From IMG/VR virus record IMGVR_UViG_3300005289_000008, positions 1-45,617 of that record: 45,617 nt of DNA. One strand, 5' to 3'. Both the position numbers and the translations under genes were made by a program. Below, in pieces: positions 1-45,617 of this stretch; the stretch's first letter is position 1, and each line of letters starts with the position of its first letter. The stretch is from a virus. A model generated the notes under the pieces. That model saw only the letters and a list, made by a program, of their open reading frames with translations. It was not told the origin of the DNA and did not search any database.

Positions 1-90
1 CGCCAGGGGTTTGTATCTCTACAAGGCCAACGGTGCCCGTGCGCTGGGTAAGGCTTCCGGTGAAAAGGGTCGCTCCGCTAAACGTCTTTG
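1..90. repeat. Left copy of 90-bp terminal direct repeat
   Basis: Bases 1..90 are identical to 45528..45617. The copy lies inside the tail-fibre reading frame. Exact, end-to-end identity of both window termini is what a de Bruijn assembler leaves on a circular or circularly permuted genome; a true short terminal redundancy is the alternative. Because 90 is divisible by three, the fibre frame stays open either way, so frame alone does not decide. Confidence 0.95.
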
Positions 91-385
91 CACCGGCAAT
101 GGTTTCGTTGTTGCCATTACCAACAGCGTTGATCGAAGTACGAATACCGGCCGCATCAGATGCAGCAAGCATCGCCCGCGCGGCAGCACTGATCGTGTAT
201 GCAACCCACGTCGTACCGTTCCAGTACAACGCCTGATTGTTTGCGACAGACACGCCCGACATGTCGGCAGCTTTCTGCAGTGCTGCGAAGTTGTCGTTGA
301 TTTTTCCGAATGCGGTGAACGCGTCGTCGCCGAAACTACCGTCCGGGTACGGGGTGGTGCGATCAATTACCAGAAGCTGTGCCAT
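1..385 (-). CDS. Tail fibre protein, N-terminal part (runs off the left end)
   Basis: Starts at the ATG at 385..383 with an AAGGAA ribosome site six bases upstream, just after the J-like gene stop at 398. It begins MAQLLVIDRTTPYPDGSFGD and reads out of the window at base 1. Joined across the 90-bp terminal repeat it continues in frame into 45527..44179, giving 1734 bases or 577 residues. The position after the J-like hub and before a DUF4376 fibre chaperone is the usual place of a side or central tail fibre that binds the host surface. The N-terminal part would attach to the tail; the host-binding end is in the other fragment. Receptor unknown. Confidence 0.85.
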   Translation of the reverse strand, partial: MAQLLVIDRTTPYPDGSFGDDAFTAFGKINDNFAALQKAADMSGVSVANNQALYWNGTTWVAYTISAAARAMLAASDAAGIRTSINAVGNGNNETIAGAKTFSGATLFTGSLTQRTGTVGLVEIQTPG

Positions 386-397
386 GTTAGTTTCCTT

Positions 398-3300
398 TTA
401 CCAAGTGCCTGCGCGGAAGCAAAGGTTGCCGTTGTTGTGATACGCCCGAATGTTGCCGTTGCTGTATTCGAAACGCTGCCCGCTACTGTTGGGCGGCACG
501 ATAGCGAATCGATCAGCCTGAATCGCAAAGTCTACCCGGTTGCCATTGTTACCGATCTTCATACCACCGATCAAACCGTTCGCCTCGACCGCCAGGAAAT
601 ACTGAGCGTTGATGCTTGTGACCACGCCGTTTACCGTCTGCACGTCCGCACTAAGCTGCTGCACAACGCTAGCTTCGGCCTTACCTGCCACCTGTGCCGA
701 AACGTTGGTGATAGCGGTAGAGTTGGCCGAAACTTTACCGTCCAGATCGCTAACCGTTGCCTGCAGTGCAGTCACCGCAGATGCGTCCGCCTTACCGGCA
801 AGACTGACGTTGATCTGATCGATAGATTGCCCCAGCGCGGTGATACCGAACTCGGTTTCTTCGACACGGCTTGTCAGCAGCTGCACGGCGCTGGCATCAG
901 CCTTACCGGCAACGGTAGCGGTCAGCGACAGCAACGCCTGTGCTTGCGCAGACACATCGTCAGAAATGACTTCGATCTGATCAGTCACGCCCGATTTGAA
1001 GTCACCAAACTCAGCATTCAGCGTGGTCATCTGCGAAGCCAAGGCCCGATCACCGTCAGCAATAACACTGTAGATAGTGCGCGCACCGGCACGAATCGTC
1101 TTGTCGCCAGCACGCCAGTCAGTGTCACCCGCACGCCGTGGGCTGATTTGTGCGTCCAGCTTCAGGACAGATTGCGAAACTGCGGTCAGACCCTCTTCGG
1201 TTTCCTCTACACGCGTCGTCAGCTGATTGACCACGCTGGCGTCGGCCTTACCGTCGAGTTCAGAGTTCAACGTGGTGATCTGTTCCGCCAGGGCCGTGTC
1301 ACCATCGATACGGGCCTGCGTCTCGGTAGTTACCGACGATTCGATGTTCCCCGCACGCACTTGCAGTGAACTGATTTCGGTTGCCAGAATTTCGTCGCCG
1401 TTGATGCGTGCGTTGCGCTCATTGAACACCAGACCCTGCTGCAGCGCGGCCACATCCGTACCGGTGTAGTCACCACGCATCTGCACAGCCAGCGTGTTTC
1501 GCTGGAACGCTTCGGCCTGATCGCCAGCAATACGTGCCTGCGTTTCTTCCTGCACCATCGCAACGGATGCACCCGGGGTCGGACGGCCGACTGCGATGTA
1601 ATCGAACAGGAAGTAAGCTGTGCCGCTGACAGCCGCACCGAGTTGGATGCTGATTGAATTCAGCGTACCACCCGACCACGGGATGTCATCAAGATCGACA
1701 ACGCCGATCCCATTCGCATCCCAAGTCGGCTCCGTCGCTGTGGCGTCACCCGTACTGTTGTTGGCAAGTTTCCAGCTGATCTTGCCCAGCCATACAGGAT
1801 TGCCGACACGCTTCACGCGCATCTTGACGTAGCGGTACGAAGTGCTATCAACACCCAACCCAACCGGGGAGTTCGCAACAGCACCGCCAGGATTCAGGAA
1901 ACCCCCAGACGCAGTGCCGTTCCACCCTTCAGCGTTTTCATCGAAATACCAAATCTTCTTACTGTCGAACTGCTGACCGGTGCCAGCACTGATTTGACTG
2001 ATTTGATACGCCAGCGATTCGTATGCCGACTGACGGGTATCCGCTTCGTTGTTGATCGCGGCTTCGCGTTCCAGCTTTTCATTCAGCAGTGCGCTGGCGT
2101 TTGCCGCGATGTCGTCTTCCAGTCTGCCGACTTCCTGCTGGCGTGCAGCAGTTTCGGCCGCAATCTTCTGGTCGGCTTCCGTGGCGTTCTGCTGCACCTG
2201 TTCGACCACTTCGTTGATCGCATCAACGCGGTTTTGGGTTTCAGCGAAGATTCGACTGAAGGCTTCGTTGACACCCTCTTCAACCTGTTCGATGACTTCA
2301 CCCAGATTGAAATTCAGCGTCTTCTGCACCACAACCATTTCGGACGCGAGAATACCCGCCGTGTTGATCGCACGCAGCGCGAAGGTGTATTGGCCCTTCG
2401 GTGGTTGACTGGTTTCAAACGCATCGGTGTAGAAGCCACCACCGTGATCACCAGCGGCCAGCGGAGTCATGTTGTCCCACACGGCCGGTGCGAAACCTGG
2501 CGCGAACCGGATTTCGACGCCTGCGAAGTCTGGTGACTGGATGGTGTCGGCGTACCAACCCCAGTTGAAATTACGCAGACCGCCTGCGACTTCCAGAATG
2601 GTGAACAGGTCTGGGTTGACCGGCGGCAGATCGGCACCAGCGACATCGAACAGCATCGCCGCAGCAATACCCGGGATACCGTTGTCACCAATCGGGAGAA
2701 CCTTGACGATGTATCGGCCAACGTCATCCACGCGCCAGCTTGCCGTCAGGGTATTGGTGTCGGCCACGGTGATCGGCGGATCACCCTCTTTACCGAAGGT
2801 AACGATGCAGTTGGTGGAATAGCCCGTCACACGCCACGTCGCGCTGATCATCGAGAACACAGTGTCACCCTGCACGATGCGTTCTTCGCGAACGCGCAGG
2901 TTGGTCACTTGCGGCTGAGTGCGCAGCAGCGATTCGTTCTTCGGTGGGATGTACTCGCCGGTTTCGACGTAGTGCCAGAATTCGTCGCTTTCCGGTACGA
3001 CGCTGATCGACGCGCCGCTCAGGTCGTCGCCAGGCTGGATGCCTGTGACGCGGCAACGAAGGCCCGGGGTCTGCTTGAAATCGTAGAGATACAAGGTGTC
3101 CCACACCGGGTTCGACTCAGTGTCGCCGGGGAACGGAACGCCATTGGGCCACACGCCAACCAGCGTAACGGTATCGGTGTTCCCACTGAAAGTGCGAATC
3201 TGGAATACGCGGTATCCGGTTTCACCCGGAATGCGCAGGCCGACGTATGCGTTACCGCTAGCCGGTGCCGGTACAGGTTCATCGAAACGCAGCACCACCG

Positions 3301-5305
3301 CACCGGACACGCGGGTCGCTTCCAGCAGACGACCACCGTAGCCCCACTGCGTCAGATCGTGCTGCAGCTGGATGATCGACATCTGACCATACGCAAGATG
3401 CTCAATATCCTGCGAGAACACGATGTCTTTGAACTGGTAGATGTTCTGCGCCATGTGATAGCGCGCCATGATCGCGGCGTGCGCTTCCGTGCCGATACCT
3501 TCACCGGTCAGACGCGCAGGGTTTTCCATGACGGTGACGCCCGGCGCCGGTACACGCAGCGTCTTCGGTTCCCACGTCACGCGGTCCACGTAGGTGTACT
3601 CGATACCGTCCGCAGCCTGAGCCAGCGAATAGTCGATCTGGAATTCACCCTTTTTGATGTTGCCCATGTTCACTACGCCTTCGTGGCCCTGCCCCTTGGC
3701 GGCCCACAACGCAGTGATACGACCTGGCGACCACGAATAGCGCCCCATCCCAGCCAGCATGATCATCGACAGAATTTCGTCGTGCGTGCGGCTGTCGGTC
3801 ATCCAGTAGTCGAACGTGTAGTTGTTCAACGTACAGTGCACCATGAACGACTTGTACGACTCGATGTCGATCTGGTTGTCACTCAGACCCAAACCAGCAA
3901 TTAGCGCACCTTCGCTGTCACGGAAACCGCGAAGGTACTGCAGTGCTTGCGCGCCAGGGTTCGACAGCCCGTTGCTACGATCCGTCGCAGTGTTCCATTG
4001 CACGCCATCCCAGACCGGCATCGGGTTTGCGTACATGATGGCGCGAATTTCATCCGGCGTACCCGACAACTGGCCGGTCGCCTTCAGCTGCACGCCGATG
4101 CGCGCCAATCCACGGTAATTGGCTTCGTCCGCCTGTACCGATACCAGCGATGCCCAGTTGAATTCTGCAGTGGCACCCTTGCCGTCCGTGTTACGCCCAA
4201 GACGACGCAACCGAACGTCGTACTGTCCGCGCGGGACATCCCAGCCGTAGGTGCGTCGATTCTCACTCTGCTTGTCACTGACCAGCGACGGCTGCTGCGG
4301 AGCAAACACCCAGTTGCCGCTGCCAGCGGTGGCGTACTGAATTTCGATGCGTTCCTGATTGTTCTTCTTCTTACCCTTGCTGGTAAGGTCGAACAGCAGG
4401 AACGAAATATCGACTTGGATACGGATGGTATCCATAGACGTGGTGCGGGTCACATACGCGCCCGGCGTCCCGGGTTCGGCTTCCAGTGCACCACCGGACG
4501 TGGTGTCAACGTTGGTGAAAAGCGGAATGGTCTGGTCTGCCATACCGGCAAAACCGCTCGACCATGTACGTTGACCTTCGTAGTTGGTGATCGGGGAATC
4601 GCCGATGTAAAGCTGGTCGTATCGGTTTACGTTGATGCCTGGCGACAGCACCATGTTCAGGTACTGGTCGTTGTCCTGATACATCGTGTACGGGATGGTG
4701 ATCACGTCCGGGGTGACGCGCACACTGCCGAGCAGCAGGCCAGCCGGTTCGTACTGGCGAACCTGATTGCGCGTGCTACCGATGCTGTATACCGAATCGC
4801 GCTCAATGCTCGGCGGCTTCGGCGGCTTCGGCCCAAGCACCTTATTGATGATCATCGCGCCAACAACTTGGATCGCACCAATGACCGCCATCGACGCGGT
4901 TGCGCTCAGGCCCGCCGCAGCCATACCTGCAGCAAAGCCAGCAGCGATACCCGTACCTGCTGCCGCACCAGATGCAGCAGCCGCAACCGCCGCAGCTGCA
5001 CCCATCGTAAAGATGGACAGCACCACAAGCGCCACGATCAGCAATGCACTTTTCTGCACGCCGAAACGAACTTCAATGCTGTGATTCTGTTTCGGGAAAA
5101 CGTGCGCCCAGAGTTCACGCTTCACCACCTTGCCGCCGACAGTAACCACCATCGGCTGACCGTCCATATTCTCGATGTGGCGGTGCAGGAATGCTTCCAG
5201 ACTTTCGCCCGGCGTCAGGTCAAGCACAACCTGCGTTTCATGGTCGATCAGGATCGGGTGCCGATTGATCTTCAGCACGGGATCGTTGTTGATCAGAACA
5301 CCCAT
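398..5305 (-). CDS. J-like tail hub / host specificity protein
   Basis: 1635 residues, the largest product here, at the place of lambda gpJ after the NlpC/P60 protein. It should form the central tail-tip hub that contacts the receptor and lets DNA pass. Residues about 86-156 are a long Ala/Gly-rich hydrophobic stretch followed by a proline-rich KPPKPP segment, a layout I recall from J-like proteins. The middle has fibronectin-like beta segments. From about residue 1080 it becomes coiled-coil, with several degenerate 'GKADAS' repeats resembling DUF1983 regions of J homologues, ending in a small beta domain. The start is supported by GAGGGG eight bases before the ATG. The fibre gene follows 12 bases downstream. 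Confidence 0.9.
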   Translation of the reverse strand: MGVLINNDPVLKINRHPILIDHETQVVLDLTPGESLEAFLHRHIENMDGQPMVVTVGGKVVKRELWAHVFPKQNHSIEVRFGVQKSALLIVALVVLSIFTMGAAAAVAAAASGAAAGTGIAAGFAAGMAAAGLSATASMAVIGAIQVVGAMIINKVLGPKPPKPPSIERDSVYSIGSTRNQVRQYEPAGLLLGSVRVTPDVITIPYTMYQDNDQYLNMVLSPGINVNRYDQLYIGDSPITNYEGQRTWSSGFAGMADQTIPLFTNVDTTSGGALEAEPGTPGAYVTRTTSMDTIRIQVDISFLLFDLTSKGKKKNNQERIEIQYATAGSGNWVFAPQQPSLVSDKQSENRRTYGWDVPRGQYDVRLRRLGRNTDGKGATAEFNWASLVSVQADEANYRGLARIGVQLKATGQLSGTPDEIRAIMYANPMPVWDGVQWNTATDRSNGLSNPGAQALQYLRGFRDSEGALIAGLGLSDNQIDIESYKSFMVHCTLNNYTFDYWMTDSRTHDEILSMIMLAGMGRYSWSPGRITALWAAKGQGHEGVVNMGNIKKGEFQIDYSLAQAADGIEYTYVDRVTWEPKTLRVPAPGVTVMENPARLTGEGIGTEAHAAIMARYHMAQNIYQFKDIVFSQDIEHLAYGQMSIIQLQHDLTQWGYGGRLLEATRVSGAVVLRFDEPVPAPASGNAYVGLRIPGETGYRVFQIRTFSGNTDTVTLVGVWPNGVPFPGDTESNPVWDTLYLYDFKQTPGLRCRVTGIQPGDDLSGASISVVPESDEFWHYVETGEYIPPKNESLLRTQPQVTNLRVREERIVQGDTVFSMISATWRVTGYSTNCIVTFGKEGDPPITVADTNTLTASWRVDDVGRYIVKVLPIGDNGIPGIAAAMLFDVAGADLPPVNPDLFTILEVAGGLRNFNWGWYADTIQSPDFAGVEIRFAPGFAPAVWDNMTPLAAGDHGGGFYTDAFETSQPPKGQYTFALRAINTAGILASEMVVVQKTLNFNLGEVIEQVEEGVNEAFSRIFAETQNRVDAINEVVEQVQQNATEADQKIAAETAARQQEVGRLEDDIAANASALLNEKLEREAAINNEADTRQSAYESLAYQISQISAGTGQQFDSKKIWYFDENAEGWNGTASGGFLNPGGAVANSPVGLGVDSTSYRYVKMRVKRVGNPVWLGKISWKLANNSTGDATATEPTWDANGIGVVDLDDIPWSGGTLNSISIQLGAAVSGTAYFLFDYIAVGRPTPGASVAMVQEETQARIAGDQAEAFQRNTLAVQMRGDYTGTDVAALQQGLVFNERNARINGDEILATEISSLQVRAGNIESSVTTETQARIDGDTALAEQITTLNSELDGKADASVVNQLTTRVEETEEGLTAVSQSVLKLDAQISPRRAGDTDWRAGDKTIRAGARTIYSVIADGDRALASQMTTLNAEFGDFKSGVTDQIEVISDDVSAQAQALLSLTATVAGKADASAVQLLTSRVEETEFGITALGQSIDQINVSLAGKADASAVTALQATVSDLDGKVSANSTAITNVSAQVAGKAEASVVQQLSADVQTVNGVVTSINAQYFLAVEANGLIGGMKIGNNGNRVDFAIQADRFAIVPPNSSGQRFEYSNGNIRAYHNNGNLCFRAGTW

Positions 5306-5688
5306 TTGTAATACCCCTCAATGCGCAGACCCAGACGTGAAAGTTTGCGGATCGGATGCAGCACGCTGCCGCCCGCCTTTTTGGCGTTGTGAAAGATGCT
5401 CGGCTCCCCGTCCACCACGACGTACACACCGCCGTGGGTGGGGATTGTATCGCCCGCGTCGAACATCAGCACGAAGTCACCATCTGACGGGGCGTCGGTC
5501 TTTACGCCGTAAGGCTTTGACAGGTCGGCCAGTTCCTCTTCGCAGTGTCCACCGCGCGGCCGTTCGGTCGGCAGTCGCACCGGCCAACCGAAGAACTCAC
5601 GAACGAAATGCACTGCGAAATCTGCGCAGTCGAAATCGTCACTGTAGGGCATCCCACCGAACTTCCTGATTTCATGTTCGTGGATCAT
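5293..5688 (-). CDS. NlpC/P60-type tail-tip peptidase
   Basis: 131 residues. A 'DCADF' motif places the likely nucleophilic cysteine at Cys21, and 'THGGV' supplies the likely catalytic His85, as in NlpC/P60 cysteine peptidases of phage tail tips (lambda gpK type). It probably cuts peptidoglycan peptides at infection. The ATG at 5688 overlaps the stop of the DUF1833 gene as ATGA, which decides the start over an upstream in-frame extension. The end overlaps the J-like gene by 13 bases. It is shorter than lambda gpK: the JAB-type domain of gpK is absent. A purely structural role remains possible. Confidence 0.8.
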   Translation of the reverse strand: MIHEHEIRKFGGMPYSDDFDCADFAVHFVREFFGWPVRLPTERPRGGHCEEELADLSKPYGVKTDAPSDGDFVLMFDAGDTIPTHGGVYVVVDGEPSIFHNAKKAGGSVLHPIRKLSRLGLRIEGYYKWVF

Positions 5689-6149
5689 GCGAAGGCACCC
5701 GGGGTCAGATGGGGGTACATGCGCAGTTTCACCGCCTGCTGCCGCATGATGTGATCCGCGCCGCAATCGGCCGTGGCAAGCACGCCACTGACCGACACGT
5801 TCGTTACCGGCAACCAGATGTCATAGGACACCTGCAGGGGGCTGATCTTGTTGCACAGACCGACGTAGGCCATCACCACTTCGCCAGGTTGCACCCGTTC
5901 CAGATAGTCGGTGATACCACGACCCACGTTGTCGATCACAAGTTGCGCCCTGGCGGCAGACCCTTGCACGTCATCGGGGAGTTTGAAACCGAACGGAAGG
6001 CCAATGTATTCAACGCCGTCCAGCGTCCAGTTGCGCGTGTCGTTGCAGACACAAAGCGGCTCAGGGAACGAAGCTGCTTCCAGCCGCATGACGGCCAACA
6101 TGCCAACGTTGTCGCTTACACGCTGGCGGTATTCCAGAAAGGTGGTCAT
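5685..6149 (-). CDS. DUF1833-like tail-tip protein
   Basis: 154 residues starting MTTFLEYRQRV. The fold pattern and gene position match DUF1833, a minor tail protein family placed between the gpM-like protein and the NlpC/P60 peptidase in lambda-like tails (lambda gpL region). It probably forms part of the distal tail ring. The start overlaps the previous stop as ATGA and its own stop overlaps the next start as ATGA, so translation is likely coupled. I see no enzyme motif. The assignment rests on recalled family features and strict gene order. Confidence 0.75.
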   Translation of the reverse strand: MTTFLEYRQRVSDNVGMLAVMRLEAASFPEPLCVCNDTRNWTLDGVEYIGLPFGFKLPDDVQGSAARAQLVIDNVGRGITDYLERVQPGEVVMAYVGLCNKISPLQVSYDIWLPVTNVSVSGVLATADCGADHIMRQQAVKLRMYPHLTPGAFA

Positions 6150-6502
6150 CGCAGGTACTCCACGGTCACAGTGCGTTGCGTCAGACCGAAGCCGCCCGTG
6201 ATGGGCGACAACGATCCGATCTTCGCGTCCTTGAAACGCGCACTGACAGTCTGCCGAGTGCGCGGGTTGCGGAAGTTGAAGAAGCCGATGCGGCGCAGAT
6301 CATTGAAATACCAATCTTCAAATTCCTGCGCCGCATCTTCGGTTTCAAACTGCACGGTGAACGTAAGTTCCTGCATGACGTGAGTGTTCATCAGTGCCTG
6401 CTTCGGCATACCGCGTTCCATTTCGGTACGGCGGATAGACGGCTGCAGTTCTTCACCGTAGCCCGGCAAGATGATCTTCGCGGTTGCAGGCCAGTTCGAC
6501 AT
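6146..6502 (-). CDS. Minor tail protein, gpM-like
   Basis: 118 residues beginning MSNWPATAKIIL. It lies directly after the tape measure gene and before DUF1833, the position of lambda gpM. 'ELQPSIRRTEMERGMPKQ' followed by beta-rich sequence resembles small phage proteins of this slot that act at the tail tip during initiator assembly. The ATG at 6502 follows the tape measure stop by two bases. No catalytic signature is visible. Function is inferred from context. Confidence 0.7.
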   Translation of the reverse strand: MSNWPATAKIILPGYGEELQPSIRRTEMERGMPKQALMNTHVMQELTFTVQFETEDAAQEFEDWYFNDLRRIGFFNFRNPRTRQTVSARFKDAKIGSLSPITGGFGLTQRTVTVEYLR

Positions 6503-6504
6503 TG

Positions 6505-9500
6505 TTAAACAGTCTCCTGAAGTTTGTATCGGGCTTTGATCGCGGTATTGAGCGGGCCAACACCGGCAGCAACGTTACCGGCCATCTTGGATTCAATCTG
6601 GCCGATCAGCACGTCAATGCTGACACCGCCACCTTCGTCCTGCCGCTGTTCAACCTTGGTGCCTTCCGGTGCCCCGTAGACGTTGACGGTGATGTCATTT
6701 CCACCGGCTGCGCCGCTCGCCTGTACGCCCAGCTTACCATCAGCGCCCCGGGACAACGGCATGATGGCTTCCGGGCCAGCTTCCGCGAAGATACCAGCAC
6801 CCTTTGCGAACGCGAACGTCTTGGGGGTGTTGTACACGCCGTTGGAATACGCTGACAGCGAATCGCTGCTGTATACGTTGCCCTTGGCGTTTGCGGTCCA
6901 ACCCGGGTTGTTACCAAAGTTCGCCATCGTCCCTTGCGATGCGCCAGCACTTGGGCCACCCCACATGGACATGATCCACGTCAGCATCTTTTGCGTACCC
7001 AGACGAATCAGCTGCTTGATGATCGCGTTGGTAAGGTCGGTGAAAGTTGCCTTACCGTTGATCGCCATGTCTTCAAGCATGGATTCGATACCACCGGTCA
7101 CGTTGGTGAAAAACTCCTGCGTGTGACCAGCGATGTTCATCATTTCATCGTTGTAGTTCTGGAATGCACGTTGATAACCCGTCATCCAACTACCACGCGC
7201 AGCATCCATTTGCTGATAGCCGCTGTTGACCATCGCAACTTGTCGATCGGTCGAAGCGCGCAGCAACGCTTCCTGTTCCGCGTACTCGTTCGCGTTCTGC
7301 GGGTTGCGCTTCGCCAGGGTAGCCAGCTGGAACAGCTTGTCAGCTTGATCGGTGTACAGCTTGGTGATCTGCGCAATACGCTGACCTTCGCGATCACCCA
7401 AACCCAACGCCTGCACCTGAGCATCGATCTGACGGCGCTGTGCATCTTCGCTGGCACGCAACGCGTTGGCGTAATCTTCCATCGCCTGCGTGCGCTTCTT
7501 CGTGGCTTCCTCTTCCTGATCGCCCAGCACCTGAGTGTCGGCCGCCGCCTTCGCACGTACCTTCGCCAGATCGGCTTCCAGTTCACCAATCTTCTGTCGG
7601 TTGGCGATGGTGGATTTCGCCGCACGCAGATACGCCAACTGGCCCGCAATAGACTTTTCGTTCGACGCCAGTTCTTCGGCGACGAATTGTTTCATCTTGG
7701 TGTAGTAGTCGGTCGCGCTGATCTTGCCAGCGTTGAATGCAGCCTGCGTGGTGCGGGTGTTGGCCTGAATGGTTGCGTTGGTGGTTTCGGCCTGATCCTT
7801 GAAAGCCTGCAGGGCCGCACGCTGCGCATCGTTCTGACCGCGTGCGGTGCTACCCTTCGGGTCGGCATACTTCTTTTCGATGGCGGCAACGGCAGCAGCA
7901 CGACGCGATTCCAGTTCTTCAGCCAGTTTCACCTGACCGGCGAACCGTGCGTCAGCAATACCCTTGTCGATGCGGGCGTTCTCTTGCTTGATAGCAACCG
8001 CACGCTGCTGCGCCTTAGACGCCTGACTGGTGATCAGACGGTCGGTTTCAATTGCTGCAGCATTGGCATTGCGACGGGCCAGCGCCTTGTCAGCTTCCAG
8101 CTGTTCCGCGCCCATCTGCTGGTTAAGTTCCTTTACACGGTCATAGCCCTTCAGGATGCGATCTTCCAGTTGCTTCTGCTGCGCATCACTCAGGACGAAA
8201 CCAGATTGCGGATCACGCGAACGCTGAAGCGCACTCATGTCCCGCTGGTTTGCCATCATCTGCTTTTGCAGCTGCAGGGCGGCCGTGGTGTTTCGGCCGA
8301 CACCCATCATTGCATCCCACGCTTCCGATGCACCGATCTTCAGGTACTTCCAAGCCTTTTCCAGCAGGCCCAGATTCTGTTCAACGCCGCGCGCCGCTTC
8401 GATGGTGGCTTCAGCGTAGGTACGCGTTGCGAGTGCGGCAGCTTCAGACGCATTACCCTGTTCCGTGAGTGCCTTGATCTGCTGATAGGTCGCGTAGGTC
8501 AGGAAGTTCTGCCCTTCGTTCAGTTCGTAGATCGCCTTCAGCGGGTCTTTTGCCAGCTTGACGTATTCGGCAACGGTGTCGTCAATTGCCTTGCCGGTTG
8601 CACGATACATGTCGTCGGCAGCAGTCGCGATCAGCTGGAAATTCTCGCGGGCAATCTTGCCGGTGCCAGCCACCGCAGCAATGGCACGCGATGCCGAAGC
8701 CTGCGTGGATTGCCCAGTATCATCGATAGCCGCCGCCATCATCTGCAACGAATTGACGGTGACACCCGCGTTGTTGCCGGTCAGCGCCAGGGCTTTGGCG
8801 AACTGATTGGTTTCCTGCGAACCCTTGTACGCGGCGATGCTCAGTGCAGTAACTGCCGCCGCACTGACGGTCCACACGTTGATCAACTTCAGGAACTCGC
8901 CAGCGATAGCGGCAGCAGCCGGACGGATACCGCCAAACATGTCCTTCAGCTGACCACCCTGCTGCAGCAGAACCGTCAGCGGCGCCTGACCACCCTGCAG
9001 CGACACGAAAATATCGGTCATCTGCGCCGGGACACCACGCATCGCGAATTCCAGCTGCTTCTGCGACAAGCCGTATTCATTGATCTGGCGCTTCGACTTG
9101 TCCAGCTGGTAGCCGTAACGCTCGGTGGCCTGTTCCTTGGCCTTCAGCGATGCGATCAGCGGCGCAGCCTGTTGCTGCAGTCCAAGTTCGGCCGCACGCA
9201 TTTCCATCAGTTCGATGCGTGTCTTACCGTATTCCTTTTCCTGACGGCCCAGATCACGCAGGAACTCGCCACGCTGGGTGATACGACGTTCTGCATCCTC
9301 CTGCATTTCCAGCGCCGAAGTCAGCGCATGGGTCGCGTCCGCACGCCGCCATGCTGCTTGCGATGCAGCAACATCACGTTCCTGCTGGGCAGCATTGCGC
9401 ACCGCTTCTTCTGCGGCGTCCTGGCGCATCAGTGCGATGGTCAGTGCTTCGGTCGCTTCCGCGCGCCGCCATTTCGCTTGGGCCGAACGTTCTTCTTCGG

Positions 9501-10020
9501 CGTAACGATCAGCGTTCTTCAGGGCATCTTCAGCGGCATCCTGACGATACAGCGCCAAGGTCAGGGCTTCCGTCGCGTCAGCACGTCGCTGTGCAGCCTG
9601 TGCGGCCCTCTGCTGGTCTTCGAAGTCGGGGGCAGTACCCTGCTGGCGGGTACGCTCCATGTCCCACGTCATAGCCTCAGTCTGGAGCGCGGCCAGCTTT
9701 GCAGTTTCAGCGGCAGTCTCCGCCAGACCACGACGATAATTGTTGATCGCCGTGGTGGCCGCTTCGATGATCGTCGGATCGACGCCCATACCTGCAGCTT
9801 TCAGCAGCTTGATTTCTTCCCGACTCTTGCCAAGGTTCTGCACCCAGTCAAGCAAAGACCGTGCCGCCTGACGCGCGCGGCTGTTCTGCTTGTCGAACGC
9901 GGCTTCTGCTTCTTCGCCGAATCCAGACGCAGCATTCTTCGCTCGCTTGATGGCAAGTTCGTACTGAGCCAGATCGATAACGATGTCTACTCGCGCAGTA
10001 CCGATACTGTCATTTGCCAT
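6505..10020 (-). CDS. Tape measure protein
   Basis: 1171 residues, the second longest gene, located after the tail chaperones. Long alpha-helical, Ala/Gln/Arg-rich coiled-coil regions flank a hydrophobic middle (about residues 355-420) with Gly/Ala-rich segments. The C-terminus has an 'EAGPEAIMPLSRG' block, a hallmark I associate with lambda gpH-type tape measures. It sets tail length and is ejected with DNA. Residues 145 to about 254 hold three 40-residue repeats starting RRA(D/E)AT. The GAGG-containing leader before the ATG at 10020 overlaps the 3' flank of a terminator-like hairpin, which may lower expression relative to the tail tube. Confidence 0.93.
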   Translation of the reverse strand: MANDSIGTARVDIVIDLAQYELAIKRAKNAASGFGEEAEAAFDKQNSRARQAARSLLDWVQNLGKSREEIKLLKAAGMGVDPTIIEAATTAINNYRRGLAETAAETAKLAALQTEAMTWDMERTRQQGTAPDFEDQQRAAQAAQRRADATEALTLALYRQDAAEDALKNADRYAEEERSAQAKWRRAEATEALTIALMRQDAAEEAVRNAAQQERDVAASQAAWRRADATHALTSALEMQEDAERRITQRGEFLRDLGRQEKEYGKTRIELMEMRAAELGLQQQAAPLIASLKAKEQATERYGYQLDKSKRQINEYGLSQKQLEFAMRGVPAQMTDIFVSLQGGQAPLTVLLQQGGQLKDMFGGIRPAAAAIAGEFLKLINVWTVSAAAVTALSIAAYKGSQETNQFAKALALTGNNAGVTVNSLQMMAAAIDDTGQSTQASASRAIAAVAGTGKIARENFQLIATAADDMYRATGKAIDDTVAEYVKLAKDPLKAIYELNEGQNFLTYATYQQIKALTEQGNASEAAALATRTYAEATIEAARGVEQNLGLLEKAWKYLKIGASEAWDAMMGVGRNTTAALQLQKQMMANQRDMSALQRSRDPQSGFVLSDAQQKQLEDRILKGYDRVKELNQQMGAEQLEADKALARRNANAAAIETDRLITSQASKAQQRAVAIKQENARIDKGIADARFAGQVKLAEELESRRAAAVAAIEKKYADPKGSTARGQNDAQRAALQAFKDQAETTNATIQANTRTTQAAFNAGKISATDYYTKMKQFVAEELASNEKSIAGQLAYLRAAKSTIANRQKIGELEADLAKVRAKAAADTQVLGDQEEEATKKRTQAMEDYANALRASEDAQRRQIDAQVQALGLGDREGQRIAQITKLYTDQADKLFQLATLAKRNPQNANEYAEQEALLRASTDRQVAMVNSGYQQMDAARGSWMTGYQRAFQNYNDEMMNIAGHTQEFFTNVTGGIESMLEDMAINGKATFTDLTNAIIKQLIRLGTQKMLTWIMSMWGGPSAGASQGTMANFGNNPGWTANAKGNVYSSDSLSAYSNGVYNTPKTFAFAKGAGIFAEAGPEAIMPLSRGADGKLGVQASGAAGGNDITVNVYGAPEGTKVEQRQDEGGGVSIDVLIGQIESKMAGNVAAGVGPLNTAIKARYKLQETV
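9259..9588 (-). repeat. Three 40-residue (120-bp) repeats inside the tape measure gene
   Basis: Residues 145-184, 185-224 and 225 to about 254 of the tape measure align as three units, each opening RRADATEALT, RRAEATEALT or RRADATHALT and continuing with a QDAAE-like block. The third unit is incomplete. The units are helical and look like tandem duplications that lengthened the protein. Confidence 0.85.
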
Positions 10021-10034
10021 TGTCCTGTACCTCG

Positions 10035-10058
10035 AAAAAGGCCCGCACTAGGCGGGCC
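10035..10058 (-). terminator. Hairpin with T-run between tail chaperone and tape measure
   Basis: On the minus strand a 7-bp stem GGCCCGC/GCGGGCC closes the five-base loop CTAGT and is followed by TTTTT (10039..10035). The TAG stop of the downstream chaperone frame (10050..10048) sits inside the loop. It is placed to attenuate transcription into the tape measure gene; partial read-through is required for that gene. Confidence 0.75.
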
Positions 10059-10356
10059 GGGTTAGTTCGATTTTCGCTGCCGCCTCGATGATACGAATGT
10101 CGTCCATCAGTTCAGCCTGTCTATCCATCGGAATCTCTCGCCGTTGCATATCTGCGTACAGTACGTTGTAGTCCAACCCCAAGAGTTGATTTGCAGATGC
10201 ACGCCACTGCGTTTGGTTCCGAACGTATAGCTCAATGCTTTCCCAACTTTCTTCCCATACTTCGACTTCCGGTTCCGGGTAGTCGTCAATGGTTTTCGCA
10301 CCACCAAACTTCGCCAGGAATTTCTGGGTAGGCGGTGACCAGTGATGCGCGGTCAC
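10048..10356 (-). CDS. Tail assembly chaperone, T-like frameshift extension
   Basis: This frame encodes 102 residues from a possible GTG at 10356, but it is most likely translated as the C-terminal extension of the upstream chaperone. The upstream gene ends GTA AAA AAC TGA, an A AAA AAC slippery heptamer (10374..10368). A -1 slip there reads straight into this frame as LKEAVTAHHW. It corresponds to lambda gpGT, where the T part recruits the tail tube protein to the tape measure. The stop lies in the loop of a terminator-like hairpin. Independent initiation at the GTG cannot be excluded, but the frameshift signals are strong. Confidence 0.85.
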   Translation of the reverse strand: MTAHHWSPPTQKFLAKFGGAKTIDDYPEPEVEVWEESWESIELYVRNQTQWRASANQLLGLDYNVLYADMQRREIPMDRQAELMDDIRIIEAAAKIELTRPA

Positions 10357-10374
10357 CGCCTCTTTCAGTTTTTT
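10331..10374 (-). promoter_or_regulatory. Programmed -1 ribosomal frameshift site
   Basis: The slippery sequence A AAA AAC (10374..10368) is in phase with the upstream chaperone frame and is followed at once by TGA. Seven bases later begins a perfect 10-bp stem, GGCGGTGACC (10360..10351) with GGTCACCGCC (10340..10331), closing a 10-base loop. The two frames differ by exactly -1. Heptamer, spacer, stem and location between capsid-side and tape measure genes match the frameshift signals of lambda-like tail chaperones. Confidence 0.9.
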
Positions 10375-10688
10375 ACGCGTTCGACCTGGCGCGCGGTGAA
10401 GAAGCCCGACAGCAGGGCCATGATCAGCATCGGCCGATCAGCTTCAGCCTCCACCAGACCTTCGACGCTCAGATCGTACTCGGATTCCCAGCTGTCCAGC
10501 AGACCGGCCACGACGGCGGCGTTCTGGTGTTCCTTGCTGTCCGGGTACGTGCTGGTCGCCGACGCAACCAGTGCGTCGTACTCGGGCTGTTTCAGGTTGC
10601 GGTATACGCAGCCCAAGGTGAACGACTCGCCCTGCGATGTGAGCTTCAGGCGCGCTTCGATGGTCGTCGGGGTCTTCTTCTTCAGCAT
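10365..10688 (-). CDS. Tail assembly chaperone, G-like
   Basis: 107 residues starting MLKKKTPTTIEARLKL, between tail tube and tape measure. Acidic and helical in the second half, it matches the phage tail assembly chaperone slot (lambda gpG). It should coat the tape measure during tail assembly. The last codons carry the slippery site, so a fraction of ribosomes make a longer fusion of about 210 residues. The start follows the tail tube stop closely. Confidence 0.85.
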   Translation of the reverse strand: MLKKKTPTTIEARLKLTSQGESFTLGCVYRNLKQPEYDALVASATSTYPDSKEHQNAAVVAGLLDSWESEYDLSVEGLVEAEADRPMLIMALLSGFFTARQVERVKN

Positions 10689-10691
10689 GGC

Positions 10692-11345
10692 TTAGGCCGC
10701 CTTGTAACGGATCGGATCGGAGTTGATCGAGAACGAAGCGGTAACGGTGCTGTTCTCATTGAGGGTCTTGGTCGGGATCGAGTTGAACGACACCGTGCCG
10801 ACGTAGTAGATCACGTCGCCCTTCGGAGTGGTCTCACGCAGCACCACCGGTTCACCGCGACGATCCATTTCCTTCAGCGCGTTGAACCACGGCAGATCGC
10901 TGTCTTCGTCCATCACGATGTTGTAGCCCATCGCCGACTTGTACGTGGGCTTTCGACGCTGGCGATTGGTCTGGTCTTCGACGTACTGCCATTCGAAGTA
11001 GTTCTGGTCACCGCCTTCGGTGGTCACGTCGCGAACCTGCGACAGCGAAACGAACGATTCGGTCGCGCGGAAAGCGCCGCCACCTTCACCGACCGGGAAC
11101 AGGCCCAGATTGGTGGTGTCGTAGTTTTCCAGTTCGAAGGTGTTGGCGGTAGCGGTGCCAGCACGCACCGGCACTTCCTGCAGACCGGGCCAGTTGGAGT
11201 TGACGACCACGATTGCGCCTTCGGCGGGCGGGTTCGCGGTGGTAGCGACGGGCGGGGCCGCATTGGTAATCGCGCTGATCGCCACGCTCAGTGCGGCGAG
11301 TGGCGCGACCGCAAAGCGGGTGCCGTTGACGAAATGGGACGACAT
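10692..11345 (-). CDS. Major tail tube protein
   Basis: 217 residues starting MSSHFVNGTRFAVAPLAALS. It is beta-rich and sits between the tail terminator and the chaperones, the position of lambda gpV. It should polymerise into the tail tube. 'GTVSFNSIPTKTLNENSTVTASF' near the C-terminus resembles the last strands of tube proteins. A GAGG site nine bases before the ATG supports the start. The N-terminal 40 residues are Ala-rich and mildly hydrophobic, but I do not read this as an export signal. Confidence 0.85.
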   Translation of the reverse strand: MSSHFVNGTRFAVAPLAALSVAISAITNAAPPVATTANPPAEGAIVVVNSNWPGLQEVPVRAGTATANTFELENYDTTNLGLFPVGEGGGAFRATESFVSLSQVRDVTTEGGDQNYFEWQYVEDQTNRQRRKPTYKSAMGYNIVMDEDSDLPWFNALKEMDRRGEPVVLRETTPKGDVIYYVGTVSFNSIPTKTLNENSTVTASFSINSDPIRYKAA

Positions 11346-11385
11346 TTGGAAATACCTCGCTGCAGTTGGTGGGTGTTACGGGTGG

Positions 11386-11751
11386 TTAGGGTACATCGGG
11401 TTTATACCAGACGCCAAATTGCCAAAGGCAGGCGTACAACTTCAGGGTCGGGTGGGAGAACCCACGCCAGTTGCCTTGCGGCTCACACGCGGGGAATTCC
11501 GCAGCAGCCATAGCCGCCTCGATCTTCCCCGCGAGTTTTTCCCGGTCTTCGCTGCGTTTGCAAAAGCCGGTGATCTGCACCCGGGCGTGCTTGTGGTCAG
11601 GCAGCTGGTTGTCGAGATACCAACCGGCCCGGCCGCCAGGGCGAGACAACAGGATGTAGTCGCCGGGTGGCACAACGTCCGGGGTCTGATCCCACCACAC
11701 GTTGGTGACCAGCGGCAGCAGAATGTTGCGCAGGGTTTCTTCGAACGTCAT
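11386..11751 (-). CDS. Tail terminator / completion protein (DUF3168-like)
   Basis: 121 residues, MTFEETLRNILLPLV onward. Gene order (after the HK97 gp10-like protein and before the tail tube) and the pattern 'PGDYILLSRPGG...ARVQITGFCK' fit the small proteins that cap the tail and join it to the head (lambda gpU/DUF3168 slot). The start overlaps the upstream stop. No catalytic motif. Confidence 0.72.
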   Translation of the reverse strand: MTFEETLRNILLPLVTNVWWDQTPDVVPPGDYILLSRPGGRAGWYLDNQLPDHKHARVQITGFCKRSEDREKLAGKIEAAMAAAEFPACEPQGNWRGFSHPTLKLYACLWQFGVWYKPDVP

Positions 11752-12263
11752 CGCCTAATCTCCGCAAGCAGTTTCGGTAGTTCTTCGCGCCCGCGTGCGA
11801 TGGCCGCCGTGGCGATACGTTGGATGTTGCTGTCGAGCGCCGGGGCGAGGAATGGTTGCGCCTTTACCTGCAGGGCGCCACCCGGACGCTTGACACCCTT
11901 GACGGTCCAGAAGCCCACACCGCTCGCGCCGATCACCATGTCCGTCATTTCGAAACCGAATTCAACGAACACGCCCCAGAACGCTTCGCGCGAGTTCCAC
12001 GAAACGCTGTAGACAACCTGCGTGTCGGTGCTGCTGTCGCTGCGAGCCAGATAAATTGCATCGCGGAGTGCGCCCGGTGTGGTGCTGCCCGTCTTCCACT
12101 CAGCGTTGTAGCCCATGACGAATGGGTCGGCTTCAGGCGCACGCTCCTTCGCGTCATCACGAACGATCACGCCAGCTTCGACGGCCATGCGGCTGGCAAG
12201 CGAAACCTTCAGGTCATCCAACCCGTCGAATGCTTTCAGCCATTCGCTGACATCAACCGGCAT
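11748..12263 (-). CDS. HK97 gp10-like neck protein
   Basis: 171 residues from the ATG at 12263 (MPVDVSEWLKAFDGL). A TTG nine bases upstream is in frame, but the ATG has GGAG and GAGG at usable distance. 'LRDAIYLARS' and 'VFVEFGFEM...AQPFLAPALD' correspond to the conserved end of HK97 gp10-like proteins (G...Y...vEfGt... PFl.PA). These sit at the head-tail interface and act in tail completion. It overlaps both neighbours, consistent with coupled translation. Confidence 0.82.
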   Translation of the reverse strand: MPVDVSEWLKAFDGLDDLKVSLASRMAVEAGVIVRDDAKERAPEADPFVMGYNAEWKTGSTTPGALRDAIYLARSDSSTDTQVVYSVSWNSREAFWGVFVEFGFEMTDMVIGASGVGFWTVKGVKRPGGALQVKAQPFLAPALDSNIQRIATAAIARGREELPKLLAEIRR

Positions 12264-12600
12264 TGGCTCCAACCTCGCAGATCAGATCGGTGAACTCGCG
12301 GCCAGCTTCGTCAGGCTGCACGCGCAAGATGTCGTAGGGAACACCGCGATGGACGACGCGCATCGCTTCGTCAATGTCAGTGCGATAGCGGACGCGGAAA
12401 CTGACACGCCGCGCGGTGGACATGATGCCGTCATTCTGCGCGGCTTGGCGGATGGTTGCCATCCCGCTTTCGGTTCGAATCTTCGACCAGAGACGATGCA
12501 GGACGATCCATTCGTCCAACGGCTGACCGCTACCGTCAACGGCGCCGGAGCGCCGCTGTACTTCGATCTTCCGGTTGTACTCGCCAGCGTTCTCGCTCAC
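12253..12600 (-). CDS. Head-tail adaptor / joining protein
   Basis: 115 residues from the GTG at 12600, which overlaps the upstream TGA as GTGA. 'NRKIEVQRRSGAVDGSGQPLDEW' and 'RVVHRGVPYDILRV' are typical of the phage head-tail joining family (SPP1 gp16 / PF05521). It acts as a stopper or adaptor below the portal. The longer reading frame upstream is only the other-frame shadow of the connector gene. Confidence 0.85.
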   Translation of the reverse strand: MSENAGEYNRKIEVQRRSGAVDGSGQPLDEWIVLHRLWSKIRTESGMATIRQAAQNDGIMSTARRVSFRVRYRTDIDEAMRVVHRGVPYDILRVQPDEAGREFTDLICEVGANAG

Positions 12601-13088
12601 AACAGTTCCCCCATGTACCGACGCTTTTCGTAAATCCATTCGGCGTTCAGTGGAACCTGCACGGCCGCAGCACCCTGCCCGGCCACCACGTTCGCCCGGT
12701 TCTGGTAGTAATGCGCGGTGGTCATCAGGATCGCCCCTTTGATCATCGCGTCGATCACGATACCGTTGCGAATCTGGGACCACAGGAATTGCTGGCCCCG
12801 GTAGGTGGTTTCAGCGACCGCACGCGCTTCCAGTCGGTCGCACATGTCACTGATTTCGTCAGCAGCCGCCAGGGCGTCATCGCGCGCCTGGCGGGCTGCG
12901 GCCATCGTAGCGGGCAACGCCGCGATGGCAGTGGCAAGGTCATCGGCCGACTTGAACACCGCACGGTTCAACGAAACCTGCGCATCTTTTTCCGCAGCTT
13001 CGGCGTACAACGAAATCAGATCGTCATCTTCGCCATCAGCACGGCAATGGGTGCGCGCTTCGTCCAGTGTGATGAATTCAAGGGCCAT
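12597..13088 (-). CDS. Head-tail connector, gp6-like
   Basis: 163 residues starting MALEFITLDEARTHCRADG. The N-terminal 'DEA..HCR.D..DDD..I..Y..AAE' pattern and the C-terminal 'A.LMTTAHYYQNR' helix are those of gp6-like head-tail connector proteins, which form the ring bound to the portal. Between them lies an Ala-rich helical insertion of about 60 residues (residues about 50-100), longer than in a minimal gp6. Stop and next start overlap. Confidence 0.85.
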   Translation of the reverse strand: MALEFITLDEARTHCRADGEDDDLISLYAEAAEKDAQVSLNRAVFKSADDLATAIAALPATMAAARQARDDALAAADEISDMCDRLEARAVAETTYRGQQFLWSQIRNGIVIDAMIKGAILMTTAHYYQNRANVVAGQGAAAVQVPLNAEWIYEKRRYMGELL

Positions 13089-13094
13089 GATCAG

Positions 13095-13382
13095 TTACCG
13101 GCGCTTGTTGCTGTTGGCGGCGCCCTTGGCCCCGGCCGATTCGGTGGTCACGACCGGCTTTTCGCCTTCCGGGGTTTCACCTTCGTCTTCCCCGGTCTTC
13201 GCGGCAGCTTCGGCCTTGATCGACAGGTTGTCGTGCGTGGCCTTCTTGTCGGTTTCGGAGACGTAGCCGATCTGCACCAGCTGGGCGGCTTCCAGTTCAT
13301 CCACAGCGGTGACGATGGCACCCTGCGGAAGCGGCTTCTTGAAACCTGCGATCAGGATGGAAGTGTTCAGTACGATGCGCAT
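13095..13382 (-). CDS. Small head-associated protein, unknown
   Basis: 95 residues. The first 60 residues are compact; the last 35 are Gly/Glu/Lys/Ala-rich and look disordered, ending KGAANSNKRR. It lies between the major capsid and the connector genes, where head decoration or head completion proteins are often found. AAGGAA before the ATG supports the start. I do not recognise the family. Confidence 0.7.
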   Translation of the reverse strand: MRIVLNTSILIAGFKKPLPQGAIVTAVDELEAAQLVQIGYVSETDKKATHDNLSIKAEAAAKTGEDEGETPEGEKPVVTTESAGAKGAANSNKRR

Positions 13383-13406
13383 GGTGATTTTCCTTGGTTG
13401 GATGGA

Positions 13407-13438
13407 ATAACGGCACCCTACAGTGAGGGTGCCGTTAT
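13407..13438 (-). other. Perfect 13-bp stem-loop downstream of the capsid gene
   Basis: ATAACGGCACCCT pairs with AGGGTGCCGTTAT around a six-base loop. It lies 30 bases after the major capsid stop on the transcribed minus strand. No T-run follows, so it may stabilise the capsid mRNA 3' end or attenuate read-through rather than terminate fully. Confidence 0.75.
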
Positions 13439-13468
13439 GGTTACTCTACCACGTTGCTACCGGGTGCC

Positions 13469-14902
13469 TTAGCCGCCGCTCGGGGGCGGGGCCAGCAGGC
13501 CCAGCGCGGTGGAGAACTTGCCCTTTTCGAAGGTCCAACCACGCTTGACGCCCAGCGCGATCATTTCTTCCGCACGCATGGTCGCCAGGTTGTCTTCGAA
13601 GTCGGTGTCGTTCTCGGTGCTGATCAGCACTTCCACGCCCAGCTGACGGTACACGGTGGCGCCGAACTTGAAACCACCGGCGAGGAAGTCATCCTGCGCC
13701 ATCGCCGGGGTGGCGACAACCGGCTGCTTCCACATCGACGGCGGGGTCAGGCCCGACTGCGGCTGCGCGAACATGTAGCCACCGTTCTCGTCCTTGGTCA
13801 GTTCCAGCAGCGCCCAGTCAACCGGGTTCAGCACGAAACCGTCCACGAAGCCACCACGCTGCTGGATGTTCAGCATGACCAGACGCAGCACGTCGGCACG
13901 GTTGGCGAAACGGATTTCACCAGCTTCGATGCCAGCCGGCAGTGCGAACGCGGTGGCCTGCGGCATGATGCCGTGCAGGTTCTGGGCGGTGCCGTTGCCG
14001 TACAGGTACTGGGTTTCCTTGACCAGACCCAGACCGTAGCGCAGTTCGCTGTCCACTTCGCCGATCAGGCGCGGGGCATTCATGGTGGCCTGGCGGGTCA
14101 GCTTCGCCAGATGCGCGACGGTGCGCACGGCGGCGGTTGCGCTTTCCCACTTGTAGTTGCTGTACGGCTTCTTCGTACCTTCGGCGACCATCGCCGCGTT
14201 GTTCTCGCGCAGGGTCTGCTTGGCGTAGTCGATGGACGACGTGTCCACGTTGATCACCGGCAGCAGGTCTTCGATGGTCAGTTCGGTACGCGGCATACGC
14301 ACCAGATCGCCGTCGTGGTACGACGGCCGCATCAGGCCGGAACCGGCAGTGCCACCGGCAGCGACGGTATCAATCTGCTTGATCTGGCAGCGCATGGAAG
14401 TCTTCTGGCCGCTCTTGCCAGCGAAAGACTTGAAGGCGTCGGTATCGACAACCTGCTGGCCCCACGACTTGATGCCCTTGTGCACTTCCTGCGTGGCGGC
14501 GACGGCCTTCTGTTCCAGTTCGGTGTACGACAGCTTCAGGCTGTTCACCGACTCAGCCATCTTGTCGAAGTCTTCGCGCAGCTTTTCGCCGAACTGTTCG
14601 CCCTTTTCCATTCGGCCCTTCATGTCCTTGCCGATTTCATCCAGATCGGCCGACTTCTGCTTGATCTGGGTCAGCGCGTCCTTCATTGCACGCGCCAGGG
14701 TTTCCGGATCGTCGCCGTCGCAGCGGGCGGCAAGCAGCGGGTTGCTCAGGGACAGGGTGAACAGGGACGGCACGAAGACGCGCAGCGCCTGCACCACGGT
14801 CATGGTTGCGCCCATCTGGGCCGGGAGTTCCCAACCGCCGAACGCGGCAGTCAGGGCGGTGCTGACGATCAGCGCCAGCAGGGTGAAGTTGCGAACGTTC
14901 AT
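13469..14902 (-). CDS. Major capsid protein (HK97 fold) with N-terminal delta domain
   Basis: 477 residues. Residues about 62-150 are charged coiled coil, the usual scaffolding delta domain, and about 170-470 form the HK97-like shell region, with 'LKETQYLYGNGTAQNLHGI'-type sequence in the part I recognise (residues about 300-325). The prohead protease upstream would remove the delta domain. The first 60 residues are unusual: two hydrophobic stretches (about 6-22 and 36-58) precede the coil. The ATG at 14902 has a good AAGGAA site and lies 15 bases after the protease stop, so these residues are probably translated. A downstream start (Met30 or Met34) would still leave the second stretch. Confidence 0.92.
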   Translation of the reverse strand: MNVRNFTLLALIVSTALTAAFGGWELPAQMGATMTVVQALRVFVPSLFTLSLSNPLLAARCDGDDPETLARAMKDALTQIKQKSADLDEIGKDMKGRMEKGEQFGEKLREDFDKMAESVNSLKLSYTELEQKAVAATQEVHKGIKSWGQQVVDTDAFKSFAGKSGQKTSMRCQIKQIDTVAAGGTAGSGLMRPSYHDGDLVRMPRTELTIEDLLPVINVDTSSIDYAKQTLRENNAAMVAEGTKKPYSNYKWESATAAVRTVAHLAKLTRQATMNAPRLIGEVDSELRYGLGLVKETQYLYGNGTAQNLHGIMPQATAFALPAGIEAGEIRFANRADVLRLVMLNIQQRGGFVDGFVLNPVDWALLELTKDENGGYMFAQPQSGLTPPSMWKQPVVATPAMAQDDFLAGGFKFGATVYRQLGVEVLISTENDTDFEDNLATMRAEEMIALGVKRGWTFEKGKFSTALGLLAPPPSGG

Positions 14903-14917
14903 GGGTTTCCTTCGTGG

Positions 14918-15568
14918 TTACAGGGAGAAACTGCGGATGGATTCGATCAGGTCGGGCGGTACTACGGTTTTCTTCTGCGCAGGCTCCCCCTGCGATGCTG
15001 CCTTGATTGCGTGGATCATCTTGCCAGCCTCTCGCTGCGACAACCCGAACATATTCTGCAACGCTTCTTCACAGTCGCGCAAGGTGGTCAGCTGGTCCCA
15101 CGATTTCACCGTCTGGATACGGGCGCTGTCACCGGCCGGGAACGTGACCGGGGAAATCTCCCACAGATCCACTTCGTGAAGCTCACGCACCAGCTTTTCG
15201 TTGTCATCCTTGAACATCACGGTTTCATAGCCGATGGACAGGCCCGACAGTGCACCCTGTTCCATCAGGGCGTGGCCTTCGACGCCAACCTGCGTTTTCA
15301 TGTTGATTTCGCCTTCGACATACAGGCCGTTGTCGTCTTCCTTCAGCTGGGAGTACACGCCCATCGGCTGACGGCTGCTGTGCTGCCACAGCATCGGCAC
15401 CTTACGCTTCAGTTCCTTGAAACGCGCCAGGCTGTTTTTGAACGCACCTTTGATCACGATGTCGCGGTATGAATCGACTTCGCCGAACACCGAGCCGTAG
15501 CCGGTGAACTTGCCCTTGCTGTCGATGTCCTTCAGTTCGAAGGGACGATCCAGAGTTTTCATTGCCAT
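14918..15568 (-). CDS. Prohead maturation protease (HK97 gp4-like, S78)
   Basis: 216 residues. 'FTGYGSVFGEVDSYRDIVIKGAF' near the N-terminus, 'LWQHS' with His63, and 'GLSIGY' with Ser111 are the conserved blocks of HK97-type prohead proteases. It cleaves the capsid delta domain during maturation. Position between portal and capsid is canonical. GAGGG seven bases upstream of the ATG at 15568 favours this start over the ATG two codons later. Confidence 0.92.
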   Translation of the reverse strand: MAMKTLDRPFELKDIDSKGKFTGYGSVFGEVDSYRDIVIKGAFKNSLARFKELKRKVPMLWQHSSRQPMGVYSQLKEDDNGLYVEGEINMKTQVGVEGHALMEQGALSGLSIGYETVMFKDDNEKLVRELHEVDLWEISPVTFPAGDSARIQTVKSWDQLTTLRDCEEALQNMFGLSQREAGKMIHAIKAASQGEPAQKKTVVPPDLIESIRSFSL

Positions 15569-15597
15569 GTGGTTGCCCTCGCTGGTTTCGGGATAGG

Positions 15598-16863
15598 TTA
15601 CTGGTTGCCGGTCTTCTTGTCTTCGCCCTCTTGACTGGGCTGCGCCATGTTCATCTGCACAAGGTACTTATCGCCTTCCGGGCCGATACCCATGCGGTCT
15701 TCCATGTCACGCACTTCGTTCCGCGACAACCAGCCATTTTGCAGCGCCGATGCGTAGAACATGTAGCGCGATTTGGTATCAACGCGCAGCAGTCCTTCGG
15801 CCGAGTAGCGCGGGAAGAACTTGGAACGTTCGTCAGCAGTAAACAGCTGCTTCAGGAAACGTTCCTCGCGGCGGATCATCGTCGGCGCCAGCGAATACAT
15901 CAGGAAGTGCATATTGAGCGCTTCCACGCTCGACGCCCACGATGACGCCTTGTCGGTATGACCGATCAACGGCGGCGGCACGTTGAACAGGCGACAGATT
16001 TCCTCGATACCGAAGTAACGCGACTGCAGCACTTCAGCGTCGGCCATGCTGATGCGGAAGTTACCGCCGTTGATCGGCTTGAACCCTGGCGGCAGCGGAA
16101 GCCACTTGTTCATGTTGCGCGGGTCGTTGTATGCGGCCATGCGGTTCATAAACTGGTTGAACTTGGGTTCGTCCAGCGCGGGCGTACCCTTATCGAGTTC
16201 GAAGAAACCACCGATCTTCAACTGATTCTTGAACGTGCGCATCGCCGTGTCGTTGGCGGTGACCTGTGCACCCAGAATCTGGCGGCCGATGCTCAGGCGA
16301 GACAGTCCGGTGTAACCGTCCAGACTGAAACCCTTCTGATGCAGAATGGTTTCCGCGTCGTACTCTTCGCCGTTGATGTCATAGGTGACCTTGCCGGTGT
16401 CGGAAATGACCATCGTGACACCGACGTTCATCGGGATCGGCGTCAGGTCAATGACCTTTTTCTGACGGTTGCGCTTGATGATGCTGTACGCATTGCCCAG
16501 CAAATCCATCTTCGCGATGTCGCTGCTGGTGTACTCGGTTTTAGTCTGGTAGAAGTTCGGCGAGTCATGCAGGATGTAGTACAGATCATGGTCTACAGCA
16601 ATTTTCTTCTTCCGATCACGGATATGCAGCGGCATCGTCGAAATGGCTTCAGCACGCACCGTGACACAGGCGTTGACGGCCGACAGCTGCATTGCCATGC
16701 CCACCCCCACGTCGGGGTACAGGTCGCCGCCTACGGACAGCAGACTGTCGAACGCAGCGGGCGGGAAGCCCGGGGCTCCCACCGTCTTCCATCCGCCGCG
16801 AATCTCTTCGACCAGTGCGCCACCGAAGTTGCCAAACAGGCGAGTAATTTGTTTCTTGTTCAT
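15598..16863 (-). CDS. Portal protein (HK97 family)
   Basis: 421 residues from the ATG at 16863 (MNKKQITRLFGN), which overlaps the terminase stop as ATGA; an in-frame upstream extension to 17022 is only a terminase shadow. 'LSAVNACVTVRAEAISTMPLHI', 'LLGNAYSIIKRN' and 'RLFNVPPPLIGH' are hallmark blocks of HK97-type portals. It forms the dodecameric ring at the unique vertex through which DNA is packaged and ejected. The C-terminus ends in a short charged tail. Confidence 0.95.
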   Translation of the reverse strand: MNKKQITRLFGNFGGALVEEIRGGWKTVGAPGFPPAAFDSLLSVGGDLYPDVGVGMAMQLSAVNACVTVRAEAISTMPLHIRDRKKKIAVDHDLYYILHDSPNFYQTKTEYTSSDIAKMDLLGNAYSIIKRNRQKKVIDLTPIPMNVGVTMVISDTGKVTYDINGEEYDAETILHQKGFSLDGYTGLSRLSIGRQILGAQVTANDTAMRTFKNQLKIGGFFELDKGTPALDEPKFNQFMNRMAAYNDPRNMNKWLPLPPGFKPINGGNFRISMADAEVLQSRYFGIEEICRLFNVPPPLIGHTDKASSWASSVEALNMHFLMYSLAPTMIRREERFLKQLFTADERSKFFPRYSAEGLLRVDTKSRYMFYASALQNGWLSRNEVRDMEDRMGIGPEGDKYLVQMNMAQPSQEGEDKKTGNQ

Positions 16864-18692
16864 CCCAGCATCACCATGTAATCGAAGGAAGGATCGACGT
16901 AAAGCGCGGGCGGATTTGTTGCCATCAGTTCCACGCAGTTCAAGAACGCCATCAGGGGATCGATCTTGGCCTTGCCGCTGATCTGCTTGGTAATGACCAC
17001 CGCGTTCCCCTTCTGTTCGCACTTCGCGTTACCCACGCACCAGCTAGTCAAAGCCCGATGGGCGTGAATGATAACGCCTTCTGCCAGTTTGCGTTCAGCG
17101 GTCAGGATCGACCCGGCCAGCCGGTATCCGGTGTTGCACTTGAACACCTGATCTTCGCGGATTCCTTCGTCTTCCAGTTCGGTCAACAGGCCACCCAGTG
17201 CATTCGGGTCGAAGCCCACTCCGTACAGCAGCCCGGTGTCCTGAATCTCCTTCACTACGGCCGTGATCTTCAGGGTGTCTTCGCCGTAGGTGTCCACGAA
17301 GGTCAGATCGCCAGCCTTTTCGAAGTCGCCCAGCCGATCCGCGATGTCTTTGCGCAAATTCAGAACCGAGCGATGCACGTAGGCATGTTCCCACGACATC
17401 CACTGTTTCGTGACACGGTGTCGGCCCATCACCGCCAGGCCATACAGGTCGTCCAGACCACCGCCGTCCACGCCAGCCACGATAACTTCTGACCACGCCT
17501 TGATGTGTTCCAGCGACGCCGGAATTCGCTCCACATCCAGCCACACACGCGCGCCCGGCCAAGCGTCGTCACGCAGGTTCAAGCCGACTTCGATATTCAG
17601 GTGCTTCGCCAGCTTATCCTGCAGGTCTTTCTGGGAAGTCTGTTCGGCCTGGCGCAGCGTGCGCACCAGCGTTTCTTCGTCCACCGAGTACCCCAAGTTG
17701 GGGTTGGTGATGTAGAAGTTCTCGGGTTTCAGGAACAACTTGGTGTCTTTCTGCAGGTACGCTTCGGGGAATTCGTAGATGATCGGATAGAACTGCGGGT
17801 CTTCGATTTCACCGTCACGCACCTTGCGCGCGTATTCCAGCTTTTCTTTGAACACGCCTGCAGGCGGTTCCGACGACTGGGTGGTCAGGTAGATGATGAA
17901 ACCTTCTGGGCGAGACATCAGGCCGCCCGTCGCTTCGGTGAAGATGTGCGATGCGTTCGCGATCTTGCCGAATTCGTGGAGTTCGTCAATCAACACGCCT
18001 ACGGCTTTCTTGCCCGACACGGTTGCGCTGTCTGCAGCCACCACCTTGATCGTGGCGTTCGTCGCCAGGTGGGTGATGGTGCGGATGTGCGTCTGTACCT
18101 TCAGGATTTCCGACAGTTCCGGGTCTGCGTTGATCGCGGCGGCCATCGGCTTGAAGCTGTTATCGGCCACTTCCTTGGTGGGCGACAGGATGATGAACTC
18201 TGCTTCGTCGCGCCAGTTCTGCAGCAGCGCCGTCAGCATGATCCCGGCAGCAATGGTCGATTTGGAGTTCTTCTTACTGATCAGCAGGAAGAACTCTTTG
18301 ATCAAGCGGCGACCGCGAAGTGGGTTTCCCTCTTCGTCGCAGTAGCAACCGAACACCGCGCCGACGAACTCACGCACCCACGGCGGTGACACTTCGCCGA
18401 AGGTTGGGTACGTCGGGTTGCCGTATTCGTCGTAGCCGGTCGAACCCAGATCGACCATCGCCAGGTTGTCGAAGTACCCTTCCAACGCCTCTTGTGCTTG
18501 GTCGGACCACAGCGGTGCGCACGGGGTCAGCGTCTCGCGTGCGACGATACGCCGCCGCCAGTCCTTGCAACTGGTATCCCACTGCGGACGGTGAAACACC
18601 TTGCTGACCGCTTGCTGCAGTCCAGATGCAGAACGGCCGGTGCGCTTGGCACCGGCCCTTTTGGTAATCGCTTTCTGTTTTTTCAGAACCAT
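16860..18692 (-). CDS. terL: Terminase large subunit
   Basis: 610 residues. An adenine-binding and Walker A-like 'ISKKNSKST' (residues about 138-146) and Walker B 'VLIDELHEF' (Asp236, Glu237) form the ATPase. The nuclease part includes 'VAGVDGGGLDD' and 'KIDPLMAFLNCVEL'. The pattern is that of the HK97/Terminase_1 group. It cuts concatemers and powers DNA into the prohead at the portal. The first 30 residues are Lys/Arg-rich and may contact DNA or the small subunit. The start is just after the small-subunit stop (TGA-C-ATG). Confidence 0.96.
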   Translation of the reverse strand: MVLKKQKAITKRAGAKRTGRSASGLQQAVSKVFHRPQWDTSCKDWRRRIVARETLTPCAPLWSDQAQEALEGYFDNLAMVDLGSTGYDEYGNPTYPTFGEVSPPWVREFVGAVFGCYCDEEGNPLRGRRLIKEFFLLISKKNSKSTIAAGIMLTALLQNWRDEAEFIILSPTKEVADNSFKPMAAAINADPELSEILKVQTHIRTITHLATNATIKVVAADSATVSGKKAVGVLIDELHEFGKIANASHIFTEATGGLMSRPEGFIIYLTTQSSEPPAGVFKEKLEYARKVRDGEIEDPQFYPIIYEFPEAYLQKDTKLFLKPENFYITNPNLGYSVDEETLVRTLRQAEQTSQKDLQDKLAKHLNIEVGLNLRDDAWPGARVWLDVERIPASLEHIKAWSEVIVAGVDGGGLDDLYGLAVMGRHRVTKQWMSWEHAYVHRSVLNLRKDIADRLGDFEKAGDLTFVDTYGEDTLKITAVVKEIQDTGLLYGVGFDPNALGGLLTELEDEGIREDQVFKCNTGYRLAGSILTAERKLAEGVIIHAHRALTSWCVGNAKCEQKGNAVVITKQISGKAKIDPLMAFLNCVELMATNPPALYVDPSFDYMVMLG

Positions 18693-18693
18693 G

Positions 18694-19161
18694 TCAGTTC
18701 ACGGTGTGGTGGGGTGGGCGACCGGGGCCGCGCTTGGTCTTGAACTTGCCGTCTTTTGCCCCTTCCTTGGCACCCTGCAGCTGCTTTTCCTTCTTCCCCA
18801 CGTCGCCGATCTTGCCGTGTCGGTAGGGCAGGGCGAGCTTGGCCGCCTCGACTCGCACGCTATCCGGCGCGCCCTTGTTGTTCATCAGGTCTTCGAACAG
18901 GTCGAGCGGGGTGTCATACCGGGCCTTCAGGTACGACTTTCGTGGCTCGTCGGCGGCGTTTTCTGCAGCCGGGGTGTCACTTTTGCCGTTTCGCTTGAAC
19001 TTCGCGATCATTTTCTTGATGTCCGCGCGCGATTCAAGGCGACTGGCGGTCACTGCGGCACCTGCAGCCGCATATCCGGCCCCGATGGCCGCTTCCCGGG
19101 GTGGGACGCCAAAGGCCCGGGCCTGCGCATACGCTTCGTACTTTTCGCTGCTTTTCGACAT
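18694..19161 (-). CDS. terS: Terminase small subunit
   Basis: 155 residues from the ATG at 19161, which has AAGGTG six bases upstream; a GTG three codons earlier has no ribosome site. 'YEAYAQARAFGVPPREAAIGAGYA' is the helix-turn-helix region typical of small terminases that bind the packaging site. A charged linker follows, and the C-terminus carries a 'KRGPGRPP' segment like an AT-hook, which could bind the DNA minor groove. It pairs with the large subunit downstream. Between this gene and HNH lies a non-coding gap with 10-bp inverted repeats. Confidence 0.85.
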   Translation of the reverse strand: MSKSSEKYEAYAQARAFGVPPREAAIGAGYAAAGAAVTASRLESRADIKKMIAKFKRNGKSDTPAAENAADEPRKSYLKARYDTPLDLFEDLMNNKGAPDSVRVEAAKLALPYRHGKIGDVGKKEKQLQGAKEGAKDGKFKTKRGPGRPPHHTVN

Positions 19162-19299
19162 CAGTTTCACCTTATTGGCTAATCTCGCCAGGGTATATTT
19201 TCTGCAAATGGGGGAACGGCCGGTCTACGGGCAGAGCTTACCACGAACTTTCACCCCGCCCACCCCCGGTGGTCTTCCACTCCCTGGCGAGCGTTGGTA
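19162..19299. other. Non-coding gap with 10-bp inverted repeats; candidate packaging site
   Basis: CTCGCCAGGG at 19184..19193 is repeated in inverse orientation as CCCTGGCGAG at 19282..19291, with 88 bases between. The gap lies between the HNH endonuclease and the terminase small subunit, where cos sites are common in HNH-containing HK97-like phages. The interval includes GGCCGG and a C-rich run (19250..19268). I cannot identify a cut position, and I see no convincing sigma70 promoter here. Confidence 0.5.
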
Positions 19300-19626
19300 T
19301 CACCACCAATCACGATCAGCACGCAGCGCTGAATTCTCTTGCTGTTGCTTCCAACTATCGTGGCAAGGCTTGCACAGTGATTGCCAGTTCGATTGATCCC
19401 AGAACAACACCTGATCACCACGATGCGGCACGATGTGATCAACGACAGTAGCTGCCACATTCAGCGGTAGGCAGTTAACACAGAACGGATGTTCTTTCAG
19501 GTACGCAAGGCGCGCTTGCCGCCAGCGGTGATCGTAGCCACGTTCATTGGCGTTCTTTCGGCCCGGTTCTTTGAATCCCTGGCGCTTAGGCGTCTGAAAT
19601 TTATTTGGTATTTTTTGCAGTTTCAT
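19300..19626 (-). CDS. HNH endonuclease
   Basis: 108 residues from the ATG at 19626. 'CVNCLPL', 'VVDHIVPH' and 'NWQSLCKPCHDSW' give the paired zinc cysteines and the H-N-H core of small phage HNH nucleases. Such proteins next to terminase act with it in DNA cutting during packaging in HK97-like phages. In-frame sequence upstream to 19716 is across a promoter of the opposite strand and is not taken. No clear Shine-Dalgarno precedes the ATG; the start sits just beside the GTGAAACCCC element of the divergent plus-strand promoter. Confidence 0.88.
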   Translation of the reverse strand: MKLQKIPNKFQTPKRQGFKEPGRKNANERGYDHRWRQARLAYLKEHPFCVNCLPLNVAATVVDHIVPHRGDQVLFWDQSNWQSLCKPCHDSWKQQQENSALRADRDWW

Positions 19627-19627
19627 G

Positions 19628-19655
19628 TTGACTTCAGTGAAACCCCTAGTAGAAT
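19628..19655 (+). promoter_or_regulatory. Promoter 1 with GTGAAACCCC element in its spacer
   Basis: TTGACT (19628..19633), a 16-base spacer, then TAGAAT (19650..19655). The spacer contains TTCAGTGAAACCCC-type sequence. It drives the plus-strand gene at 19697 through a 35-40 base leader with a GAGGCCAAC ribosome region. Confidence 0.85.
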
Positions 19656-19696
19656 AGAACCCATACCAACCACCACCGCCCATCGAGGCCAACACC

Positions 19697-19957
19697 ATGC
19701 AAGCTATCATCACCAAGTATTACGGGCCGACCAACACCAAAGGCGCACGTATCGTCGCCAAGTGTAGCGCAGGCAGTATCAGCCACGGCTATCACAGCTT
19801 TGACGGCAATGTACGTCACGAACAGGATAGGCATCACCTTGTGGCCTGCATGTTGGCTGGTCGGATGGGCTGGAATACTGAGGCTTACGGCAAGATCGTA
19901 TCCGGGCAGTTGCCCAATGGCGACTATGCACATGTGTTCACTGAGGGGAAGCCGTGA
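19697..19957 (+). CDS. Conserved small phage protein, unknown function
   Basis: 86 residues starting MQAIITKYYGPTNTKGARIV. I recognise the opening (MQAI-TKY-GPTNTKG-R) as a family common in many phages of Gram-negative hosts, with no known role. It is the first gene after promoter 1. The leader carries GAGGCCAAC, also found before the gene at 20229. The stop overlaps the next ATG. Confidence 0.85.
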   Translation: MQAIITKYYGPTNTKGARIVAKCSAGSISHGYHSFDGNVRHEQDRHHLVACMLAGRMGWNTEAYGKIVSGQLPNGDYAHVFTEGKP

Positions 19958-20160
19958 TGACACGCACAGAACGTTCCCAGTTCCGGGCCTACTGCAAAGC
20001 TGAGGCCGAACGTTTCGAAGCAGCCAACCCACGTTTCGCCAAAATGATGCGCGAACGCGAAGCCAAACAGGCACGCGCCGCACGCCGGGTCAGGATCGGT
20101 ATCTACATCATCTCGGCAATCGTGATCATCAACACCGTGCAATTTTTCTTCAAATTTTAG
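19957..20160 (+). CDS. Small membrane protein, unknown
   Basis: 67 residues from the ATG at 19957, which has GAGGGG eight bases upstream and overlaps the previous TGA; a GTG one codon earlier is also in frame. The N-terminal two thirds are highly charged and helical (Arg/Glu/Lys/Ala). A single hydrophobic segment near the C-terminus (IGIYIISAIVIINTVQFFF) would anchor it in the inner membrane, with the charged part in the cytoplasm by the positive-inside rule. Function unknown. Confidence 0.75.
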   Translation: MTRTERSQFRAYCKAEAERFEAANPRFAKMMREREAKQARAARRVRIGIYIISAIVIINTVQFFFKF

Positions 20161-20188
20161 TTGCATTCGGTGAAACCCCTGCTAGAAT
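20161..20188 (+). promoter_or_regulatory. Promoter 2 with GTGAAACCCC element in its spacer
   Basis: TTGCAT (20161..20166), 16-base spacer containing TCGGTGAAACCCCTGC, then TAGAAT (20183..20188). It starts immediately after the stop of the upstream gene. Spacing, element and the following leader (CCATACCAACCA ... GAGGCCAAC) nearly duplicate promoter 1. Confidence 0.85.
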
Positions 20189-20228
20189 AGACCCATACCA
20201 ACCAGCCACCGCCAACGAGGCCAACGCA

Positions 20229-20420
20229 ATGAAGATCGCACAAATCCATCGCTCAGGCGCAAAGGTCGCCATAAGCCTGCCCAACGGTGAAACCGTCTAT
20301 CTGACTGCCGGTGACGCCACTCGCATTTCCAACGCACTGCGCGCCGCCGCTGTTGACGTTGAAAAGCGTAGTTTCATCAACTCCGAATTCAGCACCGTTG
20401 AAATTCCACTGAACAAGTAA
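20229..20420 (+). CDS. Small protein of unknown function
   Basis: 63 residues starting MKIAQIHRSGAKVAISLPNG, beta-rich in the first half, followed by a helix. It is the first gene after promoter 2, with GAGGCCAACGCA before the ATG. No motif recognised. The next 101 bases (20421..20521) are non-coding; apart from GC-rich inverted patches I see no promoter in them. Confidence 0.72.
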   Translation: MKIAQIHRSGAKVAISLPNGETVYLTAGDATRISNALRAAAVDVEKRSFINSEFSTVEIPLNK

Positions 20421-20521
20421 CCGACCGGGGACGCCCCAACATGCGGTTATTAAAGTTCGGGGGCCGCGCATCCTACACGCGGACACACAACCAATCGCCA
20501 ACGCCATATAGGGCCACCGCA

Positions 20522-21235
20522 ATGAAAACTTTCGCTGAATTCCTCGCTACCCGCGAACACCATGCAAACAACATCGCCACCGCTTACGGTCAGCCGTGGG
20601 ATGAACTGGGATGCGATAAGCCCGACTCGGGCGGTTACATGTACTGGGACCGCGACGAAGATCAAAACTATGTGATTCTTCAGCGCGAAGGCGAAGACGG
20701 CATCGAATACCATTTCGATTTTGAAAACAGCGACGAACTGCACTACACCCTAGAAGCGGCGGAAGCATCGCTGTATGCCAATGTCTACCACGATGCGCCC
20801 GAGTCGCGGCAGTTGTGGGAAATCCGTAGCACCTTCGGCGAATACGACGACGTTCTGCCCATCGTGCCGGGATTCGTTGATGACAGCTACAGCAACGACG
20901 CTTGCCCGAAACTGACGCTTCAGATTGGCGACTACATCTGCGACCTGTACTGCGACTATCGCAACTACGAATCCCGCGAAATGCCGGGCGGCCCTCAGTT
21001 CGCGCTGACTGTCGGCGACGAAGACCTGTACGAACGCGTGCACAAAGAATCGTTTGATGCGATCCCGGCAGGGCTGGCGCACAAGGTGCTGACCCTGATC
21101 ATGGCCGATTGGTGCCAGCGTCAGGGGCTGAAGCACGAAGACGCAGAAGAAATGATTCTTCGCGACGACCTGACCACCGCACAGCGCACTTTCATCAGCG
21201 ACCTTATCAACGCTTGGGAGTCGGCCGATGTCTAA
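20522..21235 (+). CDS. Acidic protein of unknown function
   Basis: 237 residues from the ATG at 20522 (MKTFAEFLATREHH). An in-frame upstream ATG at 20441 would add a basic stretch that reads through the intergenic leader and is less likely. It is rich in Asp, Glu, Tyr and Trp, with blocks such as 'YMYWDRDEDQNYVILQREGE'. No enzyme motif is visible. The strong negative charge would fit a DNA-mimic or protein-binding role, but that is speculation. The stop overlaps the next start. Confidence 0.75.
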   Translation: MKTFAEFLATREHHANNIATAYGQPWDELGCDKPDSGGYMYWDRDEDQNYVILQREGEDGIEYHFDFENSDELHYTLEAAEASLYANVYHDAPESRQLWEIRSTFGEYDDVLPIVPGFVDDSYSNDACPKLTLQIGDYICDLYCDYRNYESREMPGGPQFALTVGDEDLYERVHKESFDAIPAGLAHKVLTLIMADWCQRQGLKHEDAEEMILRDDLTTAQRTFISDLINAWESADV

Positions 21236-21503
21236 CACCCACGTCCGAAACTTCGAAGAAGCGTTGGTTTTCGCCCGCGAGTGCGACATTGATACGACAC
21301 GGTTGGAGGAAGACGCCGCCGTGATCGTGGGTGAATTCCTGATCGCCAATGCACTGGCTGTCCAGAACTACGACAAAGGTAGCGGCGAAGGTAGCGCCGC
21401 GTTCCGACTCGGGTTGCTGTTGACCGGGATGGAAAACGACTTTGGCGCGTTCGTGAGTCTGAGCGCGCACGCATACCGGGTCGGAAAGGAATACGCATGT
21501 TGA
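21228..21503 (+). CDS. Small protein of unknown function
   Basis: 91 residues starting MSNTHVRNFEEALVFAREC, predicted helical and soluble. It overlaps the genes on both sides by 7-8 bases, so it belongs to one translationally coupled string with them. Not recognised. Confidence 0.7.
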   Translation: MSNTHVRNFEEALVFARECDIDTTRLEEDAAVIVGEFLIANALAVQNYDKGSGEGSAAFRLGLLLTGMENDFGAFVSLSAHAYRVGKEYAC

Positions 21504-21667
21504 TACCCGCCCACGCATTGCCGCTGGCGCTTTCGCTGCTGGCTGAAATGAACGCTGTAGCGAACCCCACTGAAGACCAGCGCCGGTTTATCGGAACGCT
21601 GCGCAAGGCCGCTGGCATCGCCAGTAACAACGCCATCCACAAGTCGAAAAAGGAAGCCACCAAATGA
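21497..21667 (+). CDS. Very small protein of unknown function
   Basis: 56 residues, MLIPAHALPLALSLLAEMNA to the end KKEATK. AAGGAA lies eight bases before the ATG at 21497. The start is within the previous gene's last codons and the TGA at 21665 overlaps the next ATG at 21664. The N-terminal 20 residues are moderately hydrophobic, the C-terminus basic. Not recognised. Confidence 0.65.
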   Translation: MLIPAHALPLALSLLAEMNAVANPTEDQRRFIGTLRKAAGIASNNAIHKSKKEATK

Positions 21668-22209
21668 AGCTGTTCGGAATCTGTCACGCCCAGTCTGCCC
21701 GCAAGCATCGCCGCGCCGGTCATCAGGTACAGGAAAACGGAGACGGCCGGTTCAAGTGGCGGTTGCACCCCCGCACCGTCATTCGGATGGTGAACAGCGG
21801 CCAGCTGTCACCCAGCGTTGCGCGCAGGCTGTACCCCGACCAAAAATTGGTTGCTGCCCGGCATTCGCTGAGTGGGGTGAACCCCACCGCCATCATCGTT
21901 GATGAAACCCACGACGTGCTGAAGCTGTCCGGGCGCATGGTCGAAGTACCGGCCGGGGTGATCGTCGGCGAAATCCACACACCGCATCGCATCGAGATTC
22001 CTACCGAGCAAGGGATGGTCTGTATCAGTGTTGGGGACAGGTACTGGCCGAAGCGACGTAACCAGCACAGCAAGCCCTACCGGGTGTTGGGATTCATGGC
22101 TGGCACGTCGGATGTGATGTTCTGCCGCTGGGCTGAAGGCGAGCCAGTGAAGACCGATTCCATGCCGGTACAGCAGTTCCTGAGCGTCATCGGTAAGCAA
22201 ATCCTGTAG
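21664..22209 (+). CDS. Protein of unknown function, last gene of the plus-strand island
   Basis: 181 residues. A basic N-terminus (MKLFGICHAQSARKHRRAGH) precedes a mixed region with 'VDETHDVLKLSGRMVEVPAG'. The C-terminal part is beta-rich ('MVCISVGDRYWPKRRNQHSKPYRV'). No domain recognised. The stop TAG is part of the first copy of an 11-bp repeat that recurs four more times downstream. Confidence 0.72.
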   Translation: MKLFGICHAQSARKHRRAGHQVQENGDGRFKWRLHPRTVIRMVNSGQLSPSVARRLYPDQKLVAARHSLSGVNPTAIIVDETHDVLKLSGRMVEVPAGVIVGEIHTPHRIEIPTEQGMVCISVGDRYWPKRRNQHSKPYRVLGFMAGTSDVMFCRWAEGEPVKTDSMPVQQFLSVIGKQIL

Positions 22210-22302
22210 CAGAATGAAAAACGGCCCCGGAATCCTGTAGCGGAATCCGGGGCCGAATCGTGTAGCGGAATGAAATTGTGTAGGGGAATCCTGTAGCGGA
22301 AT
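22205..22302. repeat. Five direct copies of TGTAGCGGAAT at a convergent gene junction
   Basis: Copies start at 22205 (TGTAGCAGAAT), 22236, 22261, 22279 (TGTAGGGGAAT) and 22292, separated by 31, 25, 18 and 13 bases. The block fills the gap between the ends of a plus-strand gene and the minus-strand Rz1 gene. One copy is the loop of a terminator hairpin. Confidence 0.9.
22217..22255 (-). terminator. Terminator downstream of the lysis cassette
   Basis: CGGCCCCGGA (22222..22231) pairs perfectly with TCCGGGGCCG (22246..22255) around a 14-base loop. On the minus strand the stem is followed by a T-rich run (TTTTTC, 22221..22216), so it fits rho-independent termination after Rz1. On the plus strand there is no T-run. 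Confidence 0.8.
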
Positions 22303-22589
22303 CAGAACCAGCTGCCGCATTTCCTGGCGGTGTCCCCGTCGAACCACGCGCCGATGCACTCCACTTGGATCGCGCATCGGTCGAAGGCCGACTGCCTAGC
22401 GAGGCTGTTTCTCGCCAAGTCTTTCACGGTTGTCGATGGCACGATCTGCGGCATTTGGCACGGAGCCAGCAGGTTTGCCGGTGGCTTGACCTTTAGCACT
22501 TCCGTTCGCGCCACCGGGGGCGCAGGAGTTGTCGAGCACGCAGCCACCAGCAGGTAGAACGGTAGCCAGTAGAGCGCGGAAGGCCGCAT
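22302..22589 (-). CDS. Rz1-like outer-membrane spanin lipoprotein
   Basis: 95 residues. The signal region MRPSALYWLPFYLLVAAC ends in a lipobox (LVAAC), so Cys18 should be lipidated and anchored in the outer membrane. The proline-containing segment after it (STTPAPPVA) is usual for o-spanins. The gene starts inside the Rz gene in another frame and extends beyond its end. GGAG lies seven bases before the ATG. With Rz it fuses inner and outer membranes in the last step of lysis. It is longer than lambda Rz1 and contains four further cysteines in the C-terminal part. Confidence 0.9.
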   Translation of the reverse strand: MRPSALYWLPFYLLVAACSTTPAPPVARTEVLKVKPPANLLAPCQMPQIVPSTTVKDLARNSLARQSAFDRCAIQVECIGAWFDGDTARKCGSWF

Positions 22590-22887
22590 CGTTTTTCTCC
22601 AGCAGTTCGAGTTTGAGATTAACGCGGGCGTCCCTTTCCGCCAGGCTGTTCAAGTCTTTCGACAGCGATTGCAGCACCAGCGTATCGGATTCGCGAACGT
22701 TCTTCAGCGTTTCGATTGCGGTGGCTTGCGCCGTGTTAGCCTCGATCAGTTCTTTTTGCTTGGTGCGTTCGGTTTCGACTACCAGTTCCAGCTGTTGCGT
22801 GCGAATCCAAGACGCGACACCGAAACCGCCCATCACCAAAAACAGGACGATCAGAAAATACCCGATGTATCGCTTAATCGGATTCAT
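22396..22887 (-). CDS. Rz-like inner-membrane spanin
   Basis: 163 residues with an N-terminal signal-anchor (residues about 8-26, IGYFLIVLFLVMGGFGVASW) and a long coiled coil (about 30-110) that would span the periplasm. The C-terminal 55 residues are Gly/Ala/Asn-rich with two cysteines (CVLDNSC) that could form intermolecular disulfides. It overlaps the holin gene by 14 bases and contains the Rz1 start out of frame, the classic nested spanin arrangement of phages of Gram-negative bacteria. Confidence 0.9.
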   Translation of the reverse strand: MNPIKRYIGYFLIVLFLVMGGFGVASWIRTQQLELVVETERTKQKELIEANTAQATAIETLKNVRESDTLVLQSLSKDLNSLAERDARVNLKLELLEKNDAAFRALLATVLPAGGCVLDNSCAPGGANGSAKGQATGKPAGSVPNAADRAIDNRERLGEKQPR

Positions 22888-23200
22888 TCTTACTGACTCC
22901 TAGTTTTTTGAAGACCACCTTTTCCAAAACGTGAATGGTGGCAGTGGCCCCCAGCCATCCGAACACGCCGACGATAACGCCGGTCCATTGCAGCCCCAAG
23001 TTCAGGGCATCGCACATCAGAAACACCAGAATGCCGACGAACGCGGCCGCCGATCCCTCGATCAGCGCACGCCAGGGATTCGGCCGCCGTTCGCTTTGCA
23101 CTTCCCTGTAGATGTAGCCAATCATGCCGCCGATGCCGGAAAGTCCGGTGAAAGCGATGGCTTCCACCCATTTCCTGACTTCGGGATCGTTCCACTGCAT
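22874..23200 (-). CDS. Holin
   Basis: 108 residues with three candidate hydrophobic segments (about 15-30, 48-65 and 70-90) and a charged C-terminus ending KKLGVSKNESD. Its size, topology and place between endolysin and spanins indicate a holin that permeabilises the inner membrane at a set time. The ribosome site is in GGGGGTGATCC. The family name cannot be fixed by eye. Confidence 0.82.
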   Translation of the reverse strand: MQWNDPEVRKWVEAIAFTGLSGIGGMIGYIYREVQSERRPNPWRALIEGSAAAFVGILVFLMCDALNLGLQWTGVIVGVFGWLGATATIHVLEKVVFKKLGVSKNESD

Positions 23201-23215
23201 AGGATCACCCCCGGG

Positions 23216-23776
23216 TTAAGTTGGCGCGAGGATAGCACGCTCCGGGGTCAGCCCCTTCTGCCACTTGGCGTAGACCTTCTGGGCGGCTTCGGCCTTGGTG
23301 ATCTTGCCGTCGTTGTTGACATCCAGCCCGGCATTCTGTCGATACGCCGTGGTGCCACCCGAGAACAGCACCGAATCTTCCGGTTGACCGACGTACTTCG
23401 GCAGCAGGATCGCCATGTACATGTCGGACAGGGTATGCACTCGGTTGCGGTACGGTCGGAAGTATTTTTCAACGTAGTCCAGCTGTTGAACGGCGGTCAT
23501 CGCCGCCAGGGCAGCGGTCGTCGTTCCCAGATCGCGGGCGGTGGCTGGCATGAACTGGATCAGACCGGTAGCACCAGAACCGGCAGCGTTCTTGATCGAT
23601 GGGGAGAATGTCTCACCGCTTTCCCAAGCGATGCACCCCATCAGCCAACTGACATGATCAAAATCCCAGTTGAAATTTCCAGCCATCTGGTACATGCGGG
23701 ACATGAAATTTTGGGGAACTACACGCCCCCACGAAATTTTGCCAAAGCCAAGCGGTGCGGGACATTGTTCGATCAT
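23216..23776 (-). CDS. Endolysin, lysozyme-like, with EF-hand calcium loop
   Basis: 186 residues. 'AWESGETF' with Glu52 followed by 'GSGATGLIQFMPATA' is the active-site region of lysozyme/transglycosylase-like enzymes that cleave peptidoglycan glycan chains. Near the C-terminus residues 152-163 (DVNNDGKITKAE) form a canonical 12-residue EF-hand loop, suggesting calcium-dependent stability or activity. No signal peptide, so it needs the holin encoded just downstream. GGAG precedes the ATG. It lies right after the iteron/AT-rich region. Confidence 0.88.
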   Translation of the reverse strand: MIEQCPAPLGFGKISWGRVVPQNFMSRMYQMAGNFNWDFDHVSWLMGCIAWESGETFSPSIKNAAGSGATGLIQFMPATARDLGTTTAALAAMTAVQQLDYVEKYFRPYRNRVHTLSDMYMAILLPKYVGQPEDSVLFSGGTTAYRQNAGLDVNNDGKITKAEAAQKVYAKWQKGLTPERAILAPT

Positions 23777-23787
23777 CGTAGTTCTCC

Positions 23788-23982
23788 GGTTACGGGTTTG
23801 GGTTACAGGCGGAAAAGTCTGGGCCAGCAGTACAGCAAAAATAAAAAATTTAAAAACGCTCAGTCAAAAAGGGGTGTAACCTGTAACCTGTAACCTTTTT
23901 TAATAAATAATAAATAAAAAAATAAAGGGAATCAACAACTTAGCCCTTCTGGTCAAGGGTTACAGGTTGGGTTACAGGTTGG
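23788..23982. other. Iteron-flanked AT-rich region, candidate replication origin
   Basis: Between the endolysin and primase genes. GGTTACGGG/GGTTACAGG occur at 23788 and 23801; three tandem 7-mers TGTAACC at 23875..23895; two copies of GGTTACAGGTTG at 23958 and 23970. The middle group is inverted relative to the outer groups. Between them, 23896..23928 is almost pure A/T in an otherwise GC-rich genome. Clustered short repeats beside an AT-rich stretch next to the replicative primase-helicase gene is origin-like architecture. No origin activity can be shown here. Confidence 0.6.
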
Positions 23983-23984
23983 CC

Positions 23985-26606
23985 CTACCCGGTTGCAGGA
24001 TGGCGTGTACTGTCCAAAATTTGGCGTACACGCTCCAAATCTTGAACAACGCTGGATTTCGCCCACACACGATGGGCCTGACCGTTCCACTTGATGACTT
24101 TTTCCATCTTTTCGTAGCCCAGACGGGCAAGCATCGCATTCCATGCCGATGATTTCGGAATTTCAGCGCCAGTCGTCAGCGCTCGATTACGCAAAGTTGC
24201 GCTGAGAACTGAAGAACAGAACGCGTCACGGTGGATGCCCACGCCACCATCTTCCAAAATTTGATCCAAAATTTCTTCGGCACTATCACGACTGGTCGCT
24301 GACATACGTGATTTTTCTGGCGTATGTGGCGCCCGTCCGTTGGGATTGAATTGCGACAGATCGATAGCGCACAGCCACTGACGCCACTGCCCGGGGTTGG
24401 CCCGGCAGCTTTCGGCGATGCCGCCAAAGTACACGGGAAGTTCGTCAGGCGACGACAATCCCCTATCGCGCACAGCGTCCCAGATGTCGCTGTTCGGACT
24501 GATCACAACCATCCAACGCCGATCACCAACATCCAGCGGTAGCGCATCATTGAAGTTGGTCAGCGCCAGGTGATTGGTCACGTTCGGCAACTGGCCGTCA
24601 GTCTTGCCCTTGAAATTGAGATTGATGTAGTCCGACTCTACGAACATCTTCATGCGTTCAAGCAGTTCGTATCGCATGGCACCATGCAGGCGAATTTCTT
24701 CGATGATGTTGACGCAGTATCCGGTTGCCCAGTCGGTGAAGCCGCCTGCGTTTTTCATAACGCTAGTATCGGTGATGCGGATGTTCGCCATCCCCATCGC
24801 AGCACGCAGCACGGCACCTATGATCGACTTACCGTCGCCCTGCACACCCTTGATCAGCGGTGACCAACGAATCTTCTTCCCCGGGAACTGCACATTGAAC
24901 GCCAACCACTGAATGACGTGGTTGTACACATCCTGGCGGCGGTTGCACAGCAGGAACAGGTGTTCGTTGAACCGCGAAATCATCCGCACCGTTTCATCGG
25001 TGTACGCTTCGAACTCCGGCAACGATGTGCGGCGGAAGGTGTTCACGTAGGTCTTACCTGCCCAGTCGAAATACTGGGGTTGCAGGGGATGGTACATGCG
25101 ATCATCAACGATCATCACGTTCCATCGCTGGAAGGCCCATTCGCTGGGAACTTCGCGCTTGCTGCTGTTCGGTTTCATCGGCATCAGCTTGGCCCACTCG
25201 CCATTGAATGCCATCACCGAACCTTCGCTGGTCGTCTCGCAGTTGTAGAACGTCTCGGTCTTCTTGATGAAACAATGCTGCTGCATCCACAGCGGCGCTT
25301 CACCGACATGTGCCGACTGTACCGGGGGAGAAAGCAGGGTACGCAGCTGACCGATCGGCATCTTTGCATCGAAGAAATCCAGCTTCTTATTCACTGCCTG
25401 CGCGATGCGTTCAACGAACACACGGCTCACGCCTGCGGATTGAACCTTGGGGATGATGTCGTTGAAGATCGCTTCATACGTTCCGCACGCTGCGATGTCG
25501 TTCAACAACAGCCCAACCTTTTCGGTCATTTCTGGACTGATGACAGTGACCGCAGTATCAGCACCACCGCCCGATCCATAGCTGTCGGTGATGATCTGCA
25601 TCCCGCCGATGGCCTGCCCGATCACTTCCGCCAGGGGATTCTGTTGCGGCTCGACATACACGCGCTCGCAGCTGGCACAGGCGTTGTTGATCGTCAGTTG
25701 ACGCAGGTACGTGCGGTGCACATCCCATTTCTCGCGGTACATACCGCTACGGCGCATCAGCCGTTCGATACGATCACCATCACAGCCGGTCCAGAACGCA
25801 AGATGTGCGGCCAGTGCCATATCGTTGTCGTTGGTATGCTCGGCATCACCGGCCCACAACTGCGGCAGGGATGCACGGCCACCGAACGCAGCACCGGCAC
25901 CCATACGCGCACCAAGGAACCGCGCGATCAGTTCGTCATCGTCTTCCGGGCCACGCCACTCGGGACGACGTTCGCTGGAACCTTCCTTTTTCTCGCTATA
26001 GGGGAAGAACTCATGGATCAGCGAAGTGGTGTCATGCACGCTGTCGGCGCAACCTGTGGCCTGAGCCAGTGCGAAACCGAACGCGATGCCGCGACCTTCG
26101 TTGTAGAATTCCAACTTCAGCGGCGCCAGATACTGCGCGGTCTGCTTGGGCGGTTTCGTGCGATGCGGGGCCACGGGGCCACTACCGATAACGTGCAGGC
26201 CACGCCAGGACGAAGAGTATTCGACCATCGCGCCGGGGAAACGCTGCACCAACTCGGTGGCCTTCGGCAGCATCACACCGTTCTGCACGGCGTCATCCAG
26301 ATCGAAGAACCACAGACCACATTCGGCAGTCAGGAAGAATCCGAGCGTGTACGTCAGATGGCCCGGCGTGGGATTTCTGACGGGCGGGTGCTTCGTCCAC
26401 AACTCTTGCAATGCGTTCACCGCAGCGCTGTAGGTGTTCCAGTTCTCCGGGTCAGCATGATCGAGATTGGCTTTCTCGCCGTTGCGCTTGAACCGGTCAT
26501 CGCGCAGCGCGCAGGGTTTCTTCAGGTACTTCTGTTCTTCGGCATCCCATGTCATGCGCCAAATGAACCATTGCGGGATCGCCGCCATCTTGCCCAGTAC
26601 ACTCAT
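23985..26606 (-). CDS. Replicative primase-helicase (AEP-like primase plus SF3 helicase)
   Basis: 873 residues from the ATG at 26606 (GGGGA five bases upstream); an in-frame TTG at 26618 is the alternative. 'WFFDLDDA' (Asp102, Asp104) and 'SSWRGLHVIG' resemble the metal-binding and histidine motifs of archaeo-eukaryotic primases. A helicase domain has Walker A 'GVQGDGKS' at about residue 585, Walker B-like 'VNIIEEI', and a sensor block 'ALTNFNDALPLDVGDRRW', as in SF3/DUF5906 proteins. It should melt and prime the origin. The candidate origin lies directly after its stop. A cysteine pair occurs in the linker (CASC). Confidence 0.88.
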   Translation of the reverse strand: MSVLGKMAAIPQWFIWRMTWDAEEQKYLKKPCALRDDRFKRNGEKANLDHADPENWNTYSAAVNALQELWTKHPPVRNPTPGHLTYTLGFFLTAECGLWFFDLDDAVQNGVMLPKATELVQRFPGAMVEYSSSWRGLHVIGSGPVAPHRTKPPKQTAQYLAPLKLEFYNEGRGIAFGFALAQATGCADSVHDTTSLIHEFFPYSEKKEGSSERRPEWRGPEDDDELIARFLGARMGAGAAFGGRASLPQLWAGDAEHTNDNDMALAAHLAFWTGCDGDRIERLMRRSGMYREKWDVHRTYLRQLTINNACASCERVYVEPQQNPLAEVIGQAIGGMQIITDSYGSGGGADTAVTVISPEMTEKVGLLLNDIAACGTYEAIFNDIIPKVQSAGVSRVFVERIAQAVNKKLDFFDAKMPIGQLRTLLSPPVQSAHVGEAPLWMQQHCFIKKTETFYNCETTSEGSVMAFNGEWAKLMPMKPNSSKREVPSEWAFQRWNVMIVDDRMYHPLQPQYFDWAGKTYVNTFRRTSLPEFEAYTDETVRMISRFNEHLFLLCNRRQDVYNHVIQWLAFNVQFPGKKIRWSPLIKGVQGDGKSIIGAVLRAAMGMANIRITDTSVMKNAGGFTDWATGYCVNIIEEIRLHGAMRYELLERMKMFVESDYINLNFKGKTDGQLPNVTNHLALTNFNDALPLDVGDRRWMVVISPNSDIWDAVRDRGLSSPDELPVYFGGIAESCRANPGQWRQWLCAIDLSQFNPNGRAPHTPEKSRMSATSRDSAEEILDQILEDGGVGIHRDAFCSSVLSATLRNRALTTGAEIPKSSAWNAMLARLGYEKMEKVIKWNGQAHRVWAKSSVVQDLERVRQILDSTRHPATG

Positions 26607-26608
26607 GT

Positions 26609-27232
26609 CTATCCCCAATTCCTAGCGAATGCTTCAGCGATACCCAGATAGGTTTCGCTACGTTCTTTCCAGCGCCCCTTCCGTTCTGGGATGTTGTTCT
26701 GTCCGTCGTCGTTCTGATTGGCCCAGCGTTCGACCCACTTCCCGTTCCACAAAACCTGGCGGCCGGGTACGCGCAACGCGGAGTCGATCACAAGTTTCGG
26801 CAGGTTGTGCAACCACAACCCGGTGTTCTTCGATGCGTCATCACCGAACTGATACGGCTGGATGTACTGATCGGCCGGCCGAATCTGCGTACCGATGCAG
26901 CCGCGCGGGTTCTCCAATGCCCAGCGTTCAACGGGGCATTGCATCAACCATCGAACGAACGTCAGGGCGTCTTCAGTCTTCTTTGCACGCTCAGGGTTGC
27001 GCAGGTTCCAATGCAAGCCGCTGCTGGTCAGATACGTGCAGTCAGGATGCGCAACCATCAGGTCGAAGAAGTGCGGCCGGAACGAATGAAAGACGTGGCG
27101 CACGTCGCACTGAAGATGTGCACTGTCACCGTCGTCGGCCGGGAGCAAGTCACACGACCAGACGTTATGCCCACGCCTGCGGAAAGCCATGCGCGAACGT
27201 CCAGACGTTTCACCCATGATCAACACGTTCAT
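26609..27232 (-). CDS. DNA cytosine methylase-like protein
   Basis: 207 residues. 'MGETSGRSRMAFRRRGHNVW' followed by CDLLPADD resembles the SAM-binding motif I of C5-cytosine methylases. 'DLMVAHPDCTYL' (residues 57-68) replaces the usual PCQ catalytic motif by HPDCT, and 'ALENPRG' matches the ENV motif. Phage proteins of this type are usually annotated as methylases, but whether they methylate DNA is uncertain because the target-recognition region is absent. It overlaps the deaminase gene by four bases (ATGA). Confidence 0.75.
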   Translation of the reverse strand: MNVLIMGETSGRSRMAFRRRGHNVWSCDLLPADDGDSAHLQCDVRHVFHSFRPHFFDLMVAHPDCTYLTSSGLHWNLRNPERAKKTEDALTFVRWLMQCPVERWALENPRGCIGTQIRPADQYIQPYQFGDDASKNTGLWLHNLPKLVIDSALRVPGRQVLWNGKWVERWANQNDDGQNNIPERKGRWKERSETYLGIAEAFARNWG

Positions 27233-27696
27233 CGCCGCACCACGCCGCCATGCTTCTTCCGGGTGGTGCTTTCGCTGTATGCGGCGCGCACAGACTTTGG
27301 TGGACGTTCACCGAACGCGTAGCGGTTACGCATCGTCGCATCGATATGCTTAAACACCTTGGTATCGCCCAGCTTTTCCGGTTCGTTCCCGGCCGCGATC
27401 CATTCTTCCACGGTCATCGGTTTCACATCAGACATCTTGCATTCTCGTTTGCAGCCGTCGCAGACATAGTGATAAGCGACGACGATGGTTGATCCTGGCG
27501 CAGCGTTACCGGCCGCTGCGATTGCGTTGACTTCGGCGTGTGCGCTGATGCCGCAGATTGAGTGACACTTTTCGTAGCCTTCGCCCGGCGCACGCGGGCA
27601 TGTGATCTGCGGTGACGCGCACCAGTTGGTTCCTTCGAACAGCTGACCATCAGGCGTAACCAGAACGGCGTGCACTTCGGCTTTCGCGCACGTCAT
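27229..27696 (-). CDS. Zinc-dependent deaminase (dCMP/cytidine deaminase-like)
   Basis: 155 residues from the ATG at 27696; the frame extends upstream without support. 'HAEVNAI' with His53 and Glu55 and 'CDGC' with Cys79 and Cys82 give the zinc site and proton donor of the cytidine deaminase fold. Most likely it converts dCMP to dUMP to feed dTTP synthesis. Extra cysteines at 26, 33, 44 and 48 could bind a second zinc. Located next to a methylase-like gene, it could instead take part in base modification. It overlaps both neighbours by four bases. Confidence 0.85.
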   Translation of the reverse strand: MTCAKAEVHAVLVTPDGQLFEGTNWCASPQITCPRAPGEGYEKCHSICGISAHAEVNAIAAAGNAAPGSTIVVAYHYVCDGCKRECKMSDVKPMTVEEWIAAGNEPEKLGDTKVFKHIDATMRNRYAFGERPPKSVRAAYSESTTRKKHGGVVRR

Positions 27697-28046
27697 ACTT
27701 CGACCCCGCGCCAGCCCATGAACGTGTCCATCTGGATCGCGCGGCCGTCCGCCAGGGTGAACTGCAACCCGTCCCACCACAGGGTCAACACGGTGGGTTC
27801 GATGCAACTGAAGCGGCAGTGATACCACCCGCGAACTACCGGCCGGGTGTAGTAGACTTTCCATGCCGAGTACCGCAAAGCGCCACGGGTGTCAATGGGG
27901 CGTACTGGTCGCCCTATGCGCTCGCCTTCACAGTAGTTGGTGCCGCACGCCCGGCATTCGTCACGGGTCGTCAGCCCTTCGCGTTTGCGGGCTGCGGCGT
28001 AGTAGCTGTACGGGATTGTGGCCCCGCACTCTTCGCATTCTTTCAT
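27693..28046 (-). CDS. Zinc-ribbon protein, unknown
   Basis: 117 residues. 'CEECGATIP' (residues 4-7) and 'CRACGTNYC' (about 32-39) form a likely zinc-binding ribbon. The remainder is beta-rich with several Trp and Tyr. AAGGG precedes the ATG. A strong stem-loop lies just upstream. Possible nucleic acid binding; no family recognised. Confidence 0.75.
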   Translation of the reverse strand: MKECEECGATIPYSYYAAARKREGLTTRDECRACGTNYCEGERIGRPVRPIDTRGALRYSAWKVYYTRPVVRGWYHCRFSCIEPTVLTLWWDGLQFTLADGRAIQMDTFMGWRGVEV

Positions 28047-28057
28047 GGGAACCCTTA

Positions 28058-28087
28058 ACAGTGAGGCCGCACTAGGCGGCCTACTGT
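28058..28087 (-). other. Strong stem-loop with CTAGT loop between two genes
   Basis: On the minus strand ACAGTAGGCCGC pairs with GCGGCCTCACTGT (one bulged base) around the loop CTAGT. It starts just after the stop of the Pro/Leu-tail gene. No T-run follows, so it is more likely an mRNA processing, attenuation or stability element than a full terminator. Confidence 0.7.
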
Positions 28088-28088
28088 A

Positions 28089-28334
28089 TCACTTTGGCAG
28101 TGGTGGCAAAGGAAGCGGCGGCAGCTGCACCTTGGGCAACGGCGGAAGCGGCAGCGCGGGCATCGGCAACGGCGGTGGCGGCAACGGGGGCAGGCTGGGT
28201 TTCAGCGAATGCCCCCGCAGGTAATCACCGACACGGCGGATCAACTTCGAATCCACCGTGCCGCCGAAGCTGCCGTACTTGATCAGGCAGATGACGCCGT
28301 ATGCCTGTTCTTCGTAACGGTCAGCGAAGGCCAT
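28089..28334 (-). CDS. Small protein with Pro/Leu-repeat tail
   Basis: 81 residues from the ATG at 28334, which overlaps the upstream stop; the longer frame to 28388 is a shadow. The first 45 residues are a compact domain (MAFADRYEEQAYGVICLIKY). The last 35 residues consist almost only of Pro and Leu, as repeated LPPLP units ending PLPPLPK. This matches Pro/Leu motifs in four other proteins of this phage. Function unknown; the tail looks like a protein-binding segment. Confidence 0.75.
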   Translation of the reverse strand: MAFADRYEEQAYGVICLIKYGSFGGTVDSKLIRRVGDYLRGHSLKPSLPPLPPPPLPMPALPLPPLPKVQLPPLPLPPLPK

Positions 28335-29206
28335 TACTGGCCCAGCCCTTCGATCACCGCGCGGGTGGTGGCGATGCGGGTGTTGCATTCGATGACATCT
28401 TCGCGGTGACGCTCGGCAGCAGCCAGTGCTTCACGACGTTCTTCGATCAGTTCTTCTTTACGTTCCTGCGCCGTTTCGATGACCCGTTCCAGATAGGCGC
28501 GGTACTCGGCCTTGGTGAACATGGACAGGCGAACGGCTTCGTTGCGAAGCAGCCCGGACATGTGTTCGGTACTGTGCAGAACGTGGGTCTGCCGATCCGA
28601 ACGATACCAGCGTTCGCCCGGCACCTTGCGTTCCCACGTCTCGCCGCCCTGGCGGACGATCTTGCGCACCGCATCCAGCATCTGTACGTCCGGCCCGGTA
28701 ACCATCAGCATGGCTTCGACAACGCCATCAGCGCCGATGCACATACCGGTGATCTGGCCGTTGCTGAGGTTCAGTGCGTACAGCGCGGATTCGCCATAAG
28801 CGATGGTGCTGTTGACCTGTTCCGCACCCGGGTGCGCGGCGGACGCCTTGACGACGCAGGTTTCGGCAACACCGGAAATTTTGCCGCCAGCGGTACGCGT
28901 TTCAGCGTTTGCGACGGCATCGGCGAACGCCTTGGCGATACGATCTTCGATTTCAGGAAGGATGCTATCCACGTCGATGTTGATGTTGATGGTTTCGGTC
29001 TTCGGTGCCGATACCAGCGCGTAGACGTTGATCACACGCCAGCCGTTGCCCAGCAGCTGGTGCAGCGATTCCTGATCGATCTTGTCCTTGCGGTCTTCGC
29101 CTTCGCGCTGAAGGGTCAGCATGGTGTCATCGACGCGCTGCACGATCACGGCGGTGTTGGTGTTCGGCGGCAGGATGCGGAAGTGACGGAAGTTGCTGAT
29201 GTTCAT
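28334..29206 (-). CDS. Protein of unknown function, 290 residues
   Basis: Begins MNISNFRHFRILPPNTNTAV. The N-terminal half is alpha/beta with no recognised motif. The C-terminal part (about 225-285) is a charged coiled coil rich in Glu, Arg and Ala. It overlaps the neighbours by 1 and 4 bases, so it is part of one coupled operon. Possibly structural or nucleic-acid associated; no family recognised. Confidence 0.78.
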   Translation of the reverse strand: MNISNFRHFRILPPNTNTAVIVQRVDDTMLTLQREGEDRKDKIDQESLHQLLGNGWRVINVYALVSAPKTETININIDVDSILPEIEDRIAKAFADAVANAETRTAGGKISGVAETCVVKASAAHPGAEQVNSTIAYGESALYALNLSNGQITGMCIGADGVVEAMLMVTGPDVQMLDAVRKIVRQGGETWERKVPGERWYRSDRQTHVLHSTEHMSGLLRNEAVRLSMFTKAEYRAYLERVIETAQERKEELIEERREALAAAERHREDVIECNTRIATTRAVIEGLGQ

Positions 29207-29484
29207 GCTGCGGTTTCCTTGTCCAGTTGGGTGGTGTCACGATTCTGAAGAGTAATCAGTTTCTTCGTCCACGCGCTGTACTCTTCTTTCAGGTCGTGGA
29301 GACGTTGGATGTTCTCGGCGTGCTTCCAGCACTCGGGAACGGTATACGGGTCGAACTTCTTGGCCTGATAGTGATCCATCAGGTGCGTGATCGCTGCGAT
29401 TTCACCTTTGCACTGCGCGATCTTGTGCGCCAGGTCGTCACGGCAGTCGTGCCGCCGCAGAAGTTTGTTGATCCACTTACGCAC
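29203..29484 (-). CDS. Small helical protein, unknown
   Basis: 93 residues with a basic N-terminus (MRKWINKLLRRHDCRDD) and a long helical, probably coiled-coil remainder. It overlaps both neighbours. No motif recognised. Confidence 0.72.
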   Translation of the reverse strand: MRKWINKLLRRHDCRDDLAHKIAQCKGEIAAITHLMDHYQAKKFDPYTVPECWKHAENIQRLHDLKEEYSAWTKKLITLQNRDTTQLDKETAA

Positions 29485-29941
29485 GGTTGCGCTCCCTTTT
29501 GATTATTTCACGGATTCTGTTGATGCGGCTTTGCGCGTCGAACACCAGTGAGTTATCGGCTGCGCGTTCGATTTCATCCAGCAGTGCCAGATACATTTCG
29601 CGCACCTTCTGCACATACACGCTGCCGTCTGCCAGTTCTTCGGCCACCATGTCGATCATGCCGCCGATGGTATAGCCGTTCTGATCTTCCAGCGTGCTGT
29701 TGTACTTGGCGATACCCTTCGCACGCTGGGCGCGGGCCACGTCAGTTGCAGCGCGGATCAGTCGGCCTTCTGGGTCACGCACGCTGGCCGACAGCGGGCT
29801 TGCGATGTACTCGACCGCCAACCGGCCATCGCCGAAACAATAGTTGCAGCCAACGGTGATGACACTGTTGTCCATCGGGTCAACACCCTGCACTTTTCCT
29901 GCGCCGTTGCACACTCCGCACTCTTCGTATCGGATGGCCAT
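29477..29941 (-). CDS. DnaJ-type zinc finger fused to an all-alpha NTP-pyrophosphohydrolase-like domain
   Basis: 154 residues from the ATG at 29941 (GGAAG seven bases upstream). The N-terminus has two CxxCxGxG-type knuckles, 'CGVCNGAG' and 'CNYCFGDG', as in the DnaJ zinc finger. The second half has 'KYNSTLEDQNG' followed by 'AEELADGSVYVQK', which resembles the EExxD metal site of MazG-like pyrophosphohydrolases. Such enzymes remove unwanted nucleotides. The activity is inferred from one short motif and needs structural support. A second ATG five codons upstream is possible. Confidence 0.65.
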   Translation of the reverse strand: MAIRYEECGVCNGAGKVQGVDPMDNSVITVGCNYCFGDGRLAVEYIASPLSASVRDPEGRLIRAATDVARAQRAKGIAKYNSTLEDQNGYTIGGMIDMVAEELADGSVYVQKVREMYLALLDEIERAADNSLVFDAQSRINRIREIIKRERNRA

Positions 29942-29942
29942 A

Positions 29943-30164
29943 TCAGCGCTTCCCACGCACGGCTAGTTCGTCTTCGCGCACCCACTGCCCGTTCTGCTGG
30001 ACGTAGCACTGGGCACCGACGTACTTCGTTTCACGGTTGGTTTCGCGACTAAGGTTGTCGCACTGCCAGCGCTCGGTGCCGAACTGCAGTCCGCACATGG
30101 CGACTACCAGCAGGATGCTGATTGCGAGCATGGTCAGAAAGGGGTGACGTTCAAGGAAGTCCAT
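29943..30164 (-). CDS. Small single-pass membrane protein
   Basis: 73 residues. A short N-terminus (MDFLERHP) precedes one hydrophobic segment (about 9-27), followed by a polar domain with two cysteines (Cys35, Cys53) that could form a periplasmic disulfide. It is the first gene behind the strong minus-strand promoter at 30194..30222. A role in host-membrane take-over or superinfection exclusion is possible but not shown. Confidence 0.72.
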   Translation of the reverse strand: MDFLERHPFLTMLAISILLVVAMCGLQFGTERWQCDNLSRETNRETKYVGAQCYVQQNGQWVREDELAVRGKR

Positions 30165-30193
30165 GATGTGTTCCTGGCGGGTTGATGGGTATC

Positions 30194-30222
30194 ACTTTAA
30201 GTTCAGTGAAACCCCTTGTCAA
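30194..30222 (-). promoter_or_regulatory. Strong minus-strand promoter with inverted GTGAAACCCC element in the spacer
   Basis: On the minus strand TTGACA (30222..30217), 17-base spacer AGGGGTTTCACTGAACT, then TAAAGT (30199..30194). The -35 is consensus. The element is in the opposite orientation relative to promoters 1 and 2. It lies directly after a terminator and should drive 30164 and the genes below it. Confidence 0.85.
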
Positions 30223-30224
30223 CA

Positions 30225-30250
30225 TAAAAAAGCCCCGGACTAGCCGGGGC
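30225..30250 (-). terminator. Rho-independent terminator
   Basis: GCCCCGG/CCGGGGC 7-bp stem with loop CTAGT, followed on the minus strand by TTTTTT. It ends the transcript of the HTH/H1-tail gene block, immediately before the promoter at 30222. Confidence 0.9.
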
Positions 30251-30273
30251 AATGGGCGCAACGTTCGATGGCG

Positions 30274-30816
30274 TCACAGCTTCGGGAGTGCGGGCAGTTC
30301 CGGCAGCGGCGGGGTCTTGGTCTGGAAGCGCTTGTTGGTCGGGGCTTTCTTGACGACCTTGCGCGACGGGGCGCCCTTCTTCGGGTCAGCGGGCTTCGCG
30401 GGCGATGCGACGCGCTTCGTGGTCGAGGCAGGCTTTGTACCACCGGCAGCGGGGCGGGCGGCCTTCTTCGGTGCCGACTTTTTTGCAGCGGTAGCCTTCT
30501 TCGCTGCAATCAGCTTCTTCGCACGCGGTTTGGCTGCGGCAGTGCCGGTGGCCTTGCGTGCGCGCAGTTCAGCGCCCTTGCGCTCGATGGTGGCACCGGC
30601 TGGTTCGCTCAGGCCGAGCTTCTTCATGGTCTTCTTGATACCGGCCTGCAGTTCAGCCTTGCCGCCGACGTGCTTGCCCACCAGCGGGTCGCTGACGTTG
30701 TGCTTTTCGGCGATGGCGCGACGGGTGACGTTCACGATGCCGATCTTTGCCGCCAGGGTGGCGCCGGTCTTGAAGAACTCTTCGGCGCGGGACGGAACTG
30801 CTTTCTTGGTAGCCAT
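30274..30816 (-). CDS. TetR-like HTH protein with histone-H1-like Lys/Ala tail
   Basis: 180 residues. Residues about 12-66 look like a TetR-family DNA-binding domain; the helix-turn-helix is 'VTRRAIAEKHNVSDPLVGKHV' split at residues 30-50 followed by GGKAEL. No TetR ligand domain follows. Residues about 75-165 are instead Lys/Ala/Pro-rich, like histone H1 or AlgP-type tails, and the C-terminus is a Pro/Leu motif (PPLPELPALPKL). It may be a sequence-specific binder with a DNA-coating tail. It could be the factor that reads the GTGAAACCCC elements, but that is only a guess. It overlaps the VRR-NUC stop (TAATG). Confidence 0.75.
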   Translation of the reverse strand: MATKKAVPSRAEEFFKTGATLAAKIGIVNVTRRAIAEKHNVSDPLVGKHVGGKAELQAGIKKTMKKLGLSEPAGATIERKGAELRARKATGTAAAKPRAKKLIAAKKATAAKKSAPKKAARPAAGGTKPASTTKRVASPAKPADPKKGAPSRKVVKKAPTNKRFQTKTPPLPELPALPKL

Positions 30817-31328
30817 TACGGTTTCACTCCACTGATGTTGAAAAGATGATGGGGTTCTGATGCGAAGATAGCAGCACCGCCTTTGCTGACCACGAAGTTC
30901 GCGAAGTTCAACTGCGCCTGTTCGTGAGCATCACCGCTGTACTGCCATCCTTTTTCTTTGCACTCCACCGATACGAACTGTCCGATCTTGGTTCCGACGT
31001 GACGTTGTTCAACGGTGAAGGTGTGGATGCCGATCAAATCACCTGACTTGACCTTTTCGTTCTGCTGCGGGCTTTCGTTACACAGACCGTATCGAACTGG
31101 CACCCCGCGCTTGTCCATTAGAGCGCCGACGTTGTTGCGTGTCAACCAAATATCGTGAAACGGTGCCTGCATCCGTATCAGCGACTGTTGATATGCCTCG
31201 CTACCGTGCTTGCTGTTGGTATCGATGGGCGGGGCCGTGAAACCCACGCCCATCAAGGTTTTCAGTTCTTCCACGGCCGCCAGGGACACCCCATGTTTGA
31301 CAGCCCACTGGATCAGGAACGCGGTCAT
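30816..31328 (-). CDS. VRR-NUC nuclease
   Basis: 170 residues. 'SGDLIGI' with Asp97, 'FVSVECKEKGW' with Glu122 and Lys124, and 'EQAQLNF' with Gln139 match the PD-(D/E)XK core of VRR-NUC proteins. These enzymes occur in phage replication modules beside SNF2/SF2 helicases and act on branched DNA. Here an SF2 helicase is encoded a few genes upstream. The N-terminal 75 residues are an extra region without motif. Confidence 0.85.
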   Translation of the reverse strand: MTAFLIQWAVKHGVSLAAVEELKTLMGVGFTAPPIDTNSKHGSEAYQQSLIRMQAPFHDIWLTRNNVGALMDKRGVPVRYGLCNESPQQNEKVKSGDLIGIHTFTVEQRHVGTKIGQFVSVECKEKGWQYSGDAHEQAQLNFANFVVSKGGAAIFASEPHHLFNISGVKP

Positions 31329-31573
31329 TTCTGGCGCCTTGAATACTCGATGTCTTCGATGATGTCACGCGCCAGCACCTTGCCCTTGTACACCGCAATC
31401 AGTTCGTTCGGGTCGGCGTGTTTCTCTTTACCTTGGGTGCGGTGGTAGAACTTTTTCCCGAGTGGGTCATAAAACAGTGACACCTTTCGGCTAGCTGCCA
31501 ACGCTTTCAGCTGGCGCGCATATGCACACGCCTGTTCGGCATTCTTGATCTTCTTTCCGCTGGCGTTATCCAC
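31325..31573 (-). CDS. Small basic protein, unknown
   Basis: 82 residues from a GTG at 31573 (VDNASGKKIKNAEQACAYA), rich in Lys and Ala, mixed alpha/beta. It overlaps the VRR-NUC start and the upstream gene. No motif recognised. The GTG start is chosen because no ATG lies nearby. Confidence 0.65.
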   Translation of the reverse strand: MDNASGKKIKNAEQACAYARQLKALAASRKVSLFYDPLGKKFYHRTQGKEKHADPNELIAVYKGKVLARDIIEDIEYSRRQK

Positions 31574-31862
31574 GACGCTTCCCCTTTCGCTTGGCGGCTG
31601 GATACTTGCTGTCGGGTTCCGGTTCTTCGAACTGGAACTCCGGGCCTGTGGTGCGCGGTGCGGGTTGTTCCTGAAGTCGCTTCAGCTGCGCCAGGATTTG
31701 TTCGCCGTCCGCGTCGCGGTGACCAAACACGAACTGCGACAGGTCGCCGATGTGCACGTTGGTCAGGCGCTGATGCTCGGCCAAACGCTGATAGCTGATC
31801 GCGATGGCACCCAGCTTGTGATCGCGCAGGATTTCTACATGCCGTTTCTGTTGGTAGTTCAC
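31566..31862 (-). CDS. Small protein of unknown function
   Basis: 98 residues from a GTG at 31862 overlapping the previous TGA as GTGA. Helical N-terminal domain (VNYQQKRHVEILRDHKLGAI), followed by an acidic then basic disordered tail ending KRKGKRRG. Not recognised. Confidence 0.68.
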   Translation of the reverse strand: MNYQQKRHVEILRDHKLGAIAISYQRLAEHQRLTNVHIGDLSQFVFGHRDADGEQILAQLKRLQEQPAPRTTGPEFQFEEPEPDSKYPAAKRKGKRRG

Positions 31863-32077
31863 AGGTCAATGCTCCATGCAATCACGTTGTCTTTGTCGCC
31901 GATGATGCTCAGGGGAATACCCAGCAGCTTCTGTTCGTTGGGGCCGGTCTGAATCAGGTATGGCACAAGGCTGCTGCACACCACCAGATTCATCGACAGG
32001 CTGACCCCGGTTGGCAGCACGTCGCGCGCTTTCATCGCGTATAGCTGCCCATTGATGATGTTCATTACGTTAGCCAT
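31859..32077 (-). CDS. Small protein of unknown function
   Basis: 72 residues from the ATG at 32077 (MANVMNIINGQLYAMKARDV), inside the last codons of the previous gene. A longer frame to 32206 is a shadow. Moderately hydrophobic, beta-rich; no transmembrane helix is obvious. Confidence 0.62.
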   Translation of the reverse strand: MANVMNIINGQLYAMKARDVLPTGVSLSMNLVVCSSLVPYLIQTGPNEQKLLGIPLSIIGDKDNVIAWSIDL

Positions 32078-32411
32078 TGGACACCACCAGCACATAAAGA
32101 TTGTCGCCGACGTTACCTGTCCCGTACCAATTGGCCTTGGGGGTCGGCACCCACTTTTCCCCGTCGTAGGTTCCCTTTTCGTCAAGTACGATCTGCCCGG
32201 CAACATACAGATGTTCCATCGGCTGACCAGCGGTTTCGATCAACAAATCCATTGCCGCCAGCGTGATTTCAACGGTTTCTTTATCCGGCGCTGCCGAACT
32301 GATCACCATGATGATCCCCTTTGCCACGCGCAGTTCGTCGGGGTTGGCTTCGGGCGGCACGCCCAGCATGTTGCAGATGGTGTCACGGTAACGCTTTTCC
32401 TGCGGGGTCAT
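32070..32411 (-). CDS. Protein of unknown function
   Basis: 113 residues from the ATG at 32411 (MTPQEKRYRDTICNMLG), with GGAG eight bases upstream. A GTG at 32438 is also in frame, but it overlaps the helicase stop and lacks a ribosome site. Mixed alpha/beta; no motif recognised. Confidence 0.7.
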   Translation of the reverse strand: MTPQEKRYRDTICNMLGVPPEANPDELRVAKGIIMVISSAAPDKETVEITLAAMDLLIETAGQPMEHLYVAGQIVLDEKGTYDGEKWVPTPKANWYGTGNVGDNLYVLVVSNG

Positions 32412-32434
32412 TGGGGTTTCTCCGAGTTGTGGTT

Positions 32435-34129
32435 TCACTGTAGCGTGGTGGAAGCCATGTGGTCAAGAATGCGCAGCCGCAGGGCTTCCGCTTCTGGGCC
32501 GGGCAAGGTCTGGGCAGTCAGCATGTCCACGTTGTAGCGGTAGTAGAACTCGCGCATCGCCTTCTGGGGGTTCTCCGACTGCATGATGAAACGCAGCAGC
32601 CCCGCCAGGTTCTGGTGAATCTCTTTCCGTTCGCGGTGGTTCTTTTTGATCGAATTGGCAACGATGCCACTTCCGTACACCACAGGTTCGGTGTGGATTT
32701 CCTCGATCTTTTCGAACATGGCCGCCAGCATTTCCGGCGTGTAGAGCGTAATGTCGCCGTCCACTTCCTGCGGTCCCTTCGGTGCTACAGGTGGCGGTGG
32801 CACAGTGCCACACCACGGACAGCACGGCTCGGTGCGCATGTATGGTTGCAGGCACAAGTCGTTGGTGCACACGCGCAGCGGGATCGCATCGCTGGCCCGG
32901 CTGCGACGATCAACATCATCCAGTGTCCATGCGCGCGGCATGTCAGGCGGACCACCGAAGTGCAGCAGGTTACCAACATGGTCGTGGATGTACGCGATGG
33001 GTTTTTCCGATTCGCTGATGAACTTTTTGCGTTGCCATTCGGGGTAGTCGTCCCACGTCTGTGCAAGCAGATCACTGATCATCAGACGAAGCGCACGCCC
33101 GAACTGCTGCGAGTACAGGGAGAACGATGCGGTCGGCCTGGCGAACATCACCACTTCGATGGCAGGAAGATCGAAGCCTTCGCCGAACAGATCGACGTTC
33201 ACCAGTACCTTCAGTTCTCGCCGCGCAAACGCCTTCAGCAACTTGTCGCGGGCGATACCATCTGTGCTGTCGTCAGCGCTGATGTACGCTGCTGCGAAAC
33301 CCCGGCGATTGAATTCGTCGGTGATCTTCTTTGCATGTTCAACGTCCACCGCGAAGACGATACCCAGCATGTTCGGCGTGTGCCGTGCGTAGGTATCCAC
33401 TACGTCGCCAACGATCTTGTTGCTGCGTTTCACTGCGGCGCGTAGCTGATCGACGTTGTAGTCACCAGTCGCCGAAGAAATCTGCACGTCAGCCAGATCA
33501 AGATCGGACGGCAGCGGTGCACGAATGCGATATGGCGTCAGGTATCCCCATTCGATCAGCTGACGCATGGATGGACCGACAACCATCGCATCGACCAGAC
33601 CCGACGCATGGCGACCCAGACCCTTACCGTCAGCGCGGCATGGTGTTGCAGTCGGCAGCATCCAGTACGCGTTCGGGAACAACTGCACACCACGCCCCCA
33701 CTTGTTTTCAGCGAGAACGTGATGCCCTTCGTCCATGAAACCCATCGTGATCAGGTGTGACCAGTTGCTGATGTCACGACGCAGCAACGTATCGATACCG
33801 GCAACGTGCCACTTCGCCCGGGGGTTATAGAACATCTTCCCCTTGAACCGGTCCATGTGTTCTTCAGTGATCACCTTGACGACGTTTTTCGGCGCCATGA
33901 TGTTGTGTTGCAGCCCCTCTTTCGCCAGGGCGACGCTGATCTGCCCGACCAGTTCGCTGCGGTGTGCGCACGCCAAGCCGTGGCCCGGGTTGTACTTCGC
34001 GCTGTCACCCATGATCACCGTTTTACCGGCACCGGTCGGACAGACCGGCATCACGACGCGGTGGCCTTGCCCCCATGCGTCAAATACGCCGCGCTGCACA
34101 TCGCGCTGGAATCCGCGTAGGTTTGCCAT
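32435..34129 (-). CDS. SF2 DEAD/DEAH-type helicase
   Basis: 564 residues. Walker A 'PTGAGKT' (31-37), Walker B/motif II 'DEGHH' (133-137), motif III 'TATPCR' (160-165) and motif VI 'QQFGRALR' (341-348) define an SF2 helicase of the SSL2/RecQ-like phage type. Cys421, Cys426, Cys437 and Cys440 form a probable zinc finger after the helicase core. It likely remodels replication or recombination intermediates with the VRR-NUC nuclease. The C-terminal 120 residues are helical without recognised domain. Confidence 0.93.
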   Translation of the reverse strand: MANLRGFQRDVQRGVFDAWGQGHRVVMPVCPTGAGKTVIMGDSAKYNPGHGLACAHRSELVGQISVALAKEGLQHNIMAPKNVVKVITEEHMDRFKGKMFYNPRAKWHVAGIDTLLRRDISNWSHLITMGFMDEGHHVLAENKWGRGVQLFPNAYWMLPTATPCRADGKGLGRHASGLVDAMVVGPSMRQLIEWGYLTPYRIRAPLPSDLDLADVQISSATGDYNVDQLRAAVKRSNKIVGDVVDTYARHTPNMLGIVFAVDVEHAKKITDEFNRRGFAAAYISADDSTDGIARDKLLKAFARRELKVLVNVDLFGEGFDLPAIEVVMFARPTASFSLYSQQFGRALRLMISDLLAQTWDDYPEWQRKKFISESEKPIAYIHDHVGNLLHFGGPPDMPRAWTLDDVDRRSRASDAIPLRVCTNDLCLQPYMRTEPCCPWCGTVPPPPVAPKGPQEVDGDITLYTPEMLAAMFEKIEEIHTEPVVYGSGIVANSIKKNHRERKEIHQNLAGLLRFIMQSENPQKAMREFYYRYNVDMLTAQTLPGPEAEALRLRILDHMASTTLQ

Positions 34130-34132
34130 TGG

Positions 34133-34414
34133 TCAGTCGCGTTCTTTCTGGTAGTGGGACTGCGCACCGCACTTGCGGCACTGCTGGATACCGCTGCACA
34201 TGCTGGGTTCGTATCGATTCACCGAGCGGCTGAGTTCTTCCCAGTCGTGATTGCAGGTATCGGGTTCGATGTAATGCTGCCGGATTTCTTCTTCGCGGTC
34301 GTTCACCGAGTCGAATGGTTGACTGTCCATTCCCATGATCGGATCGATGTACCAATGCTGTCCGTTCTTCGACACGCGCTTGATGCGCTCGCCAACTCCG
34401 ATGCGACGATTCAT
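34133..34414 (-). CDS. Small zinc-binding protein, unknown
   Basis: 93 residues from the ATG at 34414, nine bases after GAGGGG; ATGs at 34423 and 34420 in the same frame are possible but lie too close to that ribosome site. The C-terminal part has 'CNHDW', then 'MCSGIQQCRKCGAQSH', a likely zinc site. It sits between the helicase and the J-domain-like gene. No family recognised. Confidence 0.68.
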   Translation of the reverse strand: MNRRIGVGERIKRVSKNGQHWYIDPIMGMDSQPFDSVNDREEEIRQHYIEPDTCNHDWEELSRSVNRYEPSMCSGIQQCRKCGAQSHYQKERD

Positions 34415-34419
34415 AGCCA

Positions 34420-34770
34420 TCATCCCCTCAGTGCGTTGATGTGTTTGGTCATTTTGACGGCGCTTTCTTTGCCGCCATGCTTGTCCGGGTGACACAGTTG
34501 CAACAGGGTACGCAACTGTTCCGGGGTGAACTGAGCGTTGCGCCCAGCTGATGCTGCCGACTGCCTTGCGGCGGCAACTTCCATCTTCGCGGTATGCAAT
34601 TCGGTCGTCACGCGGGACAACTCGCGCAAACCATCTTGGGCTGCTTCCATCAATTCGTTGAAGGCCCGTGTCTTACCATCGATGATTTCTTGGCTGCGTG
34701 CGAGTTCATCACTAAGAGTCGCAAGTTCTGCGACAGCGGCGCGGTACTTCTTCAGCGTCACAAAAAACAT
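34420..34770 (-). CDS. Coiled-coil protein with J-domain-like HPDK segment
   Basis: 116 residues. Residues about 8-75 form a coiled coil. The C-terminus 'LRTLLQLCHPDKHGGKESAV' followed by KMTKHINALRG looks like helix II, the HPD loop and helix III of a DnaJ J-domain, with helix I and IV missing. The HPD motif stimulates Hsp70 ATPase in true J proteins, so it may recruit host DnaK. It is the first gene of the leftward early transcript, right behind the divergent promoter region. Confidence 0.75.
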   Translation of the reverse strand: MFFVTLKKYRAAVAELATLSDELARSQEIIDGKTRAFNELMEAAQDGLRELSRVTTELHTAKMEVAAARQSAASAGRNAQFTPEQLRTLLQLCHPDKHGGKESAVKMTKHINALRG

Positions 34771-34903
34771 CAGGGTGTTCCTGTCTTGGTTGGGGGTTTC
34801 ACTGTACCACGAAAAAGTTGTTGCAATCGGTGAAACCCCCTGCTAGGCTTCTTCCATCGCCCCGGAGTGGGGCGGTATCCAACCACAACCTATAGGTGTC
34901 GCA
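34771..34903. promoter_or_regulatory. Divergent early promoter region with two GTGAAACCCC elements
   Basis: Rightward: TTGCAA (34821..34826), 17-base spacer TCGGTGAAACCCCCTGC, TAGGCT (34844..34849). Leftward: the element occurs on the minus strand (TACAGTGAAACCCCC, 34806..34792); a -10-like TACAGT overlaps it but no good -35 is seen. The rightward leader ends with GGTGTCGCA before the ATG at 34904. This is the main switch between the two replication arms. Confidence 0.75.
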
Positions 34904-35566
34904 ATGTCCGTTTCTTCGAAAGCCCCCATCGCAATCGGCATTTCACTGGCCGCCAATGCCAGCCCGGCCGAAGTCAACGAAGCCATCGATCTGATCCGCC
35001 GCGTCTTCAACGTCGAATCCGCACCGGGCGTCACCCCGGCCGCCGCAGCAGCGGTCGCCCAGAATACCACCCCGGCCGTCGCAACCGGCGGTGTCGAACT
35101 CGACACCAATGGCCTGCCCTACGATGACCGTATCCATTCCGGTTCGCGCAGCAAGACCGACAAGGGTGTGTGGACGAAGAAGCGCGGCGTGAGCGAAGCC
35201 GACTTCAACCGCATCAGCACCGAACTGCGCGCCGCCGTCGCCGCCACCGGCACCAGTCAGCCGGCCGTTGCTCCGACCCTGCCCGCCGCTGGTGGTGTTC
35301 CGTCGCTTCCGGCCCTGCCGGGTCAGGCTGGGCCGGTCGTCCCGGCGCTGCCGAGCCTCGCACCGACGCCGTACCAGAACTTCGTCGCGTTCATCGCCAC
35401 GCAGCTGCAGTCGCCGCAGAACCCGACCGGCCGCATCAACTCCGACTGGGTTGATGCCGTGATCGCACAGCATGGTGTCCCGGGTGGCATCGCCAACCTG
35501 GCGGCGCGCGAAGACCTGATCCCGGGCATCGAAACCGCCATCAAGGGCGCGCTGGGTATCGCCTGA
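34904..35566 (+). CDS. Phage protein of unknown function with 'GLPYD-RIH' block and Pro/Leu motif
   Basis: 220 residues. 'ELDTNGLPYDDRIHSGSRSK' followed by TDKGVWTKKRGV is a block I have seen in many phage proteins next to recombination genes; its role is unknown. It is flanked by an Ala-rich N-terminal region and, at about 125-150, by a Pro/Leu segment (VPSLPALPG and VPALPSLAP). A helical C-terminal domain follows. It is the first gene of the rightward arm and overlaps the exonuclease start (TGATG). Confidence 0.8.
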   Translation: MSVSSKAPIAIGISLAANASPAEVNEAIDLIRRVFNVESAPGVTPAAAAAVAQNTTPAVATGGVELDTNGLPYDDRIHSGSRSKTDKGVWTKKRGVSEADFNRISTELRAAVAATGTSQPAVAPTLPAAGGVPSLPALPGQAGPVVPALPSLAPTPYQNFVAFIATQLQSPQNPTGRINSDWVDAVIAQHGVPGGIANLAAREDLIPGIETAIKGALGIA

Positions 35567-36672
35567 TGCAACTGCGCGCCCAGTTCCTTCGCCCTAGTGG
35601 CGCTGCGGCATGGGTGCGTTGCGCGCTGTACGTCGCCATGTGTGCGGCGCACAGCGCGGAATCGGACGAACAGGACAATGAAGTACGCGAAGATGGCACG
35701 GCGTGTCATTGGCTCGCATCTGAATTGTTCGAAGGCCGGTTCCACGCGGTAGGTTCGCTATCACCCAACAATCGTTACATCACGCAGGAAATGTTTGACG
35801 CCTGCGATCTGTATTTCGATGTAATGAAGGAATGGCCCGACGTAGAACACTACGCCGAAATTTCGATGGACTGCGGGATCGTTTACCCCGGCATCACCGG
35901 AACACCGGACATGTGGGCGTATCGGCCGGGCCATCTGAGGGTGATGGATTTGAAGTATGGATTTGGTTTTGTCGAAGTGTTCCACAACCTACAATTGACC
36001 ATCTACGCCATCGCCATCGCCCAGAAACTCCGACTCCCGGCAGATACCAAGGTTGAACTGATCATCGTTCAGCCCCGGGCGTGGAGTGCTGAAGGCGATG
36101 TGCGTCGTTGGTTCACCACCGTTGGTTTCCTGTGCGAAGTTCTGGTGGAGTTGCAAGCCGCCGCACGCCGCGCGATGGAACCGAATCCGGTGGGCAATGT
36201 CGGATCGTGGTGCATCGACTGCCCGGGGCGTCTGGATTGTGAAACCTTCCTGCGCACCACCGGCAACCTGATCGACTTCGGCCACTCGACCCATCGCGTC
36301 AATCCCACGCCTGAGCAAGCGGCGTCAGAACTGAAGTACGTTGAATCCGCCCTGGCGCTGCTGGAAGCGCGAAAGGAGGCACTGCACACGGTGGTCGAAC
36401 ATCACCACCGCAATGGTGGCACCACTCGCCATTACCGCATGGCACCAACGTCTGGGCGCGAAAGCTGGAAGCCCGGTCAGGAACTGGCGGTGATCGAAAT
36501 GGCGCGACAGTTCTTCAACGTCAACATCGCAAAACCCATCACGCCGAAACAGGCGCGGCTGAAAATCCCGTCGCGCATCGTTGACGCGTTCGCAGACAAA
36601 CCCAAGACGGCAATGAAGCTGGTGCCAATCGGCCCACACGACGTTGCCAAAGCGTTTTCCCCGAAGGAGTGA
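35566..36672 (+). CDS. Cas4/RecB-like exonuclease (DUF2800)
   Basis: 368 residues. 'GITGTPDMW', 'LRVMDLKYG' and 'NLQLTIYA' are the conserved acidic, D-x-K and QxxxY-type motifs of PD-(D/E)XK exonucleases. 'CIDCPGRLDC' at about 218-227 could bind zinc or an iron-sulfur cluster as in Cas4. DUF2800 proteins are encoded beside DUF2815 and a DNA polymerase, as here. It probably resects DNA ends in recombination-linked replication. Confidence 0.87.
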   Translation: MQLRAQFLRPSGAAAWVRCALYVAMCAAHSAESDEQDNEVREDGTACHWLASELFEGRFHAVGSLSPNNRYITQEMFDACDLYFDVMKEWPDVEHYAEISMDCGIVYPGITGTPDMWAYRPGHLRVMDLKYGFGFVEVFHNLQLTIYAIAIAQKLRLPADTKVELIIVQPRAWSAEGDVRRWFTTVGFLCEVLVELQAAARRAMEPNPVGNVGSWCIDCPGRLDCETFLRTTGNLIDFGHSTHRVNPTPEQAASELKYVESALALLEARKEALHTVVEHHHRNGGTTRHYRMAPTSGRESWKPGQELAVIEMARQFFNVNIAKPITPKQARLKIPSRIVDAFADKPKTAMKLVPIGPHDVAKAFSPKE

Positions 36673-36677
36673 CAACC

Positions 36678-37673
36678 ATGAAAGTGCAAGCCCGTACCCC
36701 CGTTGGACGCATCGTGCAGGGCGGCGTCGAACTGCAGCCCAAGACCGATGACGACAACAAGCCGGTTCTCGACAGCAGCGGCAATCAGGTGCATGAGTGT
36801 TTCATCGCACTGGCGATTCCGAAGAACGATCCCGAGTTCCCGACGTTCTACCAGCAGATGCACGCAGTTGCGCAGGGCAACTTCCCGGCCAAGTTCGATC
36901 CCGCCACCGGCCAGCTGCGCCAGGGCGTGCGCTTCGCTATGAAGTTGCAGGACGGCGACGGCTACGATGGCAACGGCAAGGCGGTTTCCGACAAGGAAGG
37001 TTTCGCCGGTCACTGGATCATCAAGATGGCGACGCGCTTCGCCCCGCGCTGCTACCCGGCTGGCCGCTATGACCCGGCCAGCGAAATGCAGAACCCCGGC
37101 ACCGTGATCAAGCGTGGTCACTACATCCGTTGCAGCGTGGTGATCGACGGCAACGGTGTGGAAGACAACAACACCAAGGCCGTGCAGGGTCTTTTCATTT
37201 CGCCCAACCTGATCGAGTACGTGGGTATCGGCGAAGAAATCACCAGCGGCCCGTCCGCCGCCGATGTGTTCGGTACTGCCCCGGCCGCGCAGCTTCCCCC
37301 GGGCGCTCGCCCGGTCGGCAACATCGCCACCGTGGGTAATCCTGGCGGCCTGCCGAATCAGCTGCCCCCGGCAACCGGTGGCCCGGCCCTGCCGAACCTG
37401 CCACCCGTGGGTGGTGCTGCGGCACCGGCCCAGACCCCGGCCCTGCCGAACCTGCCGCCCGCGCAGACGCCCGCACTGCCCCCGGTTGGCGCACCGGCAC
37501 TGCCCCCGGTTGGCGCACCGGCACTGCCGCCGCTGACGGCTCCCGCACCGGCTGCGCCGCAGTACGGCCCGGGTCCGAACCTGCCCCCGGGCATGACGGT
37601 GGACATGGCACTGGCCCAGCCGGGCTACACGCCCGACCTGCTGATGCAGCACCAGTACATCGTGCGCCTGTAA
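36678..37673 (+). CDS. ssDNA-binding protein (DUF2815-like) with Pro/Leu-repeat tail
   Basis: 331 residues from the ATG at 36678, eight bases after AAGGAG. A GTG three codons earlier is not preferred. The first 205 residues are OB-like and fit DUF2815 ssDNA-binding proteins that pair with DUF2800 exonucleases. The next 100 residues are low complexity: repeated PALPNLPP, PALPPVGA units. A 24-bp DNA repeat encodes ALPPVGAP twice. The C-terminus lacks the usual acidic SSB tail, so the Pro/Leu region may take over partner binding. Confidence 0.82.
   Translation: MKVQARTPVGRIVQGGVELQPKTDDDNKPVLDSSGNQVHECFIALAIPKNDPEFPTFYQQMHAVAQGNFPAKFDPATGQLRQGVRFAMKLQDGDGYDGNGKAVSDKEGFAGHWIIKMATRFAPRCYPAGRYDPASEMQNPGTVIKRGHYIRCSVVIDGNGVEDNNTKAVQGLFISPNLIEYVGIGEEITSGPSAADVFGTAPAAQLPPGARPVGNIATVGNPGGLPNQLPPATGGPALPNLPPVGGAAAPAQTPALPNLPPAQTPALPPVGAPALPPVGAPALPPLTAPAPAAPQYGPGPNLPPGMTVDMALAQPGYTPDLLMQHQYIVRL
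37473..37520 (+). repeat. Two tandem copies of a 24-bp repeat in the DUF2815 gene
   Basis: 37473..37496 and 37497..37520 are identical and a third copy starts at 37521 but diverges. Each unit encodes ALPPVGAP. This is a recent expansion of the Pro/Leu tail and may vary in length between relatives. Confidence 0.92.
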
Positions 37674-37682
37674 TCCAACCTG

Positions 37683-37709
37683 CGGGGCGTTCTTCGGAGC
37701 GCCCCGTTT
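37683..37709 (+). terminator. UUCG-tetraloop hairpin after the DUF2815 gene
   Basis: CGGGGCGTTC pairs with GAGCGCCCCG (one G-U pair) around the stable TTCG tetraloop, followed by TTT only. It starts ten bases after the stop codon. Probably a partial terminator or mRNA stabiliser, as genes continue downstream in the same direction. Confidence 0.72.
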
Positions 37710-37724
37710 CACCGAGGGTATGAC

Positions 37725-37952
37725 GTGGAAGAAGAGAACCGGCCGCCATCGCGCGGCTTTCGTATTGCGGCGATGATCATCGTCCGCCTTGCCAAACTGA
37801 TCGGCTTCGCGATCCTGCTGTTCGCGTTGTACATGCTGGTCGATGGTTGGCGCGATGACAGCGCACGCAGGGAAACCGAACGCGCCGCCAGGATGACGAA
37901 AATTCTGGGCGGTCCCGAAAATTTCATCGAATACGAAAAGGCGCAACGATGA
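37725..37952 (+). CDS. Small single-pass membrane protein
   Basis: 75 residues from a GTG at 37725 (GAGGG is nine bases upstream). Residues about 20-43 (IIVRLAKLIGFAILLFALYM) are hydrophobic; both flanks are charged. The stop overlaps the next ATG. Function unknown. Confidence 0.7.
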   Translation: MEEENRPPSRGFRIAAMIIVRLAKLIGFAILLFALYMLVDGWRDDSARRETERAARMTKILGGPENFIEYEKAQR

Positions 37953-38323
37953 ACTACGAAATCGAATCGCTTGATCACCACACGCTGATGCACGTAACGC
38001 AGATCGTTGGTGTCACCTATGTGGGCGCCAACGACCGCATGTCGCGCAACGACGGCGTGTTGTTCCGCCTGAGTCTGCCCACTGGCGACGGCCACCGTGA
38101 TGTGATCGTGTCATCCATGCGTCGGCACACGGGCGACGTGCGTGGCGCGAAGCGCGCGGTGCAGGCGGCATTCTGCAGGCTGACCGGCATGACGCAGAAG
38201 AAGCTGCGCGAAGCATCCGAAGCCTACGCTGCGGACGAACTCCGTGTGAAACGCGAATCCAACATCGATTACATCCAAGAGTTCGCAGCACACAATGGTA
38301 TCAAGGTCACCATCGAGGAATGA
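37949..38323 (+). CDS. Protein of unknown function
   Basis: 124 residues, MNYEIESLDHHTLMHVTQIV onward, alpha/beta with a charged helical C-terminal half. It overlaps the upstream gene by four bases (ATGA). No motif recognised. Confidence 0.75.
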   Translation: MNYEIESLDHHTLMHVTQIVGVTYVGANDRMSRNDGVLFRLSLPTGDGHRDVIVSSMRRHTGDVRGAKRAVQAAFCRLTGMTQKKLREASEAYAADELRVKRESNIDYIQEFAAHNGIKVTIEE

Positions 38324-38324
38324 C

Positions 38325-38873
38325 ATGGAAATCGTGAAACCCAACAACCACAACTTCAACTACATCGGTGATGCGAGTCGTGGTGTCGCCGATCTTCCGT
38401 GCCGCATTGGCGAAGACGCAGAACTGGGCCGCACCATCACATCAGCGTGGAAGCCCAGCGAAGACGAAATGCTGATGCTGATGAACGGCGGCACGGTCGA
38501 ACTTATGATCGTGGGTCACGGTCAGCCCCCGGTGATGTTGTCGGTGGCACCGGCACAACCTGATCTGTTCGTTGAAGAACCGTTGCACGGTGTCATTGGC
38601 TACGCTCAGAAGTGGGCAGACGTTGCCGGGAATGAGTACCCGGATAGCTACACTTTCGACCACACGCAGGATGCGGCGAAGAACCGTATTGACGTGTGTG
38701 GTTGGGCGAAGGTTGGCGAGCCGTTCCCGGTGGCGAAGGCCATCGGTTACAAGAGCGCTGACCGCGCCCTGGCGGAACTGCAGGCGGCGGTGCGTCGTGC
38801 TGGTTTCGACATCCTGCACGCCGACAGCGAAGACGGGTTCCCGCTGACCATCGCAGCACGGGGGCAGGCATGA
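38325..38873 (+). CDS. Protein of unknown function
   Basis: 182 residues from the ATG at 38325 (GAGGAA upstream). 'AWKPSEDEMLMLMNGGTVEL' followed by GHGQPPV resembles a short block common in phage proteins beside replication genes. The rest is unassigned. The stop overlaps the next start (ATGA). Confidence 0.73.
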   Translation: MEIVKPNNHNFNYIGDASRGVADLPCRIGEDAELGRTITSAWKPSEDEMLMLMNGGTVELMIVGHGQPPVMLSVAPAQPDLFVEEPLHGVIGYAQKWADVAGNEYPDSYTFDHTQDAAKNRIDVCGWAKVGEPFPVAKAIGYKSADRALAELQAAVRRAGFDILHADSEDGFPLTIAARGQA

Positions 38874-39034
38874 ACCGCGACGAAAAGATCGCACACGTCC
38901 TGCGCTGCATGGCCGGTGACAAGGGTATTCCGCTTCCGTTGGCAGACCTGAAACGTGTGGTCGAGAACGCCGCAGCGGCGGTCGATGAAAAATGGCCGGA
39001 CCTGAAGCCAACTACCCCACCGGGTGCAGAATGA
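38870..39034 (+). CDS. Very small protein between two coupled genes
   Basis: 54 residues, MNRDEKIAHVLRCMAGDKGI to the end PPGAE. The ATG overlaps the previous TGA and its own TGA overlaps the DNA polymerase ATG (ATGA), which argues that it is translated and couples polymerase expression. Helical, no motif. Confidence 0.7.
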   Translation: MNRDEKIAHVLRCMAGDKGIPLPLADLKRVVENAAAAVDEKWPDLKPTTPPGAE

Positions 39035-41157
39035 AACGGCCCGCTGCTGGTGTTGACGTTGAATGCTTCGAAAACTGGTTCTTGATCGGTATCACTTGCG
39101 CTGTCACACGCCAGCGCTGGGACTACCACATGGTGCCGGGTACGCAGCTGGACGTTGCCAGCGTGCGGGCGTTGCTGCAGCACTTCCAGATGATCACCTT
39201 CAACGGCGGCCACTACGATGAAATGATGGTGGTGGCCGCCCTGGCGGGATGGGACAACGCGCAACTGAAGATGTTGAACGACACCATCATCAAGTCAGGG
39301 AAACCCGACTGGATGATCCGCAGCGATTTCAAGTTGTGGCGGCCGGACTACATCGATCACATTGACGTGATGTCAGTGATCCCGGGCATCCCGATCAGCC
39401 TGAAGATGAACGCTGCACGCCTGCATGTTCTGAAGATGCAGGATAGCCCCGTGTCGTTCGAAGAACCCATCCCGTTCCACATGATCGGCGAAGAAACCGA
39501 ATACTGTGGTAACGACCGCGAAGTCACGATCCAGCTGTTCAATGTGCTGCAGCCACGCATTGCGCTGCGCGAAGGTCTGACTGCGCGATACGGCGTTGAC
39601 CTGCGTAGCAAGTCGGATGCCCAGATCGCAGAAAAGGCAATCGAAGCCGAATGGATTCAGCGTATGCAAGCCAGCATGGATCGCTGGATGACGTACAGCG
39701 AAGAAGCACAGACCCAGTACATGGTCGCGCTCAATGACCGCCTGCGTGTCGATCCCGGCTTCCATTCCAAATCGTTCCCGCACCTGACGCAGCGCTACGA
39801 AAAGGACTGGAAGGGTCGCATCAAGGTCGTCAAGCGCATCATCCCACATGGCTACACGTTCAACTACGATCCGCCCGAGTACATCAGTTTCATCACGCCC
39901 CAGCTGCAGGACATCTTCACTCAGGTAAAGCAGCAGACGTTCTTTGTGTCCAACAAGGAACAGGCGGTGCAGCTGGGTGCCAACCCGGAAGAGAAAATTA
40001 AGACGGGCGTAGTGATGCCCGACTACCTGAAGAAGCTGGTGATCCCGATTGGTGATAGCCGGTATAAGCTGGGTATCGGTGGCCTGCATAGTCAGGAATC
40101 CAACGTCGCGCACAAGACCGTTCCTGGCGTGTGGACGATGCGCACGGCTGACGTGACCAGCTACTACCCGTCGCTGATCATCAAGCTGCGGCTGATCCCC
40201 GATGCGCTGGGTCCGCTGTTCGCTGAAATTTACGAAGACTTCTACAAAGAACGTCTGGACGCGAAGGCACGCGCCAAGCAGCTGGCGAAGATTGCCGGGC
40301 TGTCTGCGGAAGAAGAAGCGCTGCTTGCGGAACTGCTAACTACCGAAGGCGGCCTGAAGATTGTGCTTAACGGCACGTTCGGCAAGCTGTGGTCGTGCCA
40401 CTCGATCTTCTTCGCACCGGAACACGGCGTGCACATCACCATGACCGGCCAGCTGTGCCTGTTGATGCTGATCGAGCGCCTGCACTTGGCGGGCATCATG
40501 GTGGTATCGGCGAACACTGACGGTATCGAAATGAAAATCCCGCACGGGCTGGAAGGCGTGTGCGACATGATCATCAAGTGGTGGGAGAACGCCACCGGCC
40601 TGAACATGGAAATGGAAGACTACCTGGCGTTGTACTCGCGCGACGTGAACAACTACATCCGCGTAAACGGCGACGGCTCGGTGAAACGCAAGGGGACGTA
40701 TCGCAGCAGCGGTGTCATGGAAAACAAGACGCCGAAGTACGACATCTGCGCCGACGCGGTGGTGGAGTTCCTGAAGTCTGGGAAGCCGGTCGCCACTACG
40801 ATCAGCGAATGTCGTGACATCAGGAAGTTTGTCGAAGCACGCAAGGCTGGTAACGCCGGGTACTACAGCACGCCGCAGAACCCGGTGATCGCAAAGAAGA
40901 TCGAGAACGGCGACAAGTCAGAATCGGTCTACGAAAGCGGCGGTGTGTTCCTTGGTAAAGCGGTGCGCTGGTACATCGGCAACGGCCGCCAGGGCTGCTA
41001 CATCGCCAATCACAAGGGTCAGCAGGTGGCCGGTACGGAAGGTTGCGTACCGTGCATGTTGTTGCCTGCAGACTTCCCCAGAGATGTGAACATTCAGTTT
41101 TACATCGACACCGCCGAATTGATGTTGGAAGAAATCGGTTTCGGCATTCCATTCTGA
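39031..41157 (+). CDS. DNA polymerase, B-family-like, with 3'-5' exonuclease
   Basis: 708 residues from the ATG at 39031. Exonuclease motifs: 'GVDVE' (Asp9, Glu11), 'FNGGHYDE' (57-64) and 'YCGNDREVT' (158-166). 'GIGGLHS' resembles the YxGG/A motif. Polymerase motif A is 'ADVTSYYPSL' (Asp374), motif B 'KIVLNGTFGK' (Lys443), and motif C 'SANTDGI', where a typical YxDTDS is reduced to NTDG with Asp497. It should be the replicative polymerase. No A-family motifs are present. The N-terminal 13 codons of a longer frame belong to the overlapping small gene. Confidence 0.9.
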   Translation: MKRPAAGVDVECFENWFLIGITCAVTRQRWDYHMVPGTQLDVASVRALLQHFQMITFNGGHYDEMMVVAALAGWDNAQLKMLNDTIIKSGKPDWMIRSDFKLWRPDYIDHIDVMSVIPGIPISLKMNAARLHVLKMQDSPVSFEEPIPFHMIGEETEYCGNDREVTIQLFNVLQPRIALREGLTARYGVDLRSKSDAQIAEKAIEAEWIQRMQASMDRWMTYSEEAQTQYMVALNDRLRVDPGFHSKSFPHLTQRYEKDWKGRIKVVKRIIPHGYTFNYDPPEYISFITPQLQDIFTQVKQQTFFVSNKEQAVQLGANPEEKIKTGVVMPDYLKKLVIPIGDSRYKLGIGGLHSQESNVAHKTVPGVWTMRTADVTSYYPSLIIKLRLIPDALGPLFAEIYEDFYKERLDAKARAKQLAKIAGLSAEEEALLAELLTTEGGLKIVLNGTFGKLWSCHSIFFAPEHGVHITMTGQLCLLMLIERLHLAGIMVVSANTDGIEMKIPHGLEGVCDMIIKWWENATGLNMEMEDYLALYSRDVNNYIRVNGDGSVKRKGTYRSSGVMENKTPKYDICADAVVEFLKSGKPVATTISECRDIRKFVEARKAGNAGYYSTPQNPVIAKKIENGDKSESVYESGGVFLGKAVRWYIGNGRQGCYIANHKGQQVAGTEGCVPCMLLPADFPRDVNIQFYIDTAELMLEEIGFGIPF

Positions 41158-41164
41158 GGCGACA

Positions 41165-41479
41165 ATGAAAATCATCTGGAAGTACGTTCTACCTGACAAC
41201 TTCGTGGTGGACAAAAACACTGACGCAGTGATCGAAATGCCCAGCGGCTCGCGCATCGTGCACGTCGAAATACTGGAAGACGGTCGCACCGTGATCTGGG
41301 TCGAGTTCGCTGTTCCGCACGACTGGAACGGCAAGGCCAACATGCGAAAGAACTTCTTCCGGCGCACGGGTACTGGACATGGTGCGCCGGATCGTTTCCA
41401 CCACTTCCATTCGTTCGTGAGCGACAGTGGCACGTTCGTGTGGCACCTGTATAGGTTCGAAGACGATGCAACTGCCTGA
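41165..41479 (+). CDS. DUF7352-like phage protein
   Basis: 104 residues. 'WKYVLP', 'VIEMPSGSRIVHVEI', 'TGTGHG' and 'GTFVWHLYRFE' match the pattern of a widespread small phage protein (DUF7352-like) of unknown function. It follows the DNA polymerase by seven bases and overlaps the next gene. Confidence 0.75.
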   Translation: MKIIWKYVLPDNFVVDKNTDAVIEMPSGSRIVHVEILEDGRTVIWVEFAVPHDWNGKANMRKNFFRRTGTGHGAPDRFHHFHSFVSDSGTFVWHLYRFEDDATA

Positions 41480-41723
41480 ACTTACCGGCGACGAACACGC
41501 CCTACTGGCCGCGCTGCTGACGCGTGAAATTCTGCGGCAGCGTGAATCGGAAAAGCTCGACATGAACAAGCGAGTACCGGACTACGACGCTGCACGTTCC
41601 GCCGCCAGGTTGGCGGTGCGACTGCAGGCCATTCTGAGAAAAGTCAATGCAGCTGCCACCGCTACCCAACCTGCCGCTTCTGCCGCCACTCCCAGTTCTT
41701 CCGAAGTACGACCCGGACGCTGA
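41466..41723 (+). CDS. Small protein of unknown function
   Basis: 85 residues from the ATG at 41466 (MQLPELTGDEHALLAALL). The first 60 residues are helical; the last 25 are Ala/Thr/Ser/Pro-rich and are encoded by DNA shared with the next gene in another frame. Not recognised. Confidence 0.7.
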   Translation: MQLPELTGDEHALLAALLTREILRQRESEKLDMNKRVPDYDAARSAARLAVRLQAILRKVNAAATATQPAASAATPSSSEVRPGR

Positions 41724-41862
41724 CGAAGGAGGTTTCACCCACGTACAGAAGAAAGGTCGCGACGACGCGCTGCTGCGTGTAGGCGACAAGCTGGCACACC
41801 TAACCCGAGCCGACTGCTACAGACTGATCGGCCAACTTGAAAGAGTCGCAAGGAGACTGTGA
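41647..41862 (+). CDS. Small protein with N-terminal Pro/Leu repeat
   Basis: 71 residues starting MQLPPLPNLPLLPPLPVLPK, then a helical basic domain. The first 77 bases overlap the preceding gene in a different frame. Ribosome site weak (GAAAAG). The Pro/Leu start resembles the tails of four other proteins of this phage, which argues that the frame is real. Confidence 0.65.
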   Translation: MQLPPLPNLPLLPPLPVLPKYDPDADEGGFTHVQKKGRDDALLRVGDKLAHLTRADCYRLIGQLERVARRL

Positions 41863-41863
41863 T

Positions 41864-42229
41864 ATGCGCAACGTAACCGTGTACGAAAACAAAGACGTGG
41901 TGATGGATGGCCAACTGGTCAAAAAGGTTCTGAGTGTCACCGCACCGACGCTGGAAGAACCCATCGCACGCATCGAACTCCACATCGACGGTGCGCTGAC
42001 GTTCACCCCGGAGAAATACACGCCGCCCCCGGTGATGCCGACTGCCGCGCCGGAACCGGCGATACGTTCGACGGACGTGTGGCATCTGCATCTGGAGGGT
42101 TACATCGACTACGACACGTACAAAAAGATCATGGGGTATTACTTCCCTAACCATGCCCAGATGAAACCACGCGTAGCAGCGGCTAGCGTGCCTCCTCCGC
42201 CAGCACCCCCTACTGGTGGCAACTGGTAA
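41864..42229 (+). CDS. Protein of unknown function
   Basis: 121 residues from the ATG at 41864, eight bases after AAGGAG. Beta-rich N-terminal half, then a helical region, and a Pro-rich C-terminus (VPPPPAPPTGGNW). The longer frame from 41837 is not needed. It is the last gene before a terminator. Confidence 0.73.
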   Translation: MRNVTVYENKDVVMDGQLVKKVLSVTAPTLEEPIARIELHIDGALTFTPEKYTPPPVMPTAAPEPAIRSTDVWHLHLEGYIDYDTYKKIMGYYFPNHAQMKPRVAAASVPPPPAPPTGGNW

Positions 42230-42233
42230 AAAG

Positions 42234-42265
42234 AAACCCCCGGCCTTGTTCCGGGGGTTTTTCTT
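42234..42265 (+). terminator. Rho-independent terminator after the rightward arm
   Basis: AAACCCCCGG pairs with CCGGGGGTTT around a seven-base loop CCTTGTT, followed by TTTC. It ends the rightward replication operon. A promoter-like TTGTTC (-35, 42246..42251) is embedded in it. Confidence 0.85.
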
Positions 42266-42283
42266 TGGTAAAGTGAAACCCCA
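42246..42283 (+). promoter_or_regulatory. Putative promoter overlapping the GTGAAACCCC element; possible leaderless start
   Basis: TTGTTC (42246..42251), 17-base spacer, TAAAGT (42269..42274), the same -10 as at 30194. TAAAGTGAAACCCC runs directly to the ATG at 42283, so a start site about seven bases after the -10 would fall at or next to the ATG. No Shine-Dalgarno is seen. Confidence 0.5.
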
Positions 42284-42717
42284 TGAACATCCTACTGGCC
42301 GCAATGCTGGCACTGGCCCCCAGCCCGGTTTACACCGAAACTTCGCACCCTGGCGAATCGCTGGACGCCTTTGCGGTCAGGATCGCCCCGAAGGCAGTCG
42401 AAGAGTCGCTAAAGGTTTCAGGGGAGATTTGCGGGGAGTTCCGCAAGGATGGTGATACCCATTCAGTTTCGTTCTACACCGTGGGCCACCAGACGGCGTG
42501 TTCCTACCTGCGTGAGCCGGGCCACGCGTACACCGGCATCACCTACCACACCCACATTTTCATCGGCCTGACCAACAGCGACACGCTGCGCCAGAAGCTC
42601 TACAGTCCGCGTTTCAGCACCGAAGACTACAGCCACCCCGGATACATGACCACCGGTAAGGTTACGTTGTTTCAGAGTGGCACCCCTGCATCTGTCCGCA
42701 AGGTCAGTAGTCGGTAA
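42283..42717 (+). CDS. Exported protein with JAMM/DUF4329-like metal site
   Basis: 144 residues. The first 18 (MNILLAAMLALAPSPVYT) look like a signal peptide, so the protein may act in the periplasm. 'EICG' with Glu48, 'HTH' (His89, His91) and 'FSTED' with Asp115 are arranged like the E...HxH...SxxD metal site of JAB/DUF4329-type domains. A hydrolase role would be unusual at this place. It is isolated between a terminator and the convergent tail genes, and its end overlaps the opposite gene by 14 bases. The assignment is tentative. Confidence 0.6.
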   Translation: MNILLAAMLALAPSPVYTETSHPGESLDAFAVRIAPKAVEESLKVSGEICGEFRKDGDTHSVSFYTVGHQTACSYLREPGHAYTGITYHTHIFIGLTNSDTLRQKLYSPRFSTEDYSHPGYMTTGKVTLFQSGTPASVRKVSSR

Positions 42718-43405
42718 GATCGACAACCATGTGCTGCGCACGTGGCTGATTGTACGCCGTGGGGAAAGGTGGGCGCGTTCCCCAGATAGTGTCATAAATC
42801 TGAGCGAAACTCAGTGTCACCTGTGTACCGTTGACCTGATGCAGTGACCCGTTGCCAACCACACGCCATGTACCTGCAGGGATCGGGTCGCTTTGGCTGA
42901 AGCTATCGATGACATGCGCAACACCCAGCTTACGCCCAGCTGGGCCATTGTACTGAAGTGATCCCCCGGCCTGATTGCTGATTTCGCCAACAATACGCAG
43001 CGGCTTCCACGCGCTGCTGTAGGCAATCTCACCGTTGTACTTGAAGATTTCAAAGCCGTAGTTCAGACGCGGCAGACCAGCGTGTGGTGGCCCGAAGGCG
43101 AACCATTCCACAACCGCACCCTGCGCCGCCAGGTAAGCCCCGGCCAGACCGAACACCCAGTTGCCATTGGCATCCGTCACAGCATCACGGATAAAGATCG
43201 GTTGCGCGCAGTTCAGAACCATCAGCGGCGGATAACCGTAGTAGTTCGGGATGGTGATCGTTGCGAATGGGCCACCCGTGGTTGAAACATACGTCCACGG
43301 CGCACCAAGCATCACAGACCCCTTCCCAACCAACACGAAGTTGGAATAGTCGTTGGTGAACTGGATGTTGCCCGTTTCAGTGGCAGCAAAGAAACCTGCA
43401 GGCAT
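42704..43405 (-). CDS. Tail-associated protein, unknown
   Basis: 233 residues from the ATG at 43405 (MPAGFFAATETGNIQFTNDY). Beta-rich with 'NFVLVGKGSV' and repeated Gly/aromatic blocks, as in phage tail-tip or fibre-associated proteins. It is the last gene of the fibre operon. The ATG lies one base after the upstream stop. Confidence 0.72.
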   Translation of the reverse strand: MPAGFFAATETGNIQFTNDYSNFVLVGKGSVMLGAPWTYVSTTGGPFATITIPNYYGYPPLMVLNCAQPIFIRDAVTDANGNWVFGLAGAYLAAQGAVVEWFAFGPPHAGLPRLNYGFEIFKYNGEIAYSSAWKPLRIVGEISNQAGGSLQYNGPAGRKLGVAHVIDSFSQSDPIPAGTWRVVGNGSLHQVNGTQVTLSFAQIYDTIWGTRPPFPTAYNQPRAQHMVVDLTDY

Positions 43406-43406
43406 G

Positions 43407-43691
43407 TCAATAGATTCCGTACATGATGTAACAGGCGTCACCGGCATCCCACGACAACGTGGTGCCCGATGCGAACGCCTGCGGAATTTTCCGAACGTCG
43501 CCGGAACCCTTGAACTTCTGTTGACTGATCACGATGGCGTAAGGCGTGCCCAATGAGAATTCGGGGACATTGATCGATCCTGCCGCATGGTTGTCGCCGA
43601 GCGCAAAAGCGCCCAGCGACTGAGACAGGCGGGTGGTGTAGTCCACCATTAGCCGCCCCTGATCGTCCCATACTTGGATGCCGGACGGCAT
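43407..43691 (-). CDS. Small tail-associated protein, unknown
   Basis: 94 residues from the ATG at 43691 (MPSGIQVWDDQGRLMVDYTT), beta-rich. It overlaps the stop of the DUF4376 gene as TAATG. It resembles small proteins encoded after fibre genes, with 'GIQVWD..G....D'. Precise role unknown. Confidence 0.72.
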   Translation of the reverse strand: MPSGIQVWDDQGRLMVDYTTRLSQSLGAFALGDNHAAGSINVPEFSLGTPYAIVISQQKFKGSGDVRKIPQAFASGTTLSWDAGDACYIMYGIY

Positions 43692-44176
43692 TACGGCCAG
43701 CCCTGCGTCACATCGTATGCCTGACAGAACGCGATCCCGTCCAGCAAATCGATTGCTTCGTGGTGCGCACGCTCGGCGGTGAAGCAAGCCTGTACGTGGT
43801 TGCTGATCGCCAGGGCGATACCCTGCAGCTGTTCGGCCGTCAGCTGCGTCCAACCACTTTGCGCTTTGAAGTCTACCGACTCCAACCCGCCCAGCTGGAT
43901 CGCCGACAGAACGCCGCTCAGGCGGTTCTGGTCGTCAAGCGTGGTGCCAACCTGCACGCCGCCAATGGTGATCCCACCAGTTTCGTGATTCCACCTGGCG
44001 GCCGTGGCGTCAGCTTTCAGCGAAGCCTTCCATTCTTCCAGCGAACGTTCCGGTTCCAAGGGCATCGGCGTGTTGTTCGCCAGCCATTCGGTCGGCCACA
44101 GGTAGTGGCCGCGCGGGATGAACTCGCCGGTTTCAACGCAACGGATGATGTCTTGATTTTTGGTAAGTTGATACAT
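43691..44176 (-). CDS. DUF4376 tail-fibre assembly-type protein
   Basis: 161 residues from the ATG at 44176 (MYQLTKNQDIIRCVETGEFI). The second half, 'ARWNHETGGITIGGVQVGTT' to 'ISNHVQACFTAERAHHEAID', matches DUF4376, common in proteins encoded right after tail fibres and thought to help fibre assembly or form a tip. It starts two bases after the fibre stop. Confidence 0.82.
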   Translation of the reverse strand: MYQLTKNQDIIRCVETGEFIPRGHYLWPTEWLANNTPMPLEPERSLEEWKASLKADATAARWNHETGGITIGGVQVGTTLDDQNRLSGVLSAIQLGGLESVDFKAQSGWTQLTAEQLQGIALAISNHVQACFTAERAHHEAIDLLDGIAFCQAYDVTQGWP

Positions 44177-44178
44177 GA

Positions 44179-45617
44179 TTAAAGCTCCGAATCTGCGGCC
44201 CACTGGAAGAACCCACCCCAGCGTCCGGCTGTGTTTGACCAAGAAACTTGATACCCGTTCATGCCAATGTTAGCCACCGCTGCAGGTGTGGTTGATCCAT
44301 CATCTTGTCCGATCATACCAACCGTTGGCGTATTGGTTGAACTCCACACCGCAATCGATGGGGTGTTGCGCTTAGTGGTCTTGAACGGAACACCAACAAA
44401 AATTTGCGATCCGGTGACAGACGACATACCGATGCAGAATCTGCCGAAATAGTTAGCCGCCGATGGGAGAACGTCAATGTCAGGGCTTTTTTCGTAGTAG
44501 CGCTGACACAGGGTAAGTTCCACCGCATCACGTCTGAATTCGAACGGAGTTGCATTAGCACCAGCTTCCAGTTGCAGTTGGGTGAACCAGTACGTTCCGG
44601 ATTTTTGACCGATTCCGCCAGCATCGCCCGCGCCGTCGTAATTCGCCCCGGCGTCTAGCCACAGGTTCAACCAAAGGCAGTTGTTCGCGGTGATCGTTTT
44701 TCCAACCACATGAGGGATGTCAAACGTCAACGTTACATAGTTCCACTGGTTAGCAACAACGTTGATCTTCTGCGCGTTGACCTTGACGATAGCAGACGCA
44801 CCGGTTGTTCCGAAGGACTGATACAAACCAACAGAAATGGTAGTGGTTACATTGCCCCAGACCCAACCGCTAAACGTAGCTTTCCCGCCCGCCAGGGTAG
44901 ACACATCTTCGATGCGCTGTACCATCAAGGCGTTGTTGTTTGCACCAGCAACGCTATTCACCGTTACCTGCATTGCATTTTTGGGACGGCTTTGCAGCGT
45001 GTTAGGAATCCCGGTTCCGCCCGTTGACATCTGTGCCGATCCGATCTGCGAACCAGTACCCGACATGAACCATCGATCAAGCCCATACCGGCCTGATGCC
45101 GCAACCGCGAAATTCGAACCGCGCTGGGCGAAACGGAAGTCACCGTTGATCAACTGATTACGGCCAATCATTCGTGCAGACAGCGCGGTATCAGCATCCG
45201 CACGCGCTGTCACTTCTGAAGTCAACGCCGTCGTGGATGCGGCACCGAGACTGGTAAGAGTCGCGGCCTTCGCCGTAGCGTCACCCTTCATAACGATTTC
45301 GTTGACAAAGGTACGCTTCCACGGGAATGCGTCCGTACCCAAGTCCATCACATTGGCTTGCAGCGGATAGAAATGGTTGTCCATCCGCCAACCGCCAGCA
45401 CCTGCCAACGCACCCTTTGCGACACCTACGCGCATCAGTACATGACCGGCGCCGAACTGGATGTCATGGCGATACTGATTGTTGATGTCGGCAGGATCGC
45501 CATTGCGCCCAACAATACCCGGATTACCGCCAGGGGTTTGTATCTCTACAAGGCCAACGGTGCCCGTGCGCTGGGTAAGGCTTCCGGTGAAAAGGGTCGC
45601 TCCGCTAAACGTCTTTG
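44179..45617 (-). CDS. Tail fibre protein, C-terminal part (runs off the right end)
   Basis: Open at the window end and continuous in frame with 385..1 across the terminal repeat; total 577 residues. The frame first shows an ATG at 45435, but this is internal. A 'DAFPWKRTFVNEIV' block near the join, a short helical stretch of 'SEVTARADADTALSA' type, then 'NQLINGDFRFAQRG' and 'YGLDRWF' start a beta-sandwich, carbohydrate-binding-like region seen in phage fibres. The C-terminus probably binds the host. It ends TAA at 44181..44179. Confidence 0.87.
   Translation of the reverse strand, partial: KTFSGATLFTGSLTQRTGTVGLVEIQTPGGNPGIVGRNGDPADINNQYRHDIQFGAGHVLMRVGVAKGALAGAGGWRMDNHFYPLQANVMDLGTDAFPWKRTFVNEIVMKGDATAKAATLTSLGAASTTALTSEVTARADADTALSARMIGRNQLINGDFRFAQRGSNFAVAASGRYGLDRWFMSGTGSQIGSAQMSTGGTGIPNTLQSRPKNAMQVTVNSVAGANNNALMVQRIEDVSTLAGGKATFSGWVWGNVTTTISVGLYQSFGTTGASAIVKVNAQKINVVANQWNYVTLTFDIPHVVGKTITANNCLWLNLWLDAGANYDGAGDAGGIGQKSGTYWFTQLQLEAGANATPFEFRRDAVELTLCQRYYEKSPDIDVLPSAANYFGRFCIGMSSVTGSQIFVGVPFKTTKRNTPSIAVWSSTNTPTVGMIGQDDGSTTPAAVANIGMNGYQVSWSNTAGRWGGFFQWAADSEL
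45528..45617. repeat. Right copy of 90-bp terminal direct repeat
   Basis: Identical to bases 1..90. It marks the point where the window closes into a circle or carries terminal redundancy. Confidence 0.95.

Follow-up and report, generated by a model that had tools for sequence, protein, structure and literature searches.

A short sequence that recurs at the promoters of a phage raises the question of whether its copies act as one operator, and which protein would read them. The window analysed here, the whole 45,617-nucleotide stretch of the IMG/VR record IMGVR_UViG_3300005289_000008, had been predicted from its letters to carry intergenic copies of such an element at promoters, as part of a temporal switch. 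The window phage is a close relative of Stenotrophomonas phage Silvanus (MZ326867), lying in the opposite orientation, with an identity of about 80% in the whole-genome alignment and about 84% in aligned blocks. The virus is a virulent siphophage that infects and kills Stenotrophomonas bacteria. Temperate phage immunity systems are accompanied by integrase and lysogeny genes, whereas a search of the window for tyrosine integrase (PF00589) gave no match, in agreement with the original prediction that an integrase was absent.

To count sites against background, the window was scanned for the 10-base core of the element, GTGAAACCCC. Seven exact copies were found, six of them intergenic, each at a promoter, and one genic (13180, minus strand) whose Silvanus counterpart is not exact. 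The element was thus not equally frequent inside genes: six of the seven copies fall in the non-coding part of the window, about 7% of its length by an ORF-based estimate (binomial 6e-7). When one mismatch was allowed, 15 matches were obtained compared with 3.4 expected in shuffled sequences. Silvanus also contains seven exact copies, all seven at places matching window sites, and the exact 10-mer was present in both genomes at six places of the whole-genome alignment. The seventh site (32429-32438, minus strand), which had been missed by the earlier reading, is GTGAAACCAC in the window, one base off, and exact GTGAAACCCC in Silvanus. For 200 permuted 10-mers of the same letters, the number of conserved exact copies was 0.01 on average and 1 at most, confirming the six promoter copies. 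At the 34802 and 34830 sites, the core matched Silvanus at 10 of 10 bases and the flanks at only 16-18 of 30 when compared position by position, a low match to which a one-base indel contributes. A scan of 84,980 bacterial and archaeal genomes for the spacer-type promoter with the element (TTC[AG] forms only, -10-type sites excluded) returned none, and the promoter-pattern scan of viral contigs returned two matches, both unrelated. The independent genomes with the exact element are only two, the window phage and Silvanus. The element is a real, conserved and phage-specific regulatory element.

The promoters at these sites are of the sigma70 type. In four of them the element lies in the spacer between the -35 and -10 boxes. 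The copy at 19637..19646 (plus strand) is in the spacer of TTGACT-16-TAGAAT (19628-19655, plus) upstream of the gene at 19697, that at 20170..20179 (plus) in TTGCAT-16-TAGAAT (20161-20188, plus), and that at 34830..34839 (plus) in TTGCAA-17-TAGGCT (34821-34849, plus), where the RecT/exonuclease/DNA polymerase operon starts. The fourth, at 30206..30215 (plus), is inverted relative to its promoter, TTGACA-17-TAAAGT (30222-30194, minus), at the head of the primase operon. All four are kept in Silvanus. The spacer placement in both orientations therefore stood as predicted, but the proposed TTGACx/TAnAxT consensus did not, since the -35 boxes are TTGACT, TTGCAT, TTGCAA and TTGACA and one -10 box is TAGGCT; the 19628 and 30222 promoters each match the sigma70 consensus at 10 of 12 positions. 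A degenerate second copy, GTGATACCCA (30186..30195, minus; two mismatches), lies over the -10 box and start of the 30222 promoter, is identical in Silvanus, and forms an inverted pair with the 30206 site with 10 bases between them. The annotated HNH gene of Silvanus overlaps the 19637-type site; its upstream start is doubtful, and the likely ATG is just past the site.

The other three sites start inside the -10 box (TACAGT or TAAAGT) and extend across the position where transcription is expected to begin. The variant at 32429..32438 (minus), just past the helicase gene, begins in the -10 box of TTGACC-18-TACAGT (32466-32437, minus). At the start of the helicase operon, the copy at 34793..34802 (minus) begins in the extended -10 box TGGTACAGT (34809-34801, minus) of a promoter that has no properly spaced -35 box, and it forms a divergent pair with the 34830 site. 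The copy at 42273..42282 (plus) begins in the -10 box of TTGTTC-17-TAAAGT (42246-42274, plus) and is directly followed by the ATG of the next gene at 42283. Both exact copies are kept in Silvanus. An RNA-level (nut/put-like) reading of the element was rejected, because the element precedes or coincides with the start sites.

Transcription units were mapped through the Silvanus genes. They comprise a block of small genes from 19697 with two promoters, a primase/methylase operon running leftwards from 30164, and a helicase operon running leftwards from 34770 to an HTH gene with an internal site past the helicase. Rightwards from 34904 runs the operon of the RecT-annotated, exonuclease, ssDNA-binding and DNA polymerase genes, and a single gene at 42283 forms the last unit. 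A terminator-like hairpin (30232..30250, minus) follows the HTH gene and sets its operon apart from the 30222 promoter. The structural region (1-19600) showed no consensus promoter. All recognised early and middle units of the phage bear the element in their promoters, which supports the earlier statement that the sites head such units.

When the 14 sites of the window and Silvanus were aligned, nine of the ten core columns were invariant (2.0 bits) and the remaining one was kept at 13 of 14 sites. The columns -4 to -1 before the core held 1.0-1.4 bits, a left-arm variation that is partly explained by the sharing of those bases with -10 boxes at three sites. Because the right ten bases are nearly invariant and the left arm is variable, the site is asymmetric. 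The palindrome TTCAGTGAA was not conserved across the 14 sites, so the near-palindromic core of the original prediction was not borne out.

The candidate regulator is a 180-aa protein encoded at 30274..30816 (minus strand), the final gene in the operon that begins at 34802, with Silvanus gp44 as its counterpart. It has an N-terminal TetR-like HTH (residues about 2-62), and this end is 90.5% identical in Silvanus. Its tail is variable, Lys/Ala/Pro-rich and histone-H1-like, and may, speculatively, supply non-specific DNA binding. The gene sits between the helicase and primase genes, as in phrog_8723-type relatives. The match of the protein to phrog_8723 itself was weak (E=0.007). By hhalign, it matched the phage TetR-type (phrog_8723-type) set at 93.9% (E=1.6e-7) over 61 columns, and in a control in which 61 proteins of this phage were compared alike, it was the only one to match (91.8% probability; next best, 0.9%). 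The claim that the phage has no recognisable repressor is therefore probably wrong. The alignment ended at residue 62, and the C-terminal block of phrog_8723 (IAQGL...AK.AP..LR.RA) is missing from the protein. A Pfam search including TetR_N (PF00440) gave no match for the window or the Silvanus protein; among relatives, TetR_N scored 39.6 bits in Scuro and 43.9 bits in SppYZU01 (cut-off 24). Pfam, NCBIfam and PDB sequence searches with the window protein were empty or gave noise, an HTH domain search of genome contigs found none, and the single-sequence structure model (pLDDT 72, pTM 0.29) was not strong enough to support a fold search.

A phrog_8723-type gene related by blastp is present in the helicase-primase region of Psp6, SppYZU01, Scuro, PEAT2, MSW-3, JD001, R9Y1 and PD0307. 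Such a gene is also present in SFCi1 and in Vibrio phage 367.14, the latter of which has no annotation by which to place it. B2 gp14 matched phrog_8723 by HMM but not the TetR-type set by blastp, and was left out of the profile. Most of the retrieved relatives with the gene have repeated elements of a different sequence embedded in their promoters. TTGAC-N6-GTCA was counted 23 times in PEAT2, 16 in MSW-3, 18 in JD001 and 5 in Scuro, compared with 0-4 for other spacings; in these totals a palindrome counts on either strand, and some of the copies are genic. The left arm of these dyads, which read TTGAC-N6-GTCAA in Jedunavirus-type phages, is the -35 box. Scuro, JD001 and PEAT2 each have one such element immediately upstream of the TetR-type gene. 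At three SFCi1 promoters the -10 box is covered by GTTACGTAAC, Psp6 has three AAATCATAATTTACGA-like sites, and B2 has two copies of TTGACATTTTTGTAAG. ACTT-N9-AAGT over -10 boxes is common to PD0307 and Vibrio phage 367.14, and the recognition helices of both contain LTPPA.

No convincing promoter element was found in R9Y1 or SppYZU01, in which the gene is present. Seurat, the only clean TetR-free control, had neither a blastp match to the TetR-type set nor a comparable dyad. Phage 9g also had no blastp match to the set, yet carries a repeated GTATAATAC; it was dropped as a TetR-free control, because its 81-aa protein gp36 is annotated 'TetR', although unmatched to the set by blastp. Neither the helicase nor the HTH domain, used as query against viral contigs, gave a confirmed relative. 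A search with the major capsid protein recovered one piece of the window phage itself (G001), a distantly related phage lacking the early region (G002, the next relative) and further, uninformative fragments. The phrog_8723/TetR-type proteins of Jedunavirus, Yokohamavirus, Peatvirus and related phages thus share with the window protein the helicase-primase region and a related HTH domain, and phages of these types share with the window phage repeated operator-like elements inside sigma70-type promoters. The two differ in that the phrog_8723-type phages have palindromes, mostly TTGAC-N6-GTCAA on the -35 box, whereas the window element is asymmetric and is found over the -10 box and start as well; in the window protein, the C-terminal block was lost or replaced and the H1-like tail gained.

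These results predict that the element is very probably an operator. In the reading that we consider probable, GTGAAACCCC is the operator of an early-regulon repressor, likely the 30274-30816 protein, that acts by delayed negative feedback. Host RNA polymerase would start from the sigma70-type element promoters once the DNA enters the cell. A phage regulator, the product of one of the units and likely the TetR-like HTH protein, would then bind the element and block the polymerase from its position between the -35 and -10 boxes or across the -10 box and start. Since the HTH gene is the last in an operon with two element-bearing promoters (34802 and 32438, minus strand), the negative feedback would be delayed, and an early burst would be followed by shut-off of early transcription. 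That the element shifts in place and direction across the core promoter boxes from unit to unit suggests steric blocking rather than a fixed-geometry activator. Binding of GTGAAACCCC by this protein, repression by that binding, and its timing are thus predictions from sequence, and a temporal switch is plausible.

That several relatives with the same gene carry their own promoter elements counts for the repressor model. Against it count the restriction of the exact element to two independent genomes, the lack of the relevant region in G002, the repeat in 9g without a match to the set, and the gene in R9Y1 and SppYZU01 without a convincing element. The asymmetry of the element compared with the palindromes of related phages, the lack of a Pfam TetR_N match, the missing C-terminal block and the weak structure prediction are further points against the repressor model.

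Part of this evidence would also fit an early-regulon operator read by a different phage protein, such as that encoded at 21664-22209 or an unrecognised small early protein. Palindromic sites are the norm for TetR-type proteins, and an asymmetric site is ill-suited to a TetR-type dimer; in addition, many small early proteins had no family match, and the 21664-22209 protein showed a faint match to HTH_17 (E=0.17). That match is at noise level, however, and the 30274-30816 protein is alone in matching a DNA-binding family common to relatives with promoter-embedded elements. We consider a different phage regulator unlikely.

MotA boxes in phage T4 are activator sites of middle promoters, and an analogous activator site or promoter determinant of a middle class could explain the weak -35 and -10 boxes (TTGCAT, TTGCAA, TAGGCT) and the 34802 promoter with its lack of a properly spaced -35 box. 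The mixture of spacer, inverted-spacer and -10/start placements does not fit fixed contacts, however, and the 19628 and 30222 promoters are already close to consensus, which makes an activator improbable. It is similarly improbable, if not slightly more so, that the element binds a host transcription factor, which the phage exploits or suffers from. The promoters are of the sigma70 type and nothing speaks directly against a host protein, but the spacer-type element promoter (TTC[AG] forms, -10-type excluded) was absent from the cellular genomes scanned, and relatives in other hosts pair different elements with a phage regulator. Duplicated promoter cassettes or chance words without any regulator are very improbable, because the leader shared by the 19628 and 20161 promoters beyond the element, as after duplication, has no equivalent at the other sites, where nothing else is shared, the 10-mer is kept at 10 of 10 bases amid differing flanks, and one copy is opposite in direction to its promoter.

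The proposed early repressor has counterparts in known systems. Lambda Cro-type early repressors turn down early promoters in lytic growth; Cro differs in its HTH family, in its symmetric operators clustered at two promoters and in belonging to a temperate phage. The repressor sites of cluster A mycobacteriophages (L5/TipsytheTRex) are asymmetric and 13 bases long, and are bound by a monomer with two DNA-binding domains (PMC9283540). Cluster A phages and the window phage thus have in common a short asymmetric phage-wide site at early promoters and a phage-encoded HTH regulator. In contrast, the cluster A sites number >20, also occur in short intergenic spaces off promoters, are oriented with transcription and serve lysogeny, whereas the window has seven main sites, all at promoters and in mixed orientation, and no detected integrase. 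Where the L5 repressor has its second DNA-binding domain, the window protein carries a tail of basic, low-complexity sequence.

ArdK of the plasmids R388 and pKM101, a member of the KorA family, reads repeats of TTGACA, and its repeated element overlaps sigma70 core boxes at the promoters of several units, in R388 those of five genes (PMC9723621). The R388 network with ArdK was modelled and measured as negative feedback in which a burst is followed by shut-off, or transcriptional overshooting (PMC3937220, PMC9723621). Like the proposed window regulator, ArdK is a small repressor that acts on many units as an incoming element establishes itself, with direct and inverted arrangements tolerated. 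ArdK is plasmid-borne and of the KorA family, and the comparison with the window protein is one of mode of action.

A literature search, with most subscription journals outside its scope, returned no paper describing this system, and equivalents across the lineage were likewise not found described. The element system is a known phage repressor-operator theme in a new form, in a virulent phage. A broader but tentative possibility is that, in the virulent lineage from Jedunavirus-type to Silvanus-type phages, a phrog_8723 TetR-like repressor acting on core-promoter operators provides a timed global early shut-off, with repressor and operator co-diverging fast and the Silvanus branch having moved from a palindromic to an asymmetric site with an H1-like tail. 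If true, this would supply the role of a protein family that about 90 phage records, with many Klebsiella phages among them, list simply as unknown or 'TetR', and early-gene shut-off would become testable from sequence. It would also mean that virulent phages without lysogeny can hold a genome-wide repressor-operator circuit, and the fast operator change among relatives would provide a natural series for the co-evolution of repressor and site.

At the promoter of the gene starting at 42283, the -10, the core of the operator (the ten-base element of early and middle promoters) and the ATG follow one another without gaps (TAAAGTGAAACCCCATG, 42269-42285), and the transcript is therefore predicted to be nearly leaderless. 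The counterpart in the close relative Stenotrophomonas phage Silvanus, TAGAGTGAAACCCCATG, has an almost identical layout. At the HNH gene (19300-19716, minus strand; 45210-45608 in Silvanus, whose annotation names it), the annotated Silvanus start lies upstream of the operator. An alternative ATG immediately left of 19628 gives a conserved N-terminus, MKLQKIPN, and with this start the promoter is non-coding.

In three other relatives, PEAT2, MSW-3 and JD001, TTGAC-N6-GTCA palindromes number 16 to 23 per genome when both strands are counted. Many coincide with a promoter -35, and some of the promoters bearing them are located amid structural genes. Acinetobacter phage Scuro carries 11 head-to-tail copies of a 30-base unit (4941-5241, minus strand) inside a gene that adjoins the capsid gene.

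Directly past the primase gene, AACCTGTAACC repeats surround an AT-rich stretch in the window (23840-23990, four copies) and in Silvanus (40855-40978, five copies), an arrangement that looks like an iteron-bearing replication origin. In Alteromonas phage R9Y1, recurring GTAACGTT and palindromes close to the primase gene (29013-29164) mark a probable origin.

The window has no counterpart of the Silvanus endolysin (gp57); the minus-strand locus 23216-23776 seems to encode a different lysis enzyme in its place, and the remaining lysis-cassette genes are conserved between the two phages. The second gene downstream of the minus-strand promoter at 30222 (29477-29956, minus strand) encodes a product that weakly matches Q-like antitermination proteins (phrog_6060, E=4e-4) in a zinc-finger-like part, and this product is possibly an activator of late genes.
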